A program made the translations under genes and the position numbers. Shown here one piece after another: positions 1 to 64,000 of a DNA stretch of 64,000 bases (positions are counted from its first letter, which is position 1; every line of letters starts with the position of its first letter). Source of the stretch: a virus; the IMG/VR virus record IMGVR_UViG_3300025645_000042, positions 1 through 64,000 of that record. One strand, written 5' to 3'. The notes beneath the pieces were generated by a model. The model had not been told where the DNA came from. It ran no database searches and was given only the letters and a program-made list of their open reading frames with translations.

Positions 1-35
1 ACACAAAGCTATGAATCGTTTTAATGATTTATAGC

Positions 36-54
36 AACTGTTATCGACAGTTTT
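36..54 (+). terminator. weak hairpin, possible terminator
   Basis: A 6-bp stem (AACTGT/ACAGTT) with a 5-base loop is followed by four T. It could end a gene lying before the window. Both the stem and the T run are short, so this is tentative. Confidence 0.3.
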
Positions 55-99
55 AATTGTCGAAATTAATTTAAAAACAAACTACTAAAACAATAGATA

Positions 100-477
100 A
101 TGAAAGAGTTTTTTAGAATGGTAAATAGAGTGACTGCAAAACAAATTTATGTGCCTAAAATATTAAGAAAGTACGTTCCAACGATTGAAACAAAATCTGG
201 TACAAGACTAAAACAATATAAAACAAAAATAATGAAAAATAATAAAACATACCAAGAACTTCATAGAAGTATATTACAAGATGAAACACTTGAAAGATTA
301 CATAAACAGAAAATACAAGTCTATGTTAATTCTAAACCAACATATACTATGGCTATTAATAATAATCAATATAATATAACCCCTTCAATCGATGAAAAAT
401 CTAAAGAAATAATAAAACAAATAGATGAACGTATTCAATCCCGTATAATGGAAATACATAATTACTATAAATGCTAA
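100..477 (+). CDS. hypothetical basic protein
   Basis: This 125-residue protein is rich in Lys, Gln and Ile, with a very basic first half and a likely helical C-terminus. I do not recognise the family. No TAnnTTTG box sits right before it, so it may be read from a promoter before the window. It is the last gene before the long non-coding stretch. Codon use is AT-rich like the rest of the window. Confidence 0.6.
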   Translation: MKEFFRMVNRVTAKQIYVPKILRKYVPTIETKSGTRLKQYKTKIMKNNKTYQELHRSILQDETLERLHKQKIQVYVNSKPTYTMAINNNQYNITPSIDEKSKEIIKQIDERIQSRIMEIHNYYKC

Positions 478-580
478 TAAATCTATTCTCCCAAGACATC
501 TATACTATTCTAAAAATAATCCAAATACACTATGGGTGAACTCCCTATTAAATACAAAAATTTATAACCCTAATAACCAT

Positions 581-594
581 GTACACAAATGTGT
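581..594. repeat. inverted repeat GTACACA-AA-TGTGT
   Basis: First of six copies in the window of an operator-like inverted repeat, here with AA in the centre. The core is ACACA, two bases, TGTGT. The other copies are at 643-657, 703-717, 12474-12488, 25113-25126 and 25701-25714. Confidence 0.55.
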
Positions 595-642
595 CCATAA
601 ACATATAATAAAACCAAATAATACATAAGGATATATACATAG

Positions 643-657
643 GTACACATTTGTGTA
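643..657. repeat. inverted repeat GTACACATTTGTGTA
   Basis: Inverted repeat TACACA-TT-TGTGTA, about 60 bases from the next copy at 703-717, with which it shares the preceding bases ATAG. Likely a protein-binding site by form; no regulator is identified. Confidence 0.55.
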
Positions 658-702
658 TCATTAAATATATCACAATATATAAGCCCCTCTAAGGCCATAT
701 AG

Positions 703-717
703 GTACACATTTGTGTA
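703..717. repeat. inverted repeat GTACACATTTGTGTA
   Basis: Third copy of the TACACA-TT-TGTGTA inverted repeat in the non-coding region, exactly 60 bases after the second. Confidence 0.55.
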
Positions 718-829
718 GTAGGACAATTTAAGAAAGATATACAGGGAAATACCCCTAGAAATGCGTTTTAAAGAACCCTTTATGATACCTGTCTCAGAAT
801 GACACGACACGTATGCATTATTTCGGGGA

Positions 830-859
830 TACCACCTTTTACCACTTTTTACCACAAAA
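830..859. repeat. three 10-bp direct repeats (iteron-like)
   Basis: TACCACCTTT, TACCACTTTT and TACCACAAAA follow each other with an exact 10-base period, about one helical turn, and a related CCAC occurs just after. Such iterons bind initiator proteins in many replicons. Here the function is inferred from form only. Confidence 0.45.
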
Positions 860-1109
860 TTCCACGATAGAGATATTCGTGTTATATATGAATAAATCAT
901 TTCCCAAGAAATAGTCCGACCCGTGTGTTTAAATTGCCAAAATTTTTAAGAGATTTCTCAGGCGGCCCAGGTAAATCTTGTACCAGGTAAATAAGGTATT
1001 TACTAATGGGTACATAATAAAAAGAGGGATAAATTGGTCCTATAAAATATGTTCTAGGATTGGTGGCCGAAATAATTTTCGGAATAGGGATAAAAGGTGG
1101 TGCCCCATT

Positions 1110-1129
1110 CATGGCAAAAATTTGCCATG
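1110..1129. repeat. 20-base inverted repeat
   Basis: CATGGCAAA, two bases, TTTGCCATG: a perfect 9-bp inverted repeat. A looser relative (TGCCA ... TGGCA) lies at 1191-1208. There is no T run, so this looks like a binding site or cruciform rather than a terminator. Confidence 0.5.
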
Positions 1130-1190
1130 AGGGGTATCGTGCCATACTATCAAGATTTTTTTGATATAGGCGTGTAAGGGATTGCCTCAG

Positions 1191-1208
1191 TGCCATAAAT
1201 TTTTGGCA
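1191..1208. repeat. inverted repeat TGCCA/TGGCA
   Basis: A 5-bp inverted repeat with an AT-only 8-base centre, sharing the TGCCA/TGGCA arms with the element at 1110-1129. Probably the second half of a paired site. Confidence 0.35.
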
Positions 1209-1349
1209 TAGAGGTATGTGGTCGGCTACTATGTAGTAACCGAAGTATGATACAAATATACAATAAATTATTCGATAAAAAAAATTTATTTCATTAGGAT
1301 ATTAAAAAAAAATGTTGTATCTTTACGGGGCCATAGGTAGCAAGCGTAA

Positions 1350-1431
1350 TAAAAAATTTGAGTATAAGGTAGGTTGGAGTCTACTCTTCCTGATTGTTAG
1401 TCACCGCCCTTAGAGTCTTTCCTCATTGTCT
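1350..1431 (-). ncRNA. small RNA family member A
   Basis: On the minus strand a host-type promoter (TTTGG at 1463-1467, 19-base spacer, TATCTTTG at 1436-1443) is followed not by an open frame but by about 40 variable bases. Then comes the conserved block at 1369-1390, which reads GGAAGAGTAGACTCC then AACCTAC, and a T6 run at 1351-1356. The GTAG/CTAC ends of the block can pair as a small hairpin. Five more units of the same layout occur (B-F). It is antisense to no gene. Function is unknown. Confidence 0.55.
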
Positions 1432-1509
1432 ATTACAAAGATAAGTAATATAAATGATACTACCAAATAATTTGTGGTTTTTTTTAATTTATTTTTTATA
1501 TAGTTTTAT

Positions 1510-1540
1510 TTTGTGGTTATATAATATTATTGTATATTTG
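1510..1540 (+). promoter_or_regulatory. Bacteroidota-type promoter
   Basis: TTTG, 19 bases, TATATTTG (1533-1540), followed by the shared leader ATCAATGTTTAA and then the ATG at 1570. A clear example of the promoter plus leader cassette used by early genes in this window. Confidence 0.75.
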
Positions 1541-1569
1541 CATCAATGTTTAATTAAAACCACAAAATC

Positions 1570-1878
1570 ATGAGTATTACAGCAAACGAAGCAACCTTAA
1601 AGACATTAAAAGCGGAGCGCAAATCTTTAGATGGACAAATCAAATTATTGGAGCGAGTTATTTTTAAACAAAAGCTGCCTGAAGATGGTATTATATTAGA
1701 TGAGGGTCTTGGAGAGCGTTATCCAATGTCATCGGGTTATTATGGTATTATAGTTTCAGAGAGGCCCGCAATGCATATATATCAAGATAAGATATATGGT
1801 ATTGAGATATGGCAGTATAAGGAAGACTCTGTAGACATCAAAATAGGTTATGTTAGTACTAAGCATGGAAATTTTTAA
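1570..1878 (+). CDS. hypothetical protein with N-terminal coiled coil
   Basis: A 102-residue protein whose first 35 residues form a likely coiled coil (alternating Leu and charged residues), followed by a short mixed alpha/beta part. No family recognised. The start is set by the promoter at 1510-1540 and the A-rich leader. The small size, private promoter and neighbours point to a non-essential early gene. Confidence 0.7.
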   Translation: MSITANEATLKTLKAERKSLDGQIKLLERVIFKQKLPEDGIILDEGLGERYPMSSGYYGIIVSERPAMHIYQDKIYGIEIWQYKEDSVDIKIGYVSTKHGNF

Positions 1879-1956
1879 AAAAAAGTATAAAATAATTTGC
1901 ACAGTATATAATAAAGTCTTATATTTGCATCAGTAATAATTAAAACAACAGATATT

Positions 1957-2859
1957 ATGAAAAATTTATTTCCATTTGAGTACATTGAAAATCCATTAAA
2001 GAATCAAGATGGTACTGATTCTAATTTCAGACAGGTGTTTGGGTTAGGTGGTATTAACGTAGCTTGTCCAAAAGGGTCTTATCATATTGTTAAGGCGACA
2101 GATTTAAGTTCATTAGGACATTCCTTTATTGATAAGGGATATGAGGTAACGACATTCAACCATAGATGTGGTGAAGTTATTGGGCTTAACATTTCTTTTG
2201 GGGAGAAGGGTACAAAGGTAGGTGATTGTAGTTATAAGTTAATTATCACAGTTCCAAATAATGGAGGTGGTAAGGGTTACTTATCAATTAAGCAGACACG
2301 TTTAATTTGCACCAATGGTATGGTATCTAATAAGACTGTACACAAAGACAATTACATTAAGATTCCACATACATGGAATTACAATGATAGTATTAAATTG
2401 ATGGAACAGTCGATTGGTAGTTTCACATCTTTAATGACACAATTAGAGAATAGAGATGAGATATTCAATGAAGTTGCACTTAAGGATACTGAAGTTATGT
2501 ATCACCTTAATAAGTGGTTTTTTGAGCAAGAATTACCTGTATCTCAAAAGAAGGTTAAGACTGAAGATGGATGGGTTCCAATGACTTTAGATATGTTTAG
2601 AGAGATGTTAGTTACATCACCAAAAGAAACGCCTTCATACGCTCGTTACTGTGAGTTAAAAGAGGCTTATGAGAGAGAGATTTCTTATAACAAAGAGTTA
2701 GGTTTAGATTTAACCATGTACACAGTATATGCATCGGTAACGAATTACTTATCACGTAGAGTTGAGAGTTCAGGTTCAAAAGCATCGAATGAGGTGAAGT
2801 TTGAGAGAGCGAGTAAAAAGTTAGTTTACTTTGATTCGATTGAATCGAGTTTAGTATAA
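1957..2859 (+). CDS. DUF932-like protein
   Basis: A 300-residue protein resembling the phage/plasmid DUF932 family (TIGR03299-like). The hallmark is the central LICTNGMV segment around residues 118-125, with the conserved Cys-Thr-Asn-Gly. The family is common in phages and plasmids, but no biochemical role is established. It has its own promoter (TATATTTG at 1920-1927) and leader, and two consecutive terminators follow it, so it is a monocistronic, probably well-expressed early gene. Length fits the family. Confidence 0.75.
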   Translation: MKNLFPFEYIENPLKNQDGTDSNFRQVFGLGGINVACPKGSYHIVKATDLSSLGHSFIDKGYEVTTFNHRCGEVIGLNISFGEKGTKVGDCSYKLIITVPNNGGGKGYLSIKQTRLICTNGMVSNKTVHKDNYIKIPHTWNYNDSIKLMEQSIGSFTSLMTQLENRDEIFNEVALKDTEVMYHLNKWFFEQELPVSQKKVKTEDGWVPMTLDMFREMLVTSPKETPSYARYCELKEAYEREISYNKELGLDLTMYTVYASVTNYLSRRVESSGSKASNEVKFERASKKLVYFDSIESSLV

Positions 2860-2865
2860 AAGCAT

Positions 2866-2900
2866 TGGGGTAAGATTGGATGCCTTACCCCATTTTTTTT
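2866..2900 (+). terminator. intrinsic terminator after the DUF932-like gene
   Basis: A perfect 9-bp stem (TGGGGTAAG/CTTACCCCA) is followed by eight T. It begins a few bases after the stop codon. Confidence 0.85.
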
Positions 2901-2914
2901 AATTTTTCATTTTG

Positions 2915-2947
2915 AATCCCATCAGTTAATTCTGGTGGGATTTTTTT
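2915..2947 (+). terminator. second intrinsic terminator
   Basis: An 11-bp stem with one wobble pair (AATCCCATCAG/CTGGTGGGATT) is followed by seven T. This back-up terminator also separates the gene from minus-strand RNA unit B. Confidence 0.8.
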
Positions 2948-2963
2948 ATTGAAATATAGTAAG

Positions 2964-3021
2964 GAAAAATAAAGGTAGGTTGGAGTCTACTCTTCCGATT
3001 TGTTAGGTCAGGCCCTTTGTT
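2964..3021 (-). ncRNA. small RNA family member B
   Basis: Minus-strand promoter (TTTGG at 3053-3057, 19-base spacer, TATCTTTG at 3026-3033) followed by a short RNA with the conserved block at 2975-2996 and a T5 run. Its 5' part (ATAACAAAGGGCCTGACC) is almost identical to that of member F, while A, C, D and E differ. It points toward the DUF932-like gene and could be antisense to its terminator region. Confidence 0.55.
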
Positions 3022-3102
3022 ATAACAAAGATAAGGAATATATTTCATTCCACCAAATAATTACCAGGGTTTTTTTTCATGCTAGAGAAGCTAAAAGCTG
3101 CT

Positions 3103-3125
3103 TATCCCGCTAGTGGTGCGGGATA
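3103..3125 (+). other. strong hairpin without T run
   Basis: A perfect 8-bp GC-rich stem (TATCCCGC/GCGGGATA) with a 7-base loop lies between RNA unit B and the promoter of the gene at 3202. It is too GC-rich for this genome to be chance composition and lacks a T run, so it may be an RNA structure or protein site. Confidence 0.45.
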
Positions 3126-3201
3126 CAGGCGAAAATAAATTTGCGAGATAAATAATATTGTTGTATATTTGCATCAATGTTTAATTAAAACCTAATATAT
3201 T

Positions 3202-3576
3202 ATGAAATGTAAGTATTGTGAAAACGAAGCCACGGTTAAAGATTATAGAACGTGGGATGGACAAACAGGTAAAGAACTTGTTTGTAATGATTGCTTTGGA
3301 ATTACCAATGATAGTTTATTGGATAGGAAAGCTGAAATAAATGAAGTTAAAGAAGAGTTATTCAATTCAGGGTTGGATAATTTAGCTGAAGAGTTTTTAG
3401 AAAAAGGGTGGGGAGATATGTGGACGACCATTAATAGTGAAATGGATGAGTATAAACAATACATGATAAATGAGTTTGAATCTCAAACAGGTCATGAACC
3501 ACATAAAGATACTCTTGAGAAGTGGGATGAAATTATTTTATCTAAAATAAATAAGTTAATTAAAAAGTCGATATAA
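3202..3576 (+). CDS. hypothetical zinc-ribbon protein
   Basis: A 124-residue protein. Residues 3-31 hold two CxxC pairs (CKYC and CNDC), a treble-clef or ribbon-type zinc site. The rest is acidic and helical. It has a promoter at 3164-3171 (TATATTTG) and the ATCAATGTTTAA leader. The gene at 3580 begins 3 bases after its stop, so they are co-transcribed. Function unknown. Confidence 0.7.
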   Translation: MKCKYCENEATVKDYRTWDGQTGKELVCNDCFGITNDSLLDRKAEINEVKEELFNSGLDNLAEEFLEKGWGDMWTTINSEMDEYKQYMINEFESQTGHEPHKDTLEKWDEIILSKINKLIKKSI

Positions 3577-3579
3577 ATT

Positions 3580-3942
3580 ATGGCAAATTGTAAATCAGGA
3601 TTAGGGTTAGGATTAGTAAAGTTTGAATTAAGAAACAGGGAAGACATCGAGAGTAAGTTATATAGTATTATAGCTGTTGATTGTGATTTAAGTGAGAATG
3701 AGGATTACTTTAGGGAAGATACATTAGAGTTGGGGTATGAATCAGAGGCTCATAGATTGGTAGCCGAAGCTGTTAAGGATAAAGACCTAACGGAAGTAAA
3801 AGTCTTTGAGGAAGTCTTTGAGGAAGTTTTTAGTGCTATAAGTGGACAGGAATATTTTGATGATTGTGATTATAAGGTTGAAGATATGGGTTCTGGTATT
3901 GTTATGGTGGCTTATGCATATGGTGGTAATTATAGTTGGTAG
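3580..3942 (+). CDS. hypothetical acidic protein
   Basis: A 120-residue strongly acidic protein with a GLGLGLVKF start and a duplicated VFEEVFEEVF stretch in the middle. No family recognised. It lies in a three-gene unit with 3202 and 3946. No own promoter is visible. Confidence 0.65.
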   Translation: MANCKSGLGLGLVKFELRNREDIESKLYSIIAVDCDLSENEDYFREDTLELGYESEAHRLVAEAVKDKDLTEVKVFEEVFEEVFSAISGQEYFDDCDYKVEDMGSGIVMVAYAYGGNYSW

Positions 3943-3945
3943 GAT

Positions 3946-4086
3946 ATGAAAGCTAAAGATATAATAAAATTATTACAAGATAATCCAGAGGCAGATTTAA
4001 TTTTCTGGGATGGTGAAGATAACCATGATATTAATAATATTGAAGTGGATGGCATTAATGGTGTGGAGATAGTTATAAATATTTAA
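3946..4086 (+). CDS. small acidic protein (46 aa)
   Basis: A 46-residue frame that starts MKAKDIIKLL and ends with GVEIVINI, set 3 bases after the stop of the preceding gene. The MKAxDIIKLLQxxPEAxL pattern is a common small phage protein start. The spacing and the stop just before the next promoter support it as a real third gene of the unit. Confidence 0.6.
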   Translation: MKAKDIIKLLQDNPEADLIFWDGEDNHDINNIEVDGINGVEIVINI

Positions 4087-4161
4087 AAATGCTAACTATA
4101 GTATGTTGTGGGTACAGGGAATATGTTTTATCTTTGTACCCATAACATTAAAACATATATT

Positions 4162-4365
4162 ATGGAAATTTTAAGTAGACAAGAAGTTATTGACCAATTA
4201 GTAAATGATGAGACTGATACAATATCCCAGATGATATTTCAGAATGATTATACCTACATTGATGCTATAATGCGAAGTGGTGTTGGTGGTATTGAGGATT
4301 TATGTAATGAAGATTTGGTACAGAGATATTATGAAAGATTTGATGAAACAATTAAAATAGGATAA
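4162..4365 (+). CDS. hypothetical small protein
   Basis: 67 residues. An in-frame GTG lies upstream at 4108, but the promoter -7 box TATCTTTG at 4129-4136 falls inside that extension, so the ATG at 4162 is the start. Helical and acidic; family unknown. Co-transcribed with the gene at 4369. Confidence 0.65.
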   Translation: MEILSRQEVIDQLVNDETDTISQMIFQNDYTYIDAIMRSGVGGIEDLCNEDLVQRYYERFDETIKIG

Positions 4366-4368
4366 GAT

Positions 4369-4650
4369 ATGAAATTATATGTAATAGAGTACATTGGTGA
4401 TGTGGATTCATCAATAGAGGGAATAACCAATAATCCAGAGTTATGGCTTAGACAGCATAATGCTTATAGGGTTGCTGATGGTGAGATGCCAGAGTTGGAA
4501 GATGACTTTAATTTTTTGGAGTTTGATTATCAGGAGCGCACCCAGAGCAATACTGATGATTATTCATTATATATGTGCAATGATTGTCATGTGTTGGTTC
4601 CAGTGGTCCATACCAGAGATGGTGATGATTATTGTGATATGTGTATTTGA
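4369..4650 (+). CDS. hypothetical protein with C-terminal CxxC pairs
   Basis: A 93-residue protein with CNDC near residue 70 and CDMC at the end, a likely zinc ribbon. The N-terminal 60 residues are acidic and have no recognised domain. It follows 4162 at a 3-base gap. Confidence 0.65.
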   Translation: MKLYVIEYIGDVDSSIEGITNNPELWLRQHNAYRVADGEMPELEDDFNFLEFDYQERTQSNTDDYSLYMCNDCHVLVPVVHTRDGDDYCDMCI

Positions 4651-4666
4651 ATTAAATGTTAAATTA

Positions 4667-4698
4667 TTTGGTAGTTATATAATAAAGCCTTATATTTG
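4667..4698 (+). promoter_or_regulatory. canonical early promoter cassette
   Basis: TTTGG (4667-4671), 19 bases, TATATTTG (4691-4698). Cassettes with this order and almost the same spacer (TAGTTATATAATAAAG) recur tens of times on both strands. Confidence 0.8.
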
Positions 4699-4718
4699 TA
4701 TCAGATAATCAAAACAAC

Positions 4719-5150
4719 ATGAGAACAGTATATCAAAAGACAGCCGATAACAAAACCATTCAACGATTAGCGAAGCACGTTAGAACAGATGGTGGAAACT
4801 TCAAGGGAGTATGTGTATCGGCTTGTCTATCTTATTTCGGCATACAGCCAGACCAATATAAGTATACATGGTCCAAGCGAGTTGGGAATAATCACCATGC
4901 AATTTTAAGAAGATTTGGGTGGGCAGTTAGAAGTCGTAAGTCAACTTTATTGAAGGGTACGAAGACTGTAGGAAGTGTACGTAGAGCGATAGCGGCATAT
5001 GAAGATTACACGCCAGACATGATGTATATGGTTCATGTATCGGCTCATGTATTATTGCTTAACAGCAAAGGAGAAACGGTGGTTGACACATCACCTAGAA
5101 AGGTAGACCGTAGAAGAGTATTGAATGTTGTGGCAATATTTAAGTCATAA
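4719..5150 (+). CDS. possible papain-like/C39-like cysteine peptidase
   Basis: A 143-residue protein with an ordered set of possible catalytic residues: Cys in GVCVSACLSYFG (residues 30-41), His in the hydrophobic strand HVSAHVLLLN, and Asp in VVDT just after. This Cys-His-Asp order with a helix after Cys and a strand after His is that of small papain-like or C39-like peptidases. No signal peptide. It has a private promoter. The fold call is inference from motif order, and the protein could be an inactive relative. Confidence 0.45.
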   Translation: MRTVYQKTADNKTIQRLAKHVRTDGGNFKGVCVSACLSYFGIQPDQYKYTWSKRVGNNHHAILRRFGWAVRSRKSTLLKGTKTVGSVRRAIAAYEDYTPDMMYMVHVSAHVLLLNSKGETVVDTSPRKVDRRRVLNVVAIFKS

Positions 5151-5191
5151 TATTTGGTAGTTATATAATAATTTATTATATTTGTAACATT

Positions 5192-5545
5192 ATGGGACGA
5201 CATACAGGTGAGCGTAATAAAGGTAGAAGATATCATGATGGTTTTCATCCATCAAATAGTAGTAATAAAAAATTCTCTGAAAGGACATATAATACAAAAA
5301 ATTATATTAAAAAAGATAAAAGTAATAAAATCATATATCAAGTTTCATCAGATGGTAAAATAGTTAGGAAATGGAAAAACATATACGAAATTTCTGAAGT
5401 ATTAAAATCTTATCCTGATAAACTAAAGCAATATATTGATAAAGAAAAATTAATTGGAGGTTGTTTATTAGTAATGATGATTAATTATAAAACTACAATT
5501 GATTATGTTAAATTAATAAAATATATTAAATCAAAAACAAGATAA
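5192..5545 (+). CDS. NUMOD1-like DNA-binding protein without nuclease domain
   Basis: A 117-residue protein with a basic N-terminal half. A segment at about residues 48-95 reads YQVSSDGKIVRKWKNIYEIS and ends with GGCLLV, as in NUMOD1 repeats of homing endonucleases. No GIY-YIG or HNH motif is present, so it may be a remnant or a DNA-binding adaptor. The -7 box TATATTTG at 5177-5184 lies 7 bases before the ATG, giving a very short leader. Confidence 0.55.
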   Translation: MGRHTGERNKGRRYHDGFHPSNSSNKKFSERTYNTKNYIKKDKSNKIIYQVSSDGKIVRKWKNIYEISEVLKSYPDKLKQYIDKEKLIGGCLLVMMINYKTTIDYVKLIKYIKSKTR

Positions 5546-5547
5546 CT

Positions 5548-5784
5548 ATGGATTTTACACCACAGGCACAGATAGAGCAAAAGGTAATTGATATTCATTT
5601 TCCTACGCTAAAGAAACATTACAATTCAATGATGGGAAACTTTCAATTTTCAAAGAGAGAGTTGGAGATTAACATTGTAGCCATTACAAGATGGATGGAT
5701 ATGTTTAATGAGTATAGTATTATATGTCAAAAGCATGAAGAGTATAATGGTAAAGAATTTTTCTTAACAGATTTCTTTCAATAA
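5548..5784 (+). CDS. hypothetical protein
   Basis: A 78-residue, mostly helical protein starting 2 bases after the stop of 5192 and so co-transcribed with it. Family not recognised. Confidence 0.6.
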   Translation: MDFTPQAQIEQKVIDIHFPTLKKHYNSMMGNFQFSKRELEINIVAITRWMDMFNEYSIICQKHEEYNGKEFFLTDFFQ

Positions 5785-5843
5785 TTAGGATATTAAATAA
5801 TAATCTCTTATATTTGTATCATCAATGTTTAAAACCAAATAAT

Positions 5844-6419
5844 ATGTCAGCAAAAATTTACAGTGCACCAAAGAGTATTAAGAAACCAGATTACGATTGG
5901 AACAAAGGTCGTGATAATTGGAGAGAAGAAGAGCAACGTTATATCAATGAGATTAAGGCTCATAATAAGAGCATGGGATATAACGGTAAGAACATGGGTG
6001 AAATAATAAAATTTCAGGTTGCCGATGGTTATGCCGAGTATATGGTATTGCAGATGCGACCATTATCTTTAATCCATTTGGATATTATGGATGGTTACGA
6101 ATTCCATTATGCTCACCTAATGACAGCTAAGGAAGTCAATGACCAACTTAAGCGTCAGAGAGCTATGAATGAAATTTTCAGAAAATCTAATACAGCCACA
6201 CCTGATGAAGTTGTTGGAGTATTAGGTAAGGTAGGAGTTGAAACTACCAATATGTCAAAGCAAGAAATTGGTTCATTTGATACCACAACAATTGGTAATA
6301 GTCATTTTCATGTAAAATGGGATGGTAAGACATATATGATACCACCATTTTCAGGTAAGGTTTATGGGGAAAATTCACATAACGTATTTAAATTTTTAGT
6401 TAACAATTATAAGATATAA
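5844..6419 (+). CDS. hypothetical protein
   Basis: A 191-residue protein. An upstream in-frame codon at 5814 is excluded because it overlaps the -7 box (TATATTTG, 5809-5816); the ATG at 5844 follows the shared leader. The N-terminus is basic with YDWNKGRDNWREEEQRY. A later VEFYAHLMTA-like stretch is of unknown meaning. Followed at 4 bases by 6424. Confidence 0.65.
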   Translation: MSAKIYSAPKSIKKPDYDWNKGRDNWREEEQRYINEIKAHNKSMGYNGKNMGEIIKFQVADGYAEYMVLQMRPLSLIHLDIMDGYEFHYAHLMTAKEVNDQLKRQRAMNEIFRKSNTATPDEVVGVLGKVGVETTNMSKQEIGSFDTTTIGNSHFHVKWDGKTYMIPPFSGKVYGENSHNVFKFLVNNYKI

Positions 6420-6423
6420 AACT

Positions 6424-6741
6424 ATGATTTTAGGTAAAGTAACACACGCATATTACAATTGGGAAGTAACCGTAAATGACGGTACGATATTATTCAAGTG
6501 TAATTTAAGACCACCAGAAGGTAGTGGCATCCTGAAAATGGCAAGGGAGTATGATATACCTAAGACAGCCAGAGAGATTACATTTGAAGGTAGTTATATC
6601 AGGATTGATGATGGTAAACAGCTTATTGAATTTAAACTGGAAGGTGAGAGCTGTATTGTTGGTGATGTCTGGGAAGACGGTGAATGTATTGATTCAATTG
6701 CCATGTATGATTTCTGGGAAGATTATGTTTCTCAAGATTAA
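6424..6741 (+). CDS. hypothetical protein
   Basis: A 105-residue acidic, beta-rich protein in a two-gene unit with 5844. It has no recognisable motif. Confidence 0.6.
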   Translation: MILGKVTHAYYNWEVTVNDGTILFKCNLRPPEGSGILKMAREYDIPKTAREITFEGSYIRIDDGKQLIEFKLEGESCIVGDVWEDGECIDSIAMYDFWEDYVSQD

Positions 6742-6809
6742 ATGTTAAAATATTTGGTAGTTATATAATAAAGTGTTATATTTGTAATGTAATCAAAACA
6801 ACAGAAATT

Positions 6810-7073
6810 ATGGCCAGAAAAAAAGTTTATATTGTAAAGTCAGGAAGTCTTCATAAGACTGAGAGAAGATATTGGTTAACACCAAGTTACTTCACCAGTA
6901 AGAAGGGTGCATTAGCAAGAGCTAAAAACATCTTAGAAGTCAACAGAGCTACCAACATTGTAGAGCATAAAACTCATGGTGAGTTTGAGTTAAGATGGGT
7001 TGATTATGTAGGTGAGGAAGGCAAGTATGATGGTAGGATTATTGTTGAATGGGCTTACTTAGAAACATATTAA
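6810..7073 (+). CDS. hypothetical protein
   Basis: An 87-residue protein with own promoter (TATATTTG 6777-6784) and the AATCAAAACAACA leader. The N-terminal MARKKVYIVKS and strand-helix pattern suggest a small alpha/beta fold. Function unknown. Confidence 0.65.
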   Translation: MARKKVYIVKSGSLHKTERRYWLTPSYFTSKKGALARAKNILEVNRATNIVEHKTHGEFELRWVDYVGEEGKYDGRIIVEWAYLETY

Positions 7074-7108
7074 CGTTAAAATATTTTGGATATTAAAATA
7101 AATTGTTG

Positions 7109-7340
7109 TATATTTGTATTCAACGATTAGCAGTTAGAAGTAGGAATGATTACTGGAAAACTAACGGAGCGGTATTCATCACTTGAAATTTGGTAAACTG
7201 ATGATAAGCGTGGACAGGTAACTGAAAGCGGTATAACATAGATAACAGATAATTTTGACATGACCAAGCCGAGTACTTAACACAATAACTCTACAACTAT
7301 AATGTTTAACCTTAAAACCTAGAAATCATGTAACGTTATT
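7109..7340 (+). ncRNA. candidate non-coding transcript or decayed gene
   Basis: A good promoter (TATATTTG 7109-7116) is followed by about 220 bases with no frame longer than 16 codons. Near the end a leader-like stretch (ATGTTTAA ... AAAACC) leads to an ATG directly followed by TAA (7328-7333). A terminator follows at 7374. Either an RNA gene or a gene deleted down to its leader. Confidence 0.4.
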
Positions 7341-7373
7341 AAAAGTTATATATAATAGAAAATAAAATAAAAT

Positions 7374-7419
7374 AACTCTATCATTAATTTGGTAGAGTTC
7401 TTTTTTTGTTGTATCTTTA
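7374..7419 (+). promoter_or_regulatory. terminator/promoter hybrid
   Basis: AACTCTATC/GGTAGAGTT form a 9-bp hairpin with TTTGG spanning loop and 3' arm. Seven T follow (7401-7407), then TATCTTTA (7412-7419). The spacing TTTGG-19-TATCTTTA is that of the promoters, so the same bases can end the upstream RNA and start the gene at 7447. Confidence 0.65.
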
Positions 7420-7446
7420 CAGTATCAATGTTTAAACCACAAAATA

Positions 7447-7692
7447 ATGGCAAAGTATAAAAGAGTATTCCAAATGGGATTTGATATTGCAGAAAGAGAA
7501 GATGTTTCCAATGATGAACTCGAAGACTTATTCCTTTATCTCGAAGACTGTATCAACAACTACAAGTTTAAAGAAACAAAAGGAGAACCACCATACTTTA
7601 AGTCGGTAGGGTGTGAGAATACAGAAGATATGAGCCATGCTTATGGAGAGAAAGAACTAAAACAAATTAATGAAGATGAATATAGTAGATAA
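7447..7692 (+). CDS. hypothetical protein
   Basis: An 81-residue acidic protein driven by the hybrid element at 7374-7419 and the ATCAATGTTTAA leader. Its first half (RVFQMGFDIAERED) is amphipathic. No family recognised. Confidence 0.65.
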   Translation: MAKYKRVFQMGFDIAEREDVSNDELEDLFLYLEDCINNYKFKETKGEPPYFKSVGCENTEDMSHAYGEKELKQINEDEYSR

Positions 7693-7810
7693 ATTAAACA
7701 ACAGGGACAGGTTAAAAATTCTGGCCCTGATTGTAATTTTAACATTTATAATTTGGATTATATAATATAAAGTCTTATATTTGTACTAACAATGTTTAAA
7801 ACCAAATATC

Positions 7811-8011
7811 ATGGAAGGAATTAAAGAAGTTATAATCAAACGTGCAAATGAATTAGGCAAGCAAGGTGCTTGTATGGGTAACGGTTGGGACGAAGATACT
7901 CCAATGACTGAATTAGCTGAAGCAATCACATTCTTACTTTTAGAAGATGATGTTATAGGTGAAATTTCAGGTGAAGATATCTATGAAATATTAAGTGAAA
8001 AATTATATTAA
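7811..8011 (+). CDS. hypothetical acidic small protein
   Basis: 66 residues, strongly acidic and helical, promoter TATATTTG at 7776-7783. Acidic early phage proteins of this size often bind host enzymes or mimic DNA, but nothing here identifies a target. Confidence 0.65.
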   Translation: MEGIKEVIIKRANELGKQGACMGNGWDEDTPMTELAEAITFLLLEDDVIGEISGEDIYEILSEKLY

Positions 8012-8084
8012 TTAAATTAGGTAGTGTCAAATATATTTCTTATATTGATACTATCAATGTTTAACAATTAAAAACCCAAAAGAG

Positions 8085-8525
8085 ATGAGCAAATTAAAAA
8101 CATATAAATACTCATGCAGCGGTAATGTTGCATGGACCAGTTGGGACCACGGTGAAGTAAAAGCCCACAATCCAACAGATGCATGGAACTTTGCTGCACA
8201 GGAAATGCAAAAGAATTTAGACTTAGCCAATATGATACTGGCGGGTAATGTATTAACCAAGGGTATGTCCGTTGGAATGAGTTTCAACGACCTTGAGGTT
8301 GAAGAGGTAAAACCCATATCAAAATTTTGTGAAGTAAAGATTGAGCATATAGATGACAATGACGTAGCACATATTGATGGTTATAAATCAGAAGACTTTG
8401 AGGCTGAAGGAATTATTCTGGGTTATATTGTTAACGGAGAAGTATACTGGACGAATTCAGAATATCAATTTGATGAGTATGTTATGAATGTCATAAAAGA
8501 TTTTAAGAAACATCAGGAGGCTTAG
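8085..8525 (+). CDS. hypothetical protein
   Basis: A 146-residue protein. The N-terminal 50 residues (KTYKYSCSGN, then AHNPTDAWNFAAQEMQ) resemble the small beta-alpha modules seen in many phage hypotheticals. It has a weak promoter (TATATTGA) and the shared leader. A structured RNA element begins at its stop codon. Confidence 0.65.
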   Translation: MSKLKTYKYSCSGNVAWTSWDHGEVKAHNPTDAWNFAAQEMQKNLDLANMILAGNVLTKGMSVGMSFNDLEVEEVKPISKFCEVKIEHIDDNDVAHIDGYKSEDFEAEGIILGYIVNGEVYWTNSEYQFDEYVMNVIKDFKKHQEA

Positions 8526-8651
8526 CGGCCAATTGAATAGGGGATAGGGTTGAGGGACCTTATCCTCGGTGGAACTGGAAGCTGGCCGCCTCCGACTTAC
8601 TACAGGCCATTAAACATTGATTAAAAAAGCTGGGGTGGTTCCCAGCTTTTT
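8525..8651 (+). ncRNA. candidate structured RNA ending in a terminator
   Basis: Directly after the stop, GCGGCCA (8525-8531) pairs with TGGCCGC (8583-8589) and encloses a second hairpin GGATAGGGT/ACCTTATCC (8542-8565). A terminator follows (AAAAAAGCTGGG/CCCAGCTTTTT, 8625-8651). The segment is clearly more GC-rich than its surroundings. It is not a tRNA: only about 65 bases lie between the acceptor-like arms and there is no T arm. Either a 3'-UTR-derived RNA or a protein-binding structure. Confidence 0.45.
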
Positions 8652-8723
8652 GCATTTTAAATGTTAAAATATTTGGTAGTTAAATAATAAAGTCTTATAT
8701 TTACAGTATCAAACAAACAGACA

Positions 8724-8849
8724 ATGGCTAAGTTAAAGAAAATAGTAGTAACACAACAAGAAATCTGGGCAGCCACCAGACCTAACGTGTACAAGAACAA
8801 GAAGAAATACACGAGGAAACCAAAACATAAAAATAAAGGAGATGAGTAA
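8724..8849 (+). CDS. small basic protein (41 aa)
   Basis: A 41-residue Lys-rich peptide (starts MAKLKKIVVTQ, ends KHKNKGDE) after a full promoter (TATATTTA 8696-8703). Its end overlaps the start of the next gene by 8 bases, a coupling typical of real genes. Possibly a nucleic-acid binder, from its charge only. Confidence 0.6.
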   Translation: MAKLKKIVVTQQEIWAATRPNVYKNKKKYTRKPKHKNKGDE

Positions 8850-9078
8850 GAAAATACCTGAAATAGTTTTAAGAGCTGAAAAAGAAGCCATCGCTATTAT
8901 GAGATGGGCTAGGAGTTGCGAAACGCCAGAACAATTTGATAATATTGAAAGGTTTTCCAAAAAACATAAGTGGATGACTAATATAGCTTATGATAATGAT
9001 GTTCAATATTATGTTGGTGCAACACATGGATTTATTATTGCATTAAGAAAAACTAAATTTAATTTGGATATTAAATAA
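8842..9078 (+). CDS. hypothetical protein
   Basis: A 78-residue helical protein translated from an ATG overlapping the end of the preceding small gene. No recognised family. Confidence 0.65.
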   Translation: MSKKIPEIVLRAEKEAIAIMRWARSCETPEQFDNIERFSKKHKWMTNIAYDNDVQYYVGATHGFIIALRKTKFNLDIK

Positions 9079-9123
9079 TAATCTCTTATATTTGTAATAT
9101 CAATGTTTAAAAACCAAAATATT

Positions 9124-9540
9124 ATGAAAGTAAATTTCGATAAAGCAGAAGAATATTTAGTTCAATCCGATGAGGAAACTGATTTTCCTGTTCATAAACA
9201 AGTGTTGGCTATATATAATCAATCTAAGATTAATGATACTATGATGATTGACCACGTTGATGGTGTTCAAACTGTTGAACAATTTGAATATACATTTACC
9301 TGTCGAGATTTTCTAGAGCATATTGGCAATAAGTTAGCCAACTTGAAATTAGCTATTGATGAGGAAAGTGTTAACATTTATGTTGATAATGGAGATGACC
9401 AAGAACCAACACATATCGTGTATTGGCATATAGATGAGTTTGAAGAAGATGGTAGTGTTTGCATCTCGGCATTAAATGCCTTACAGTTGTTCTATACAAA
9501 CCCACAGGAATTATTAGACCGTTTAAAAATACAATTATGA
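9124..9540 (+). CDS. hypothetical protein
   Basis: 138 residues. The ATG at 9103 is in frame but belongs to the shared leader ATCAATGTTTAA, so the start is taken at 9124. Promoter TATATTTG at 9087-9094. Acidic; no known domain. It overlaps 9537 by ATGA, indicating translational coupling. Confidence 0.65.
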   Translation: MKVNFDKAEEYLVQSDEETDFPVHKQVLAIYNQSKINDTMMIDHVDGVQTVEQFEYTFTCRDFLEHIGNKLANLKLAIDEESVNIYVDNGDDQEPTHIVYWHIDEFEEDGSVCISALNALQLFYTNPQELLDRLKIQL

Positions 9541-9755
9541 AAGAGCTTATATGTGAAGTAAGGGTATCTAGAGATGGTGAGTATGAAAATACTGAAACCT
9601 TCTATATTGAAATTGATAATGATACACCTGAAGATAAGGAGATGGAAGCTATGATGACTGAAATTAGAGGTGATATGGAAGCTGAATATGGTGATGACCC
9701 CGATTGGGAGGAAGGAAATATATCTTGGGTATTAGATACTTGGGGTGAGTGGTAA
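9537..9755 (+). CDS. hypothetical acidic protein
   Basis: A 72-residue very acidic protein. The start is fixed by the ATGA overlap with the preceding gene. Beta-rich beginning (CEVRVSRDGEYE) and a negatively charged C-terminal half; function unknown. Confidence 0.65.
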   Translation: MKELICEVRVSRDGEYENTETFYIEIDNDTPEDKEMEAMMTEIRGDMEAEYGDDPDWEEGNISWVLDTWGEW

Positions 9756-9784
9756 ATTAGAATATTAATTAAATTTTATATATT

Positions 9785-10321
9785 ATGAAAAATGTATTTT
9801 TATTACTAGTATTATTTGCTGTATCATTTACAGCACAATCAGAAACTTTAGAAGACATTCGAGATGTCCTGAAGTATGTTGAATCAGAACATAACCCAGC
9901 AGCTCTGGGAGACTTTAGAGGTGAAACGCCCACAGCATTTGGAATACTTCAAATTAGGAAGATTGCCATCGATGATGTGAATCGTATATACGGTACAAGT
10001 TATAAAGTTTATGATGCATTTAATATTAAATGTTCTGAAGAAATATTTGAACTTTATATAAATCATTGGACTGATAAATTAGAACAGCGTGAAGGTAGGG
10101 AGGCAAGCACACTTGATATTGTTAGAATCTGGAATGGAGGTCCCAGGGGATATGAGAGAACCAGTACCCTCTGGTATATGAAAAAGTTTTTAAGATACAG
10201 AAAAAATAACTATCTTTGTAAAAATGGAGACAAATCAGAAATGTATAATCAATGGACAACTGGGAATAGTAACCAGACGGTATACACATACCGCAGATGT
10301 CTTTATGTGCAAGACTCGTAA
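9785..10321 (+). CDS. secreted lysozyme/SLT-like cell-wall hydrolase (candidate endolysin)
   Basis: 178 residues. A signal peptide covers residues 1-19 (MKNVFLLLVLF then SFTAQS). A lysozyme-like domain follows, with the likely catalytic Glu33 in YVESEHNP, then FGILQI and WNGGPRGY, the core motifs of SLT-type lytic transglycosylases and goose-type lysozymes. It would cut peptidoglycan glycan strands in the periplasm, so it is a lysis candidate. The last 30 residues run over the promoter and start of the next gene; one extra A in the A6 run near 10199-10204 would end the protein there, so the true C-terminus is uncertain. Confidence 0.7.
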   Translation: MKNVFLLLVLFAVSFTAQSETLEDIRDVLKYVESEHNPAALGDFRGETPTAFGILQIRKIAIDDVNRIYGTSYKVYDAFNIKCSEEIFELYINHWTDKLEQREGREASTLDIVRIWNGGPRGYERTSTLWYMKKFLRYRKNNYLCKNGDKSEMYNQWTTGNSNQTVYTYRRCLYVQDS

Positions 10322-10412
10322 AACAAAATATGGTGTGCACCACAGGTATATAAATTTATTGCCTGTGGAGCGTCCCAAAAAGGATTTGTTTCAACTAAAG
10401 TTAAGCTTATGA
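10224..10412 (+). CDS. hypothetical small protein
   Basis: A 62-residue frame overlapping the end of the lysozyme-like gene by 98 bases in another frame. A TATCTTTG box at 10212-10219 lies 4 bases before its ATG, and the ATGA junction with 10409 supports it. It has a compact beta pattern (GQLGIVTRRY, then YGVHHRYINLLP) like small SH3-type folds. Confidence 0.5.
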   Translation: METNQKCIINGQLGIVTRRYTHTADVFMCKTRKTKYGVHHRYINLLPVERPKKDLFQLKLSL

Positions 10413-10606
10413 AGCGCAAATACTTAAAGAAAATCACGGTCTCAGCTCGATTTAAGACCCAAATACTGACTCAAGATAAGTTTAAGGACTTGGATGACGA
10501 CCAGTATGATGAGTTATGGAGGGTCTACCTGAAAGCTCTTGGTGATACCAATCAAATTTCAAAATATCAGGCAAAAACTTGGAAGTATCCAAATAAATTC
10601 TTATAA
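10409..10606 (+). CDS. hypothetical basic protein
   Basis: A 65-residue Lys-rich protein coupled to 10224 by ATGA overlap. No recognised family. Confidence 0.6.
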   Translation: MKRKYLKKITVSARFKTQILTQDKFKDLDDDQYDELWRVYLKALGDTNQISKYQAKTWKYPNKFL

Positions 10607-10608
10607 CT

Positions 10609-10812
10609 ATGGCATATAAAGGTAATTCATCATTAGATATCAACCTATTTCACATCCACAAGACGCTTAAGAAGCTTGAGAACAGTGAAATAACCGTCAA
10701 AGAGTGTGGATTAAACAAAAGATTCGAAAGATTAAAGAGTCAATCGATACCATGGTATGAGGATTTGTATCCAAAATACATACAAACCGTTAAAAAACTA
10801 AATAACTACTAA
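10609..10812 (+). CDS. hypothetical basic protein
   Basis: 67 residues, helical and basic, 2 bases after the preceding stop. Part of the four-gene run that ends at the terminator at 11326. Confidence 0.6.
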   Translation: MAYKGNSSLDINLFHIHKTLKKLENSEITVKECGLNKRFERLKSQSIPWYEDLYPKYIQTVKKLNNY

Positions 10813-11268
10813 ATGGGGACAGTCTACAAGACATACGCTGGATGTTTTTTAAGAGTACCAGTACAAAACATCCCAGTAACAAAGAGATATTATAAAACCC
10901 TATCAGGTAAGCGGGCTAATACCCGTTTTAATCCTGAAACTGGTGAAGAATATGAGCTATGTACTGAAATAGTTAATGAAAAAACGAATCCACATTCATA
11001 TATTGATGATGTTGATGGGTTCTATGAAGATGCATTTGATACCGCTGGTGAATATAATGAGGTAGAACGCCTCTTTATACCTAATTCATGGGAAGATTCA
11101 ATTATTAAATCTGATACCGAATGGGAATATGACCAATCTTTACTAAATGTGAACTCTGCAACTGAGATTTTAAGGTTTAAATCCAAATATTCCAAGTATT
11201 TAGACTATTATTCCAAGGAATTCGGTAAATATGAGATAGATTTTGGTATTATTAGATATGGAAGCTAA
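10813..11268 (+). CDS. hypothetical protein
   Basis: A 151-residue protein starting directly at the end of the previous gene. It is Tyr- and Asp/Glu-rich with a basic N-terminus. Function unknown. It is the last gene of the leftmost plus-strand block. Confidence 0.65.
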   Translation: MGTVYKTYAGCFLRVPVQNIPVTKRYYKTLSGKRANTRFNPETGEEYELCTEIVNEKTNPHSYIDDVDGFYEDAFDTAGEYNEVERLFIPNSWEDSIIKSDTEWEYDQSLLNVNSATEILRFKSKYSKYLDYYSKEFGKYEIDFGIIRYGS

Positions 11269-11325
11269 ATAAGCCATTCTAAGACACTTTTGTGTCTATC
11301 CGTGACAAAGTACCCCTAAAACATG

Positions 11326-11348
11326 AAAAAGCCCCTTTTAGGGGCTTT
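11326..11348. terminator. bidirectional terminator between convergent blocks
   Basis: AAAGCCCC/GGGGCTTT hairpin with T runs on both strands, placed between the plus-strand gene ending at 11268 and the minus-strand gene ending at 11371. A second hairpin AGACAC-TTTT-GTGTCT lies at 11282-11297. Confidence 0.8.
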
Positions 11349-11370
11349 ATTTCGTTAAAATAGGGCTAAT

Positions 11371-11874
11371 TTAGCTTAAAAGTACCCCTAAATTGGTATT
11401 CAGGATGGTATTTCCATCTTTTTGAAGTCTATTAATAGCATTTTTAACTGTGGCACGACCTTGTGGCGTTTCTAATAACTTCTTAATTGACCACCCTTTC
11501 CAATAAGTTGTTGCTCTAGTACCATTAGGTTTTTCATAAAAGATACCTTTAGCTGAATTTTGTTGAATTTCTTTCTTATCTAACCATTTATTGAATAACT
11601 CATCTACCTGATTTTCCATATTGGAGTTAATAGAAAACCCATCTAACCCACCACTACCTTCATAAACTATTTCAGGTAAACTCTTGGCATATTCACACGC
11701 CTCATTAAACTCATCTCTTTTTTCAGGATAAGCACCAACATTAGTACAACCACCATGACCATCATTTTCAGCATAACCTACTTTTTTACCGTTGAAAAAT
11801 ACATCGGCAGCAAAGGCGTTTGTTTCTTGTGAAAGTCTTTCAGAGAAGTGTACATTCTTTAATTGTAAATTCAT
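11371..11874 (-). CDS. conserved phage hypothetical protein
   Basis: 167 residues. It begins with an NVHFSERLSQETNAF segment, then GKKVGYAENDGHGGCT, a pattern I know from many unannotated phage early proteins, without known function. Promoter on the minus strand: TTTGG at 11929-11933, TATATTTG at 11902-11909. Confidence 0.65.
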   Translation of the reverse strand: MNLQLKNVHFSERLSQETNAFAADVFFNGKKVGYAENDGHGGCTNVGAYPEKRDEFNEACEYAKSLPEIVYEGSGGLDGFSINSNMENQVDELFNKWLDKKEIQQNSAKGIFYEKPNGTRATTYWKGWSIKKLLETPQGRATVKNAINRLQKDGNTILNTNLGVLLS

Positions 11875-11948
11875 AATATAAAGTATTTAATTAAACATAT
11901 GCAAATATAAGGCTTTATTATATAACCACCAAATATTTTAACATAAAA

Positions 11949-11980
11949 AAAAGCCATCTGTAATTAACAGATGGCTTTTA
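11949..11980. terminator. bidirectional terminator
   Basis: A perfect 12-bp stem AAAAGCCATCTG/CAGATGGCTTTT. It would end the minus-strand transcript from 12268 just before the promoter of the gene at 11874. Confidence 0.8.
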
Positions 11981-11982
11981 AT

Positions 11983-12262
11983 TCGCAATGCTCGTAAATT
12001 TTAAGTGCATACATTCACTAACGGTACACTTTAATTAAAAAAGAGGCTTTGTTTATCTCACCCATTCTATTAGTAACCGTAACTCCCATGGGTTCTCTAG
12101 GTTAATCTAATATCTTTCCTTTGTCTTTTTCCTTTCGGTGTTGACGGTTTGTGACAGCTGGAATTAATTTAAAACCTTTCCACTTTTATATGGTCACCTC
12201 TTTTATTTTTTACCGTTACTTCCTTTCATCGTGGTGGCTGTGGATTTCTCAGCTCTTTTTGA
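11983..12262 (-). ncRNA. candidate non-coding transcript
   Basis: A complete minus-strand promoter (TTTGG 12295-12299, 19 bases, TATATTTG 12268-12275) precedes about 270 bases ending at the strong terminator 11949-11980. The longest ATG frame is about 23 codons. This parallels the plus-strand unit at 7109-7340, and an RNA gene is the simplest reading. Confidence 0.4.
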
Positions 12263-12306
12263 TATTACAAATATACAACTTATATTTTAATTATCCAAAT
12301 TTATTT

Positions 12307-12459
12307 TTAATTAAATTCAGGAACTCCCGCAGCTTCTAACAATTCAACATCACCATCTTCAATAAAATCTACTAAAGATTGAAGTTCTTGTAATTCTCCG
12401 TAGCTAATGCGTTCAGCTCTTAGTTCTTGTCTTAGGTATTCTAAACGTTCTTTTTCCAT
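12307..12459 (-). CDS. small acidic helical protein (50 aa)
   Basis: A 50-residue frame, MEKERLEYLRQELRAERISY followed by an acidic tail. The N-terminal helix alternates charge as in a coiled coil. The pattern (short helical arm then GELxELQSL) is common in phage early proteins. The GTACACA inverted repeat at 12474 lies between it and the gene at 12493, with which it is probably co-transcribed. Confidence 0.65.
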   Translation of the reverse strand: MEKERLEYLRQELRAERISYGELQELQSLVDFIEDGDVELLEAAGVPEFN

Positions 12460-12473
12460 AATAATATTTTAGT

Positions 12474-12488
12474 GTACACATTTGTGTA
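12474..12488. repeat. inverted repeat GTACACATTTGTGTA
   Basis: Fourth copy of the operator-like inverted repeat, placed in the 33-base gap between two minus-strand genes. Confidence 0.55.
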
Positions 12489-12492
12489 TTGG

Positions 12493-12780
12493 TTATTTTT
12501 CAGACTTGAATATGGTACCAGATGGTGCATATCTTGTTGGGAAAAAAGTGTGAGGATTTTCTAAGCACCAGTTAGATACTCCAATATTCTTCAACTTCTC
12601 TTTTACTTCCTCAACGTCTTGTGGTTTCACCCGCATAGCTTTAGTCATCCGAGTGGTTATAATATAATCTTCTTGACGATGACTCTCAATGAATTGTTTT
12701 AACTTCTCACCAAATCTTGGTGATATTCCTTCAATCCATACGATATAAAATTTTGGTTTATTCATTGTCTTATTCATCAT
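12493..12780 (-). CDS. hypothetical protein
   Basis: A 95-residue protein with an alternating strand-helix pattern (KFYIVWIEG, then EKLKQFIESHRQEDYIITTRMTKAMR). Its start overlaps the end of 12770 by 11 bases. Family unknown. Confidence 0.65.
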   Translation of the reverse strand: MMNKTMNKPKFYIVWIEGISPRFGEKLKQFIESHRQEDYIITTRMTKAMRVKPQDVEEVKEKLKNIGVSNWCLENPHTFFPTRYAPSGTIFKSEK

Positions 12781-13060
12781 ATAAATCTATTTCACCGTCT
12801 GCAACTTTCTTCCAAAAGTTTAATGAATTTTTATAACTACCTTTAGTTCCAGCTTTAAGCCAATCTCTTGACGGTAATGGATTACCATAATAGTCAAAGG
12901 TTTGTTTTTTTGGTAACATACATTCACCGCTTCTTAAAGCATCCATTGCTCTACGTCCAGCACTACCTTCAAATTTCCAGATTGAAGCATCATTGATACT
13001 ATCTTGTAATTCTTTTCGACCATGTAAAGCCTGTAATTGTTTAACATCGTGATATTTCAT
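12770..13060 (-). CDS. hypothetical protein
   Basis: 96 residues, promoter TATCTTTG at 13083-13090 in a terminator/promoter hybrid. The sequence KFEGSAGRRAMDALRSGECM, then DYYGNPLPSRDWL, suggests a compact helical protein. No known function. Confidence 0.65.
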   Translation of the reverse strand: MKYHDVKQLQALHGRKELQDSINDASIWKFEGSAGRRAMDALRSGECMLPKKQTFDYYGNPLPSRDWLKAGTKGSYKNSLNFWKKVADGEIDLYDE

Positions 13061-13082
13061 TGTCTTGTTGTTTTGATTAATA

Positions 13083-13128
13083 CAAAGATAAGAAAAATAA
13101 ATAAGACTACCAAATATATGATAGTCTT
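13083..13128 (-). promoter_or_regulatory. terminator/promoter hybrid
   Basis: Read on the minus strand: AAGACTATC, an 8-base loop ending in TTT, GGTAGTCTT, a T-rich stretch, then TATCTTTG (13083-13090). TTTGG overlaps the hairpin's loop and 3' arm and is 19 bases from the -7 box. It ends the gene at 13137 and starts the one at 13060. Confidence 0.65.
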
Positions 13129-13136
13129 ATTTATGA

Positions 13137-13355
13137 TTATTTTAAGTTATACTTCTTGGCAAAATAATTTACCACTTCAGGTACATATTTCTTATAATAA
13201 GGTTGATTATCCATGCACCATACTTTTAATTCCTTTTTTGAAGTTAAAGGGTCTTTCCACGACTTACCTGTTTGAATTATATCTAATTGTATAGATAAAT
13301 CGTCAATGAAGTTTTGAACAGTCCAACCTTCCCAAATGTGTTTTTGTAAATTCAT
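13137..13355 (-). CDS. conserved phage hypothetical protein
   Basis: A 72-residue protein (MNLQKHIWEGWTVQNFIDDL, then KEELKVWCMDNQPYYKK-like end), of a type common in phage early regions. Promoter TATCTTTG at 13378-13385. Function unknown. Confidence 0.65.
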   Translation of the reverse strand: MNLQKHIWEGWTVQNFIDDLSIQLDIIQTGKSWKDPLTSKKELKVWCMDNQPYYKKYVPEVVNYFAKKYNLK

Positions 13356-13409
13356 AATGTTATTGTTTTGATTAATACAAAGATAAGAAAAATAAATGAA
13401 ACTACCAAA

Positions 13410-13808
13410 TTATTTACAAAACATATGAATAATTCTTTGCTTAATAATCCTACCATATTCGGTATGCATCATACCATAACGATATAAGAAACTCTCAATC
13501 TCAAAGTAGTCTCTAGTGTCTTCAATTTCACCCTCTACAATCCATCTAAGAGCTGTTTGTTCATCTCCAGCACCTAACTGAATAGTCTTCTGTAAAAGTA
13601 ACTTAAAAGCCATCTCTTGCTCCATCTCCCAAAGACGTTCTTCCTCTATGTTACGCTTAATAACAACTTGAAGTTTATCAAATTCTTCATGAATTTCCTT
13701 AATGGTAAGGTCACTTCTATAAGTTCTACATCTGAAACCATATGCATCTTTATGCATATCACTTAACATTGAATAAGCTTCTGAAAGTTCTGTTTGTGTA
13801 GTTGTCAT
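13410..13808 (-). CDS. hypothetical helical protein
   Basis: 132 residues. An in-frame extension to 13859 covers the promoter (TATATTTG 13833-13840) and is rejected. It contains a TALRWIVEGEIED segment similar to QWIVDGEMEL in the gene at 20798, hinting that the two are distant paralogues. Confidence 0.65.
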   Translation of the reverse strand: MTTTQTELSEAYSMLSDMHKDAYGFRCRTYRSDLTIKEIHEEFDKLQVVIKRNIEEERLWEMEQEMAFKLLLQKTIQLGAGDEQTALRWIVEGEIEDTRDYFEIESFLYRYGMMHTEYGRIIKQRIIHMFCK

Positions 13809-13901
13809 AATGTTGTTGTTTTGATTATAATACAAATATAAGACTTTATTATATACCATCCTAATATTTTAACACTTATTTTAAAATTTTAACATTTGCT
13901 A

Positions 13902-13960
13902 TAAAAAAAAATAAGCGTAGGTTGGAGTCTACTCTTCCCACCGTAGTGCGCCCGTCAACC
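13902..13960 (-). ncRNA. small RNA family member C
   Basis: Minus strand, promoted by the hybrid at 13965-14009. The RNA begins near TATTGGTTGACGGGCGCACT, then carries the conserved block (13917-13938) and a T9 run (13903-13911). GGTTG near its 5' end can pair with CAACC in the conserved block. It is nearly identical to member E over about 100 bases. Confidence 0.6.
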
Positions 13961-13964
13961 AATA

Positions 13965-14009
13965 CAAAGATAAGAAAAAAAAATGAACCCACCAAATAAA
14001 TGATGGGTT
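13965..14009 (-). promoter_or_regulatory. terminator/promoter hybrid upstream of RNA C
   Basis: Minus strand: AACCCATC / GGTGGGTT hairpin with TTTGG in the loop/3' arm, then a long T run, then TATCTTTG (13965-13972), spacer 19. It lies directly after the gene ending at 14024. Confidence 0.65.
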
Positions 14010-14023
14010 ATTTTTAATTAATT

Positions 14024-14407
14024 TTATCCGAATTGAACTTCTCCGTAGATAACAGTTTGTAGAATGATATCAGCAGTACACGCATCATCTTGTTCTTGAA
14101 TCATCTCCATTAGAGTATCTAATTCAACTTGTGGTATACGTTCTAAAACCATATCTAAGGTAACATCAGTAGTTTCTTCACCTTCGTTATCCACGAATTG
14201 AATAACACCACCATCTTTTAATACTTGAATTAACACGTCCTCAAATGCTGGGACATCTAACTTGGCTCTAGCATCATTATATGCATCTCTATCACAATCA
14301 ATGGTTATACCATAACCACCAATGTAACCTAAGCCATTACACAAAGCATTAAAGAAAATTTCAATACACTTCTCATTTGATAATTTTAATTCGATTTCTT
14401 TTGACAT
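14024..14407 (-). CDS. hypothetical acidic protein
   Basis: A 127-residue acidic protein of a type frequent in phages: N-terminal strand and helix (IELKLSNEKCIEIFFNALCN), a GYGITIDCDRDAYNDA segment and an acidic second half. Promoter TATATTTG at 14433-14440. Confidence 0.65.
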   Translation of the reverse strand: MSKEIELKLSNEKCIEIFFNALCNGLGYIGGYGITIDCDRDAYNDARAKLDVPAFEDVLIQVLKDGGVIQFVDNEGEETTDVTLDMVLERIPQVELDTLMEMIQEQDDACTADIILQTVIYGEVQFG

Positions 14408-14483
14408 AATTTCTGTTGTTTTGATTACAGTACAAATATAAGACTTTATTATTTAACTACCAAATAATTTAATATTTAATTTA

Positions 14484-14542
14484 TAAAAAAAAATAAGCGT
14501 AGGGTGGAGTCTACTTCTCACCTTTGCTCGGTTGCTTTGTAT
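14484..14542 (-). ncRNA. small RNA family member D (variant)
   Basis: The most divergent copy: the block reads AGAAGTAGACTCC then ACCCTAC (14499-14522), followed by T9. GGTG upstream can pair with the changed CACC, while in C and E GGTTG can pair with CAACC. This looks like covariation and argues for a conserved RNA structure. Confidence 0.55.
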
Positions 14543-14546
14543 ACTA

Positions 14547-14592
14547 CAAATATAAGACAAAAAAATAAGACTACCAAATTAATGGTAGTCTT
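14547..14592 (-). promoter_or_regulatory. terminator/promoter hybrid upstream of RNA D
   Basis: Minus strand: AAGACTACC/GGTAGTCTT hairpin with TTTGG in it, then T7, then TATATTTG (14547-14554), spacer 19. The stem differs in sequence from C, E and F but pairs fully. Confidence 0.65.
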
Positions 14593-14599
14593 TTTTAAA

Positions 14600-15319
14600 T
14601 TAATGTTTCATTATATAGATATCTTTTTTAATACCTCTGCTAGTACCATTACAAAGCCCACAAGCGATGCATGAAAGGTTTTTAGAACTTTCCTTACTTG
14701 CTGGACAATTAACTGCATTTTGTGGCTTAAAACCCTTTATTTCACTTGTAGCAACAAAAAACGAACGGTAACCTAAATCTTTAGCTTGTTGACGTTCTGT
14801 TTCAGTATGTGTTGACGACATAAAAAACTTATTATATTTTTGGTATTGTGGTTTATTCCATTGATGAGTATATCCTGTAGTTTTTTGACTTAAACCACTT
14901 AAGACTTCAACAACTTTTAAAGGTAATAGAATTGGTTCACCATAAGCACCAAAACGAACTAAATCTACTTTGTTAGTTGCTTTAACTTTATTAACAAAGT
15001 TAAAAAAGTCACTTTGTTTAAATTCATTAATAGTATTTAATTTTCTATTAAGACCCCTTAACATAGATTTTAAACCCATTAATTGCATACCTTTGTGAGT
15101 ATAACACCCACCACTTTTACCATTGTTTTGGTTATATGATAAAGGACAATCTAAACAACTTGCTTTATCATTTACTAAACTAGCATCCATAACTTGTTCA
15201 ATTGAATAATGGTATGTTTGAATAATATAACCAATTCCAATCTTACTGTTTTGTGAAACTTTAGCATTTAATACGTTAACCGTATTACCTAATCTATAAA
15301 TGTATTTAATATCTTTCAT
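14600..15319 (-). CDS. conserved phage/plasmid protein with two Cys clusters
   Basis: 239 residues. CLDCPLSY ... GGCYTHKG in the first third and CPAS ... CIACGLC near the C-terminus are likely metal sites. In between are RFGAYGEP and GYTHQW. I recall proteins of this pattern from phages and plasmids without known activity; the clusters could hold zinc or an iron-sulfur centre. The start at 15319 follows promoter TATATTTG at 15344-15351. The 3' end abuts hybrid D. Confidence 0.6.
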   Translation of the reverse strand: MKDIKYIYRLGNTVNVLNAKVSQNSKIGIGYIIQTYHYSIEQVMDASLVNDKASCLDCPLSYNQNNGKSGGCYTHKGMQLMGLKSMLRGLNRKLNTINEFKQSDFFNFVNKVKATNKVDLVRFGAYGEPILLPLKVVEVLSGLSQKTTGYTHQWNKPQYQKYNKFFMSSTHTETERQQAKDLGYRSFFVATSEIKGFKPQNAVNCPASKESSKNLSCIACGLCNGTSRGIKKDIYIMKH

Positions 15320-15401
15320 GTAGTTGTTGTTTTGATTACAGTACAAATATAAGGCTTTATTATATAACTACCAAAAATTTTAACACTTTTTTTTTAAGGA
15401 C

Positions 15402-15827
15402 TTACCCAGCACATACTGGGCCAAGTCCACGCTCTATACTTTGAGCATCAGTTAACGTCTTACCACAACATAAGCACGAACCTAAGTGCATTATTTCAGC
15501 TTGACGGTCAATCCACTCAAAATGTCTATTTTCTACCTTAAACAACACGAAACTAATTCCTATTGCACTTGGTGAAGTAATTTCACCACCACGCTTATAT
15601 ATCTTACCTTTGAAGTAAGAACCTAAATGAGTGAATTGCATATATCCTGTTTCAACATATACTTGAGTGTACCAACGTCCTTTAAACTCACTACGAGCAA
15701 TCTTATAGGTGAAGTCCTTACCAGTCAATTTAGACTTGATAGTAAAAGTAGCACCCTTATTATTCTTTTCACGCTTGATAACGTTATAAAGGGCTTCGCT
15801 TGAAATGATGTTTGCTTGAGTAGTCAT
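15402..15827 (-). CDS. DUF6011-type zinc-finger protein
   Basis: A 141-residue protein ending in CLCCGKTLTDAQSIERGLGP then VCAG, the DUF6011-like treble-clef signature (CxxCGxxLT ... GxGPxC). The N-terminal 100 residues are beta-rich and basic. Such proteins are frequent in phages, with no defined role. Promoter TATATTTG at 15852-15859. Confidence 0.7.
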   Translation of the reverse strand: MTTQANIISSEALYNVIKREKNNKGATFTIKSKLTGKDFTYKIARSEFKGRWYTQVYVETGYMQFTHLGSYFKGKIYKRGGEITSPSAIGISFVLFKVENRHFEWIDRQAEIMHLGSCLCCGKTLTDAQSIERGLGPVCAG

Positions 15828-15901
15828 GTTGTTTTGATTATTTGTTCACTACAAATATAAGACAATATTATATACCCACCAAATAATTTAACATTTATTT
15901 T

Positions 15902-15961
15902 CAAAAAAAAAATAAGCGTAGGTTGGAGTCTACTCTTCCCACCGTAGTGCGCCCGTCAACC
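15902..15961 (-). ncRNA. small RNA family member E
   Basis: Near-identical copy of member C: same 5' part, same conserved block (15918-15939), T10 run and same hybrid promoter. The identity extends through the promoter and stops at the neighbouring gene end, marking the unit that was copied. Confidence 0.6.
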
Positions 15962-15965
15962 AATA

Positions 15966-16010
15966 CAAAGATAAGAAAAAAAAATGAACCCACCAAATAA
16001 ATGATGGGTT
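15966..16010 (-). promoter_or_regulatory. terminator/promoter hybrid upstream of RNA E
   Basis: Same sequence as the hybrid at 13965-14009: AACCCATC/GGTGGGTT hairpin, T run, TATCTTTG (15966-15973). Confidence 0.65.
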
Positions 16011-16018
16011 ATTTTAAA

Positions 16019-16168
16019 TTATATTTTATTATATAAAAGTTTGTTAGTATGGATTCCATACATTGCTTTGATACTATTACTAACAATACCATTAACTTTT
16101 GATAATTGGATTGCTAATAGTTCAGCTCTTAAATTGATACGTGCATTAAATTTGTCTTGATAAGTCAT
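16019..16168 (-). CDS. small basic helical protein (49 aa)
   Basis: A 49-residue frame (MTYQDKFNARINLRAELLAI, basic tail) with promoter TATCTTTG at 16194-16201 and the usual A-rich leader. Too small for family assignment. Confidence 0.6.
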   Translation of the reverse strand: MTYQDKFNARINLRAELLAIQLSKVNGIVSNSIKAMYGIHTNKLLYNKI

Positions 16169-16225
16169 TTGTTGTTTTGTTTTGATTACATTACAAAGAT
16201 AAGAAATATATTTGATTTATCCTAA

Positions 16226-16540
16226 TTAAAATGTATAAACTTCATCAGATAATGAAAATGTGATTTCGCCCTCAGTTTCAACTTTAGTTTTGATTGCACG
16301 TTTAATTGCAGATTGTAAACTACTTAATGATTGATATCTTTCATAATTTAACCCCTTATTGGTTCTAACATAAAGATTTGCACCAAAGGAACTCAATTTA
16401 CAATCTACACCATGTCTATCTTTTAAGATAAGTGAAAACGTATAAGGTTTATCAGACAAGTGTAAATTTATTTGTTTTTTACCCTTGTATAAGTCTTCAA
16501 GAGTAATATTTACATCTTTAAGGTTTTGTACTCTTTTCAT
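16226..16540 (-). CDS. hypothetical protein
   Basis: A 104-residue basic beta-rich protein; both ends carry similar motifs (HLSDKPYTFSL and SLSDEVYTF), suggesting a small internal repeat. Promoter TATATTTG at 16566-16573. Confidence 0.65.
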   Translation of the reverse strand: MKRVQNLKDVNITLEDLYKGKKQINLHLSDKPYTFSLILKDRHGVDCKLSSFGANLYVRTNKGLNYERYQSLSSLQSAIKRAIKTKVETEGEITFSLSDEVYTF

Positions 16541-16606
16541 TTGTCTTGTTGTTTTGATTACAGCACAAATATAAGACTTTATTATATATAAACCTAATTA
16601 TTTAAC

Positions 16607-16639
16607 ATAAAAAATGGCCTCTAAATTTAGAGGCCATTT
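16607..16639 (-). terminator. intrinsic terminator
   Basis: Perfect inverted repeat AAATGGCCTCTAAA/TTTAGAGGCCATTT followed on the minus strand by a run of T. It ends the gene at 16653. Confidence 0.85.
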
Positions 16640-16652
16640 ATAAAGAGTTATT

Positions 16653-17582
16653 TTATTTCACTCTTTTTATCAAAACAAATACCATGTGTGAACCATCATC
16701 AGAATAATCAATTACTTCCTCAAATTTATAGTTGTTACTCATAAAAGACAATAACTTCAATCTAATACCACCAATTGTAGTTGGTGTATCTTTAGAGCCT
16801 ATTTCAGCTAAAATCGATTTATGATACTCAATAGACGTTTGATTTTTAGTGTTTGCTTCACGAGTAGTGAAAGTTAAACCAATTAAACCACCACGTATCA
16901 CTAAATTATTAGTAAAAATATGTCTAATTTCAGCTTCGTAGCTTGGAAATGTACCACAATAATCAGCAAATATATGAGCAAAAAAATCATTCTTTTTTGA
17001 CATTAAAACTTCACTTGCTTTACCTAAATGTAACTGCATTGAAAGTTTATACTTTGCAATGGTTTGTAATGCTTGTTCAAAAATATCTTTTTTACATTCA
17101 GCACCGATGTAATGAAACTTATTTTCTAAATTAATATTCAATTCATTTTCAAAGGCACAAGTTTCACTTGGTAAGCTAAAAAACCTACCTTGTGTTTTTT
17201 TAGTTTTTCCAATAGCTTCGATAAACTTATATCGTATATTCATTTTATTAACACCATTGAAACGAGTTTTGGTTTCTTCTTTTAACTCATTCAAATCTAC
17301 TGAATAGATAGCAGTATAAATAGCTTCTGCATTAATAGGGTTGTTGGTTTCTTTATCTAAGAAACGACTTAAAGCATAAGATGTGATTCCTAACTTTTTA
17401 CTTAATGTTATGTGAGTATAAGTACTTGACTTAGCTAACTTTAATAAGTTGTTACGCTTGACCGTTATTTCACGTTTAAGTCCACCTAACTTTTGTGGCA
17501 CTTCAAAATTAAAATCTAACTCATTTGACTTTACATTAGGGTTTCTAATGATTTGAACTTTTACTTGATTTTCTGTTAACAT
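16653..17582 (-). CDS. HTH protein with possible methyltransferase-like C-terminal half
   Basis: 309 residues. Residues 45-80 (LLKLAKSSTYTHITLSKKLG, then TSYALSRFL) form a helix-turn-helix. The C-terminal half has FADYCGTF, then NLVIRGGLIGLTFTTREA and a final strand MVFVLIKRVK. This order (acidic DYxG loop, then GG-turn before a T-F-R strand) is like the late part of Rossmann methyltransferases, but no SAM-binding GxGxG is visible, so this is weak. It may be a DNA-binding regulator. Promoter TATATTTG at 17615-17622. Confidence 0.45.
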   Translation of the reverse strand: MLTENQVKVQIIRNPNVKSNELDFNFEVPQKLGGLKREITVKRNNLLKLAKSSTYTHITLSKKLGITSYALSRFLDKETNNPINAEAIYTAIYSVDLNELKEETKTRFNGVNKMNIRYKFIEAIGKTKKTQGRFFSLPSETCAFENELNINLENKFHYIGAECKKDIFEQALQTIAKYKLSMQLHLGKASEVLMSKKNDFFAHIFADYCGTFPSYEAEIRHIFTNNLVIRGGLIGLTFTTREANTKNQTSIEYHKSILAEIGSKDTPTTIGGIRLKLLSFMSNNYKFEEVIDYSDDGSHMVFVLIKRVK

Positions 17583-17614
17583 AATTAGTTTGTTTTGATT
17601 AAATATTGATATTA

Positions 17615-17658
17615 CAAATATAAGATAAAAAATAACCTAGCAAAATAATTACCAGGTT
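17615..17658 (-). promoter_or_regulatory. terminator/promoter hybrid (weaker)
   Basis: Minus strand: AACCT ... AGGTT hairpin, T6, TATATTTG (17615-17622). The -33 box is TTTTG, 18 bases away. It ends the ParB-like gene and starts the HTH gene. Confidence 0.5.
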
Positions 17659-17669
17659 ATTTTATAAAT

Positions 17670-18416
17670 TTACGCAACTTTTAATTTAGGTGCGTTAACT
17701 TTAGATGCACGAACTAACATCTTTAATTCATTTCTAAGGTCATTTTCATTTTCAGTAAACCCAACACTTTCAGCACGTCTAATAATTAATGGCTTAATTA
17801 TTTTATGGTTATAGTCTTTATCATTCATTATATCAATAATAGCACGTCTACAAAATGCTTTACTAGGTAAATAATCATTCAAGTCTACAATTTGCTTAAT
17901 AATTTGGTCTGACTTGGCTTCATCAGTAAAAGTCATAGTACCTTTACGAAATTCATTCATTGAACTTTTACCACTATAAGCCTTAACTAATGGTGTGATT
18001 TGAATTTTAGTTTCAGTTTGAACTTTTAATAATTTAACGTATTCTGAAATATTTAATTTTGACCATATATTAAGGAATTGATTTGTCCCCCACGCTTTTG
18101 CACAATTATTAACGTCTGCTAGGTAGTTTGCCAACTCTAAGGTAGTAGCTATCTCAACAACATCAAACTTGAAGGGAATGTTCAAAATTTTAGCAGCTAA
18201 AAATCTATGTTGACCATCTAAAATATAATAAGACATTACACCATCAATAGCATCAGTTTTAATAACTGTAACACAACTAACAAAACCCCAACGCTTAATC
18301 GATTCAACTAATCTATTAACATGGTTTTGGTCTGCCTCTCTATTGAAGTTAAAGAATTTAAATAAGTCATAATCTTGTGATAAAAATAACTTTGTTTCTT
18401 GGAATAAATTTTTCAT
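17670..18416 (-). CDS. ParB/Srx-fold nuclease-like domain protein
   Basis: A 248-residue protein. Residues 25-95 form a ParB-like N-terminal domain: NRLVESIKRWGFVSCVTVIK, then YYILDGQHRFLAAKIL with the DGxHR motif. This fold binds nucleotides (CTP in ParB) and occurs in phage DNA-binding and modification proteins. The C-terminal half is basic and helical, consistent with DNA binding. No partner ParA or parS site is seen, so plasmid-type partition is not supported. Promoter TATATTTG at 18454-18461. Confidence 0.7.
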   Translation of the reverse strand: MKNLFQETKLFLSQDYDLFKFFNFNREADQNHVNRLVESIKRWGFVSCVTVIKTDAIDGVMSYYILDGQHRFLAAKILNIPFKFDVVEIATTLELANYLADVNNCAKAWGTNQFLNIWSKLNISEYVKLLKVQTETKIQITPLVKAYSGKSSMNEFRKGTMTFTDEAKSDQIIKQIVDLNDYLPSKAFCRRAIIDIMNDKDYNHKIIKPLIIRRAESVGFTENENDLRNELKMLVRASKVNAPKLKVA

Positions 18417-18555
18417 TTGTTTTGGTTTTGATTATTAAATATTGATTACAGTACAAATATAAGACTTTATTATATACTAACCAAATAAAACCAGGTAAAT
18501 TTACAACATAATGAAACTTTTTAATATCCAAGAACTTTAACATTTATTTTATGAA

Positions 18556-18616
18556 AACTTAAATATAAGGTAGGTTGGAGTCTACTCTTCCGACTTGTTA
18601 GGTCAGGCCCTTTGTT
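18556..18616 (-). ncRNA. small RNA family member F
   Basis: Minus strand, from the hybrid promoter 18621-18666. Its 5' part matches member B (ATAACAAAGGGCCTGACC); the conserved block is at 18570-18591. The downstream T run is weaker than in C-E, so its 3' end is less certain. Confidence 0.55.
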
Positions 18617-18620
18617 ATAA

Positions 18621-18666
18621 CAAAGATAAGAAAAAAAAATAACCCTACCAAATAAATGATAGGGTT
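18621..18666 (-). promoter_or_regulatory. terminator/promoter hybrid upstream of RNA F
   Basis: Minus strand: AACCCTATC/GGTAGGGTT 9-bp hairpin with TTTGG, a long T run, TATCTTTG (18621-18628), spacer 19. The stem differs from C and E by compensating changes. Confidence 0.65.
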
Positions 18667-18691
18667 TTTTTAAATAATTAATCGCTTACAA

Positions 18692-18997
18692 TTAATTACT
18701 ATAACATAGTTTATAATGTTTTTGGTCACCAATAGTTTCACCAGTGAAATCTTGCATTTGACGACTAAACTCATTGCGTGAACGTCTCACTACACCCCAA
18801 TTGAAATTATCCTCTTTGCCTTGACGCTTAAACTCATCATTGAGCATACTTCTAACATCAGCAGCAACCTCTTTATCAATATAAAGGTGTGTTATTTTGT
18901 TTCCGTTTTTTAAATTATCTGAGATTTCAGATAACGCATTATTATACGCTTCTTTGGTTCTTTGTGCTTTCGCATCTGGGTTGAATGTTAAATCCAT
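18692..18997 (-). CDS. hypothetical basic protein
   Basis: A 101-residue helical protein rich in Asn, Lys and Arg. Promoter CAAAGGTA complement at 19031-19038 (TACCTTTG). No recognised family. Confidence 0.65.
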   Translation of the reverse strand: MDLTFNPDAKAQRTKEAYNNALSEISDNLKNGNKITHLYIDKEVAADVRSMLNDEFKRQGKEDNFNWGVVRRSRNEFSRQMQDFTGETIGDQKHYKLCYSN

Positions 18998-19049
18998 AGT
19001 TTATTGTTTTTTGTTTTTTTGATTATACTTCAAAGGTAAGAATAATATA

Positions 19050-19319
19050 TTACATTACCAAATATATTTGATTTATTTTTAAATCTTTATCCAAATGGTA
19101 TTCAAAACTCTTATCCATATAAGACAAGACAATTACTTCGTCATCGATTAACCCATGGTCTTCATTCATAAAGTACTCATCAGGTAATCTATACATTTTA
19201 CCATTACCATGCTCATATCTTTGAAAATATGGCATCAGGTAAATGTATTGCTTTTTTAAGAAACTCTTGAGAATTGCCTCAAGAGTTTCATCAGTTGGTA
19301 TTGGTAAATGTCCAGCCAT
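19050..19319 (-). CDS. hypothetical protein
   Basis: An 89-residue protein overlapping the preceding gene by one base (stop and start share a base), so it is translated from the same message. It has a YFQRYEHGNGKMYRLPDEYF stretch; function unknown. Confidence 0.6.
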   Translation of the reverse strand: MAGHLPIPTDETLEAILKSFLKKQYIYLMPYFQRYEHGNGKMYRLPDEYFMNEDHGLIDDEVIVLSYMDKSFEYHLDKDLKINQIYLVM

Positions 19320-19660
19320 TAGTTATTTAATTTTGGAAATCTTTGTCTTAATTTATCCATTGCTTCTGGTGTATAGTTCGCAGTGAATATCGCTTGTGGT
19401 TTATCACTAGAATAACTACTAGTAAAGCTAAACCCCTCAGAATCATATTCAACTAGGAATGGATTGAAACAACCGTCAAAATACTTTAAACCGAATACTC
19501 TAAACCCTACTGTAATGTAAGGTGGTATTGGATAACCTTTGTCATCATTGTAAGCATCAGATATACAATATCCAAACTTTTTATCAAAGGTAAGGTTCAT
19601 CTTATTTGCTAAAGATTTTAAAGGTCCTTTTGTGAATGTGTGAATTACTTTTGGTCTCAT
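19319..19660 (-). CDS. hypothetical protein
   Basis: A 113-residue protein of beta-rich type (GYPIPPYITVGFRVFG). First gene of a two-gene unit with promoter TATATTTG at 19688-19695. Confidence 0.65.
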   Translation of the reverse strand: MRPKVIHTFTKGPLKSLANKMNLTFDKKFGYCISDAYNDDKGYPIPPYITVGFRVFGLKYFDGCFNPFLVEYDSEGFSFTSSYSSDKPQAIFTANYTPEAMDKLRQRFPKLNN

Positions 19661-19730
19661 GTTGTTTTGTTGTTTTGATTACTGATACAAATATAAGACT
19701 TTATTATTTATAAACCTAATTATTTAACAT

Positions 19731-19767
19731 AAAAAAAGGGTAAGTCACTTAGCAGTGTACTTACCCC
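19731..19767 (-). terminator. intrinsic terminator
   Basis: Minus strand: GGGTAAGT ... ACTTACCC hairpin followed by T7. It ends the transcript of 19805. Confidence 0.8.
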
Positions 19768-19804
19768 AATTTAACAGAACAAAACAAATCAACAAATAAT
19801 TCTT

Positions 19805-20056
19805 TTATAATAACTCTTTAACTAATCCTTTAGCTAAGAATGATACATTTTTTTCTTCGGTTTCAGGTCGCATCAGTATTTCAATATAACTAATACCATT
19901 AGCATCTTTACGTACTGACGTTCCAGTTAAGAAACCATTTTGTGTTGCAATAGACCGTATTATAATACGTCTACCTTTACTGATATTAATACCTAACAAT
20001 GGGAATGTTAATATTAATATCTTATGACCGTTTGGGTCATTTACTTCTATTCTCAT
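19805..20056 (-). CDS. hypothetical protein
   Basis: An 83-residue protein with a beta-strand start (MRIEVNDPNGHKILILTFPL). The promoter (TATCTTTG 20140-20147) lies unusually far away, about 83 bases from the ATG; the leader holds no gene. Confidence 0.6.
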   Translation of the reverse strand: MRIEVNDPNGHKILILTFPLLGINISKGRRIIIRSIATQNGFLTGTSVRKDANGISYIEILMRPETEEKNVSFLAKGLVKELL

Positions 20057-20189
20057 AAGTAGGGTTTTAATTAATCTCGTAAATGTTTCTTTTTAGTGGT
20101 GTATTATTTCAACACTTACTTTATGTTTCACTTACAATACAAAGATAAGGAATATAATTGATACTACCAAATCTTTACCAGGGTTTTTT

Positions 20190-20420
20190 TTATTTATCCA
20201 TTGAATTTTTAAGTTCCTTTTGGGTTGGTGCTTTCCAATTTAGAATTTGCCCAGTCTTAACATCAATCTCAAATTCAATATAATCTCCATAATGCTCTTC
20301 TGGGAAATAATCTGGTACATAGCCATCACGTTTACCAACGTATTCACCATTCTCATCTAAATACACTATACTACATGCATCTGATGTTTTACCACAAAGT
20401 TTAATTGTTTTAATTGCCAT
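20190..20420 (-). CDS. hypothetical protein
   Basis: A 76-residue protein with KTIKLCGKTSDACSIVYLDE and a C-terminal GQILNWKAP; the pattern is common in phage early genes. The gene at 20432 precedes it by a short gap and they are probably co-transcribed. Confidence 0.65.
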   Translation of the reverse strand: MAIKTIKLCGKTSDACSIVYLDENGEYVGKRDGYVPDYFPEEHYGDYIEFEIDVKTGQILNWKAPTQKELKNSMDK

Positions 20421-20431
20421 CGTTATTATTT

Positions 20432-20569
20432 TTATTTATCTATGTCTAATAATTCAATTACATTACCATTTTGGTACACATCTTTTTCATATGAGATTGA
20501 ATTTCCCCAACCTAAGTATTGCATTGGTGTTCCACCTAAATCATATCCTGTTATTAAATTAATTGCCAT
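20432..20569 (-). CDS. small protein (45 aa)
   Basis: A 45-residue frame (MAINLITGYDLGGTPMQYLG) preceded by promoter TATATTTG at 20594-20601 and followed at 11 bases by the gene at 20420. No family. Confidence 0.6.
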   Translation of the reverse strand: MAINLITGYDLGGTPMQYLGWGNSISYEKDVYQNGNVIELLDIDK

Positions 20570-20637
20570 AATATTATTGTTTTGATTACATTACAAATAT
20601 AAGACTTTATTATTTATAAACCTAATACTTTAACACT

Positions 20638-20796
20638 TTAATCTTCACTACAACTAATAACCGATGCTTTACCACTTAAGGTATTTATAGCATCTTGTTT
20701 AGTCTTGGCTCTAACTGTCTTCCATTCTTTGTGGTCTGATGGGTCGTCCTCATCTGACCATGCATTTGAAATGAATACTACTGTGAAATCTTTCAT
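20638..20796 (-). CDS. small acidic protein (52 aa)
   Basis: A 52-residue frame, MKDFTVVFISNAWSDEDDPS followed by KEWKTVRAKTKQDAI, like the small beta-alpha modules at 8085. It begins 1 base after the stop of 20798, which supports it as a real third gene of the unit 21203-20638. Confidence 0.65.
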   Translation of the reverse strand: MKDFTVVFISNAWSDEDDPSDHKEWKTVRAKTKQDAINTLSGKASVISCSED

Positions 20797-20797
20797 A

Positions 20798-21055
20798 TCA
20801 TCTTTGTTTTAAAAATTGTTTAAATCTTTCTTCATAATTACCATGACCGAATCCTCTCTTTGGAATTTCATTACCATGTCTTAGTTCCATTTCTCCATCT
20901 ACAATCCATTGTAAGAACTCATAAATTGTATCTGCTTCATCAATATAAAGTTGCTCTTCAAACCAACAGAATATCTTTGATGGGTCGTAACTACCCTCAG
21001 ATTTAATAGCGTCTACTATTATTGTAAAGTTTCTAATCCCTAATTTTTTCATCAT
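20798..21055 (-). CDS. hypothetical protein
   Basis: 85 residues, middle gene of a three-gene unit. The segment EFLQWIVDGEMEL resembles ALRWIVEGEIED in the gene at 13410, so the two may be paralogues. Confidence 0.65.
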   Translation of the reverse strand: MMKKLGIRNFTIIVDAIKSEGSYDPSKIFCWFEEQLYIDEADTIYEFLQWIVDGEMELRHGNEIPKRGFGHGNYEERFKQFLKQR

Positions 21056-21056
21056 C

Positions 21057-21203
21057 TTAGTTTTTAGTTGAACAAGATGGTAATATCATAAGAAATACAA
21101 ACGCTACTAAATAAAATGCTATCATCTTGAAAAAGATTGCGTTGGCTAAAAAGAATAAGATTACCGTTAAGTTTAAATTGAATGCCGTTTTTTTGAATGT
21201 CAT
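21057..21203 (-). CDS. small membrane protein, possible lipoprotein (48 aa)
   Basis: 48 residues, nearly all hydrophobic from residue 11 on: two membrane segments, ending FLMILPSC then STKN. The PSC could be a lipobox-like site at the very end, or simply a tail. Promoter TATATTTG at 21230-21237. It may act on the host envelope. Confidence 0.55.
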   Translation of the reverse strand: MTFKKTAFNLNLTVILFFLANAIFFKMIAFYLVAFVFLMILPSCSTKN

Positions 21204-21273
21204 AATGTTATGTTGTTTTGATTACAGTACAAATATAAGACTTTTTTATTTACTATGCAAGAACTTTAACATA

Positions 21274-21573
21274 TTAAATAAATTCATCTTTATTAAGGAA
21301 TTTTTTAAGACAAGATGCTAAGGTTTCATCATCTTGGTATATTAAATACCCTCTATATTCATCAACAAGCATTTCACCTTGCCAAAGAATAAAGAAACAA
21401 TCTTTACCATTAACATTAACTTGGTGCACTCCAACCTCAAAGTTGGTTTCTTGGTCAAAACTAAATATATCATACTGCATATCAGTTTCTAATTGACCAT
21501 GTAAGTAAGTACCATTATAACGGTTATTGCTGTTAAAAGTTTCTTGTTGTGAAGTTGATACTGATAATTTCAT
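21274..21573 (-). CDS. hypothetical protein
   Basis: A 99-residue beta-rich protein (NGTYLHGQLETDMQYDIFSF, then GKDCFFILWQGEMLVDEY). The start at 21573 follows promoter TATATTTG at 21598-21605; the in-frame extension over the promoter is rejected. Confidence 0.65.
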   Translation of the reverse strand: MKLSVSTSQQETFNSNNRYNGTYLHGQLETDMQYDIFSFDQETNFEVGVHQVNVNGKDCFFILWQGEMLVDEYRGYLIYQDDETLASCLKKFLNKDEFI

Positions 21574-21640
21574 AGTTGTTGTGTTTTGATTACAGTACAA
21601 ATATAAGACTTTTTTATATATAAACCTAATTATTTAACAT

Positions 21641-21671
21641 AAAAAAAGGTGGGAAACAACGCCCACCTTTT
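21641..21671 (-). terminator. intrinsic terminator with AAACAACG-type loop
   Basis: AAAGGTGGG/CCCACCTTT stem, T run on the minus strand. The loop bases AAACAACG are shared with the terminator at 23985 while the stem differs by paired changes. Confidence 0.8.
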
Positions 21672-21741
21672 AAGTAATCAAAACACAACATTGCCCTATT
21701 GAAGTTGGTAGTCGGGCGGTCTACCTAAATTTATTTACGCA

Positions 21742-21960
21742 TTACTTCATGTATTTGATTCGTTCCTCATTCGACTTTAACTTGTTGGCAAATTCTCGTT
21801 TACTTTTACCATTCCAATACCTTACCATATCTTGAAACCCATCTTTGGCTTCCTCTTGATATTCTTCCTCGCTGATAGTTTTAACTTGGTCTAACAGCTT
21901 ATTAAAATCTTCTTTGCTGTGGAAATAGAACCCTATCCCCTCGAAATACTTGTGTGCCAT
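21742..21960 (-). CDS. hypothetical protein
   Basis: A 72-residue charged helical protein with promoter TATATTTG at 21988-21995. Of the short stretch between this gene and the terminator I see nothing coding. Confidence 0.6.
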   Translation of the reverse strand: MAHKYFEGIGFYFHSKEDFNKLLDQVKTISEEEYQEEAKDGFQDMVRYWNGKSKREFANKLKSNEERIKYMK

Positions 21961-22023
21961 TGTTTTAGTCTTGTTTTGATTACAGTGCAAATATACAACA
22001 ATATTATTTACCGTGCAAATTAT

Positions 22024-22302
22024 TTAACGTTTAAATACAAATTCAATTGCTGACCATACTATACAAGCGTATTCAATCACTTCATCATCAAACTCCACGC
22101 TACCAACATAAAACCTGATAGCCCAATCCTTACGCATTTGTTGTTCATTAATATATACACCACCTAGAACATTATTAGCATCTTCAAATGGGATAAGTTT
22201 AGCAAACTCATCATAAGATATATCATCGTTTAAATCATCTATAATGGTTTCTAATTCATCATAGTTTGTAGGTGATACGCAATTGTATTTGAACTCGTAC
22301 AT
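22024..22302 (-). CDS. hypothetical acidic protein
   Basis: A 92-residue acidic protein, promoter TATCTTTG at 22325-22332. It has a hydrophobic C-terminal helix (YACIVWSAIEFVFKR). No family recognised. Confidence 0.6.
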   Translation of the reverse strand: MYEFKYNCVSPTNYDELETIIDDLNDDISYDEFAKLIPFEDANNVLGGVYINEQQMRKDWAIRFYVGSVEFDDEVIEYACIVWSAIEFVFKR

Positions 22303-22372
22303 TAGTGTTGTTTTGATTACACTACAAAGATAAGACTTTATTATTTAATATCCAAATACTTTAACATTTATC

Positions 22373-22885
22373 TTACCAATTTGCTTTTATTTGATATCGA
22401 CCTTTAACCAATAACCCATCCTCATATAAACATTGAACTATTTTATGGATTTCATATTGACTATAATTCCCCATTTTAATTCTTTCAACATCTCCATCAA
22501 AAAACAGGGCTGACGAAGGAACTTCAAAATCAATTACTGAATTGTTAGACATCTCTTGTTCGGCTACTATTTCATATGAACCACCATAAGCTTTTTCAAC
22601 TATTTTATCAAACCTATCAGTGTCAATAACAAATCTTGTATTAATATCAAAGTTACTCATAACATCTTTTTGTGTCTGTGGTAACTTTGGTAAGTTCTGT
22701 TCTAACTGTTCACATAATACTTTTAGAATTGCGTTCTTTGATGCATCTAATCTGACTGTCTGTTCTGGTGTAATATCACCAGAAATAGTATTTATAATCC
22801 CATGAGCATCTACAAATACTTCTTCAATAGCATTCACAATCATTGAATCTAATTCTTCCTTTTTACTTTCTATTCTAATATCCAT
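22373..22885 (-). CDS. hypothetical protein
   Basis: A 170-residue acidic helical protein, promoter TATCTTTG at 22910-22917. The N-terminal half looks coiled-coil; the C-terminal half has a mixed fold. Function unknown. Confidence 0.65.
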   Translation of the reverse strand: MDIRIESKKEELDSMIVNAIEEVFVDAHGIINTISGDITPEQTVRLDASKNAILKVLCEQLEQNLPKLPQTQKDVMSNFDINTRFVIDTDRFDKIVEKAYGGSYEIVAEQEMSNNSVIDFEVPSSALFFDGDVERIKMGNYSQYEIHKIVQCLYEDGLLVKGRYQIKANW

Positions 22886-22943
22886 TATTCTGTTATTTTG
22901 ATTACACTACAAAGATAAGAAATTAAATCGACACTATCAAATA

Positions 22944-23099
22944 TTATGTAATATCATCTACAATTTTTTTTGCTGCATCAACACTATGTAAATCTACCAT
23001 ATATCTATCATCACGTTGGTGAAGTCTAATATCAAACCCTCTATAATTCATAGAGTTATCATAAATCTTATAACCTTTGTAAGTTTCAATTAATTTCAT
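22944..23099 (-). CDS. small protein (51 aa)
   Basis: A 51-residue frame with a strand-strand-helix pattern (MKLIETYKGYKIYDNS, then YMVDLHSVDAAKKIVDD) typical of tiny phage modules. Its ATG overlaps the end of 23096 (ATGA). Confidence 0.65.
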   Translation of the reverse strand: MKLIETYKGYKIYDNSMNYRGFDIRLHQRDDRYMVDLHSVDAAKKIVDDIT

Positions 23100-23335
23100 A
23101 ATTCAGGTTTATTCCAGCTTTGTTTTGTGGTGCTTAACCATCTACCCGTTGTCTTTGTAAATACGAATGGTCTATATGGTCTATCATCTAATGACTCTAA
23201 CTCATAGAACACTCGGTCATCATCTTCATTCCAACCAACACCCAACTCAACTTGGGTTCCAATACGTTTGATTTTACCTTGAATTGGTTCACAGTCTTTA
23301 TATGCTTGATACCATACTATATCTCCTACTTTCAT
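23096..23335 (-). CDS. hypothetical protein, possibly SH3/Kow-like
   Basis: A 79-residue protein starting MKVGDIVWYQAYKDCEPIQG, the entry strand of a small SH3-like barrel (KVGDxVxY). Coupled on both sides by start/stop overlaps with 23335 and 22944. Confidence 0.6.
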   Translation of the reverse strand: MKVGDIVWYQAYKDCEPIQGKIKRIGTQVELGVGWNEDDDRVFYELESLDDRPYRPFVFTKTTGRWLSTTKQSWNKPEL

Positions 23336-23424
23336 TAGTTCAAACAGATTGGAATGTTCATATTACTTACTACAAATACGTTGTAGATTTCGATTGCGAT
23401 AATATACTCTATTTGATTCATCAT
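23335..23424 (-). CDS. very small protein (29 aa)
   Basis: A 29-residue frame between a good promoter (TATATTTG 23449-23456) and the next gene, with a TAATG overlap. Mostly hydrophobic with one likely short helix. It may be a leader peptide coupling translation of 23096. Confidence 0.45.
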   Translation of the reverse strand: MMNQIEYIIAIEIYNVFVVSNMNIPICLN

Positions 23425-23484
23425 AATATTGTTGTTTTGATTACAGTACAAATATAAGACTTTATTATTTAATATGCAAGAACT

Positions 23485-23919
23485 TTAACATTTAATCTCA
23501 ATAAAGGTAATTTTACCTAACCGCTCTCTCCATTGATTTATACCACCTTCCCAAGTCCTTATCCCATAAATTGGATAAGGGTCAAATCGAATAAGTTTAC
23601 CATTGTCATCATATATGGGTGACTTCCATTTTGGGTGTTTACCTTTTCTAAAACCATGCTTATCTGGTTTACCAAAACTATCAACCCCTTTCTTATAGAA
23701 CTTATAATTTCTTTCAATGGATTTTTGACCACCATTTATAAACTCTGATACAGTTTGATTAGGTAAAAACTCACTCAATCTATCTGCTGTAAAATCAACT
23801 GAATACTTCCAACCATTCTCACACTCAAAATAAAATAGTGATTCTACTCCATAAGCATCAAGAATAGTCTTGTAATAATCATTAGCTTTTATTACCGTTG
23901 GTTTAATATCTATTTTCAT
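23485..23919 (-). CDS. hypothetical protein
   Basis: A 144-residue protein, promoter TATATTTG at 23943-23950, with a basic middle segment (KPDKHGFRKGKHPKWKSPIY) and a C-terminal strand. No family recognised. Confidence 0.65.
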   Translation of the reverse strand: MKIDIKPTVIKANDYYKTILDAYGVESLFYFECENGWKYSVDFTADRLSEFLPNQTVSEFINGGQKSIERNYKFYKKGVDSFGKPDKHGFRKGKHPKWKSPIYDDNGKLIRFDPYPIYGIRTWEGGINQWRERLGKITFIEIKC

Positions 23920-23984
23920 TGTCTGTTGTTTTGATTACACTACAAATATAAGACTTTATTATTTAATATCCAAATACTTTAACA

Positions 23985-24021
23985 TAAAAAAAAAAGGATG
24001 GGAAACAACGCCCATCCTTTT
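23985..24021 (-). terminator. intrinsic terminator with AAACAACG-type loop
   Basis: AAAGGATGGG/CCCATCCTTT stem and an 11-base T run on the minus strand. Related to the terminator at 21641. Confidence 0.8.
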
Positions 24022-24047
24022 ACAAATAATCAATACACAGAATCACA

Positions 24048-24350
24048 CTAAACAACTTCCATTTCAGATATGGCTTGGTCAACCCTTGCCTTATCAGTCT
24101 TGGATAATTTCTTATAGTTATCATTGAATTGCTTTTCACTACCATTGTTATGGTATTTGATAAGGTTATTAATGTTAGTAAATTCAACACCACTAACCTT
24201 TCTGATGAAATCTACAGTTAAATCATACTTCGTTGCAATAACCTCAATCTTTTTAGCTAACTCATCGTAGCTTAATTTCTTATTATCATTAACCTTGTTA
24301 ACTTCTCTAACTGCTTTCTCTACTCTCTTTGATACCTCAATTGAATTCAT
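24048..24350 (-). CDS. hypothetical helical protein
   Basis: A 100-residue Lys-rich helical protein. It lies 5 bases after the gene at 24356 and ends before the terminator at 23985. Possibly a nucleic-acid binder, judged from charge only. Confidence 0.6.
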   Translation of the reverse strand: MNSIEVSKRVEKAVREVNKVNDNKKLSYDELAKKIEVIATKYDLTVDFIRKVSGVEFTNINNLIKYHNNGSEKQFNDNYKKLSKTDKARVDQAISEMEVV

Positions 24351-24355
24351 ACTTT

Positions 24356-24613
24356 CTATTTGTTATAAATCTTATACTTTGTTACAAAAAATACCTCATT
24401 GCCCTCGACAATTAATGCATAGATATAACCGTTACTTGTCTGACCAATGTGGTTTAACTTATTTAATCTTGATTTGTTTTTCATGCCAAATACTCCACCA
24501 TATGTGTTAACCACCCTTGCTTTATCATTTACAAATTCAACTGTATATGTAGTAGAAAATGGTCGCTTCATTGAAAAGTCTTTGTAAAATGTTATCTCTG
24601 TTATTGTTTCCAT
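24356..24613 (-). CDS. hypothetical beta-rich protein
   Basis: An 85-residue basic protein of alternating strands. The -7 box TATCTTTG (24618-24625) lies 4 bases before the ATG, so the message is nearly leaderless. Confidence 0.6.
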   Translation of the reverse strand: METITEITFYKDFSMKRPFSTTYTVEFVNDKARVVNTYGGVFGMKNKSRLNKLNHIGQTSNGYIYALIVEGNEVFFVTKYKIYNK

Positions 24614-24666
24614 ACTTCAAAGATAATACTTTATTATTTAATAACCTAAAACTTTAACATTTTATT

Positions 24667-25029
24667 TTAACCATTACCCTCACATGTCGGACATGGCATC
24701 TTACCATCTTCTGAATATAAATCTCCATGCTCATAATCTTCTATTCGCATCTCACCTTTACATCTCCAACACTTCAATACTACATCTAAATTAACCCACT
24801 CATCACATGTATCTAGGTTAAAACCGTTAATCTCTTCACCAAACACTCTCATTAACTCTACAACCAAACGCTCACCCTCATTCCAATCCTTTTCTCCAAA
24901 CGTTTCATCACCAACGTTACCATTATCTCTAGTGGTAAATAATAACTCATCTCCATCATCAAAATCTTCTAGGTCACCATCTAAAGTAAACCAACTATTC
25001 TTGTGTATGTAATTTACAATGTCTTTCAT
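24667..25029 (-). CDS. zinc-ribbon protein
   Basis: 120 residues. The acidic N-terminal 85 residues are followed by CWRCKGEM ... MPCPTCEGNG, a four-Cys ribbon like those of DnaJ-type zinc domains. Promoter TATCTTTG at 25076-25083. Confidence 0.65.
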   Translation of the reverse strand: MKDIVNYIHKNSWFTLDGDLEDFDDGDELLFTTRDNGNVGDETFGEKDWNEGERLVVELMRVFGEEINGFNLDTCDEWVNLDVVLKCWRCKGEMRIEDYEHGDLYSEDGKMPCPTCEGNG

Positions 25030-25112
25030 GTTGTTTATAGTTTCTTTTTCTGTTATAATTGTTTTGATTACAGTACAAAGATAAGGATAATATTTCTATT
25101 ATCCAAATCTCA

Positions 25113-25126
25113 GTACACATTTGTGT
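25113..25126. repeat. inverted repeat GTACACATTTGTGT
   Basis: Fifth copy of the operator-like repeat, between the zinc-ribbon gene's promoter and the end of the SprT-like gene. Confidence 0.55.
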
Positions 25127-25129
25127 TAT

Positions 25130-25900
25130 TTAATAATTTTGTATTTGTTCTAATTTATAATCTAATGAATATCTACCACCATTATATTTATTACAACATG
25201 AACCACATGCTGAAACTCTTCTCTTCTTCTTATGACTTGCTTTCTCTACACCACATGATATACATTTTAAAGTATATTTACTTGCTTTAGCATCAACCTT
25301 AGCCCTACCACACCTTTGACCATTACAACCAATCATCTTTGCTATTCGAACCCACTTATAACCATGACTAGTCCCACAATCTACGTTAATCTCACTATCA
25401 ATAGCATGAGCAATCTCATGTAACATAGTATCAACCCACTTCTCAAATGGAGCATCACTATTAACAATTAACCATTGTGATATCTCAATCTTTTTATTAA
25501 GCATAACGTATTCCATACGTGCTAATTCGTTTGACCATCTTCTTGTTATTCTTTTACCACATATCCCAAATCTAGTTCTATTGGTATTGAATGAAAAGTC
25601 CCAACCTAATTTATTCATGTTGAATACTCGACCATCTACAACAAAATCCTTGTCCATCATTTCCATTGCCATACGTCTAACCGATGCAACTGAAACACTA
25701 GTACACATTTGTGTGCCTTCTACTTTTGGTTCGTTTGGTGTCTGAATTAATTGCTCTCCACCACCATTTTTAATGCGATTAAAGAATACTTTTCGCTCTG
25801 TGATAGATAAACTATAATACTGAATGATATTTGCGTCTGTGAAACCATTACGCCTTAGTGGTGCATAGCTTGGTAATTTTTGTAGTTGTTCTAATGTCAT
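25130..25900 (-). CDS. SprT-like zinc metalloprotease
   Basis: 256 residues. The active site HEIAHAID (HExxH) is near residue 167, with a further GTSHGYKW segment supplying the third ligand region, and a C-terminal zinc ribbon CISCGVEK ... ACGSCCNKY. SprT/Spartan-type proteases cut DNA-bound or crosslinked proteins. A phage copy may clear proteins from DNA or act on host factors. The N-terminal 90 residues are extra. Within the gene (25701-25714) lies a sixth copy of the GTACACA inverted repeat. Promoter TATATTTG at 25923-25930. Confidence 0.75.
   Translation of the reverse strand: MTLEQLQKLPSYAPLRRNGFTDANIIQYYSLSITERKVFFNRIKNGGGEQLIQTPNEPKVEGTQMCTSVSVASVRRMAMEMMDKDFVVDGRVFNMNKLGWDFSFNTNRTRFGICGKRITRRWSNELARMEYVMLNKKIEISQWLIVNSDAPFEKWVDTMLHEIAHAIDSEINVDCGTSHGYKWVRIAKMIGCNGQRCGRAKVDAKASKYTLKCISCGVEKASHKKKRRVSACGSCCNKYNGGRYSLDYKLEQIQNY
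25701..25714. repeat. inverted repeat GTACACATTTGTGT inside a coding region
   Basis: Sixth copy, within the SprT-like gene. Its presence inside a reading frame suggests selection for the DNA site or a recent insertion of a linker. Confidence 0.5.
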
Positions 25901-25922
25901 AATGTTGTTGTTTTGATTATTA

Positions 25923-25962
25923 CAAATATAAGAAAACCCTATGACTTTTCCAAATCATAGGG
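25923..25962 (-). promoter_or_regulatory. terminator/promoter hybrid
   Basis: Minus strand: CCCTATGA/TCATAGGG hairpin with TTTGG in the loop, short T run, TATATTTG (25923-25930), spacer exactly 19. It ends the gene at 25972 and starts the SprT-like gene. Confidence 0.65.
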
Positions 25963-25971
25963 CAATTATTT

Positions 25972-26217
25972 TTATCCTTTCCAATTATAATTGGTGTTGA
26001 TATACTCAACTACTCTATCCTTATTACCTTGGCTCAACTCCATGAACCATACAAAAATACCTTGTGTACCACTAAGATTTCTACTTCTACAAATATTATC
26101 GAATTTATCTCGCAAATGACTTGGTGCTGTGGTAGCTTCAAACATAGCGTTTAATTGACTTGGTAAAAAGTTGTTCGCAAAGAACATGAAATTTGTTACT
26201 GCTTGTGAATTGTTCAT
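25972..26217 (-). CDS. hypothetical protein
   Basis: An 81-residue helical protein, promoter TATATTTG at 26246-26253. It is the last gene of the minus-strand early block. Sequence pattern NLSGTQGIFVWFMELSQGN; function unknown. Confidence 0.6.
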   Translation of the reverse strand: MNNSQAVTNFMFFANNFLPSQLNAMFEATTAPSHLRDKFDNICRSRNLSGTQGIFVWFMELSQGNKDRVVEYINTNYNWKG

Positions 26218-26409
26218 AATGTTGTTGTTTAGATTATTTGTTATGCAAATATAAAACATATAAACAATATATCCTAATAAAACTTTAATAAACTTTCATT
26301 TTATGTAGTTCATCGAATATTTGTGTATTTCATCGAATAAATTTGGTGGTAAAATACAAATACCTTAAATTTGTATCAAACAAATAACAATAATTAAAAC
26401 AACAACATT

Positions 26410-26991
26410 ATGAGCAATTTAAAAACAGTATTAGATGTATTAACCGAAACAAATGTTAAACACGTTACAACTGCTGAATTAAGCGATATACTAGCTAATA
26501 CAGTTATCATTAACCAAATGGCAACATTTGCTTCTGTTATCCAATTAACAGAGCCTAGATGTACTAAAAAAGATAGAAAAACTAAAGAGCCTTTTAACGG
26601 TTTAGTTCAAAAATTAAGTCAAGTATCTATCATATTAAATTCACAATATGAAAAAAATGTGACTAACCAATTAACTAGAGAAAATAAATCTGAAAGTGAT
26701 TATAAAAAAGGTGTAAATACTATGCCTTTAACTAAAGGAGAAAACAATAACTTTTTTGGAACATTCTACGATAAACCTGTAATTGAATATAGACCAAACA
26801 CGCAGAATTTTCCTACAACTTTTTTCTTCCTTAATGGTAGTAGAGTTGAAAAAACAGATTTACCCGATGTTTTGCCTACAACTAATAAAGCAACTAATCA
26901 AGGTACAGATAAAGAGGTTTTTTGGAGGAAATTATACGTCAAGAACATCGTTCAGATAACTCTTAATGGTGTAACATACCAAACCATCTAA
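26410..26991 (+). CDS. hypothetical protein
   Basis: A 193-residue plus-strand protein divergent from the minus block. A TAAATTTG box (about 26367-26374) and the AATTAAAACAACAAC leader precede it. N-terminal helices followed by a basic middle and a beta-rich end. No family recognised. Confidence 0.6.
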   Translation: MSNLKTVLDVLTETNVKHVTTAELSDILANTVIINQMATFASVIQLTEPRCTKKDRKTKEPFNGLVQKLSQVSIILNSQYEKNVTNQLTRENKSESDYKKGVNTMPLTKGENNNFFGTFYDKPVIEYRPNTQNFPTTFFFLNGSRVEKTDLPDVLPTTNKATNQGTDKEVFWRKLYVKNIVQITLNGVTYQTI

Positions 26992-27015
26992 AAGTCCATT
27001 AGAACGCCTTAAAAT

Positions 27016-27040
27016 AAGCCTATCGAAAGATGGGCTTTTT
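27016..27040 (+). terminator. intrinsic terminator
   Basis: AAGCCTATC, GAAA tetraloop, GATGGGCTT, then T run. It follows the gene at 26410. Confidence 0.8.
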
Positions 27041-27113
27041 GTTATTAACTTTCTAAAACTTTAACATATAAAACTTGTATATATCAATAACTCATAGGAG
27101 CCGTTCTAAGCGA

Positions 27114-27174
27114 CCCCCCTCCGTAGGTACCCCCTACATACCCCCCCTCCGTATTCCCCCTTATATACCCCCCC
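27114..27174. repeat. C-tract tandem repeat (G runs on minus strand)
   Basis: Five C runs of 6, 5, 7, 5 and 7 lie in 61 bases, arranged as two and a half imperfect 27-base repeats (CCCCCCTCCGTA, then TACCCCCTACATA). In a genome this AT-rich it is extreme. The minus strand could fold as a G-quadruplex. It lies next to the end of the homing endonuclease gene. Confidence 0.6.
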
Positions 27175-27264
27175 GTACCGCCTCTGAGAAGCTGGGTCGG
27201 ACCTGTGTTCGTAATTTTTTTTAGAAATTTTTTTAGAAATTTTTTCGAATTTCCTTAAGTACCC

Positions 27265-28647
27265 TTAATGATGGGTATTTTTCATCAGGCCATATTCACT
27301 ATTAAGAATTTTGTATACATAACTCTTACTAAGGTTATACTCATTCTCAATATCCTTAACTTTTGATATTTTATGAATATACTTTTGTCTTATTTGATAT
27401 GCTTCATCTTTTGTAACCATAGTAGGAGAATGAGTAAAGTTTTTTTTCATACCCTTTAATAAAAGTAAGATGTAATCTTTACCTACATTAAATTCTTTTC
27501 GTAAATCGGATTGTGTTTTATTGGTATTTTTCCATTGTTCAATAATACGGTTATTAAATTGGGTTTGTTCTTCAGAAGGGAATTCTAAATCTTTTGGTGT
27601 ATAAAAATATTCACCATGACCCCATTTAAGGTTAGATACTTGGTAGTTATCTGAACCATCAATTGTTTTAACATTAGTCAACCCAGATGGATTTGGTAAA
27701 AACAATTCAGCAATTACATTTTTAAGTTTTTTATTTTTTATCTTATTGGGTGGGTTAAAGGATAATCTTTTCATTTTTAAATTAAAGACTCTACCCATAT
27801 TAGAGATTGCATACTTATTATCAAATTTTTTAAATATTTCATTTGGAAATTTAATAAGGGGTACTTTTTTTAATGATTTATAATACTTTATAAACATTTT
27901 TTTTGACACCCCATATTTTTTAACCAAGGGTTTAATTTTTATATTAGTATTGGTATATTCACTTGTAATTTCAAAAACTTCTTCTTCATTTAAAACAGAC
28001 TCAATTGGTTTAGATTTACCTCCACGATTCTTTATTTTATCATTAAGCCAATTCTTACGTTCTTCACCTTTTAATTTAAAAATTTTATAATTATTTTTTA
28101 TATCTACATCAACATTAGTAAAAGTTATATATTTTATAGCGGCCATAATAGTATTGGCGGTCACATTATATAACCTTGCGATTTCACTATAGTTATTATT
28201 TGTTTCATCATACATCTGTCTAATTTTTCTAACATCAGATTTAGTCAACACTTGGCTATGACATCTATCTCTAAAATTATTGTGTATTGCATGTCTAACA
28301 TTATGTAAATGGGTACACCATTCTAAATTGGAATGGTGATTATTCATTTTATCACCATCTTTATGATTTATAATATTATTAACTTTAGGGGTTGGGTTAT
28401 TTACAAAATTCTTGGCTACTATTCTATGTATATTACCACCTTTTCTACCATTACTATTAGTTAATAAACGCTTATGATACCCATCAGAATTACAAAATGG
28501 TTTAAGTATTTTACCCTTTATTAATCTTGGATACCCATTACTTGCCATTCTATCGAGTGTTCTAACCCTTCCATGGTTACTTACTTGATAAATCCCTTCA
28601 TAATCTTCGATATCGACCCATATTTCTAAATCATTATATTTATTCAT
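27265..28647 (-). CDS. NUMOD4-HNH homing endonuclease with a second, degenerate module
   Basis: 460 residues counted from the ATG at 28647. First module: NUMOD4 (EIWVDIEDYEGIYQVSNHGR), HNH with NHKDGDKMNNHHSNLEWCT, then a helix-turn-helix (NNYSEIARLYNVTANTI). Second module: a NUMOD4-like KYAISNMGRVFNLKMKRLS, then VKTIDGSDNYQVSNLKW where the HNH histidines are lost, and two more HTH segments. Such free-standing endonucleases spread by cutting sites in related phages. The -7 box TATATTTG (28652-28659) is 4 bases before the ATG. Flanks are C- and T-rich, unlike the rest, consistent with insertion. Confidence 0.75.
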   Translation of the reverse strand: MNKYNDLEIWVDIEDYEGIYQVSNHGRVRTLDRMASNGYPRLIKGKILKPFCNSDGYHKRLLTNSNGRKGGNIHRIVAKNFVNNPTPKVNNIINHKDGDKMNNHHSNLEWCTHLHNVRHAIHNNFRDRCHSQVLTKSDVRKIRQMYDETNNNYSEIARLYNVTANTIMAAIKYITFTNVDVDIKNNYKIFKLKGEERKNWLNDKIKNRGGKSKPIESVLNEEEVFEITSEYTNTNIKIKPLVKKYGVSKKMFIKYYKSLKKVPLIKFPNEIFKKFDNKYAISNMGRVFNLKMKRLSFNPPNKIKNKKLKNVIAELFLPNPSGLTNVKTIDGSDNYQVSNLKWGHGEYFYTPKDLEFPSEEQTQFNNRIIEQWKNTNKTQSDLRKEFNVGKDYILLLLKGMKKNFTHSPTMVTKDEAYQIRQKYIHKISKVKDIENEYNLSKSYVYKILNSEYGLMKNTHH

Positions 28648-28838
28648 ATGACAAATATACTTAATAATTTTCAATAAAACAAATTTTAGAAGTCGTTCCC
28701 CTGTATAGAAAAGGGTACCCCCTTAAAATCGTGACCCTCAAAAAATTTTTTGGGAAAATTTTTGAAAAATAATTAGATATCACGAAATAAAGTTGTTTAT
28801 ATGGAAATAATTTTATATCTTTGCATAAAGTTATAATT

Positions 28839-29045
28839 ATGGAATCAAGATTAATGAATAATTTAATAAAATTATCAATAACATATATTATAGTGATTAC
28901 TATAATGGTATTATTTGATTATATTAGTGGTGGTCCAATAGATTGGGGTATAAATATATTTTTACCTTTATTTCTTATTGGTATTATTTGTTTATATGGT
29001 GGTTTATTAGATTTATGGACCAGAAATCAGAGGGGATTAAAATGA
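28839..29045 (+). CDS. small membrane protein
   Basis: 68 residues with two membrane segments separated by a short SGGPIDWG loop. The ATG at 28839 follows a TATCTTTG box (about 28817-28824); a longer frame over the box is rejected. First of a series of overlapping tiny membrane-protein genes. Confidence 0.6.
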   Translation: MESRLMNNLIKLSITYIIVITIMVLFDYISGGPIDWGINIFLPLFLIGIICLYGGLLDLWTRNQRGLK

Positions 29046-29224
29046 ATATTGAGACAAGGAGATTTATTTGGGGATTAATAATTATTGGGATTAGTTTTTG
29101 GGTTGAAGTATTGTCATTTGGAGCGATATTTAATGACCCTAAGAATTATTTTAATTATGTTATGGTTATTATTGGGATTATTGGTGTAGCTAGGGGTCAA
29201 CATATAATAAATAAAACATTATGA
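29042..29224 (+). CDS. small membrane protein
   Basis: 60 residues with two hydrophobic segments (RFIWGLIIIGISFWVEV and VMVIIGIIGVA). It overlaps both neighbours by ATGA-type junctions, so the run is translated from one message. Confidence 0.6.
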   Translation: MNIETRRFIWGLIIIGISFWVEVLSFGAIFNDPKNYFNYVMVIIGIIGVARGQHIINKTL

Positions 29225-29418
29225 ATAGAGATAGGTGGGAAAACATATCTGGAGGGATATTAGCATTTGTTATAGTTATGTTATGGGGAGCATATTTGAT
29301 ATATTCAGATGTATGGCCATTTGGTTGGTTTTGGATGCTCACATATTCAATCATGGGTGGATTAAGTTATATAGCATTAATGTATCCACAATTAGGAGAT
29401 AAAGATAAATTTAAATAA
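29221..29418 (+). CDS. small membrane protein
   Basis: 65 residues with two membrane segments (GILAFVIVMLWGAYLIY and FWMLTYSIMGGLSYIALM). Overlaps the preceding gene by 4 bases. Confidence 0.6.
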   Translation: MNRDRWENISGGILAFVIVMLWGAYLIYSDVWPFGWFWMLTYSIMGGLSYIALMYPQLGDKDKFK

Positions 29419-29427
29419 GAATAAAAG

Positions 29428-29538
29428 ATGGTAAAATTATTAGTATTAGCAATTGGTTTTGTATTAGGTTATTATTATAGGTTAATAAAAGCTTGGTGGG
29501 ATACACGAAGTGGTAGTAACAAATTAGGGGATAATTAA
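29428..29538 (+). CDS. single-pass membrane peptide (36 aa)
   Basis: 36 residues: MVKLLVLAIGFVLGYYYRL, then a basic and polar tail. It sits 1 base before the next gene. Confidence 0.5.
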   Translation: MVKLLVLAIGFVLGYYYRLIKAWWDTRSGSNKLGDN

Positions 29539-29539
29539 G

Positions 29540-29773
29540 ATGAGATACGGACAATTAATAGATATGATTGCATTTCATTTCAAGGAATTTAATGTACGAT
29601 ATGCATGGAGTGAGGAATATGAATATCAGCAGATTTATTTATCACTTCCAAACAGTGATAAAGAGATGTTGGTAGATGTTAGGAACATAGGATTGGTAAA
29701 GACTGATTCACCAGAGTTCAAGGCATTCATGGATGCTATTATCAGCAATTTAAATCGTATTTCTAAGGGATGA
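29540..29773 (+). CDS. hypothetical soluble protein
   Basis: 77 residues, the only clearly soluble product in this run of membrane proteins. Alpha/beta pattern, acidic. Overlaps the next start by ATGA. Confidence 0.6.
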   Translation: MRYGQLIDMIAFHFKEFNVRYAWSEEYEYQQIYLSLPNSDKEMLVDVRNIGLVKTDSPEFKAFMDAIISNLNRISKG

Positions 29774-29949
29774 TAACATATTTGGTCATTTCATTAATAA
29801 TATATTTAATGTTATTAAGTATTGATAAGATTAGTGGCAAGGAAATTTTCAATTCTGATAATGATAGGATGATACGTGTTGGATTAAGTTTGATATGGCC
29901 ATTAACTTTAATAATATTATTAATAATATTTAAGAGAAGGGATGATTGA
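29770..29949 (+). CDS. small membrane protein (59 aa)
   Basis: Two membrane segments (residues 1-17 and 39-54) with a polar loop containing GKEIFNSDNDRM between them and a basic end. Overlaps 29540 and 29942. Confidence 0.55.
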   Translation: MITYLVISLIIYLMLLSIDKISGKEIFNSDNDRMIRVGLSLIWPLTLIILLIIFKRRDD

Positions 29950-30028
29950 GATATTAGCTAACATTATAATAGTAATATTAACGCCTATTTTATTCATAAT
30001 ATATTATCGAAATGGTGATAAGGGGTAA
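29942..30028 (+). CDS. single-pass membrane peptide (28 aa)
   Basis: 28 residues, one hydrophobic segment then YYRNGDKG. The overlapping start supports translation, but its size makes it tentative. Confidence 0.4.
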   Translation: MIEILANIIIVILTPILFIIYYRNGDKG

Positions 30029-30076
30029 GGTGTTTGTATGGCCGTCCTTCCTTCGGAAGGTATAAAATAAAAAATT

Positions 30077-30358
30077 ATGGAATTTAAGTTGGTAAAGTCA
30101 AAAAGTAATTATAAAGTAATTAATGGTTGGAATCAGAGGAATGAGTTAATATATAATTCATTAACATATTCTGAGAGGATTAAGGTTGATAAGATATTAC
30201 ATAGACAGGTTATTAATTTTTTACCCCATGAGCGCATGAGTTTTGGTGAAATAATAAATATGGTTCGACCAATAACAAATGAAGAGTTTAATATTTTAGG
30301 AGAATTGAGGATTAATAAATTATTTAAAGATTTAAGAAATGGCGACTATTTTAAATAA
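30077..30358 (+). CDS. hypothetical protein
   Basis: A 93-residue basic protein after a small hairpin (CCTTCC/GGAAGG near 30050) that has no T run. It overlaps the next gene by 20 bases. Confidence 0.6.
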   Translation: MEFKLVKSKSNYKVINGWNQRNELIYNSLTYSERIKVDKILHRQVINFLPHERMSFGEIINMVRPITNEEFNILGELRINKLFKDLRNGDYFK

Positions 30359-30698
30359 AAATTTAATACGTGAGAGCACGGAGAGGGTTAATAATAAGGA
30401 GATTATAATAATTTTAACATCTGAGCAAGAGATTGAATTAAAATTAAAGGGTAAAAGGGGTAGTGGTGAGACTATTTATATTAAAGACTTATACAATCAG
30501 TTATATAAGATTAAGGGTGGTGATAAAAAGGAGCCAGAAGGTCCATTAACTATAACTCAGAATAAGCCTAAAAAACGTGGTGATAATAAGATGGTATCTT
30601 TATATGATTTAAGGACACATAATGCTATTTCGACATTAGATTTAGCCACAAAAGCTAAGTTTGACCAAATAATAAAGAGTGTGATAGATAGTTATTAA
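30339..30698 (+). CDS. hypothetical protein
   Basis: 119 residues, basic N-terminal half and helical C-terminal part. Translationally linked to both neighbours (20-base and 1-base overlaps). Confidence 0.6.
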   Translation: MATILNKNLIRESTERVNNKEIIIILTSEQEIELKLKGKRGSGETIYIKDLYNQLYKIKGGDKKEPEGPLTITQNKPKKRGDNKMVSLYDLRTHNAISTLDLATKAKFDQIIKSVIDSY

Positions 30699-30925
30699 TG
30701 AAACAAATTAAGGGTGCGGTGGAACTACATGGTGATAGTATTACAATCGTTAATTACAATAATAATGAATATGTAATAATAGAGGGTGTTAGTACATACG
30801 ACATTTATTCTTATCTTAAGGGACAGGATTCTAACTTAAAAATTGATTTAATCAAGGAGCTTTGCAGCGATTTATCAAATATAGATAAATTAGGATTAAT
30901 TAATTGGTTAGATATTAAAAAGTAG
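30698..30925 (+). CDS. hypothetical protein
   Basis: A 75-residue protein with strands at the start (KGAVELHGDSITIVNYNNNE). A GATATTTAT motif (30925-30933) directly after may be a promoter for the next gene. Confidence 0.6.
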   Translation: MKQIKGAVELHGDSITIVNYNNNEYVIIEGVSTYDIYSYLKGQDSNLKIDLIKELCSDLSNIDKLGLINWLDIKK

Positions 30926-30976
30926 ATATTTATTAACAATATTAAAACATTGTTATAAAATGCTATACTTATAGGT

Positions 30977-31258
30977 ATGTGTAACACTATAATAGCTAAG
31001 TCAAAATTAAAGAGGTTAACTTCACGGACCGAGAAAGATTTATATTTATTACGATATGAGTCTAATAGTTTCACTCCCCTTACTGAAGACACATTATATT
31101 TGGTTAGGGACATTTGCAATGATAATAATATATTATGTCCATTATATAAATGGTCAGGTGAAATAAAATTCAAACACACTCAAAAAGATTTTTATAATTC
31201 ATTAAAATTATTAGCTACAGAATATTCAATAGTTTTCAATTTAAAAAATATTTATTAA
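30977..31258 (+). CDS. hypothetical protein
   Basis: 93 residues with a Cys near each of two central turns; not enough for a zinc site call. A GATATTTAT motif lies 43 bases upstream. Confidence 0.55.
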   Translation: MCNTIIAKSKLKRLTSRTEKDLYLLRYESNSFTPLTEDTLYLVRDICNDNNILCPLYKWSGEIKFKHTQKDFYNSLKLLATEYSIVFNLKNIY

Positions 31259-31298
31259 AAAATTTTGTATATTAACATAAAAGTTATATATTTGTAAT

Positions 31299-31475
31299 AT
31301 GATAATATTAATAATATATTTTTCAATTGCCTTATATTCATGTGTGTATACCAGGTTAATTTTAATGGAGAGTTGGTCTGATTCTATTTTTGGTGGAATT
31401 ATATGGCCATTATGTTATTATGTACATATTAAAAGTATTATTAAATGGATAATAAAATTATTTAAAAAGGTATGA
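31299..31475 (+). CDS. small membrane protein (58 aa)
   Basis: 58 residues, with an N-terminal membrane segment (MIILIIYFSIALYSCVY) and a second hydrophobic part. TATATTTG lies 4 bases before the ATG (about 31287-31294), so it is nearly leaderless. ATGA overlap with the next gene. Confidence 0.55.
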   Translation: MIILIIYFSIALYSCVYTRLILMESWSDSIFGGIIWPLCYYVHIKSIIKWIIKLFKKV

Positions 31476-31762
31476 AAAAGATTCCTAACGACATGAACAA
31501 CGATTGTATGGGGCATCATTTAGAGCTTCTTGAGATTGGTGATTTTGGAAAATTATATAGATGTCCATTATGTGGTAAATCTGTATTGGATAGTGGTAAT
31601 AAGAGTAATTGGTTTTTAAAATTGGTATTAGTATTATCAATAACTTTAATTATTTTTACATTCATCATATTAATTGGGTTAATATTTTGGCCAGAGATAT
31701 TTAACATAAGTGGTTTAGGTGGTGATATGTATTCAGAGGAACATAAAATATTTAGGAATTGA
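31472..31762 (+). CDS. membrane protein with CPLC zinc-knuckle
   Basis: 96 residues. N-terminal part with Cys10, His residues and CPLCGKS; residues 52-76 are a membrane segment. The Cys/His cluster would face the cytosol, like small membrane-anchored zinc proteins. Confidence 0.6.
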   Translation: MKKIPNDMNNDCMGHHLELLEIGDFGKLYRCPLCGKSVLDSGNKSNWFLKLVLVLSITLIIFTFIILIGLIFWPEIFNISGLGGDMYSEEHKIFRN

Positions 31763-31905
31763 TGATTTATTTTATAATACCTATAATAGGATTAGTGTCG
31801 ATGATATTTGCAATAAAGATAGATATGAGACACAAGAAGAATCGTAGAAATAGGAATATTCAGAGTATATATGATACATGGGATGAGAATCAGAATATAA
31901 TATAA
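31762..31905 (+). CDS. single-pass membrane protein (47 aa)
   Basis: 47 residues, one hydrophobic segment (MIYFIIPIIGLVSMIFAIKI) and a basic then acidic tail. It begins on the base after the preceding coding stop starts, i.e. fully coupled. Last of the membrane-protein run. Confidence 0.55.
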   Translation: MIYFIIPIIGLVSMIFAIKIDMRHKKNRRNRNIQSIYDTWDENQNII

Positions 31906-31952
31906 GGGAATAACAAAATAACCTACAATTAATGATTACTTTTTTTGTCCCG

Positions 31953-32538
31953 TTATTTCCTTCTTTTTTTAGTGGGCCGTTTCTTAGTTGAGACGGTCTT
32001 TCTTTTTTTCTTTTTCTTCTTTTTTTTCCATGTTGGTTTACCAAGTGTTTTACTTCTAAGTCCTTCATCGATTAATTTTTTATCCACGCCAAATTTTTCA
32101 GTTAGGATTTCGATATTTATTTTCCATTTAATTTTAGAGCGTTCTTTATGTTCTTGGAAGCAATATCCTACATAAGCTATTACTTCAGCTTTCTTCCATT
32201 TATTAACTTTTCCTATATGTGTAAACACTTTTGATTTTAGACCTACTGCCATACTTCTACCTATATGTTTTACTTGATGACATCTAGGGGCACAAACTCA
32301 CTAATTCCTTAAGAAGTTGCACACCGTCCTTTTGATAAACCCATATCTCATGACACTCTAATTTATGTCTATAACCTTGATTGGTTCCCACATCACCACA
32401 TATTTGACATTTAAAATTTGCCTTTATATATGACTCTTTCCTCAATCTATCCCAGTCTTTTGTTGGTAAAATACTTCTAACGTTTGTATAAAATGATGTT
32501 GATGGTATCAATTCTATTGTTAATTTTGGTTTCTTCAT
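31953..32538 (-). CDS. HNH endonuclease interrupted by an apparent +1 frameshift
   Basis: Two frames together make one HNH protein. The first (32538 to 32284) has CQICGDVG ... ECHEIWVY ... LVSLCP and then TAG. A shift of +1 at CCC-TAG continues as RCHQVKHIG and runs through the second frame (to 31953). This restores the CxxC ... ECHEIW ... LCPxCHxxKH signature of a known phage HNH family. The C-terminus ends in a run of nine Lys and further basic residues. CCC followed by T and a stop codon is a plausible slippage site, as described for Listeria phage PSA, but a sequencing error or a dead gene is equally possible. Confidence 0.65.
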
Positions 32539-32539
32539 A

Positions 32540-32896
32540 TTAATAATCTATTTTTTGCATTATCATTAGTGTAGTATCTTCAGTTAGAATAACTTTATGG
32601 TCAACTGAATACATGGGTACATCTTCAAGGGTTCTAGCTCTTACAAGTATTTCTTTATTTTTTAGAAAAGTTGGTAATTCAATTATTCTATTATCTGGGA
32701 CCATATCATTAAAATATATATGGTTCATATCCACTTCTTCTTCAATAAAATTGGATACTTCATATAGTTTATTAGTTTTATTACCGAAGTCATCAGTTTC
32801 AAAACGCCATGATTGTTCAGAAGTTATTTTATTTAAAGCGATTAATATTCTAGTATTATCTACTACGTTTGGTAATTTTAGTTTAAGTTTTTTCAT
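32540..32896 (-). CDS. hypothetical protein
   Basis: A 118-residue acidic protein, 1 base before the HNH gene and 3 bases after the nuclease-like gene, so part of one minus-strand unit. No recognised domain. Confidence 0.6.
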   Translation of the reverse strand: MKKLKLKLPNVVDNTRILIALNKITSEQSWRFETDDFGNKTNKLYEVSNFIEEEVDMNHIYFNDMVPDNRIIELPTFLKNKEILVRARTLEDVPMYSVDHKVILTEDTTLMIMQKIDY

Positions 32897-32899
32897 ATA

Positions 32900-33442
32900 T
32901 TATTTATTTAACAATTTCATTAATCTTTGATAATCTATTTTTCCTTTTTCGCCTTTTTTAACTATTGTTTTTCTTTGAAGGGTTTTGGAATCATATACTT
33001 TAAAGTTATTTAAGAAGTTATGTCTTGGGATAAGCCACCCTGAAGTTCCAGAATTAGCATCACCTGAGTTTTTAGTTTTATATAATGTTTCTGAATTTTC
33101 TTCTATTAACTTTAATAGGTCTTTGGTTTTAATGTACCAGATTTCGTTAAGGTATTTAAAGTATGTAACGAACCATTCGGCTTCGGTCACTATAATGCCA
33201 GATTTTTTACCTCTACATTCTACTTCTACGAATAAATTTCCTCTATCGGAATGTGGTTCACAGTAGACATCTGTCTTAATTTCGTATTTTATTTTTTCAC
33301 CATTTCTTTCGATAAGAGCGTCATATCGATTATCTTTATTCTGGTGTAACAGGGTTCCCCCAAGTTTTTTAAGGTGTTCTATCACTGTTATTTCACCGTC
33401 TTCACCTTCGATAAGGTCTTCTTTAAATTTATAATATGCCAT
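32900..33442 (-). CDS. possible PD-(D/E)XK nuclease
   Basis: 180 residues. RYDALIERNGEKIKYEIKTD gives Asp, then Glu-x-Lys, spaced as in the PD-(D/E)XK core, followed by a FVEVECRGKKSGI strand-turn and an ITVIEHLKKLGG helix before the core. Related enzymes cut DNA as restriction or repair nucleases. It heads the three-gene minus unit with the HNH gene. Confidence 0.55.
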   Translation of the reverse strand: MAYYKFKEDLIEGEDGEITVIEHLKKLGGTLLHQNKDNRYDALIERNGEKIKYEIKTDVYCEPHSDRGNLFVEVECRGKKSGIIVTEAEWFVTYFKYLNEIWYIKTKDLLKLIEENSETLYKTKNSGDANSGTSGWLIPRHNFLNNFKVYDSKTLQRKTIVKKGEKGKIDYQRLMKLLNK

Positions 33443-33516
33443 ATAGATAATTAATATAGAATATACACAATTTTAGAGAAAAGTCAAGCTATTTATAGTG
33501 TAAACATCGAACAAAC

Positions 33517-33792
33517 ATGAAGAGTAAGGAAGATATAATAGCCTTTATATATAAGGCATTAATATTAGGAATAATAACCAGTCAAATTTACATGATTATA
33601 TGTGAGGAAATAAATTTCTTCACATTAGTGTCTGCATTTGTGATGATTATATATTTGGTATTTAGATTTTACTTATTATTCAAGTTATCGAGGGATGCTA
33701 CAAAGATGGGCATACCTTTTTCAGAGTTTTTAAAAACTAGGTGTCTTGGTTGTCGTGAAAAAAGTGAAAATTGTACTTGTAATAAATTATAA
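33517..33792 (+). CDS. membrane protein with C-terminal Cys cluster
   Basis: 91 residues: two membrane segments (residues 10-30 and 35-57) and a tail with CLGCREKSENCTCNK, four Cys that could bind zinc. Overlaps the convergent gene at 33787 by 6 bases. Confidence 0.6.
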   Translation: MKSKEDIIAFIYKALILGIITSQIYMIICEEINFFTLVSAFVMIIYLVFRFYLLFKLSRDATKMGIPFSEFLKTRCLGCREKSENCTCNKL

Positions 33793-34050
33793 CCTAATAT
33801 TGGTTAAATAATTTATAACCAATTCTTTTGCATATTTTTCATCACAAGCAAAAATGTTAATAATAATTTGGATAATATCCGAAGCTATCATAGCTTTATT
33901 GAGGGTTTGTTTAATAGGGTAGTGTTTTCTATCTTTTCTAAGATAACCTTCAGGAATGATGATAGCATTAGCCCACTTATTACGGTGGTCTCTGGTTCTC
34001 TTGATAGGGAATTCAGATTTAATAAAGTCGATTATAATATTTTTGTGCAT
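33787..34050 (-). CDS. hypothetical basic protein
   Basis: An 87-residue basic helical protein, lone minus-strand gene between two plus-strand genes. Family unknown. Confidence 0.55.
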   Translation of the reverse strand: MHKNIIIDFIKSEFPIKRTRDHRNKWANAIIIPEGYLRKDRKHYPIKQTLNKAMIASDIIQIIINIFACDEKYAKELVINYLTNIRL

Positions 34051-34148
34051 AACTTTACTAATAAATAGTTGGATTATCTACATAAATTTGTTATCTTTGA
34101 TAATAATAAGCCTTTGCCAAAAAGGCAATTAAAAAAAATTTAAAAAAT

Positions 34149-34463
34149 ATGGCATTAGAAATTACAAGTAAGAATTTTGATTCTCTATTATCGGAAAAAG
34201 AAGTGGTAGTAGTAGATTTTTGGGCACCATGGTGTGGACCCTGTAAAATGATGGGACCAGTCGTAGATGATTTGGCCAAAGAAAACGATAGTGACAGTAC
34301 TATTATTGGAAAAATAAATGTTGATGACAATTCAGATTTAGCGGCTAAATTTGGGATTAGAGGAATACCGACATTAGTATTTTTCAAAGATGGTGAGGCT
34401 GTTGAGCGTGTATCGGGAGTTAAATCAAAAGTGGAGATAGAAGAAATCTTAAAAAATCTTTAA
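34149..34463 (+). CDS. trxA: thioredoxin
   Basis: 104 residues, the usual thioredoxin length. Active site WCGPC at residues 28-32, DFWAPWCGPCK before it, cis-Pro loop RGIPTL and FKDGE at the right places. A cytosolic disulfide reductase; in phages it can serve ribonucleotide reduction, redox repair or act as a DNA polymerase processivity factor. It has its own terminator and likely a host-type promoter (TATCTTTG near 34091-34098). Confidence 0.93.
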   Translation: MALEITSKNFDSLLSEKEVVVVDFWAPWCGPCKMMGPVVDDLAKENDSDSTIIGKINVDDNSDLAAKFGIRGIPTLVFFKDGEAVERVSGVKSKVEIEEILKNL

Positions 34464-34470
34464 CGATATA

Positions 34471-34494
34471 AACCCTCCTAAAAGAGGGTTTTTT
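34471..34494 (+). terminator. terminator after thioredoxin gene
   Basis: AACCCTC/GAGGGTT hairpin and T6. Confidence 0.85.
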
Positions 34495-34505
34495 CATTTA
34501 TAATG

Positions 34506-34514
34506 TATATTTAT
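34506..34514 (+). promoter_or_regulatory. ATATTTAT candidate late promoter
   Basis: TATATTTAT, 4 bases before the ATG at 34519. One of about ten copies of this motif before late or middle genes; the very short distance would make this message leaderless. Confidence 0.4.
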
Positions 34515-34518
34515 TAGT

Positions 34519-34854
34519 ATGAGTAAAAAATTAATCATAAATAAAAGGCAATTAGGTATCATCAGTAACTATGTTAGTGAGAATATGGCTAATGTCAGAT
34601 TGAAAAATAAGATTCACGAATTCTTGGATGTTGACTATGAGCCATCAATGGGAGTTAAGAAGATGGCTAATGAATTTTATAATCAACCATTAATCAATAA
34701 AAAGATTGATGGGTCATCGATTACGCCACAGGCATTAGCTGATTATATTACTCATAAATTTGCTGGAATTAGCAAGTCGGAAATAAATGATTGTATTGAA
34801 GGTTGGTATTATGGTGATTATGATAAAGAGACGGGTATGAGACGGAAAAAATAA
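34519..34854 (+). CDS. hypothetical protein
   Basis: A 111-residue helical basic protein (KKLIINKRQLGIISNYVSEN). It begins in the style of several small late proteins in this window (basic start, then a helix). Function unknown. Confidence 0.65.
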   Translation: MSKKLIINKRQLGIISNYVSENMANVRLKNKIHEFLDVDYEPSMGVKKMANEFYNQPLINKKIDGSSITPQALADYITHKFAGISKSEINDCIEGWYYGDYDKETGMRRKK

Positions 34855-34878
34855 GTTAATCAATTAACTATAATCTAG

Positions 34879-34912
34879 CCTATCATTTATTTATAAACGA
34901 TAGGTTTTTTTT
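34879..34912 (+). terminator. intrinsic terminator
   Basis: CCTATC/GATAGG stem with an AT-rich inner part that can extend it, then T8. Confidence 0.7.
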
Positions 34913-34954
34913 ATAAATAAAAGTAAATTTTATTGATGTTTAGGATATTGATTT

Positions 34955-34963
34955 GATATTTAT
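34955..34963 (+). promoter_or_regulatory. ATATTTAT candidate late promoter
   Basis: GATATTTAT, 24 bases before the ATG at 34988. Confidence 0.45.
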
Positions 34964-34987
34964 CTATAACTTAAAAAAGGTAATAGT

Positions 34988-35317
34988 ATGAAATTTAAAA
35001 ATCAAAACCTTACTACCTTGGGAGACAAGTTCTCAGGTAGAATTCACGAAGCTTTTAGAAGCAGTTCCATTAATAAATTATTCACTGATATTGAAATTGA
35101 CCGTATCATAACTTACAATGAAGTCCTTGGGGAGTTTATTGATTTAGGTTATCAACATTTATATGATGAGTTTGAGATTAGAATTTGCGTTGGTGAATGC
35201 CCTAATTTAATATTAGAAGAATTAATCACAAGGGAAGAATCTAAACCCACATTAGGTTATTTATTAGGGCAGATTAGTTATTTTATTGATAAAGACATTA
35301 TGAAATTATTTGACTAA
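34988..35317 (+). CDS. hypothetical protein
   Basis: A 109-residue protein, mixed helices, no recognised domain. It is preceded by an ATATTTAT motif instead of a host-type promoter. Confidence 0.65.
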   Translation: MKFKNQNLTTLGDKFSGRIHEAFRSSSINKLFTDIEIDRIITYNEVLGEFIDLGYQHLYDEFEIRICVGECPNLILEELITREESKPTLGYLLGQISYFIDKDIMKLFD

Positions 35318-35373
35318 ACGTTTGTTTATTCCGATTTTTTTGTATATATTTGTAAATTAAAGAGTAAATTGTT

Positions 35374-36819
35374 TTGAGTAAACAAAAAAATCCTATTAAA
35401 CGTATCGAATTTTTGGCTAAGAAATTTGATGTCTTCGATGATGAAGACCTTGATAAATTGGTTAAGAAAGACTTTTACTTGTCAAATAATGAACAGTATG
35501 AACATTTATATAATATAAAGGACACTGGTGAAAACCAGTTATATGCTTTATATACATTTAACCAACGTTTATTAAAAAATACTGGTGCTAAGGTTCCAAA
35601 GAAAATTAGGATTGCTGATTTTGTTTTTATTGATGTTGTTCAAAACGACCCGACTGAACATAAAGAATATGTTCAATGGATGTTGACGACATTTACTAGA
35701 TTGATAAAAGAGAATGAATTAATGCAAGCGTTAATGTTTGTTAGCGAGGATTTATGGTTAGCTTCTGATTATCTTGAGGTATTTCATAAGAATAGACATA
35801 AACCAAAGTTTAAAGCAATGTGCAGACGTAATTTAGCGTTTGCTAATATTACTGACCCATCAGATATTAATCAGTATAGGGATTTATCCCAATTATTTGA
35901 TGCAGTTGACCCTTTTATTGAAAAGGACGTTAGTAAATTGGAAAGGGATATTAGGATTATGGCCAAGTTAAAGCATGGTGCCATTCCTTACGAAGATAGA
36001 TATGTAATAATTTTCAATCCAATTACGATTAAAGCTAGTAGGTTATTTGCAAAATTAACCAATTGGTGTACCACATCTAATAAAGATACTCATAAGAGTT
36101 ATATTAAGAATTATAAAACACCAACGGGAAAAAAGAGTACATTACATGTACTTATTTTTAAAACATATTTGTTAGAAGATGGTAATCCTAATAAAACTGA
36201 TGATATTTATCAATTTCATTTTGAAAGTGGTCAATTTATGAACAGAAAAGATGGAAGAATTAAAGATATTCCATCGTTGATTAGTGGTAATATTGGGTTA
36301 AAAAAATACTTTTACAATTCATTGGTTAAATTGACCATGGAGTGTAAATTTAATAAATTAAATAACAAGTATATAAATGCGTTATTCGAATTTGGATTTG
36401 TTGATGTAATATTTGAGATATATCCAGATGACACTAAACAATTAAGGTTTCATGGATTTAATATATCTGAAACCCCAGATATTAGTAAATTTAGTAACTT
36501 AAAATTATTATATTTAGTTAATTGTAAGTTAGAAAGAATAGACCCAAGTGTGGGAGCATTAAAAGAGTTAACTATGTTAACGTTAACTAATAATAAATTA
36601 AAAACTATACCCAAGACTATTGGTAATTTAAAAAAGTTAAGGGTATTATCTTTAACTGGTAACTCGATAAAGGGTTTACCTGAAGAATTAGGTCAATTAG
36701 ATAAAGCTAACGGTGGTTCACTGGAAATTTTATCAGTTGATAATGAATTGTTTGAAGAGGCTAGTGAATTATTTCCTAGTATAATTGTAAATCAATTCGA
36801 TAAAATAATGAGTAAATAA
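35374..36819 (+). CDS. leucine-rich-repeat protein
   Basis: 481 residues from a TTG start (no ATG fits; TATATTTG lies about 25 bases before). The first 350 residues have no recognised domain. Residues 365-450 hold four leucine-rich repeats of the LKLLYLVNCKLERI / LTMLTLTNNKLKTIP / LRVLSLTGNSIKGLP type, a binding surface for protein partners. LRRs are rare in phages and might serve in host interaction. The N-terminal part could be enzymatic but shows no known motif. Confidence 0.7.
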   Translation: MSKQKNPIKRIEFLAKKFDVFDDEDLDKLVKKDFYLSNNEQYEHLYNIKDTGENQLYALYTFNQRLLKNTGAKVPKKIRIADFVFIDVVQNDPTEHKEYVQWMLTTFTRLIKENELMQALMFVSEDLWLASDYLEVFHKNRHKPKFKAMCRRNLAFANITDPSDINQYRDLSQLFDAVDPFIEKDVSKLERDIRIMAKLKHGAIPYEDRYVIIFNPITIKASRLFAKLTNWCTTSNKDTHKSYIKNYKTPTGKKSTLHVLIFKTYLLEDGNPNKTDDIYQFHFESGQFMNRKDGRIKDIPSLISGNIGLKKYFYNSLVKLTMECKFNKLNNKYINALFEFGFVDVIFEIYPDDTKQLRFHGFNISETPDISKFSNLKLLYLVNCKLERIDPSVGALKELTMLTLTNNKLKTIPKTIGNLKKLRVLSLTGNSIKGLPEELGQLDKANGGSLEILSVDNELFEEASELFPSIIVNQFDKIMSK

Positions 36820-36876
36820 CTACATACCCTCTTTTGTTTTTATTTATTCATTTAGTTAATTATAAATAAAAAAGAA

Positions 36877-37410
36877 ATGGAATTAAAAGACATGATTTGG
36901 AAGAGGGTACACCACGGTGATATCAAGGAACCATTAGTTGATTATTTAGAAAAAATAATCGATGAGCAACACGAAATAGGTAATAAACTTAAAATCTGTG
37001 TTGGTACGGATTCACAAAAAAATGGTAAAGGGTTTAAATACGCAACTGCTATTATAATTGAAATGAAATCCCCCGTTAATATGGGTGGTGGTAATATTGT
37101 TTATAAAGGTATTGGGGCTAAAGTAATTTCTGGTGTTTTCACTGAAAAACGAAAACCTACTATAAGAGAAAGGATGTTAAAAGAAGTTCAAATGTCTATT
37201 AATGTTTGTTTTCATATACTTGATTTAGTTGAATTATATGATATTGACATGGAAATCCATGCTGATGTTAATCCTAACCCAATGTGGGCATCTAATGTTG
37301 CTCTTACAGAGGTTGTAGGTTTCTGTAAAGGTATGAACTTTACATATAAAATTAAGCCCGACGCATATGCCGCAAGTTCGGGAGCCGACAGGCTCTGTAA
37401 TGGAGGATAA
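36877..37410 (+). CDS. YkuK-like RNase H fold protein (DUF458)
   Basis: 177 residues. VGTDSQKN with the first acidic residue, MEIHADVNPNP with the second, and KPDAYAASSGADRLC near the end match the DUF458/YkuK family, a predicted RNase H-like group. Its cellular role is not established. A TATAAATA sequence lies about 15 bases before the start; a terminator follows. Confidence 0.75.
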   Translation: MELKDMIWKRVHHGDIKEPLVDYLEKIIDEQHEIGNKLKICVGTDSQKNGKGFKYATAIIIEMKSPVNMGGGNIVYKGIGAKVISGVFTEKRKPTIRERMLKEVQMSINVCFHILDLVELYDIDMEIHADVNPNPMWASNVALTEVVGFCKGMNFTYKIKPDAYAASSGADRLCNGG

Positions 37411-37414
37411 TCAT

Positions 37415-37441
37415 AAAAAGCACCCAATGGGTGCTTTTTTA
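37415..37441 (+). terminator. intrinsic terminator
   Basis: AAAAGCACCC/GGGTGCTTTT hairpin with T run. Confidence 0.85.
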
Positions 37442-37501
37442 TTCCCAATTTTAAGGTAAATCAAATTAATTTTTGTATATTTGTAATAATATAAGAAACA
37501 T

Positions 37502-37708
37502 ATGAATATAAAGATTTCAAAGGGTACTGCTTGTGGTTCTGGTTATGGTTCTGGTAGAGGTAATGGTTCTGGTTATGGTAATGGTTCTGGTACTGCTTCT
37601 GGTTCTGGTTATGGTTGTGGTAATGGTAATGGTAATGGTTGGGGTGATGGTTATGGTAATGGTAGAGGTTCTGGTAATGGTAGAGGTTATGGTTATGGTA
37701 TAGGTTAA
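37502..37708 (+). CDS. glycine-repeat protein 1
   Basis: 68 residues: MNIKISKG followed by an almost pure Gly-X alternation (X is mostly Ser, Asn, Tyr, Arg, Asp), with one WGDG. First of five tandem genes that share the first 21 coding bases. A TATATTTG box about 20 bases upstream (37474-37481) can drive the whole array. At DNA level it is a GGTNNT hexamer repeat. No signal peptide. The role is unknown; Gly-rich repeats of T4-like gp38 adhesins are a distant comparison only. Confidence 0.75.
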   Translation: MNIKISKGTACGSGYGSGRGNGSGYGNGSGTASGSGYGCGNGNGNGWGDGYGNGRGSGNGRGYGYGIG

Positions 37709-37720
37709 AAAATAAAACAT

Positions 37721-37840
37721 ATGAATATAAAGATTTCAAGAGGTTATGGTAGAGGTTCTGGTTATGGTTCTGGTTCTGGTACTGGTACTGGTTGGGGTGA
37801 TGGTTCTTGTGGTTATGGTTATGGTGATGGTAATGGTTAA
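37721..37840 (+). CDS. glycine-repeat protein 2
   Basis: 39 residues, shortest member: MNIKISRG then Gly-X repeats with GTGWGDGSCGYGYG. It is joined to its neighbours by the fixed 12-base spacer AAAATAAAACAT. The SCGYGYG motif also occurs in member 4. The short length fits loss of repeat units by recombination. Confidence 0.7.
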   Translation: MNIKISRGYGRGSGYGSGSGTGTGWGDGSCGYGYGDGNG

Positions 37841-37852
37841 AAAATAAAACAT

Positions 37853-38107
37853 ATGAATATAAAGATTTCAAGAGGTGAGGGTAATGGTGATGGTGGTAAT
37901 GGTTGGGGTGATGGTGATGGTGATGGTTCTGGTAATGGTTATGGTGGTTATGGTTATGGTTATGGTAATGGTAATGGTTCTGGTTCTGGTGATGGTTCTG
38001 GTTCTGGTTGGGGTGATGGTAATGGTAATGGTAATGGTTATGGTAGAGGTTCTGGTGATGGTAATGGTTCTGGTGATGGTTCTGGTAATGGTTCTGGTAT
38101 AGGTTAA
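37853..38107 (+). CDS. glycine-repeat protein 3
   Basis: 84 residues: MNIKISRG and Gly-X repeats with two WGDG motifs (NGWGDG and SGWGDG). Every second residue is Gly with brief phase breaks (GGN, GGY). No Cys. Confidence 0.75.
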   Translation: MNIKISRGEGNGDGGNGWGDGDGDGSGNGYGGYGYGYGNGNGSGSGDGSGSGWGDGNGNGNGYGRGSGDGNGSGDGSGNGSGIG

Positions 38108-38119
38108 AAAATAAAACAT

Positions 38120-38374
38120 ATGAATATAAAGATTTCAAGAGGTAATGGTAATGGTTCTGGTTATGGTTATGGTGCTGGTTCTGGTGATGGTTCTGGTTCT
38201 GGTTGGGGTGATGGTAATGGTTTTGGTTCTTGTGGTTATGGTTATGGTAGAGGTTCTGGTTATGGTGATGGTTCTGGTAATGGTAATGGTTCTGGTTCTG
38301 GTACTGGTTGGGGTAGAGGTGTTGGTGGTTATGGTAATGGTGATGGTAGAGGTTATGGTGATGGTAATGGTTAA
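38120..38374 (+). CDS. glycine-repeat protein 4
   Basis: 84 residues: same start, motifs SGWGDGNG, SCGYGYG, GTGWGRG. Same length as member 3 but different order of X residues, so the copies have been reshuffled rather than simply duplicated. Confidence 0.75.
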   Translation: MNIKISRGNGNGSGYGYGAGSGDGSGSGWGDGNGFGSCGYGYGRGSGYGDGSGNGNGSGSGTGWGRGVGGYGNGDGRGYGDGNG

Positions 38375-38386
38375 AAAATAAAACAT

Positions 38387-38677
38387 ATGAATATAAAGAT
38401 TTCAAGAGGTAATGGTTCTGGTTATGGTTATGGTTATGGTAATGGTGTTAGTTCTGGTTCTGGTGATGGTTCTGGTTCTGGTTCTGGTGGTTATGGTTAT
38501 GGTAGAGGTTATGGTAGAGGTTCTGGTTATGGTTATGGTAATGGTTCTGGTTATGGTAATGGTGATGGTAATGGTGGTAATGGTTGGGGTGATGGTTATG
38601 GTTATGGTTATGGTTATGGTAATGGTGATGGTTCTGGTAATGGTGATGGTGGTGGTAATGGTTATGGTAATGGTTAA
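38387..38677 (+). CDS. glycine-repeat protein 5
   Basis: 96 residues, longest and last member, same MNIKISRG start and one NGWGDG. No terminator follows directly; the next gene has its own ATATTTAT motif. Confidence 0.75.
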   Translation: MNIKISRGNGSGYGYGYGNGVSSGSGDGSGSGSGGYGYGRGYGRGSGYGYGNGSGYGNGDGNGGNGWGDGYGYGYGYGNGDGSGNGDGGGNGYGNG

Positions 38678-38714
38678 AAAAATGAAATAAATGTTGTATT
38701 TTATATTATTTATA

Positions 38715-38724
38715 GATATTTATA
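38715..38724 (+). promoter_or_regulatory. ATATTTAT candidate late promoter
   Basis: GATATTTATA, 16 bases before the ATG at 38741. Confidence 0.45.
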
Positions 38725-38740
38725 TTAAAATACTAATGTC

Positions 38741-38953
38741 ATGACAGATAAAAACACAAAAGTAATTAAAATTAACGAGTCAAAACTTGTTGATATGATT
38801 AACGATATTGTTGAAGCAACTATAGTCGAAAGAAATTTAGTTCCAGCTGAAACCAAAAAAGTTTCTAAACCTATTAAGAAAAGAGTAACTGAATCTCAGT
38901 TAAGAGCTTTACAAGCTAAGGGAGCTAAAATCAACAGTATTAAAAAAATATAA
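38741..38953 (+). CDS. hypothetical basic protein
   Basis: 70 residues; the KVIKINESKLVDMINDIVEA start resembles the short helical start of other late proteins here (52988) and of many T4-like virion proteins. The rest is Lys-rich. Confidence 0.6.
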   Translation: MTDKNTKVIKINESKLVDMINDIVEATIVERNLVPAETKKVSKPIKKRVTESQLRALQAKGAKINSIKKI

Positions 38954-38973
38954 TCTAATAGATTATAATAATT

Positions 38974-39001
38974 AAAACCGTCTCTTCAGATGGTTTTTTT
39001 T
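38974..39001 (+). terminator. intrinsic terminator
   Basis: AACCGTCT/AGATGGTT hairpin (loop CTTC) with T7 or more. Confidence 0.85.
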
Positions 39002-39036
39002 ATTTACTTATTTTAAAATTGTTTTATCTTTTTTTC

Positions 39037-39813
39037 ATGAAAGATAAAATTATTCTACCTGTAGGGAAGGCACATCAAAGAGTTATTAGGGAACAAAAAG
39101 AACTAGAAGAAAAACAATCTGGGGAAATACCAATTTGGGAATCCATCAACAGGGATATTTCAAATGCAGTGGTGAAACCAATAGAGCGTTCCTTAGCGAA
39201 GAAAATTGTTGAGGAATATGAATGGTTAGGTTGTATGCCAGCGTTCAGCAAATACCAGTTTGGCATCTTCTATGACGATGTTTGCGCTGGTGTTACAGTA
39301 TTTGGTACTGATTACATTGAAAATTTAGGTCATTGGGATAAATATTATTATACTGGACGTATGCTTTTATTGAGTAGAGGTGTTTGTGTTCATTGGGCAC
39401 ATCCACATTCTGGCAGTAAGTTAATTATGGAAAGTATAAAGCAACTTCCAAAGGAATATGATGTGATAACCGCTACAATTGACCAAGCAGCTGGTGAAAT
39501 TGGTACCATATATCAGGCTTGTAATTTCACATACATTGGTAGTATGCGTGAGAATAATCCAAAGATAAAGAATAAGAATCCAAGAGATAGGTTTGGTGTT
39601 AGAATTAATGGTAAGATTTATGGCCCTAGAGCTATGAGAACTAAAATTGGTAGTCAGAGAAAGGAAGAGATTTTAAAACACTTCCCAGATGCCGAATTCA
39701 TACCACAATTTAATAAACATAGATACTTTTATTTTTTAGGTAGTAAGAATAATAAGAGATTCTTGAAGAAACAGATTGAGCATATGATTAAACCTTATCC
39801 AAAGAGAAGTTAA
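39037..39813 (+). CDS. Mom-like GNAT-fold protein (candidate DNA modification enzyme)
   Basis: 258 residues. EYEWLGCMPAF, KYQFGIFYDDVCAGVTVFG, LLLSRGVCVHWAHPHSGSKL and GTIYQACNFTYIG are in the order seen in phage proteins of the Mu Mom type, a GNAT-related fold that makes a carbamoylmethyl-adenine modification in phage DNA and so blocks host restriction. A C-terminal extension of about 60 basic residues follows. An in-frame codon upstream (39019) is less likely than the ATG at 39037. Confidence is limited because I rely on motif memory. Confidence 0.6.
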   Translation: MKDKIILPVGKAHQRVIREQKELEEKQSGEIPIWESINRDISNAVVKPIERSLAKKIVEEYEWLGCMPAFSKYQFGIFYDDVCAGVTVFGTDYIENLGHWDKYYYTGRMLLLSRGVCVHWAHPHSGSKLIMESIKQLPKEYDVITATIDQAAGEIGTIYQACNFTYIGSMRENNPKIKNKNPRDRFGVRINGKIYGPRAMRTKIGSQRKEEILKHFPDAEFIPQFNKHRYFYFLGSKNNKRFLKKQIEHMIKPYPKRS

Positions 39814-40082
39814 TTTCCTCCTTCAAATCTAAATATTGTTGCACACCTATTACATCTATGAAACTCGGTCCATGTGTAAGTATCACCCCAATCCGATTGA
39901 AATAATTTCCAATTATAATATCTTGGCCACTTAGAATTATTTACTATGTAAACATCAGAATCATTGAAGGGTTCTCTACATTTAGGACAATCTCCATATA
40001 GTCCTTTAGATTCAATCGATTCTTCTAATAAATCATCAGGTGCTGGCTCTTTATTTGGTGCGTATGCTTCAAAACCATTCAT
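39810..40082 (-). CDS. zinc-binding hypothetical protein
   Basis: 90 residues: CPKCREPF and CNRCATIF form a four-Cys site with a Trp/Tyr-rich region between. Its end overlaps the Mom-like gene's stop by 4 bases on the opposite strand. ATG overlaps the stop of 40082-40213. Confidence 0.65.
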   Translation of the reverse strand: MNGFEAYAPNKEPAPDDLLEESIESKGLYGDCPKCREPFNDSDVYIVNNSKWPRYYNWKLFQSDWGDTYTWTEFHRCNRCATIFRFEGGN

Positions 40083-40213
40083 TATTTATATTTTTCAAGA
40101 ATAGCTAAAACTAATTTAAGAGGCACAGTTTTTCTCCATGGATTAGTTTCAGGGTAATCTTCATTTACCATATATATTTGTTCTAAAAATTCTATATCTT
40201 TTTTAATGTCCAT
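40082..40213 (-). CDS. small protein (43 aa)
   Basis: A 43-residue frame (MDIKKDIEFLEQIYMVNEDY, then a basic helix). Both ends overlap neighbouring genes by one to three bases, which strongly supports translation. Confidence 0.65.
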   Translation of the reverse strand: MDIKKDIEFLEQIYMVNEDYPETNPWRKTVPLKLVLAILEKYK

Positions 40214-40626
40214 TATATAAATTTTTTAAGTATGTTAAACCATTTATCCATAATTTCTTGGTAGGTATCACTATCCAAATTGTTCCAAACATCATCAAAA
40301 CCACTTCTATCAGTTAAATCGCTAACAATTTCATCGAAGGCATGATAAATATCTTTGTTTGATTTTCTATCAGATGGTGGAACATCTAGATATCTACATT
40401 GATTTATCTCATCCAAAAAATCATTGAAACGTCTTTTAACACACTCTATAACAGTTTCATCTTCATTTTCACGTAAATCTTCACCATCCCATAAAACATG
40501 TTCACCAAATAGAATAGCTTCATAATACCCATTGGTTTCATATTTAAATCCATATAGGTCATCACATTTATCGTTGAAATCGTAATTGATTAATTCTAGT
40601 TCTTTAAGAATTTCTTGCGTTAACAT
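40213..40626 (-). CDS. hypothetical acidic protein
   Basis: 137 residues, acidic, helical C-terminus. One gene of a tightly packed minus-strand unit running from 42267 down to 39810. Function unknown. Confidence 0.65.
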   Translation of the reverse strand: MLTQEILKELELINYDFNDKCDDLYGFKYETNGYYEAILFGEHVLWDGEDLRENEDETVIECVKRRFNDFLDEINQCRYLDVPPSDRKSNKDIYHAFDEIVSDLTDRSGFDDVWNNLDSDTYQEIMDKWFNILKKFI

Positions 40627-40627
40627 A

Positions 40628-40966
40628 TTAATCTGCTATTAAAACTAAATTATAATCTCTAACGACTTTCCCTAGAATAACTTTTACTTTATCAATTATA
40701 TCATCGATTTGTGTTCCATCGTTTTTACCAGTCATGAAAAATCTTTCCCATAACCAACCTCTAAGTTCACTAAGGTTATCAAAATCACTAATAATTTTTT
40801 TCTGTTTCTTAGGGTTACTAAGTAAAAAATTTGAATAGTTAGAAATGTTAACACTAGGTTGTAATTCAACATAGCTGTATTTTAAGTTGGGTTCATATTC
40901 TGTCTTTACCCATACTTCAACTTCAAATAATGTTTTATTGTCTTTATCTCTTAAGTAAAATATCAT
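40628..40966 (-). CDS. hypothetical protein
   Basis: 112 residues; beta-rich first half (KTLFEVEVWVKTEYEPNLKY). Overlaps the cREC gene by 4 bases, so the two are co-translated. Confidence 0.65.
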   Translation of the reverse strand: MIFYLRDKDNKTLFEVEVWVKTEYEPNLKYSYVELQPSVNISNYSNFLLSNPKKQKKIISDFDNLSELRGWLWERFFMTGKNDGTQIDDIIDKVKVILGKVVRDYNLVLIAD

Positions 40967-41403
40967 TCTTCTTCTAAAAATTTATCTTGATGTTTCATAA
41001 AATTCAATAATAATTTGATTATATTTTCAGCACCAGATGGATTAGCACTATGTACTGACCACAGTGGTAATTCTTTATTATAATCTAAACAATAATCAAC
41101 TAACCATTTGGCCGCATCCATTCCAGTTTTCTCTTGGAAGTCTTGTTCTTTGGACCAATCATTATAATCACCATATCTCTCTTCTGGAGCGTAGTGTTCA
41201 TCGGCTAAGTCATGGTCAAACGAAATCTTATGTGGTAATCCGTTGTGAATTATCCATTGTTCGAATTCTTCAAAGGTTTTAACCCAAATTACTACATCCA
41301 TATTCATTCTATCGGCAACAAATTCAGGGCAGAATTTATCTAAGAAAGAATTATATTTTGGACTACGATAATCATCGAGCCATAATAGCGTTTTAATCTT
41401 CAT
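40963..41403 (-). CDS. cyclic-phosphate-type receiver (cREC-like) domain protein
   Basis: 146 residues. LLWLDDYRSP at the start, ISFDHDLAD in the middle, GMDAAKWLVDYC and WSVHSANPSGAENI match the receiver-like family proposed to process cyclic phosphates (cREC, often fused or linked to conflict systems). It carries the paired Asp residues (LDD, DHD) and the late His-x-x-N. Not linked to a histidine kinase. A role in counter-defence against cyclic nucleotide or RNA-end chemistry is inference. Confidence 0.6.
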   Translation of the reverse strand: MKIKTLLWLDDYRSPKYNSFLDKFCPEFVADRMNMDVVIWVKTFEEFEQWIIHNGLPHKISFDHDLADEHYAPEERYGDYNDWSKEQDFQEKTGMDAAKWLVDYCLDYNKELPLWSVHSANPSGAENIIKLLLNFMKHQDKFLEEE

Positions 41404-41605
41404 TTACAATCCATCTATTTAATAACTTCCCTTCCATAGTTGGAAAGAAATCTGTTGAACCCATATCAGATATTGGTATTTCAAATGTTACTATCGCACC
41501 ATCATCTAACATAGTTGTATAATAAGCAACTCCAACTCTAATCATAGTTAAATTTGCTATTGGTTTTTGCTTGTATAAAGCTTTTTTAATTTCTGTTGTT
41601 GTCAT
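41393..41605 (-). CDS. hypothetical protein
   Basis: 70 residues, strand-rich. Overlaps the cREC gene by 11 bases and begins 1 base after the stop of the frameshifted gene at 41607. Confidence 0.6.
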   Translation of the reverse strand: MTTTEIKKALYKQKPIANLTMIRVGVAYYTTMLDDGAIVTFEIPISDMGSTDFFPTMEGKLLNRWIVNED

Positions 41606-41606
41606 T

Positions 41607-41796
41607 TTATTTTTTTTTACCTACACATTTAACATATGTTACTTCAGAACTTCCATAATCGTCATAACCATAATAAACAGTACTTACATTGAAGTATACA
41701 TTTTCAATATTATACTTATCACTAAAATGTTTTATAATGATTTTTTCAGCTTCTTTGGGGGGTTAACTCAATTTCTATTTCTTCTTTAATTTTCAT
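41607..41796 (-). pseudogene. small gene with apparent frameshift at C6
   Basis: The frame from the ATG at 41796 (MKIKEEIEIELTP) stops after 16 codons. Skipping one C of the CCCCCC run continues as KEAEKIIIKHF to GSSEVTYVKCVGKKK and stops 1 base before the next gene, exactly where a gene should end. One base too many in the C run (error), a decayed gene, or +1 slippage at CCC-C would explain it. Confidence 0.55.
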
Positions 41797-41820
41797 TTTG
41801 TTTTTGGGTTAAATCTTGAC

Positions 41821-41949
41821 TTACCCTCTAATGTATTTCATTTTTGATGGTACACCATCTTGATATTCAGTAAGTTTAATTTTAGAATTATTCTTACGTT
41901 TTAAAGTTTGATACCAATCTAAAGTAATTTCTATTGTTGTTTTATTCAT
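41821..41949 (-). CDS. small basic protein (42 aa)
   Basis: 42 residues (MNKTTIEITLDWYQTLKRKN, ending KMKYIRG). It ends 24 bases before the frameshifted gene and starts 1 base after the stop of 41951. Family unknown. Confidence 0.6.
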   Translation of the reverse strand: MNKTTIEITLDWYQTLKRKNNSKIKLTEYQDGVPSKMKYIRG

Positions 41950-41950
41950 A

Positions 41951-42088
41951 TTATTTTATATAATGTCTTACTGCTATGTCGTTATTACCACCATCTTCCC
42001 AAGCAATAATATAAAATCTACTTTTTTCTGTATCGTAGTAAACGTTATTATCTCTATCGGCAATCATTCCTTTTGGTAAATTTTTCAT
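41951..42088 (-). CDS. small protein (45 aa)
   Basis: 45 residues, MKNLPKGMIADRDNNVYYDT then a strand pair FYIIAWEDGG. Overlaps the gene at 42085 by 4 bases (ATGA). Confidence 0.6.
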   Translation of the reverse strand: MKNLPKGMIADRDNNVYYDTEKSRFYIIAWEDGGNNDIAVRHYIK

Positions 42089-42267
42089 ATTTCGTCTTCG
42101 TCTTTAATTTCTCTTATTGCTACCATTGCTAAATTAGTCATAGCTTTAGCCATATCAATAATACTGTTTCTTGAGCTATCATAATTTAAAACATACTTAT
42201 CCTTAACCAAACTAGGGTTAGATAATAACCCTTTAATAAGTTCTACAAATACTTTATCTCTGTCCAT
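42085..42267 (-). CDS. hypothetical helical protein
   Basis: 60 residues, helical. First gene of the tight minus-strand unit of about nine small genes. Possible promoter TAAATATA close upstream; not clear-cut. Confidence 0.55.
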   Translation of the reverse strand: MDRDKVFVELIKGLLSNPSLVKDKYVLNYDSSRNSIIDMAKAMTNLAMVAIREIKDEDEI

Positions 42268-42316
42268 TAATTATATTTAGAACAAACATACAGAAAATAA
42301 TTTAAAAAAACAAGTT

Positions 42317-43723
42317 TTAATGTCCTCTATTTGAAATTAAATAATTGGGGGAGATTCTTTGGAAACCCATCTTGTTCCAGAATTCGATTGATTCTGGTTT
42401 TGGGGCCACGATAATTGAGTTTATTTCATTGAATAGTTGCCATAAACCATTTAAAGCTTCTTTCATTATATGTAGTTCTTCATATCCTTCTTTGAATTTC
42501 ATATCTACAAGTTCCAGTACTTTATCATCTTTAGGTGAAGATGTTACCACGATAATACCAGCATTTCTATCATTAAACTCAACTAATATAGAAATTGTGT
42601 CAGGTGTTTCATCAGTTATCATTAAATCCACCTTTTCTTTAATAAGTTTTTTTATGATTAATTTAGTTTCATCTAAACTCTTTTCCATTTTAGCCAATCC
42701 TTCATAATATTTAGGGTTCTCAAAAATATGGTCTTTAGCTATTTCATAAGCAACATCCTTATCAGATGTATGTTCTAATTCAACCTTAACACCCTTTGTT
42801 ATTGCTTTATTGATTACATCAATTGAAACGTCATGTTTCTTAGCAATATCTTCAACTGATTTAGTGTCAGCTAAACCACCTGGTATTTTATCACTTTTAG
42901 GGTCAAAAACTTTGCTACCATATTTTTTATCACTTTCAGAAATGCCTTTACGCCTATTTAATTCTTTTTTAACTCTTTGAATGGATTCTTCATTCCCTTC
43001 ATATCTTGATAAATTAACAATCATATCAGTTAAAGCATCATTTGAATATTCTTCAAATGATTCGTCTAAATTTTTATTATTCTCATTCATATTTAATACT
43101 TTTATATTTTTTGGGTCGAATACCATTCTAACTGTTGATTTTATTGAGCCACCTTCATAAGAATCCAAGACTCCTACTACATCCACATAATCAAATCCAA
43201 ACCATTCACCCAGAACTGCAACCACATCAGTTTTAAGACCACTGTCAGACTTTTGGTAGTATGCAAATTTTTTAATTGCTTCATCAATATCATTTTGAGA
43301 AATACCTGAGTTTATAAAACCACGTCTAACCTTATCAGTACTAATAAATCTAAATCTATCACCAGTTGCTACAATTGTAACTACATTACCATCAGCAACA
43401 TTAACCTTTAATAATTTTGGTTTTGTATTTTGGTAATCAAAAGCCCTTCTATCATCAGCATATGTTCTAGCTACAGAATTAATATTGGATAGGAAGATTG
43501 GTTTTCTCATGTCAAATTTAGCTTTGAACTTAGACATAATATCCAAATACTTCCAATAAGCCTTATCGTCCCCAGCTTCCCTACTTTGTTTTAATTTAGT
43601 TTGAATATCATAATATCCATCTAAATCATTAATATAATCAACAGAAATATTTCTAGCTGTGAAACCACCTTCTTTTTCCAACTCCCTTACATCGGGTGTT
43701 CCATGATACCAAACACTACTCAT
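42317..43723 (-). CDS. ADP-ribosyltransferase-like / DUF5661 / GNAT-like three-part protein
   Basis: 468 residues. Residues 1-215: WYHGTPDVRELEKEGGF and PIFLSNINSVARTYADDR fit the HGT and S-x-x motifs of ADP-ribosyltransferase folds carried by T4-like phages. Residues 285-345: VEDIAKKHDVSIDVINKAI and ELEHTSDKDVAYEIAKDHI then NPKYYEGLAKME, the DUF5661 pattern. Residues 360-468: a region ending APKPESIEFWNKMGFQRI, the last strand-helix of GNAT acetyltransferases. If active it could modify host or virion proteins. The fusion of these three parts is unusual. Domain calls are from motifs, not a search. Confidence 0.6.
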   Translation of the reverse strand: MSSVWYHGTPDVRELEKEGGFTARNISVDYINDLDGYYDIQTKLKQSREAGDDKAYWKYLDIMSKFKAKFDMRKPIFLSNINSVARTYADDRRAFDYQNTKPKLLKVNVADGNVVTIVATGDRFRFISTDKVRRGFINSGISQNDIDEAIKKFAYYQKSDSGLKTDVVAVLGEWFGFDYVDVVGVLDSYEGGSIKSTVRMVFDPKNIKVLNMNENNKNLDESFEEYSNDALTDMIVNLSRYEGNEESIQRVKKELNRRKGISESDKKYGSKVFDPKSDKIPGGLADTKSVEDIAKKHDVSIDVINKAITKGVKVELEHTSDKDVAYEIAKDHIFENPKYYEGLAKMEKSLDETKLIIKKLIKEKVDLMITDETPDTISILVEFNDRNAGIIVVTSSPKDDKVLELVDMKFKEGYEELHIMKEALNGLWQLFNEINSIIVAPKPESIEFWNKMGFQRISPNYLISNRGH

Positions 43724-43725
43724 TT

Positions 43726-44430
43726 TTAATATGCTATTTTAGCCCATCTTGCTCTACCACTCATAATACTATCTTCTAGAATAACAAATGGTTGTTCTTT
43801 TAATATAACATCACCGTTACGTGTTTGATTATTGTATGCGCTATTTCCGATAACACCATTTCTAATACTACGTGCTGAATTACCTTTCCAAAGTCCGAAT
43901 TCTCTACTGATTGGTGATATTAACATATTACCATTTGATTCTTCAATTTGTACATACCCAGTATTTTGTAATAAACTTTTTATTTTATCCACCACATTAT
44001 CACTCATACCTTTAATTTTAACATAATCAGTGTATGATTCAATAGTATTTTCTCTCATGGCATATTCCCAAAGGTCATCAGTTTGATTAAGAGTTATTTG
44101 TCTAATTGAGTCGTATTTGGTTTTAAATAATTCTAATTTATTTTTTTCACCTTGAAGGTTTTCTTCTGAGATTTTTAAATCATCAACAAGACCTTCGGCA
44201 ACTATTCTAAGGCTATCAGCTAATACTAATGAAATTTGTTTCTCAACCAAAGCCAATTCCTTAGCTTCTTTTTCTTGTACAGCTTCAGCTTTAGCTGCTA
44301 AGGCATTAAATGATGCGTAAAATGAAACGGCAACTAGTATTGATACAATACCCCATAAGATATTATTTATCATTCTACTTTTTTTAGCATTTCTATTATT
44401 TTCTCTAATTAATTCTTTAATATCGCTCAT
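43726..44430 (-). CDS. membrane protein with coiled coil
   Basis: 234 residues: cytosolic basic start, one membrane segment (residues 22-45), a long coiled coil (to about 120) and a C-terminal domain with repeated Asn/Arg-Gly turns, likely outside the membrane. It and the next gene could form an envelope complex. Function unknown. Confidence 0.6.
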   Translation of the reverse strand: MSDIKELIRENNRNAKKSRMINNILWGIVSILVAVSFYASFNALAAKAEAVQEKEAKELALVEKQISLVLADSLRIVAEGLVDDLKISEENLQGEKNKLELFKTKYDSIRQITLNQTDDLWEYAMRENTIESYTDYVKIKGMSDNVVDKIKSLLQNTGYVQIEESNGNMLISPISREFGLWKGNSARSIRNGVIGNSAYNNQTRNGDVILKEQPFVILEDSIMSGRARWAKIAY

Positions 44431-44438
44431 AATAACTT

Positions 44439-44849
44439 TTAAGTATTAATATAAATAGCTAATTCCTCTTCAAGGTCTATTATATCGGTTTCTGAATTAG
44501 GAACAATTGCATGTTCCATTCTTTTTATTGATTTATCAAAAATTCTCAACCCTTGTAATTTCTTTTTGGTTGTTTTAGAATGATTGAAGGATTTTGTTAT
44601 AAATGCAACAGGTAATGTTTCACCAACAATAGTAGCAAGCCTATTAATAGACTCTGACATGTTTTCTAATTCAGTAAGAAAATCAGGTTTTATTATAATG
44701 ATACCAGCCATTAAAATAGCCAATACACCGCCAACAATCATTTGTATTTTTTGATTGCCAATTTGCGCTTCAAGTTCATCTTTATAAAACTCAAGGTCAT
44801 CCTTAAATTCTTCTATTAATATATGTTGTTTTGGTGTTAGGTTTGACAT
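44439..44849 (-). CDS. membrane protein
   Basis: 136 residues: helical start, membrane segment MIVGGVLAILMAGIIIIKPD, then helices. A TATATTTATA motif (44878-44887, minus orientation) lies 28 bases upstream. Co-transcribed with 43726. Confidence 0.6.
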   Translation of the reverse strand: MSNLTPKQHILIEEFKDDLEFYKDELEAQIGNQKIQMIVGGVLAILMAGIIIIKPDFLTELENMSESINRLATIVGETLPVAFITKSFNHSKTTKKKLQGLRIFDKSIKRMEHAIVPNSETDIIDLEEELAIYINT

Positions 44850-44877
44850 ATTTTTAAATCTTATCTGTTCTATATAT

Positions 44878-44887
44878 TATAAATATA
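44878..44887 (-). promoter_or_regulatory. ATATTTAT candidate late promoter (minus strand)
   Basis: TATATTTATA read on the minus strand, 28 bases before the start of 44849. The only clear minus-strand example of this motif. Confidence 0.4.
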
Positions 44888-44888
44888 G

Positions 44889-44915
44889 AAAAAGCACCTA
44901 AAATTAGGTGCTTTT
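44889..44915 (-). terminator. terminator of the Clp gene
   Basis: AAAAGCACCTA/TAGGTGCTTTT hairpin with a T run on the minus strand. Confidence 0.85.
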
Positions 44916-44925
44916 AAGATTTTTT

Positions 44926-47412
44926 TTATTTCGGATTGACGACTTTCGTCTTTATCCCATCCTTAGAAGTATAAGAAAGTTTAATAGTACCACCTTCTTT
45001 TAGGTTTCCATCCATTACTTCATCCGTTATCGGGTCTTCGATATATTTTTGAATTGCCCTTTTAAGTGGTCTTGCACCATATTCCTTATCATAACCTTCT
45101 TTAGCGACATAATCCATTGCTGTTTTATTCACTTGAAGTTTAAATTTAAGTTCTAGCATTCTATCCTCAACTTTTTTAATCTCATTTTTAATAATTAAAT
45201 TAATATCTTCTTGATGTAAAGAATTAAATATGAGAGTCTCATCAATTCTATTTAAGAATTCAGGTCTAAATTTATCCTTTAAAGCTTTTTTAATAATTGA
45301 TTTAGCACGATTATCTTCATTAACAATAGAGTTTTTAGTTTCATATCCAATACCTTTACCAAAACTACTTAACTCTTTAACACCAATGTTTGATGTCATT
45401 ATAATTATAGTATTTTTGAAATCAATTTTTCTATCATTACTGTCACTTACATAACCTTCATCTAATATTTGTAATAAAATGTTGAAGATATCTGGGTGAG
45501 CTTTCTCGATTTCATCTAAAAGTACCACAGAATAAGGTCTACGTCTAACTTGTTCAGTTAATTTACCACCTTCACCATAACCCACATATCCTGGTGGTGC
45601 TCCAATTAATTTAGTCATTGAGAATTTTTCCATATATTCTGACATATCTACCCTAATAAGAGCTTCTGAGTCACCAAACACATGTTCAGCAATCACTTTG
45701 GCTAAGAATGTTTTACCAACACCAGTTGGACCTAAGAAGATAAATGAACCAATCGGTTTATCTTTATCTCTAATCCCTAATCTACTTCTTCTAATAGCTT
45801 TAGAAATCTTCTCAACTGCTTGTGGTTGACCGATAACAGAATCTTTCATATCATCTTCAAGGTTCATAAGTGAATTACTTTCAACCGAAGTTAGTTTAGT
45901 TAATGGAATTCCAGTCATTACTGAAATTACTCGTTCTACCATTTCAGTGGTAATTTCAGTAAATTTACTTTCATTATCACCATCCCACTTAGTCATCATT
46001 TCTTCTAACTCATATTCTAAACGTTCTCTATCATTTTTAAGTTTAGCTGCATCCTCAAAGTCTTGTTGAAGGATTACCTGTTTCATGGTAGACCTAATTT
46101 TTTCAATTTTATTTTTAGTTTCTTTTATTTTTTTTGGTAATTTAATATCAATGTTAGTAAATGCACCAGTTTCATCAAGAATATCAATAGCTTTATCAGG
46201 CATTGCTCTATCAGAGATGTATCTATCAGCTAATTTAATCATTAAATCAACTACTTCTTCATTATAACTAACTTTATGGTACTTTTCGTAGTTACCTTTA
46301 ATGTTCATCAATATTGTTTTAGTTTCATTTAAAGATGGTTCTCTAATTAATACTTCTTGAAATCTTCTAGTTAATGCACCATCTTTCTCGATGTTTTCTC
46401 TATATTCATCGAAGGTTGTTGCACCAATTACTTGAATCTCACCCCTTGCAAGGGCTGGTTTGAAGATATTTGATGCATCTAACGAACCAGAGGCACCGCC
46501 AGCACCTACTATGGTATGTAATTCATCGATGAATAAAATAACATCTGGGTTATCTGTTAATTCTTCAAGAATAGCTTTCATTCTTTCTTCGAATTGGCCA
46601 CGATATTTAGTACCAGCTACAATAGATGCCAAATCTAGTGAGAATATTCTTTTTCCTAGTAATGGTCTTGGTGCGTCACCACTGTTAATTAAAAGTGCAA
46701 GTCCTTCAACAATTGATGTTTTACCAACACCAGCTTCACCTATTAATACTGGATTATTTTTCTTTCTCCTTGCAAGAATTGAAGTAACTCTTTTGATTTC
46801 ATCACCTCTCCCAACCACTGGGTCAATTCTTTGTTCAGCGGCAGCCTTAGAAATATCTCTACAAAAATTATCTAGAACTTCAGTTGAAGAACCAGTGCGT
46901 TTTTTTTTGGGATTTTGCTTTCTAGGGTTTAAAGGTATATCATCAAAGTTATTCGGCTCTTCAAATTCATTTTTATTTTCTTCTTTTTCCATCATTTCTT
47001 TAAAATTTATATAATTTAGTTTTAGTCTAGTAAATATTATTTGAGCATCACATTTTGTTTTTAATATCGCTAACATTAAATGTTTTTCATTAATGAAAGC
47101 ATCCTTCATAAGGTCTGATTCCCTTTTCATTTGATTTATCATAAACTTACATTCGTCACTTGGTAGTAATTCAGTATTCGAAGAATAAGCTCTGTTGGAA
47201 TTAATTGCATTATTAGTTAGAAGAGAATCAATCTGTTCATATAATGTATCCATGTCAAAGTTACTTATTTTTAGTATTTTTAAAATATCGTTATCTTCGT
47301 GAAGTATAAAAGATAAAACTACATGTTCTGGTCTTAGTTTATTATCTTCATAATCTTTGGCTTGTTCTTTAGCCTTTTTCATTATTTCACTTAACGTTGT
47401 AGTTAATTTCAT
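44926..47412 (-). CDS. clpC: ClpC-type AAA+ unfoldase
   Basis: 828 residues. Clp N-domain (1-140); AAA1 with Walker A GEAGVGKT (225-232) and Walker B VILFIDELHT; a UVR-type middle segment (VILQQDFEDAAKLKNDRERL); AAA2 with GPTGVGKT and VVLLDEIEKAHPDIF; sensor region FRPEFLNRID. Where ClpC carries the ClpP-binding VGF loop, this protein has GIGYETKN, so contact with host ClpP is possible. It would unfold proteins, perhaps redirecting host proteolysis or helping virion assembly. Promoter on the minus strand with TATATTTG (about 47438-47445). Confidence 0.92.
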   Translation of the reverse strand: MKLTTTLSEIMKKAKEQAKDYEDNKLRPEHVVLSFILHEDNDILKILKISNFDMDTLYEQIDSLLTNNAINSNRAYSSNTELLPSDECKFMINQMKRESDLMKDAFINEKHLMLAILKTKCDAQIIFTRLKLNYINFKEMMEKEENKNEFEEPNNFDDIPLNPRKQNPKKKRTGSSTEVLDNFCRDISKAAAEQRIDPVVGRGDEIKRVTSILARRKKNNPVLIGEAGVGKTSIVEGLALLINSGDAPRPLLGKRIFSLDLASIVAGTKYRGQFEERMKAILEELTDNPDVILFIDELHTIVGAGGASGSLDASNIFKPALARGEIQVIGATTFDEYRENIEKDGALTRRFQEVLIREPSLNETKTILMNIKGNYEKYHKVSYNEEVVDLMIKLADRYISDRAMPDKAIDILDETGAFTNIDIKLPKKIKETKNKIEKIRSTMKQVILQQDFEDAAKLKNDRERLEYELEEMMTKWDGDNESKFTEITTEMVERVISVMTGIPLTKLTSVESNSLMNLEDDMKDSVIGQPQAVEKISKAIRRSRLGIRDKDKPIGSFIFLGPTGVGKTFLAKVIAEHVFGDSEALIRVDMSEYMEKFSMTKLIGAPPGYVGYGEGGKLTEQVRRRPYSVVLLDEIEKAHPDIFNILLQILDEGYVSDSNDRKIDFKNTIIIMTSNIGVKELSSFGKGIGYETKNSIVNEDNRAKSIIKKALKDKFRPEFLNRIDETLIFNSLHQEDINLIIKNEIKKVEDRMLELKFKLQVNKTAMDYVAKEGYDKEYGARPLKRAIQKYIEDPITDEVMDGNLKEGGTIKLSYTSKDGIKTKVVNPK

Positions 47413-47518
47413 ATAATCTATAATATTCTTACAGCAAATATACTATAAAATATTTAATAAACAAGTTGTTTTTTCCTTTTTTTTATAGTATATTTGTTGT
47501 AAGATAAAAACAAAAGAT

Positions 47519-47938
47519 ATGTTAATTAGAAAACAAGTAACGAATGAAGCTGTAGTGAGTCACTACAATTCATCAAACCTATTGGTGTCAGAGTACGACC
47601 AGTTAAGTAAAGATTTAATCATCACATTTAAAAATGGTGGTGTGTATAAGTATGATAATGTTTCGGCTAGTGATTACATGAGATTTGAAATGGCTGAAAG
47701 TCAAGGTAAAGTCCTTAATTCATTAATTAAACCAAATTACGCCTTTTCTAGGCTTGAGGATGTTGATAGTGAAATTTTAGCTGAGAAAATCAACGCTATT
47801 AAACAAAATAACTTAAAGGATTTTCAAGGTGAGATTAAAGCTGATGCTTTAAAACTTGGGGAAAGTGAAGGGTTTGATTTGGTTTTATTTAAAAGATTAA
47901 TGGACCAAGGAAAAATTTATTTCGAAAAATTAAACTAA
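47519..47938 (+). CDS. KTSC-domain protein
   Basis: 139 residues; residues 1-70 match the KTSC domain (VSHYNSSNLLVSEYDQLSKD, then FKNGGVYKYDNVS and SQGKVLNS). The family occurs in phages and bacteria, sometimes near nucleic-acid enzymes; the role is not known. Promoter TATATTTG at about 47490-47497. First of a four-gene unit ending with thymidylate synthase. Confidence 0.7.
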   Translation: MLIRKQVTNEAVVSHYNSSNLLVSEYDQLSKDLIITFKNGGVYKYDNVSASDYMRFEMAESQGKVLNSLIKPNYAFSRLEDVDSEILAEKINAIKQNNLKDFQGEIKADALKLGESEGFDLVLFKRLMDQGKIYFEKLN

Positions 47939-48333
47939 TGAATACTTGGCACTACCAGTTTCTGGAAGATGAAAAACTACATTATCTCACCGAACTCCAT
48001 CCTGAAGATGGGGTTCTTGGTGAGTATTTTTATGAAGTACATGAATATGATAAATTATTAAAATTTGTTAATGAAAATAAAATTCCAGTATCATTAGAAC
48101 AACCCGTAATGTCGGAAGTTAAAGACCAAAGTGAATGGTTTGCATCTAAATATAAATTAGCTAATGTAGATTTTCAATGTAAAATTAGAATGTATGAAGG
48201 TGATGATAAACTTTTCAAATCTCAATACAGACTTACATTAGATATGATTGAACAGTTACCAGCTGAATCACTAGGTCACATTCTTAAAGATTTATTAACG
48301 CAATTAAAAAAACACGTAAAAGAACATGAGTAA
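47938..48333 (+). CDS. hypothetical protein
   Basis: 131 residues, acidic, overlapping both neighbours. No recognised domain. Its place with thymidylate synthase may suggest a nucleotide or DNA role, but that is context only. Confidence 0.65.
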   Translation: MNTWHYQFLEDEKLHYLTELHPEDGVLGEYFYEVHEYDKLLKFVNENKIPVSLEQPVMSEVKDQSEWFASKYKLANVDFQCKIRMYEGDDKLFKSQYRLTLDMIEQLPAESLGHILKDLLTQLKKHVKEHE

Positions 48334-48697
48334 AAATGATTGGAAAAAAGGGAAAGCTGAATCTGCAATGATTGAGCATGAAAAACAACAAATGAAAAAG
48401 TTTGTTGAAGAGTTCAAAAAGAAAAGAGCTGAAGAAAAAGAAATCACTATGGAGACATATGATGATAAAGAGGATGTTAATTGGGCTAAATATAAAATCG
48501 TGGTTCCAACAGAAGCTGATAAAAAAAGTTTAGAATTGGCATTTGAACATCTACATTACACTGACTGTGATACGAATTATGTTCCCGTTAATCAACTTAT
48601 TCACGAATATTTAACTGAGGAAATAACAGGTGACCCAAAAACTAAAAATAATATAATCGTAGACTCAGAATTATATCAAAAATTATATGAGAAATAG
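48326..48697 (+). CDS. hypothetical helical protein
   Basis: 123 residues with a charged coiled-coil N-terminal half (KQQMKKFVEEFKKKRAEEKE). Overlaps the start of thymidylate synthase by 11 bases. Confidence 0.65.
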   Translation: MSKNDWKKGKAESAMIEHEKQQMKKFVEEFKKKRAEEKEITMETYDDKEDVNWAKYKIVVPTEADKKSLELAFEHLHYTDCDTNYVPVNQLIHEYLTEEITGDPKTKNNIIVDSELYQKLYEK

Positions 48698-49784
48698 TAT
48701 AGATAAAAAATATACAGACCTACAACAAGACATTATAGATAATGGTGTTAGTAAAGGTGATAGAACGGGTACTGGTACCATTTCTGTCTTTGGAAGACAA
48801 TTAAGACATGATATGTCAGAAGGGTTTCCATTATTAACCACAAAGAAGATGGCTTGGAAGTCCATGGTAGTTGAATTACTATGGTTTCTACGTGGTGAAA
48901 CTAACATCAAATGGTTAGTAGACCGTGGTTGTAATATTTGGAATGGGGATGCGTATAAGAGATATGCATCTGAAATGGAACGTGGAAAACATGGTGCATG
49001 GTTTGATAAAAAACGATTCATTGAAGAGATTAAAACCAATGATACGTTTGCTGAACAGTGGGGGGATTTAGGTCCTATCTATGGTAAACAATGGAGAAAT
49101 TGGTTATATTATAGTGAAGGTTTAAAATTTAGTGACACTGATATTGATTATCATGTTGAGTCTGTCGATGGTGAAGATGGTTATGGTGAACTTAGAGTGG
49201 TTGACCAAATCAAAAATTCGATAGAGTTACTAAAAATCGACCCAGATTCAAGAAGAAACATTGTTTCAGCTTGGAATGTAGGTGATTTAGATAAAATGAC
49301 TTTACCACCATGCCATAACTTCTTTCAATTTTGGACTAGAGATTTAACTTATGATGAATTTACAAATTATTATTCACACGAATTGTGGCAAGACATAGCT
49401 TGTTATTGTCCTAAAGGTAAAAGTTTTAATCAATATGCACAAGAAGGTGGGTTTAAAACTAAAGGAATATCTTTAATGTGGAATCAACGTTCAGTAGATA
49501 CATTTTTAGGTTTACCATTTAATATTGCCTCATATGCTTTATTATTGGAAATAATAGCTAAAGAAGTTAACATGGTACCATTAGAAATAATTGGTAATTT
49601 GGGTGATACACATTTATATAACAACCATATTGACCAAGCTAAAGAACAAATAGGAAGGGTGGGTTTTGAATTACCAAAAGTAAATATAAAACCTTTTGAA
49701 ACCATTGAAGAATTGACGTTAGACCACTTTGAATTGATTGGTTATAAATCACACCCAAGAATAAAAGCACCATTATCAAATTAA
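48687..49784 (+). CDS. thyA: thymidylate synthase (ThyA type)
   Basis: 365 residues. Makes dTMP from dUMP with methylene-tetrahydrofolate. Family signatures: DRTGTGT, FPLLTTKK, WFLRGETN, GPIYGKQWRNW, catalytic Cys209 in LPPCHNFFQFW, GLPFNIASYALL and GDTHLYNNH. It is about 100 residues longer than the common 264-residue form, from insertions around residues 95-120, 145-175 and 215-260. It supports phage DNA synthesis. Confidence 0.95.
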   Translation: MRNSIDKKYTDLQQDIIDNGVSKGDRTGTGTISVFGRQLRHDMSEGFPLLTTKKMAWKSMVVELLWFLRGETNIKWLVDRGCNIWNGDAYKRYASEMERGKHGAWFDKKRFIEEIKTNDTFAEQWGDLGPIYGKQWRNWLYYSEGLKFSDTDIDYHVESVDGEDGYGELRVVDQIKNSIELLKIDPDSRRNIVSAWNVGDLDKMTLPPCHNFFQFWTRDLTYDEFTNYYSHELWQDIACYCPKGKSFNQYAQEGGFKTKGISLMWNQRSVDTFLGLPFNIASYALLLEIIAKEVNMVPLEIIGNLGDTHLYNNHIDQAKEQIGRVGFELPKVNIKPFETIEELTLDHFELIGYKSHPRIKAPLSN

Positions 49785-49824
49785 AAACAAAAACTATGGG
49801 TTGGTATATGAAAGTTAGGTTTTT

Positions 49825-49834
49825 CATATTTATA
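49825..49834 (+). promoter_or_regulatory. ATATTTAT candidate late promoter
   Basis: CATATTTATA, 17 bases before the tail tube gene at 49852. Confidence 0.5.
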
Positions 49835-49851
49835 ATAAAAACAGTTTTATT

Positions 49852-50319
49852 ATGAGCGAATTATTATTAAAAATGCCAATACCTTATGAGCCAAAATTAT
49901 CTAATAGATGGTTAGTTAGGTTTAAGGGTGATTATAAAGGTGTACCAGTTTGGGCTATATCTAAAACATCTAGACCTAAATGGAGTGCTAGTGGAGATAC
50001 AACAAATATAAATAACGCTAATAGTTATTCTATAATGTCAAAAGGTAGATGGGAAAATATTGAGATTAATCTACGTGATATTATAGGTTCACCAACTTCT
50101 AAAATTTTATTTAATGCTTGCAGATTAGCGGGTAAAGGTGGTAAAGCTAAAGTTAAATATGATTTGGAAATATTGGATGCAAGTGGAGTTACAGTTGAAA
50201 AATGGAATATTAAAGGTATTGTTGAAACGTTTGATTTTGGCGATTTAGAATATTCAAATGATTCAATACTTGAAATAAAATTAAATATTAGACCAACAAA
50301 AGTTATATTAGAATACTAA
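49852..50319 (+). CDS. tail tube protein, T4 gp19-like
   Basis: 155 residues, close to the usual 163 of gp19. EPKLSNRWLVRF at the start, then KYDLEILDASGVTVEKWNI, FDFGDLEYSNDSILEIKLN and IRPTKVIL at the end are the gp19-family pattern. It stacks in rings to form the inner tail tube and indicates a contractile-tailed phage. The sheath gene is not in this window. Confidence 0.8.
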   Translation: MSELLLKMPIPYEPKLSNRWLVRFKGDYKGVPVWAISKTSRPKWSASGDTTNINNANSYSIMSKGRWENIEINLRDIIGSPTSKILFNACRLAGKGGKAKVKYDLEILDASGVTVEKWNIKGIVETFDFGDLEYSNDSILEIKLNIRPTKVILEY

Positions 50320-50343
50320 TAACGGTTTTTTTATCTTTTTTTA

Positions 50344-50353
50344 TATATTTATA
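50344..50353 (+). promoter_or_regulatory. ATATTTAT candidate late promoter
   Basis: TATATTTATA, 17 bases before the ATG at 50371. Confidence 0.5.
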
Positions 50354-50370
50354 TAAGAAAAGGTACAATT

Positions 50371-50592
50371 ATGAATGAAGTGATACATGCAGCATCAAAC
50401 GCTGATTTTACTGGATACACATATATTCAAGTATATGCTAGTTCGGCTGCAACACCTACAATTAATGCGGTTATAGTCTCTATGGCTGCTGGAAGCACAT
50501 TACCTATATTAGTAAAAAATATTAGTGCAACTGCTAATGTTTTTGTATTAGGTAGACAAAAATTAATAGCACCTTCTGTAATAAACGGATAA
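50371..50592 (+). CDS. small virion-like protein
   Basis: 73 residues, rich in Ala, Val, Thr and small residues with alternating strands (YTYIQVYAS, TINAVIVSM, TANVFVLGRQ), typical of small beta virion or decoration proteins. No identified family. Confidence 0.6.
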   Translation: MNEVIHAASNADFTGYTYIQVYASSAATPTINAVIVSMAAGSTLPILVKNISATANVFVLGRQKLIAPSVING

Positions 50593-50609
50593 TTAAACTT
50601 AAAATATAA

Positions 50610-52588
50610 ATGAAAAAATATAATAGCGTTAAGCCAACTGGATTGAAAGGTAATGACCAAGTTAGTAGAATGAGGTCTCTTATGGGAATGGCACCTGTAA
50701 ATGAAAACACAAATAGGTCAGTTGTAGAATTAACTAAAAAGGGTCCTGACGGAAAAGTGTATGGTATTGTTAGAGAAAATCATAAGTATTTTATTAAAAT
50801 ATCTGATAAAACTGAAAATCTTATAGCTGAAGATTTCAATTATATTGGTGGTTTACAAAACAAAACTGATAAATCTTTCGATAGTTATTCTCAAGCTACA
50901 AAACAATTAAACCTTAAATTCATTAGTCTTAATGAAGCATTAGGTAAATCTGATGTTATCAATATCTTAAAAAATGATAACTTATTATCTGAATCATTTG
51001 AGTCTTACTCAGAAAAACCAAAATCTAGTCAACCTGATACTACATTAGGTACTGTTAAGGAAATTGGTAAAAATGATGGTCATGAAGAAGAAATCATCGG
51101 TGATGAGGGTGAAGATGGTAACCCAGATGTGGATACTCCACCAGTAGTAGAAGAAGGTGAAACTGAAACTGTAGATGAAGGTGATGATGTTGAATTGAAT
51201 GAAACTGAAAAAATGATTGACAGAATCATCCGTGAAATTAAAGAAGAAGAAACAAACAAACTTAAGATTACTACCGCAATAGGTAAAATCAAAGAGGGAG
51301 AACAAAGCTCAAAAAAAAAAGTATAACTGAAACTAAGTTTAAGTTAAAATTAGATGACCCATCTCCTGAACCACAAGCTCAGGATATGGGTTCTTCTGTT
51401 CCTAGTAACGATGAGGGTGGTTTTGATGAACTTCCAGATGCTCAACCAATGGAAGACCCAATGGGTGAACCAGAAAGTGATAAACCATTTAACGATGAAC
51501 CATTTGATGCTGGTGTAGAAGCTAACGAAGAAGACAGTCCTGAAAAATACATACAACAATTATCTGGTAAATTAGGTCAAAGCCTAAGAAAATATACGGA
51601 AGATTTAGGTGCACCTGATTATGACTTAGAAAAGTTTGCAATTAATTCTGTGTTATCTGCAACTAATTCAGGTGAAATGGACCAACAAGACCAAGCTGAT
51701 ATTATTCAAAAGGTAAAATCATCTACAACTGATGGTACTGGTAAAAAAAATGATGAACCAGCAGAGGCTGATGTTGAGGGTGGTGAAGAATTACCAAGTG
51801 ACGAACCATTAGATTTAGATAATATTGATATGGAAGAAAGTGTTTTAGAAAAAAAAAGCACTGACGACTTATTAAACAAGAAGGTTTACGTTACCAACAG
51901 AAAAGAAATGGGTATCGTTAAGAAAATTGACGGGAATGACGTTATTGTTCAAATGCCTAAGACTAAAGAAATGATTAACGTTACTTTAGCTGATGTTAAG
52001 GAAATTACTGAACATAATCCAAATGGTAATGGTAACACTGTATTTCAAGATGCATTTTTAGGTGTTGATGATGAAGGTATGGAAGAAAATAAATATATAA
52101 CTCTTGAATCTGATGAAAATGATAGTATGTTAAATCAAAGAATTAAAGAAATGGTTAAAGAAACATTTATGACAACGGACGTTCAACCAGTGGTTAAACC
52201 ACAAATTAAACCTGTAGTTGAACCGAAAAGGTCTACTAGAAGGTCTAAACCATGGACAATTATTCCAGAACAATTACCAGACCCTAAACCAAAAGCTGAA
52301 GGTGGAGTTCAATTTATAAATAATAGTGAATTTTCTGAAGATGGAAATTTAGTATCATTAGTATTTGATGTTGATGGTGTTAGATTTAATGGGGTTAATT
52401 TTATTAACACTGGTGAGGTGGTTGAAAAACCGTTAGCTTATGATGAACCTTATGTATTTGCATATCAAACTGATATCTTAGATAATGGTAAACAATATTT
52501 AATAAACGTATCTAAATTTGGTAACCCTGAGAATTTTGACGCACCAGTATTTACTGATGGTGATAAACCTGAAATAGAAGAAGTATAA
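50610..52588 (+). CDS. large acidic late protein, two frames joined by an apparent -1 shift at A10
   Basis: Frame 1 (50610-51326, 238 residues) ends with SSKKKV and TAA just after ten A (51311-51320). A -1 shift there gives SITETKFKLKLDDPSPEP and leads in frame into the second frame, whose first ATG is at 51386 and which ends at 52588. The joined product is about 658 residues, acidic, and I recall similar single proteins (ITETKFKLKL, KYIQQLSGKLGQSLRKYTE) from T4-like marine phages. So this is one gene, with programmed slippage, a sequencing error or a true mutation. Residues after 240 are rich in Asp, Glu and Pro. Likely a head- or scaffold-related protein. Confidence 0.65.
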
Positions 52589-52995
52589 TGGATAATTTAT
52601 ATTTAATATATGTTCATAAGATTGGTTACAATCACGCTAATAAATATTTTTATGAATTTATTTTTAGTGATACTGTAGACAACGTTGATGGTGAAGGTTG
52701 GGATTCATACCCAGCAAGTAGTAACCCTGAAGCACCATTTGATAACTTAATAGTTCAAGTGGGTAAAATTGAATCGGAATTTGAATTACATGTTGCACAA
52801 GACAATGAACAATTTTCAATGTATGATGCTTTAGATAATATAATTCCATTAGCTTGGGAAAATATAGATGGGTTAGAAGAATACCCAGATAAAAGATTAG
52901 TATTCCCATTCGGGATGGAAATAAAAAAAGTTGCCGACCTTTTATATGAAAAAGATGTGGTAATGGATTATAAAATCGAAATAGAAAATGAATAA
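52588..52995 (+). CDS. hypothetical late protein
   Basis: 135 residues starting at the stop of the preceding gene (TAATG) and overlapping the next by 8 bases. Beta-rich start (NLYLIYVHKIGYNHANKYFY). Probably a structural or assembly protein by location. Confidence 0.65.
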   Translation: MDNLYLIYVHKIGYNHANKYFYEFIFSDTVDNVDGEGWDSYPASSNPEAPFDNLIVQVGKIESEFELHVAQDNEQFSMYDALDNIIPLAWENIDGLEEYPDKRLVFPFGMEIKKVADLLYEKDVVMDYKIEIENE

Positions 52996-53353
52996 AAAGG
53001 TAGTAACTAAAGAAAAATTACGTAAATTAATTTCTGAAAATGAAGAGTCAATGACTTATTCAGTAACAGCTGATGACCAAAATGCGGTAGATAAAGCAAA
53101 ACAAGCCTCTAAAACTGATGGTGTTGATTCAACAATTGAGTTGACTACTGAAGGTGGTGAAGATGATTTACCAGAAATTCCAGATGAAGAAAAAATGGAA
53201 AGGGGTGAAGAATATGGAGTTTATGGCGAAGATTTTGATAAGTTAATGGAAGAATTAAAAAATTCTAAATCACCTAAAATTAAATTAGGTGAAAATATTA
53301 AACCTAGAATTAAGAAAAATGATTTAATTAATTACATTAAAAATAAAAAATAA
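52988..53353 (+). CDS. hypothetical late protein
   Basis: 121 acidic residues with a KKVVTKEKLRKLISENEES start and a basic end. The xxKxxLRxLIxE helix is common at the start or end of assembly proteins in related phages, hinting at a docking peptide. Confidence 0.65.
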   Translation: MNKKVVTKEKLRKLISENEESMTYSVTADDQNAVDKAKQASKTDGVDSTIELTTEGGEDDLPEIPDEEKMERGEEYGVYGEDFDKLMEELKNSKSPKIKLGENIKPRIKKNDLINYIKNKK

Positions 53354-54591
53354 TGGACGATAATAAAATTAAAAAGTTAGCACTTAAAGCCTTACAGGAA
53401 TTAAAAAAACCGAAAAGATTAAGTGAAAGTAGAATTAAGTATGATGATAATCATGCTGAAAGGATGGACCCTACTTTGGCTAAACAATTAAGAGAGCGTT
53501 CACATTCATTAGGCGCACATCCAGCTTTTCCTGAAGATGATGATATGCATTTTGAAGAAAGATTAATGTCTAAAAGATTTGGTGATGTTGTAAAAAACTA
53601 TAAAAGGCATCATGGTGAAGAAAGTATTGATGTTAATGAAATTATACAAAAGCAAGCCGCTTGTATGAGAAAAGTAATTGAACTTGAGGAAAAACATAAA
53701 GATGAATTGATTGAGATGGTTAAACAATTAATTATGGAAGAGTTCGATATCACTGAAGAAGATTTATTACTTGATGGTACGTTAACAACTGAAATGTCAT
53801 TAAATGTAGATAAGAGTAAACTTAGAATGGAATCAGAATCCACTGTTGAGTTTGATGACCATAACGAATTAGTTAACGCTAATAAAGAAGTTTACAAACG
53901 TAGAATGCTTAACGCATTAATTCAAGGTGCTGCTAAGAAAACAAATCATATGTTTCATTTATTAGATGAACAATTAGTAGAATTAAATCCATTGTTACCT
54001 AACCTATATTCTAAATTAATGACTGGTGCTGATTATATGTATATGGTTACTGATGATGTGAAAGGTAAGAATTCTAGAATGATTGGTGGTCTAGTTAATG
54101 TAGAATTTCCTAAAACAGAAGGTGATGTTCCAAAGATAATTGCAGAAGCTGTTTGTTTACCTGTTTTAATCCACGAGATGGTTAAAGGAGTGATGGAGGT
54201 ACTTTCATATCATGGTTTACCAAAAGACCCTAAAACAGCTCAATTCGTAATGGAAAAAGCTGATTTTATGGAAGCTGAAAGTTGGGACATGAGACTTGGC
54301 CCACCAATATGGGAAAAATTTTTAAATTGTATTCCAGCTGAAGACTACGGTTTGAAACATCATGTATATACTGAATTAGTAGAATTACCAGCTGATGAGT
54401 TTCACGAATCCTTTAGGGAAGTGCTTATGGGTTCTAGAAAAGGTAAAGCACTTATAAATGAATTTCTTACTGAGATTAAAGACGAATTAAGAAACGATGA
54501 ATTTGACAATGTAGTTGATAGAATTAGTGACGATGATTATTTAGGCCCAGAAGATTTAGATAATTTAGACACTGAAAATTGGTTCTTATAA
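53353..54591 (+). CDS. conserved late protein before the terminase
   Basis: 412 residues, largely helical. The first 160 residues are highly charged; the central part has NHMFHLLDEQLVELNPLLPN and MYMVTDDVKGKNSRMIGGLV; the end is acidic. I recall related proteins in environmental T4-like viruses next to TerL, without function. A strong terminator follows, making it the last gene of this unit. Confidence 0.65.
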   Translation: MDDNKIKKLALKALQELKKPKRLSESRIKYDDNHAERMDPTLAKQLRERSHSLGAHPAFPEDDDMHFEERLMSKRFGDVVKNYKRHHGEESIDVNEIIQKQAACMRKVIELEEKHKDELIEMVKQLIMEEFDITEEDLLLDGTLTTEMSLNVDKSKLRMESESTVEFDDHNELVNANKEVYKRRMLNALIQGAAKKTNHMFHLLDEQLVELNPLLPNLYSKLMTGADYMYMVTDDVKGKNSRMIGGLVNVEFPKTEGDVPKIIAEAVCLPVLIHEMVKGVMEVLSYHGLPKDPKTAQFVMEKADFMEAESWDMRLGPPIWEKFLNCIPAEDYGLKHHVYTELVELPADEFHESFREVLMGSRKGKALINEFLTEIKDELRNDEFDNVVDRISDDDYLGPEDLDNLDTENWFL

Positions 54592-54610
54592 AAACATTTT
54601 AATTTACTTT

Positions 54611-54637
54611 AAAGGCCCGTCATATGACGGGCCTTTT
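54611..54637 (+). terminator. intrinsic terminator
   Basis: Fully symmetric AAAGGCCCGTCAT/ATGACGGGCCTTT hairpin followed by T5. Confidence 0.9.
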
Positions 54638-54666
54638 TATTTATTGCACTTTATTGGCTGTTTTAG

Positions 54667-54676
54667 TATATTTATA
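54667..54676 (+). promoter_or_regulatory. ATATTTAT candidate late promoter
   Basis: TATATTTATA, 11 bases before the large terminase start. Confidence 0.5.
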
Positions 54677-54687
54677 TAGAAAAAAGG

Positions 54688-56547
54688 ATGTTAACAGGTT
54701 CAGAAATATTACATGAATATACCGAGTGTTTATTAGACCCAGTATATGCAATTTGCACATATCTTAAAACTTTCGATAAAACACAAGAAGGTTTTGTGCA
54801 GTTTAAATTGTTTCCAAAACAAATACAAATCGTAGAAGCGTATAGAAAATATAGGTTTACTATGATTACAAAGCCGAGACAGGCTGGTGTATCCACAACT
54901 TCCGCTGCATATGCAGCAACCAAAGCAGTATTTGCTGACCCTAACAACCCAGAAGCTATTTTGATTGTTGCAAACAAACAGGAAATGGCGTTTGAATTCT
55001 TAGATAAAATTAAAGATTTCATTTCTCAATTTCCAAGATGGGTTTGGGGTGATGAATATTATGGTACGTCAGAAAAAGAAGGTAAGAGTATATATTCAGT
55101 TGAATCTAAAAAAGAAATAAAATTACCTAATGGTAGTAGAATTAAAGCGGTTGCAACATCTAAAGATGCGCTTAGGGGATTCACACCAACATGGTTAATA
55201 ATGGATGAAGCAGCCTTTATTGATGATGGTGCTATTGTATTTGGTGCCGCATTAACTGCTTTAGGTACTGGTGGTAGAGCTACATTAATTTCTACCCCAA
55301 ATGGTATGGATGCTTTATATCATAAAACATATGAACAATCTAAAAAGGGTAAAAATGATTTCCATATTATTGAGATGAAATGGTATCAAGACCCTAGATA
55401 TACAACCAATCAACAAACCAAAGTAAGAGACCTTATTTGGATTCATGAAGAGAATAATGATGATGTTATTGAAGAAATTAGATATATTAATTTCGGAGAT
55501 TCTGAAGAAAGTATATTGGAGGTTTATACCCATTACGAAAATATGGTGAATAAAGGTTATAAACCTAGTTCAAGTTGGTATAGAGAAATGTGTCGTGGTA
55601 TGAACAACGACAAAAAAATGATTGCTCAAGAACTTGATGTATCATTTATTGGTTCTGGTGGTAATGTAATTGACGATAAATACATTATTATGCAAGAAAG
55701 ACAAAATGTATCTGAACCATTATACACAGCTGGTGATAAAGACGAAATTTGGATTTGGGAAGAACCTATTGAAGGTCATGAATATATTTTATCGGCTGAC
55801 GTTGCTAGAGGTGATGGTGGAGATAATTCAACAATTGTTGTGATTGATTTCACAACTATGACACAAGTAATGGAATATGAAGGTCAATTACAACCCGATT
55901 TATTAGGTACATTGGTTGATGAATATGCTAGAATATATGACGCATTAGTAGTAGTTGATGTAACTGGTGGTTGGGGAGTTGGTACTATAACACAATGCCA
56001 GTACTTAGGTACACCAAATTTGTATTATGATGAAACATCAACAAAACCAATGGAAAGGGCAACAAATAAAGCACCTAAAGAAAGTAACATTGGTAAATAT
56101 CCTGGGTTTAATTGTACTGCGGGTAGGAGAGCACCAATAATTAGAAATTTAGAAAAGATGGTAAGGTTAAATGCAATTAAAATACGCTCTAAAAGGATGA
56201 CATCTGAGATGAGAACATTTGTATTTAAGAATGGAAAAGCTGACCACATGGAAGGGTATCACGATGATTTACTTATGCCATTGGCGTATGCTTTATGGGT
56301 TATGGAAACATCATTTAAAAAATTGAAAGAGGCTAAGGCTAAAACTAAAGCTATGTTGGCTGGATGGGTTAGAAATGATGGTAGAGTTGGAGTTACAGAT
56401 GACGATTTAAAGCGTAATGGATTTATATCTAAAGCTGATAGAAAAAAGAAAGTAACTGCTAAGAAACCAAACTTTAGTCCACAGGTATCTAAAAATATGC
56501 AAGACCCAAAAGGTAATTACATGTGGTTATTTAGCGGTACTAAATAA
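54688..56547 (+). CDS. terL: terminase large subunit, T4 gp17-like
   Basis: 619 residues. Packaging ATPase: Walker A TKPRQAGVST (61-70) and Walker B WLIMDEAAF (169-177). Nuclease domain of RNase H fold: Asp371 in ILSADVARGDGGDN, Asp424 in VVVDVTGGW and YHDDLLMPLAYALW near residue 535. Length agrees with gp17 (610). It docks on the portal, pumps DNA into the prohead and cuts it. No intein or intron here. Followed at 55 bases by the portal gene. Confidence 0.95.
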   Translation: MLTGSEILHEYTECLLDPVYAICTYLKTFDKTQEGFVQFKLFPKQIQIVEAYRKYRFTMITKPRQAGVSTTSAAYAATKAVFADPNNPEAILIVANKQEMAFEFLDKIKDFISQFPRWVWGDEYYGTSEKEGKSIYSVESKKEIKLPNGSRIKAVATSKDALRGFTPTWLIMDEAAFIDDGAIVFGAALTALGTGGRATLISTPNGMDALYHKTYEQSKKGKNDFHIIEMKWYQDPRYTTNQQTKVRDLIWIHEENNDDVIEEIRYINFGDSEESILEVYTHYENMVNKGYKPSSSWYREMCRGMNNDKKMIAQELDVSFIGSGGNVIDDKYIIMQERQNVSEPLYTAGDKDEIWIWEEPIEGHEYILSADVARGDGGDNSTIVVIDFTTMTQVMEYEGQLQPDLLGTLVDEYARIYDALVVVDVTGGWGVGTITQCQYLGTPNLYYDETSTKPMERATNKAPKESNIGKYPGFNCTAGRRAPIIRNLEKMVRLNAIKIRSKRMTSEMRTFVFKNGKADHMEGYHDDLLMPLAYALWVMETSFKKLKEAKAKTKAMLAGWVRNDGRVGVTDDDLKRNGFISKADRKKKVTAKKPNFSPQVSKNMQDPKGNYMWLFSGTK

Positions 56548-56602
56548 TAAAAATACATTGATTTATTTAAAAAATATAGTATAATTAATAAAAAGAATTA
56601 AG

Positions 56603-59600
56603 ATGGCAAAAAAACAAACAGTTTTCCAAAGATTAAGTAACACTTTTGGGAAAGAAGGTTTAAACCCAAATGTTGAAAAAAGGAGTAATAAATATTCTCT
56701 TGGTAACAGTAAAGAAATATTACGAACTCAATCTAAACAAGAGTTCGATGTAGCTAAACTACAAGCGCAACAAGATAAGTACTTAGCTGGTATGTGGTCT
56801 AGAGTTGATGGTGAGTTATATCAACAAGCTATTCATTATGAAACTACAAGAGTTGGTTCCTATTCAGATTTTGAAACAATGGAATTTTATCCAGAAATTG
56901 CTGCTACATTAGATGTATTTAGTGAAGAATCAACAACACCAAATGATAAAGGTGATGTTATTAACGTTTACTCTGGTAGTAAAAGGGTTAAAAGAATTCT
57001 TGAAGACTTATTCATAAATAGATTAGATATTCACACATCATTACAAATGTGGGCCAGAAATTTACCAATAAGGAAAGATAGTGTAATTCCATTATTAAAT
57101 GGGACTAATAAAACAATTATTGAGATTTCAAAGGAATTAAAAGAAACTCCAGATAAAGAAATCTGGACTTATTCAATTCAAGATGGAACTAAAAATATTT
57201 TACCAAGTAAAATTGTTTGGTGTGATTTGACTAGAAAAAATAGTGAGTTATATAGAATAACGTTAGATAATGGTACTCATATTGATACCACCCCAGACCA
57301 TGAATTTTTACTAAGAGATGGTTCATATTTACGTGCTGATAAATTAACTGAGGGTCTTAGTCTAATGCCATTCTATACTAAAATTAGTGAAAATGAACGT
57401 GTATCTGGTTATGAGAAAGTTTACAACCCAAATACAAACCACTATAAATTCACACATGGATTAATTGGTCGTGAAATGCATAGAGATTTGAAATATGAAA
57501 ATAGTGTTGATGAAAAGTTTGTTACCCATCACATAGATTTCAATAAATTCAATAACTCACCGTCTAATTTAGTTAGAATGAGTGTTAGTGAACATAATAA
57601 ATATCATGGTAGTTTAGCTGATTTTCACTTGAAGAGTCCTGAAGTCACTGAAAAAAGAATGATTGGTATTAATAAATGGCTTCGTTCTGATGAACGTAGA
57701 GAAATGTTATCTAATAAGATGAAGGGTACATACCCTGACCCATTTAAAAAATATAATTCAAGTTCTTTACATGAAACTCACAATGACATTAGAAGTGATG
57801 TTATGAAAAATTTATGGGGTGATGATGAATATAAATCTAACACATCAAAAAAAATGCGTTATAAATTGAGTGGTAAAGCTATCAACATGATAGAGGTACT
57901 TATTAAAGAGACTCCAAATTATATGTCATTAGATACTTTATGTGGTAAATTAAAGAATGAACCAAAATTCACCAAAGAATTCATTACATTTAATAAACAC
58001 ATTAAGCGTGATGCGATTAAAGGTATAAATAGGAGAACTATAAATGAACTTTTAAAAAGGACGTTTGAAATTGATTATTTAACTTTCGTTGAAGGTTTAA
58101 AGCCTAATATGGTAAATGATAACACTTATATTAGAGCTAAAAATATATCTGAAACTAAAAAAAATAAGACAATTCTTAATCATAAAGTAGTTAGTGTTGA
58201 ATTATTGAGTGAGGGTGATGATGTTTATTGTATGGAAGTGTTAGGACCAAATGGTGAAGGTGATAGACATAATTTCCCAGTTTGTACCAAAGATGATGAA
58301 GGTAATTTTAAACGTGATGGTGTTTTTGTATCCAACTGTAAATATGGTGATAATTTTGTACAATTAAATATTAGTTCTAAAGGTGGCGTTACTGGAGTTA
58401 GACAATTACCTAACTTTGAGATTGAAAGAAGAGAGAATGATATCAATGGAATTATTTCACCATCTCAATTAGAAGCTATTAATCAAGATGAAACTAGAAA
58501 TAAAACAGTATTCTACTGGAAAGGTAGAGATATTAGTTTTGAATCGTGGCAAATTGCTCACTTTAGACTTTTAGGTGATGATAGAAAATTACCTTACGGT
58601 ACTTCATTTTTAGAAAAAGCAAGACGTATTTGGAAGCAATTAATTTTAGCTGAAGATGCTATGCTTGTTTATCGTGTAACAAGAGCACCAGAAAGAAGAG
58701 TTTATAAGATATTTGTTGGTAATATTGATAATGAAGATGTTGGTGCATACGTGGATGACATAGCTAATAGATTTAAACGTACTCCACTTGTTGACCCACA
58801 AACAGGTCAAATGGATGTTAGATATAATCAATTAGGTATTGACCAAGATATTTTTATTCCAGTAAGAGATGAAAATGCACAAACACCTATTGATACTTTA
58901 CCAGGTGCGCAGAACTTAGACCAAATTGCTGATATTGAATATTTACAAAGAAAATTATTTACTGCGTTAAGAGTTCCTAAAGCTTTCTTAGGTTTTGAAG
59001 AACCTCAAGGTGAAGGTAAAAACCTTGCATTACAAGATATTAGATTCTCAAGAACAATAAATAGAATTCAACAGGCATTATTACATGAACTTAATAAGGT
59101 TGCTATTATTCACTTACACTTATTAGGATTCGCTGATGATTTAGATAATTTTACAATTACTTTAAACAATCCTTCAACACAAGCAGAAATGCTTAAAATT
59201 GAGCAGACAGCCGCTAAAGTTTCTTTATATAAAGATGCGGTTGCTGATGCTGGTAATGGATTTGGTTCTATGTCTATGACTAGAGCTAAAAGAGAAATTT
59301 TAGGTTGGAGTGATGATGAAATCAAACAAGATTTACTTGAACAAAGAATCGAGAAAGCAGCTGCTATGGAATTAGAAAATACTGCGAATGTTATTAAAAA
59401 TACTGGTATCTATGATAGAGTAGATAGAGTTTATGGTGATATGGATATGGCCAAAAAAGGCGGTCAAGTTCCTGAAGATGGTGAAGGTGGTGCCGCTGGA
59501 GGCGGTGGTGCTGGAGGCGGTGGAGGTTTCGGTGGAGGGTTTGATGATGCTGGTTTAGATTTAGAAGGTGACATTGAAGATGCTGAAGCTACTGAAGATA

Positions 59601-59893
59601 TAGGTGGTGACGAAGGTTTCGGTGGTGAAGATTTAGGTGGTGACGAAGGTTTCGGTGATGAAGAACCTACTGAAGAAAATAGACGTTTAAAAAATAAACC
59701 GTTATTAAAAGAAATTAAGAACGCATCAACTAAGGAGTATATGTCCATGTTAAATGGTAAAACAAGTAATGAAGAAAAACTTAGAACTGAAGCTACTAAA
59801 ATCTATGATAAATCAATAATGTTTAATAAAACCATGGATAATATGATAAATGAAATCGATGAAAAACTAGACTCTGATAATGAAACCAAATAA
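56603..59893 (+). CDS. portal protein, T4 gp20-like, with intein
   Basis: 1096 residues as read; 672 after removal of a 424-residue intein. N-extein: YETTRVGSYSDFETMEFYPE and SEESTTPNDKG typical of T4-like portals. C-extein: CKYGDNFVQLNI, YWKGRDISFESWQIAHFRLL, KLPYGTSFLEKARR, LTAPERRVYKI-like RAPERRVYKIF and an acidic Gly-rich C-terminus (residues about 955-1040) as in Bacteroidota T4-like phages. It forms the dodecameric DNA entry ring. The intein breaks the conserved MWARNL-CKYGDNF segment. Confidence 0.92.
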   Translation: MAKKQTVFQRLSNTFGKEGLNPNVEKRSNKYSLGNSKEILRTQSKQEFDVAKLQAQQDKYLAGMWSRVDGELYQQAIHYETTRVGSYSDFETMEFYPEIAATLDVFSEESTTPNDKGDVINVYSGSKRVKRILEDLFINRLDIHTSLQMWARNLPIRKDSVIPLLNGTNKTIIEISKELKETPDKEIWTYSIQDGTKNILPSKIVWCDLTRKNSELYRITLDNGTHIDTTPDHEFLLRDGSYLRADKLTEGLSLMPFYTKISENERVSGYEKVYNPNTNHYKFTHGLIGREMHRDLKYENSVDEKFVTHHIDFNKFNNSPSNLVRMSVSEHNKYHGSLADFHLKSPEVTEKRMIGINKWLRSDERREMLSNKMKGTYPDPFKKYNSSSLHETHNDIRSDVMKNLWGDDEYKSNTSKKMRYKLSGKAINMIEVLIKETPNYMSLDTLCGKLKNEPKFTKEFITFNKHIKRDAIKGINRRTINELLKRTFEIDYLTFVEGLKPNMVNDNTYIRAKNISETKKNKTILNHKVVSVELLSEGDDVYCMEVLGPNGEGDRHNFPVCTKDDEGNFKRDGVFVSNCKYGDNFVQLNISSKGGVTGVRQLPNFEIERRENDINGIISPSQLEAINQDETRNKTVFYWKGRDISFESWQIAHFRLLGDDRKLPYGTSFLEKARRIWKQLILAEDAMLVYRVTRAPERRVYKIFVGNIDNEDVGAYVDDIANRFKRTPLVDPQTGQMDVRYNQLGIDQDIFIPVRDENAQTPIDTLPGAQNLDQIADIEYLQRKLFTALRVPKAFLGFEEPQGEGKNLALQDIRFSRTINRIQQALLHELNKVAIIHLHLLGFADDLDNFTITLNNPSTQAEMLKIEQTAAKVSLYKDAVADAGNGFGSMSMTRAKREILGWSDDEIKQDLLEQRIEKAAAMELENTANVIKNTGIYDRVDRVYGDMDMAKKGGQVPEDGEGGAAGGGGAGGGGGFGGGFDDAGLDLEGDIEDAEATEDIGGDEGFGGEDLGGDEGFGDEEPTEENRRLKNKPLLKEIKNASTKEYMSMLNGKTSNEEKLRTEATKIYDKSIMFNKTMDNMINEIDEKLDSDNETK
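57065..58336 (+). mobile_element. intein with HNH homing endonuclease in the portal gene
   Basis: 424 residues between Leu154 and Cys579 of the precursor. Block A PIRKDSVIPLLNG starts with Pro, not Cys or Ser. Block B THIDTTPDHEFLL. HNH domain at about residues 307-336 (FVTHHIDFNKFNN, SNLVRMSVSEHN). Block F DDVYCMEV with a Cys (codon 58229-58231) at the place used as first nucleophile by class 3 inteins. End VFVSN followed by Cys, so the usual penultimate His is Ser. The endonuclease can spread the intein to empty portal genes. Confidence 0.85.
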
Positions 59894-59918
59894 TAAACGG
59901 ATTTTATAATTAAAAAGA

Positions 59919-59927
59919 CATATTTAT
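59919..59927 (+). promoter_or_regulatory. ATATTTAT candidate late promoter
   Basis: CATATTTAT, 15 bases before the ATG at 59943. Confidence 0.5.
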
Positions 59928-59942
59928 TTAAAAACAAGAACA

Positions 59943-60713
59943 ATGCAAAATTTTGGACAAATACATGAAACTTTCAAGGACATTCTAGCGAATGGTATCG
60001 TAGAAGGAAATAATGAATATAAAAAAATATTCAAAACATATGCTAAAGCATTGAAAGAGAATTCTACTCTTAAAAAACAATTTCAAGTGTTTGATAAACT
60101 TGAGAACAAAGTTGTTGTTGAAAATGAAGGTGAAAAGCAAAGATTTTTGGTAGACGAATGTATATCAATGTTAGCGGGATTAAAAGTTAATGAAGCTAAT
60201 CAGAAATTAGTAAACTACCTTAATAAAAAAGGGTTTGAATTATTGGAAGATTACGATAATAAAGAATTATATGAACATATCCATAATTTAGCATTTACAA
60301 AAAAGACAGCAAAAAATATTGATTTAATTATTGAATCAAAATTATTTGTTACAAAACACTCTAAAGTAATTTCTGAATCAAAAGAAATAGTTGAGCCATA
60401 CATGAATAAATTTATGGGACCAGCAATGGTTGAGAAATTTAATTCTAAGTATATGGAGAAATTATCTGAAACAGAGCAAAAAGCTTTTAAGATTATTTCT
60501 AACGGTACTAATGAAGAAAAAGAAAATTTATATAAAGGCACGCTAATTGAGTGTATTGATTTAATTAACGGTAAATTAAATGAAGAATCAAATATAGATG
60601 AAAAGGACACATATTTAAGAGTTAAAGATAAATTGTTAAGGTATAATTTTTCTCCAGATAAATTTATATCAGAAATTAGCGAAATAGCATATTTAAAGGA
60701 TACATTAAAATAA
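59943..60713 (+). CDS. hypothetical prohead-region protein
   Basis: 256 residues, helical and highly charged. It lies between portal and prohead protease, where T4 has the prohead core genes 67 and 68, so a core role is possible; sequence gives no direct support. It forms a unit with the next two genes. Confidence 0.65.
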   Translation: MQNFGQIHETFKDILANGIVEGNNEYKKIFKTYAKALKENSTLKKQFQVFDKLENKVVVENEGEKQRFLVDECISMLAGLKVNEANQKLVNYLNKKGFELLEDYDNKELYEHIHNLAFTKKTAKNIDLIIESKLFVTKHSKVISESKEIVEPYMNKFMGPAMVEKFNSKYMEKLSETEQKAFKIISNGTNEEKENLYKGTLIECIDLINGKLNEESNIDEKDTYLRVKDKLLRYNFSPDKFISEISEIAYLKDTLK

Positions 60714-60714
60714 T

Positions 60715-61011
60715 ATGTTTAATTTTAATATATTACAAACATCACCAAGCTTAGTTGATTGGTTGGTACAGCAAGCACCAGTGGTAGTAGTGATGGGTGC
60801 TGCTATATATTGGTTATCTAAAAAATTAAACAAAGCCGAAGGTGATAAGGATGAAATGGCTAAGGATGTTATTAAACTAACAGCACTTTGGGAAGAAAAA
60901 AGTGATAAGTTAGATGTTAAGAATGAAAAAATGGATGAGCGAAACATCAAAGTTAATGAACAAATTCTTGAATTACTTCGGGAGATAAAATTAATTGTTA
61001 GTAGAAAATAA
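60715..61011 (+). CDS. single-pass membrane protein with coiled coil
   Basis: 98 residues: membrane segment at residues 19-36 (QAPVVVVMGAAIYWLSKK), then a long charged coiled coil. Starts 1 base after the preceding stop and overlaps the next start by one base. Size and form fit small phage membrane proteins of lysis (holin-like) or assembly. Unproven. Confidence 0.6.
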   Translation: MFNFNILQTSPSLVDWLVQQAPVVVVMGAAIYWLSKKLNKAEGDKDEMAKDVIKLTALWEEKSDKLDVKNEKMDERNIKVNEQILELLREIKLIVSRK

Positions 61012-61511
61012 TGAAATCGATATTAGATAAATTTTTTCCTGAGAAAAATGAAAATTATAATAAAGCCAAAACTAGTTTAATGGAAATTAAAAAAAGATTT
61101 GATAGTTTTGTAATTTCATTTCCTGATGTTACACCAAATGAAATAATAATAATTAAAGAACAGTGGGAAAAATTACCACAGAAAATTTCAAAAGGTGTCG
61201 AAGTCATGGGAATAAAAGCTGTTAAAGAATATAAATCTCTTATTTTAGCTTACAAACCAAATTCTTATATTATGCCACACGTACATAATAATTTATATGA
61301 ATATGGGAAAATATTAAAAGGTTCCATTAAAGATAAGTTAACTGGTAAAATATATAAAACTGGTGAGACTTATAAGTTCAACCCTAATCAACCACATTAT
61401 TTAAACACCAACGGAAGTAGTTGTATGGTCTATTCTATATTGACCGAGGATTCGAATTTTAATATGAAACCTTTACCAAAAAAATTGAGAGAGACTCTAA
61501 ATCTGACGTAA
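61011..61511 (+). CDS. cupin-like protein
   Basis: 166 residues. Residues 80-145 show a cupin core: YIMPHVHNNLYEYGKILKGS with HxH and Glu, a GETYKFNPNQPHYLNT second half with a His, matching the metal ligands of cupins. The N-terminal 75 residues are basic and helical. In phages such domains occur in small enzymes or virion assembly proteins; substrate unknown. Confidence 0.6.
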   Translation: MKSILDKFFPEKNENYNKAKTSLMEIKKRFDSFVISFPDVTPNEIIIIKEQWEKLPQKISKGVEVMGIKAVKEYKSLILAYKPNSYIMPHVHNNLYEYGKILKGSIKDKLTGKIYKTGETYKFNPNQPHYLNTNGSSCMVYSILTEDSNFNMKPLPKKLRETLNLT

Positions 61512-61605
61512 TTAGGACCTTTCAATAATTCTAAAAATTAAAATACCAGGGTTTACGATACTTACCAGGTCTTGACTTTTAATATATTTTATGTATATTT
61601 TATAC

Positions 61606-62076
61606 ATGGAAAAAATAAGAGGAACAGAATTTACAATAGATATTAATAATAATATTAATGTTATGTTTGGGTCAGTTGATAAGAACAACCCTAAAACCGT
61701 TTATATAAAATTTAGTGGTTGGGGGAATACTATCGACTTTGACGAAGATTTAGAATATAAAACAATAATTAGAAAAATTACTAAAGAAATTAAGAGGTAT
61801 ATTTATTTTAATATAAAACCAAATTTATTCAATAGAGAAATGACCATGGTAGATATGGATATGCGGGAATCTGGAATATCTTCAGAAAAATCTAGTTTTA
61901 TGAGTTGTGAAATCACTTTATTTCAAATGAATAACTTTCTATTGGATAGTGACATCTTAAAAGATGAAATGATAAGATTAATTAAACATGTGTGTGAAGA
62001 GATATTAAATAAAGATTTATATTTTAAATTTTATAAACATAAAAAACAAGCAAAAAAGAAATTACTAGAAGCCTAA
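61606..62076 (+). CDS. hypothetical protein
   Basis: 156 residues from the ATG at 61606; the ATG at 61591 in frame is an alternative. Basic C-terminal tail of Lys repeats. Beta then alpha pattern. An A/T-rich stretch with TATATTTT lies upstream. Function unknown. Confidence 0.6.
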   Translation: MEKIRGTEFTIDINNNINVMFGSVDKNNPKTVYIKFSGWGNTIDFDEDLEYKTIIRKITKEIKRYIYFNIKPNLFNREMTMVDMDMRESGISSEKSSFMSCEITLFQMNNFLLDSDILKDEMIRLIKHVCEEILNKDLYFKFYKHKKQAKKKLLEA

Positions 62077-62105
62077 ACAATTAAAAAGTTTAGGCTTTTT
62101 TGTTT
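62070..62105 (+). terminator. intrinsic terminator
   Basis: GCCTAAAC/GTTTAGGC hairpin and T-rich tail, overlapping the end of the preceding gene. Confidence 0.8.
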
Positions 62106-62112
62106 GTTTGAG

Positions 62113-62121
62113 CATATTTAT
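62113..62121 (+). promoter_or_regulatory. ATATTTAT candidate late promoter
   Basis: CATATTTAT, 17 bases before the protease ATG at 62139; directly after a terminator, which argues that transcription starts here. Confidence 0.55.
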
Positions 62122-62138
62122 TGAGAAAGACGGTAAAT

Positions 62139-62831
62139 ATGACAAATGATTTTAAAGTAATTAGAGGCGGTAAGACTGGAACTGGGTTATTAATTGAAGG
62201 TGACGCTGGTTTCATTGAACCTAGAGACCTACGAAATAAACCGTTTATTAGTGAAGCTAACAAAATAGGTTCGGGTCCAGTTATGTTTGAACCTCTTGAA
62301 CTATTCGTAGTACTACAAAAATACGGCATAGAAAATAGAAACGGTAGAATATACCCAGAAGAAATTTTAAAAAGAGAAGCTAGAAGGTATCAAGAACTTA
62401 TTGATATGAGATTAGCCATAGGTGAGTCTGACCATCCTGAGAGTAGTGTTATTTCAAACAGTAGAGTTTCGCACGAGATTAAAAAAATCTGGTGGGAAGG
62501 TCAAACATTGGTTGGAACTATTGAAATAATAATGTCACCTGGTTTTGTTAATCAAGGGATAATTTCTTGCGAAGGAGACCAAATTGCAAACATGCTTAGA
62601 AAAGGAATTAGAGTTGGTGTTTCATCAAGAGGTGTTGGTTCATTAAATGAGGTTGGTGGAAAATTATTAGTTCAAGATGATTTTGAAATTATCTGTTGGG
62701 ATATTGTAACTTCACCAAGTACACCAGGTTCTTATATGTTTAATAATATAGCTGAAGCTCAGCCATTTATGGAATCTGTTGGTAAAAAAGATAACTTGTT
62801 AATTGATAAATTAAATAAGTTTTTACTGTAA
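62139..62831 (+). CDS. prohead core protease, T4 gp21-like
   Basis: 230 residues from the ATG at 62139 (a TTG at 62121 is inside the promoter motif). Likely catalytic His in IGESDHPESS and Ser in GVSSRGVGS, the His-Ser pattern of the T4 gp21 / herpesvirus-type assembly protease fold; NGRIYPEEIL at residue 75 is typical of these proteases. It cleaves scaffold and head proteins in the prohead. The acidic scaffold-like gene follows as in T4 (21 then 22). Confidence 0.85.
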   Translation: MTNDFKVIRGGKTGTGLLIEGDAGFIEPRDLRNKPFISEANKIGSGPVMFEPLELFVVLQKYGIENRNGRIYPEEILKREARRYQELIDMRLAIGESDHPESSVISNSRVSHEIKKIWWEGQTLVGTIEIIMSPGFVNQGIISCEGDQIANMLRKGIRVGVSSRGVGSLNEVGGKLLVQDDFEIICWDIVTSPSTPGSYMFNNIAEAQPFMESVGKKDNLLIDKLNKFLL

Positions 62832-62898
62832 AAAACAAGGGTTAAAAATAAAAATCATAATTTTTTTTAATGAAATGGCGTATTTTGGTAAAATGAGA

Positions 62899-62907
62899 CA
62901 TATTTAT
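62899..62907 (+). promoter_or_regulatory. ATATTTAT candidate late promoter
   Basis: CATATTTAT, 59 bases before the ATG at 62967; gives the longest leader among these sites. Confidence 0.45.
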
Positions 62908-62966
62908 TAAGTAACTGTGCAACAGTAGTTGCATGATAATCTAAATTACAAAAATTTACAAAACAA

Positions 62967-64000
62967 ATGAAAGACGAAAAAAAGTCTGTAATAGAAGAAG
63001 CCTTAGCGGAATTTACTCTTATTCAAGAGAATTTAAATTCGAATACTAAAGAAATACTTCGTTCGGTAGCGAAAGAAGAAATTACCAGTACGCTAAAAGA
63101 GTCCTTATATGAGGATGATTATGATATCGAAGATATCGAAGACGTTGATGCAGAACCAGAAATGGGAGCTGATGTTGACGCATTACCAGTTGATGACGCA
63201 CCTGAAGCGGGACTAGAACCAGAAATGGGGATGGAACCAGAAGGTGGTTCTGAAGAACTTGGAATTGATGACATAGGTATGGACACTGCGGATGGAGACT
63301 TAGGTCTTGGAGCAGAAGAAGGTGGCGAAGACTACGGAATGGACATGACAGGAGCATCAGACGAGGAAGTTATCTCAGTTTATAAAAAATTAAGCGGAGA
63401 AGACGAAATAGAAGTTGTATCACCTAACGAAGTAATTATTAAAGACCCAAATTCAGGGGCAGAATACAATGTAAAAATGGGTGGTGGTAGTCTTATCGAC
63501 CAAGGTGAAATGTCAGCAGACGATTTAGGTTCAGAAATGGATTTAGGTATAGATGCAGAAATGGACGTTGAACCAGAGATAGGAGTAGAACCAGAAATGG
63601 ATACGGAAGTAGGTCCAGAAATGGATTCTGAAGAATCAGAAGAAGAAGTGCCAGCTCCAGCAATGGGTGGTGAAGAATCAGAAGAATCTGAAGGTGAATC
63701 TGAAGAAGAAGAAGAAGAAGAAATGGAAGAGTCTGTAGTTTATGAGATTGAATTATCGGAAGATGAGGCGATTGAAGAAGGAATTGAAAATGACCTTAAA
63801 ATAAACAAGGATAGTAAAATTGGTGCAACCGCTGACGGTAAGCCAAGAACAGCTACAAGTGACGTTACATCAAAAGGTGGTTCATTACCAACTGGAGATA
63901 TAGAAGGTCAAAACGCTCCAAACGATTCTGATTCAGGGGATAACCTTGATGGTGGTTTCACAGAAGACCACAATGGTAGCGGTGATGCACATGCACCACA
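62967..64000 (+). CDS. acidic prohead scaffold-like protein, cut by window end
   Basis: At least 344 residues, open at the window end. Helical start (MKDEKKSVIEEALAEFTLIQ) followed by very acidic, repeat-like stretches with EPEMG/EPEMD units and runs of Glu. By position after the gp21-like protease it corresponds to T4 gp22 (scaffold core), and its extreme acidity fits. A globular insert (EEVISVYKKLSGEDEIEVV, then IIKDPNSGAEYNV) lies at about residues 133-175. The major capsid gene should follow outside the window. Confidence 0.65.
   Translation, partial: MKDEKKSVIEEALAEFTLIQENLNSNTKEILRSVAKEEITSTLKESLYEDDYDIEDIEDVDAEPEMGADVDALPVDDAPEAGLEPEMGMEPEGGSEELGIDDIGMDTADGDLGLGAEEGGEDYGMDMTGASDEEVISVYKKLSGEDEIEVVSPNEVIIKDPNSGAEYNVKMGGGSLIDQGEMSADDLGSEMDLGIDAEMDVEPEIGVEPEMDTEVGPEMDSEESEEEVPAPAMGGEESEESEGESEEEEEEEMEESVVYEIELSEDEAIEEGIENDLKINKDSKIGATADGKPRTATSDVTSKGGSLPTGDIEGQNAPNDSDSGDNLDGGFTEDHNGSGDAHAP

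Follow-up and report, generated by a model that had tools for sequence, protein, structure and literature searches.

The 64,000 nucleotides analysed here (the window), positions 1 to 64,000 of IMG/VR virus record IMGVR_UViG_3300025645_000042, contain six copies of what is almost certainly a real structured RNA family, whose members are predicted from sequence to be free-standing noncoding RNA genes, about 60 to 90 nt long, each with its own Bacteroidota-type promoter. The predicted layout is a promoter, a hairpin (P0), the letters GGG, a second hairpin (P2), a mini-hairpin GAG-UAGA-CUC (P3) and a CRNYNYRY tail, often followed by a U-rich stretch.

Six RNA copies and their promoters in the window

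A search of both strands of the window for the block GGAAGAGTAGACTCC returned five exact copies and one with three mismatches (TGAGAAGTAGACTCC, 14506-14520), all of them on the minus strand, against an expectation by shuffling of 0.65±0.77, with six copies never reached; the rest of the 119-kb record around the window holds zero additional copies. Directly 5' of all six sites, on the same strand, lies the Bacteroidota-type promoter TTTGG-19-TATMTTTG, with a spacing of exactly 19 and with TATCTTTG or TATATTTG as its box. The six sites are not special in this respect, as the same pattern occurs 25 times within the window (0.06 expected) and most of its other copies precede small ORFs, so that the six sites share the common Bacteroidota-type promoter of the phage.

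The features are as follows.

1350-1435, minus strand: RNA copy A, with P0 UAGA/UCUA, GGG, P2 UGA-CUAACAA-UCA, P3, tail and T run; covariance-model match 1362-1415, E 4.9e-11
1436-1467, minus strand: promoter of A, TTTGG-19-TATCTTTG; promoter pattern
2964-3025, minus strand: RNA copy B, P0/P2 type as in F; covariance-model match 2968-3021, E 3.6e-10
3026-3057, minus strand: promoter of B; promoter pattern
13903-13964, minus strand: RNA copy C, short-5' type, with closing stem UUGG/CCAA, P2 CAC-UACG-GUG, P3 GAG-UAGA-CUC and a U9 tail; covariance-model match 13910-13959, E 6.8e-9
13965-13996, minus strand: promoter of C; promoter pattern
14485-14546, minus strand: RNA copy D, deviant, without GGG, with hairpin GAG-AAGUAGA-CUC lengthened by GGU/ACC; covariance-model match 14492-14528, E 0.0017; twin at L019:3618
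14547-14578, minus strand: promoter of D, TATATTTG; promoter pattern
15903-15965, minus strand: RNA copy E, near-identical to C; covariance-model match 15911-15960, E 6.8e-9
15966-15997, minus strand: promoter of E; promoter pattern
18553-18620, minus strand: RNA copy F, P2 GAC-CUAACAA-GUC; covariance-model match 18563-18616, E 1.4e-11
18621-18652, minus strand: promoter of F; promoter pattern

These data bear out several claims of a preliminary description of this DNA, namely six minus-strand sites with a common block, each with a full promoter, none opening a reading frame (no ORF of at least 60 aa in the window overlaps a site), and a grouping of the 5' parts in which B and F are alike, C and E near identical, and A and D single. 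Two further claims stood in part: the T run described as usual is clear in copies C, D and E but weaker in A, B and F, and the common strand holds for the six window copies but is no property of the family, whose copies occur on both strands in other records.

Two other repeats were noticed. The near-perfect dyad TACACAAATGTGT(A) is present in six copies (582-595, 644-657, 704-717, 12475-12488, 25114-25127 and 25702-25715), giving 12 matches over both strands of the window where 1.25 are expected; it also stands directly 3' of the minus-strand RNA copy at 968 in contig L124 (CCTACACATTTGTGTAC), and L119 has a variant of it behind an RNA copy. It is perhaps a regulator site or a terminator. The putatively transcribed leader TACTGTAATCAAAACAAC occurs at 16 places (0.28 expected), at 13815-25075 on the minus strand and 6785-6802 on the plus strand, in most cases with the common promoter on one side and a small ORF on the other.

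Conserved structure of the RNA family

Relatives were gathered by exact-pattern scans, in which the block recurred in the same setting. After removal of chance matches in coding regions, 143 distinct members were kept, 111 of them at less than 75% identity, from about 80 contigs of IMG/VR, a 27-kb contig of a MAG and Larrie, a cultured phage of Tenacibaculum. Since the block served as anchor of the scans, its invariance is overstated and is partly an effect of ascertainment; P0 and P2 were absent from the scan patterns apart from GGG and length limits. The promoter consensus in the family is TTTG near -33 and TAnnTTTG near -7.

P2 and P0 are the helices with the strongest support. In an alignment of 87 distinct rows, which leans to structure, all five modelled pairs of P2 vary on both sides, the double-change cells number 122 (43.7±7.8 after shuffling) and the covariation of P2 is 0.546, compared with 0.223±0.021 in controls that were shuffled and at most 0.134 in those that were slid; the shuffled controls leave the relatedness among members in place. 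Unlike this alignment, a gap-free seed of 18 sequences does not lean to structure, and there the closing pair of P2 is C-G in 13 of 18 and U-A in the other 5 with zero exceptions, P1, P2 and P3 together reach 0.319 against 0.141±0.020, and double changes are found in all five P2 pairs. Furthermore, these five pairs take five of the six top ranks in an APC-corrected mutual-information scan, and on the RNA strand of the P2 columns G-T outnumbers A-C by 21 to 10, in an alignment that leans to pairs.

P0 was assessed from two anchors, the promoter box and GGG, with folding not used. The seventh base after the promoter box pairs with the third base before GGG in 53 of 66 cases (A-U 25, U-A 13, C-G 13, G-C 2), whereas 25.1±3.6 are expected by chance and slid comparisons give at most 33. 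Because a position counted from the promoter thus pairs with one counted from GGG, the 5' end of the RNA is tied to the promoter, and the pairing supports a hairpin in an RNA predicted to start a few bases past it.

Downstream of P2, the near-invariant GAGUAGACUCC contains P3. In most members GAG precedes UAGACUC, adjoining it or displaced by two bases, which lengthens the loop, and the GAG/CUC pairing is likely, although covariation between the two was never seen among the members. The tail R-N-Y-N-Y-R-Y after CUCC is kept at 94-100% at each fixed position and is often followed by UUAUAUUUU, while a clear T run within reach is missing in about half of the members. Tentatively, GGG may close the whole RNA with the YNY of the tail (Fisher p 0.01-0.02), with no clear covariation among members. 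Pairing of GGG with the invariant CUCC was rejected, as GUG variants exist while CUCC is unchanged. Minimum-free-energy folding was unremarkable (z from -2.2 to +1.8 for the six copies) and, not being significant, was dropped as proof of structure.

The pairings first proposed are only partly right: GGUUG/CAACC is confined to C and E, and that of D (GGU/ACC) is plausible because the twin of D in another phage (L019:3618), also without GGG, shows GAU/AUC at the same place; the helices with the best support, P2 and P0, are others. Members of the short-5' subgroup, two excepted, form the stem with UUGG/CCAA or GUGG/CCAC. Likewise, the earlier picture of a common 3' block with a variable 5' part is better recast as an invariant core with hairpins that vary in sequence and are conserved in structure. 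P2 or GGG is absent from a few members. In a P2-less variant, GGGAC or GGAC lies directly before CGAGTRGACTCC and the 5' part is of the GTAAC... kind (L104, L107, L110, L113 and the plus copy of L072). L093 has tandem P3-like blocks at 9075-9167 and 11003-11094 (GGAGTACACTCC.. followed by GGGAGAGTAGACTCC, or GGAGTATACTCC.. followed by GGAGCGTAGACTCC), which gives the impression of a block in the position of P2. In L017 (about 4123-4245), L072 (5816/5883) and L133 (2283/2347) two copies point toward each other at a distance of about 60-70 nt and overlap in their 3' tails.

As a MAFFT alignment of all members put the 5' strand of P2 in the wrong place, the covariance model (R1) was seeded with the 18 equal-length sequences, none of them from the window, and P2 was its sole structure. 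On the window, R1 returned all six copies and nothing beyond them up to E 1, with E values between 1.4e-11 and 6.8e-9 for F, A, B, C and E and of 0.0017 for D. The covariance search suggested in the preliminary description, run in this way with a model from other phages, recovers five copies strongly and D at the weaker value. Together with the compensatory changes in P2 and P0, it speaks against a block found only as part of DNA-level repeats, and it lends support to the proposed family of promoter-driven small RNAs.

Distribution and genomic setting

When records were searched whole, the copies per record ranged from 1 to 9 or more, the record with nine matches being only 53 kb long. IMG/VR contig 3300025887_000015 (loci L009, L014 and L015) repeats the RNA copies of the window with the same sequences. 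Among 396 genomes of the phylum of the MAG, only that MAG matches, with three copies on a single contig, which points to a family that belongs to phages. Larrie (ON950054) has at least three copies, unannotated, the three matched ones, at 16931-16988, 18780-18837 and 19413-19469 of its record, lying in gaps between annotations on the strand opposite to all surrounding genes; it was the only meaningful match in a blast search of the RNA against 50,697 phage records, a weak search given the short queries.

Overlap with ORFs of at least 60 aa is absent in 121 of 150 RNA members. Of 113 downstream genes, 68 lie on the strand opposite to the RNA, as do 78 of 112 upstream genes; the other 45 downstream genes share its strand, and a promoter-like box separates 34 of them from the RNA. 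Copies A and B of the window have no minus-strand gene nearby downstream. Gene families next to the RNA vary among phages, the commonest occurring in 24 of 80 contigs, where it marks one syntenic group, jumbo phages included. The terminase large subunit is near the RNA in 14 of the 80 contigs, DUF932 in 13 and GP88 in 11, and no common partner gene adjoining the RNA was found when the nearby genes of these contigs were compared. Since the neighbours differ, are mostly on the opposite strand and have promoter boxes of their own in between, the RNA looks like an independent gene and no leader. At the sequence level it thus has the marks of a stand-alone phage sRNA, namely its own promoter, a place outside ORFs and a conserved structure. 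In the window, a DUF932 protein (1957-2859) adjoins copy B and a weakly ParB-N-like protein (17670-18416) adjoins copy F; an ATP-dependent protease-like protein is encoded at 44926-47412.

Possible function and relation to known RNAs

The best explanation as a whole, at a probability of roughly 0.45, is that of an RNA that acts in trans by binding a conserved factor of the host. Several copies would be transcribed by the host polymerase, probably early, as many neighbouring small genes bear the same promoter, and the RNA would begin just past the promoter with P0, whose 3' strand abuts GGG, followed by P2, core and tail. Because P0 and P2 drift freely while GGG and GUAGACUCC are fixed in many unrelated phages, this core may be the binding surface for the host factor, a protein or a ribonucleoprotein, which the phage RNA would occupy or inhibit, with the copy number supplying the dose. 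Few RNA families are conserved across unrelated phages, and the conservation seen here suggests a common target in Bacteroidota cells. The RNA is most probably free-acting, early in infection; action in trans appears probable, and that it decoys or inhibits a host factor is put forward tentatively. More doubtful is the wider proposal that, in phages of a single bacterial phylum, with genomes of anything between roughly 30 kb and jumbo size, a phage-exclusive multi-copy RNA inhibits or decoys one conserved component of the host or its defence; if true, a factor of host takeover would be an RNA instead of a protein. As Larrie is cultured and carries copies, expression and deletion are accessible to experiment.

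The main rivals are regulation by base pairing and a role internal to the phage. Base-pairing sRNAs, whose loops or conserved AGUAGACUCCAACC would meet phage or host mRNAs with a different target for each copy, would fit the differences in loops and tails among copies, the pyrimidine-rich CUCC, which could meet purine-rich sites, and the recombination of P0 and P2 types among the copies of one phage (L119). However, loops that drift while stems are kept are the reverse of a seed, the complement of the core occurs in the window, on both strands, only at the six sites, and the best core complementarity to rRNA is within shuffles for 5 of 6 host-phylum sequences, so that we regard this explanation as rather unlikely, and the rRNA version of the host RNA targeting suggested earlier finds no support. 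One rRNA candidate, the pairing of GGAUUGGAGUCUGC in 16S with GUAGACUCCAACC (12 of 13 by eye; reached in 0 of 40 shuffles for one 16S), was rejected, as the same stretch is changed in another 16S of the phylum (20 of 40), and 23S gave no signal of core complementarity above shuffles. An RNA of the phage's own life cycle, serving packaging, replication or a complex with a phage protein, would agree with the near absence from the 396 genomes, the three copies on one contig included, and with the similar neighbourhood kept in 24 contigs; against it, the gene families near the RNA (only nearby genes were compared) vary, with at best 24 of 80 contigs sharing one, and copy number ranges from 1 to at least 9, and we consider it unlikely.

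The trans-acting reading is also to be set against explanations that assign the element a local role. A riboswitch-like leader or attenuator could serve the 45 of 113 copies with a same-strand gene downstream, but the opposite orientation of the other 68, the promoter-like boxes before 34 of the 45 genes and the position of A and B make it very improbable. Small size and invariant unpaired letters between variable helices might recall a self-cleaving or processing element with an invariant junction, that is, a small ribozyme; with zero Rfam ribozyme matches and a promoter immediately upstream of each copy, which leaves no long 5' part to cleave, there is little to recommend it. Hardly to be expected, too, is an element acting as DNA only (a repeat, a protein-binding dyad or a recombination site) spread with its promoter: copies in one phage are indeed near identical in part (C and E, and to a degree B and F), but two hairpins show compensatory changes, P0 begins at a constant distance from the promoter, and G-T exceeds A-C, as expected of RNA of this strand, albeit in an alignment leaning to pairs; all three argue for a transcript.

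No Rfam 15 covariance model matches the window at its gathering score; at E values up to 10, far sub-threshold chance matches appeared on C and L018 copies and none on an L119 copy. ARAGORN found 0 tRNA or tmRNA genes in the window. The same-strand downstream genes form no common class, as would be expected of a riboswitch or cis-leader. Rfam CRISPR repeat families gave none at cut-off, CRISPR-DR15 reaching 14.6 of 36 bits, sub-threshold and on the opposite strand only. Likenesses to tRNA(Trp) (AGAGUAG..CUCCAA) and to Cas12a repeats (GUAGA) were considered and dropped, as the letters beyond GUAGACUCC vary. Keyword searches of the open-access literature found no description of the family. One survey lists 3161 candidate structured RNAs from human-microbiome Bacteroidetes, some near phage domains and one palindromic, of 109 bp (PMC8040213); the 109-bp RNA differs from our family in being palindromic and near integrase genes, though our family may coincide with one of the 3161 candidates. 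Within the reach of these searches the RNA family appears to be undescribed, while its mode of action may prove to be of a known kind.

GOLLD, ROOL and the T4 RNAs C and D are phage-borne structured noncoding RNAs of unknown role, and the RNA of the window resembles them in being noncoding, phage-encoded and conserved in structure. GOLLD and ROOL, however, are several hundred nt long and usually single, whereas this RNA has 60-90 nt, many copies and its own promoter, and no sequence relation to RNAs of the GOLLD/ROOL type emerged from the Rfam search. To our knowledge, no other RNA combines 1 to 9 or more copies per phage, a host-type promoter of its own set at a constant distance from the first helix, two drifting hairpins, a fixed core and near absence from host genomes. 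Anti-CRISPR RNAs, or solitary repeat units, copy a CRISPR repeat; they too are short phage RNAs with their own promoter, but the hairpin sequences of our family vary freely. The antitoxin RNAs of type III systems (ToxI), likewise short and structured, come as tandem repeats with a toxin gene behind them, whereas the copies described here are solitary and have no common neighbour gene. CsrB and RsmZ are sRNAs that sequester a protein, CsrB with many GGA loops in one RNA. The family shares with them hairpins of free sequence, fixed (here putative) binding letters and a high dose, and differs from CsrB in that separate genes would supply the dose and that its fixed letters are GGG and GUAGACUCC.
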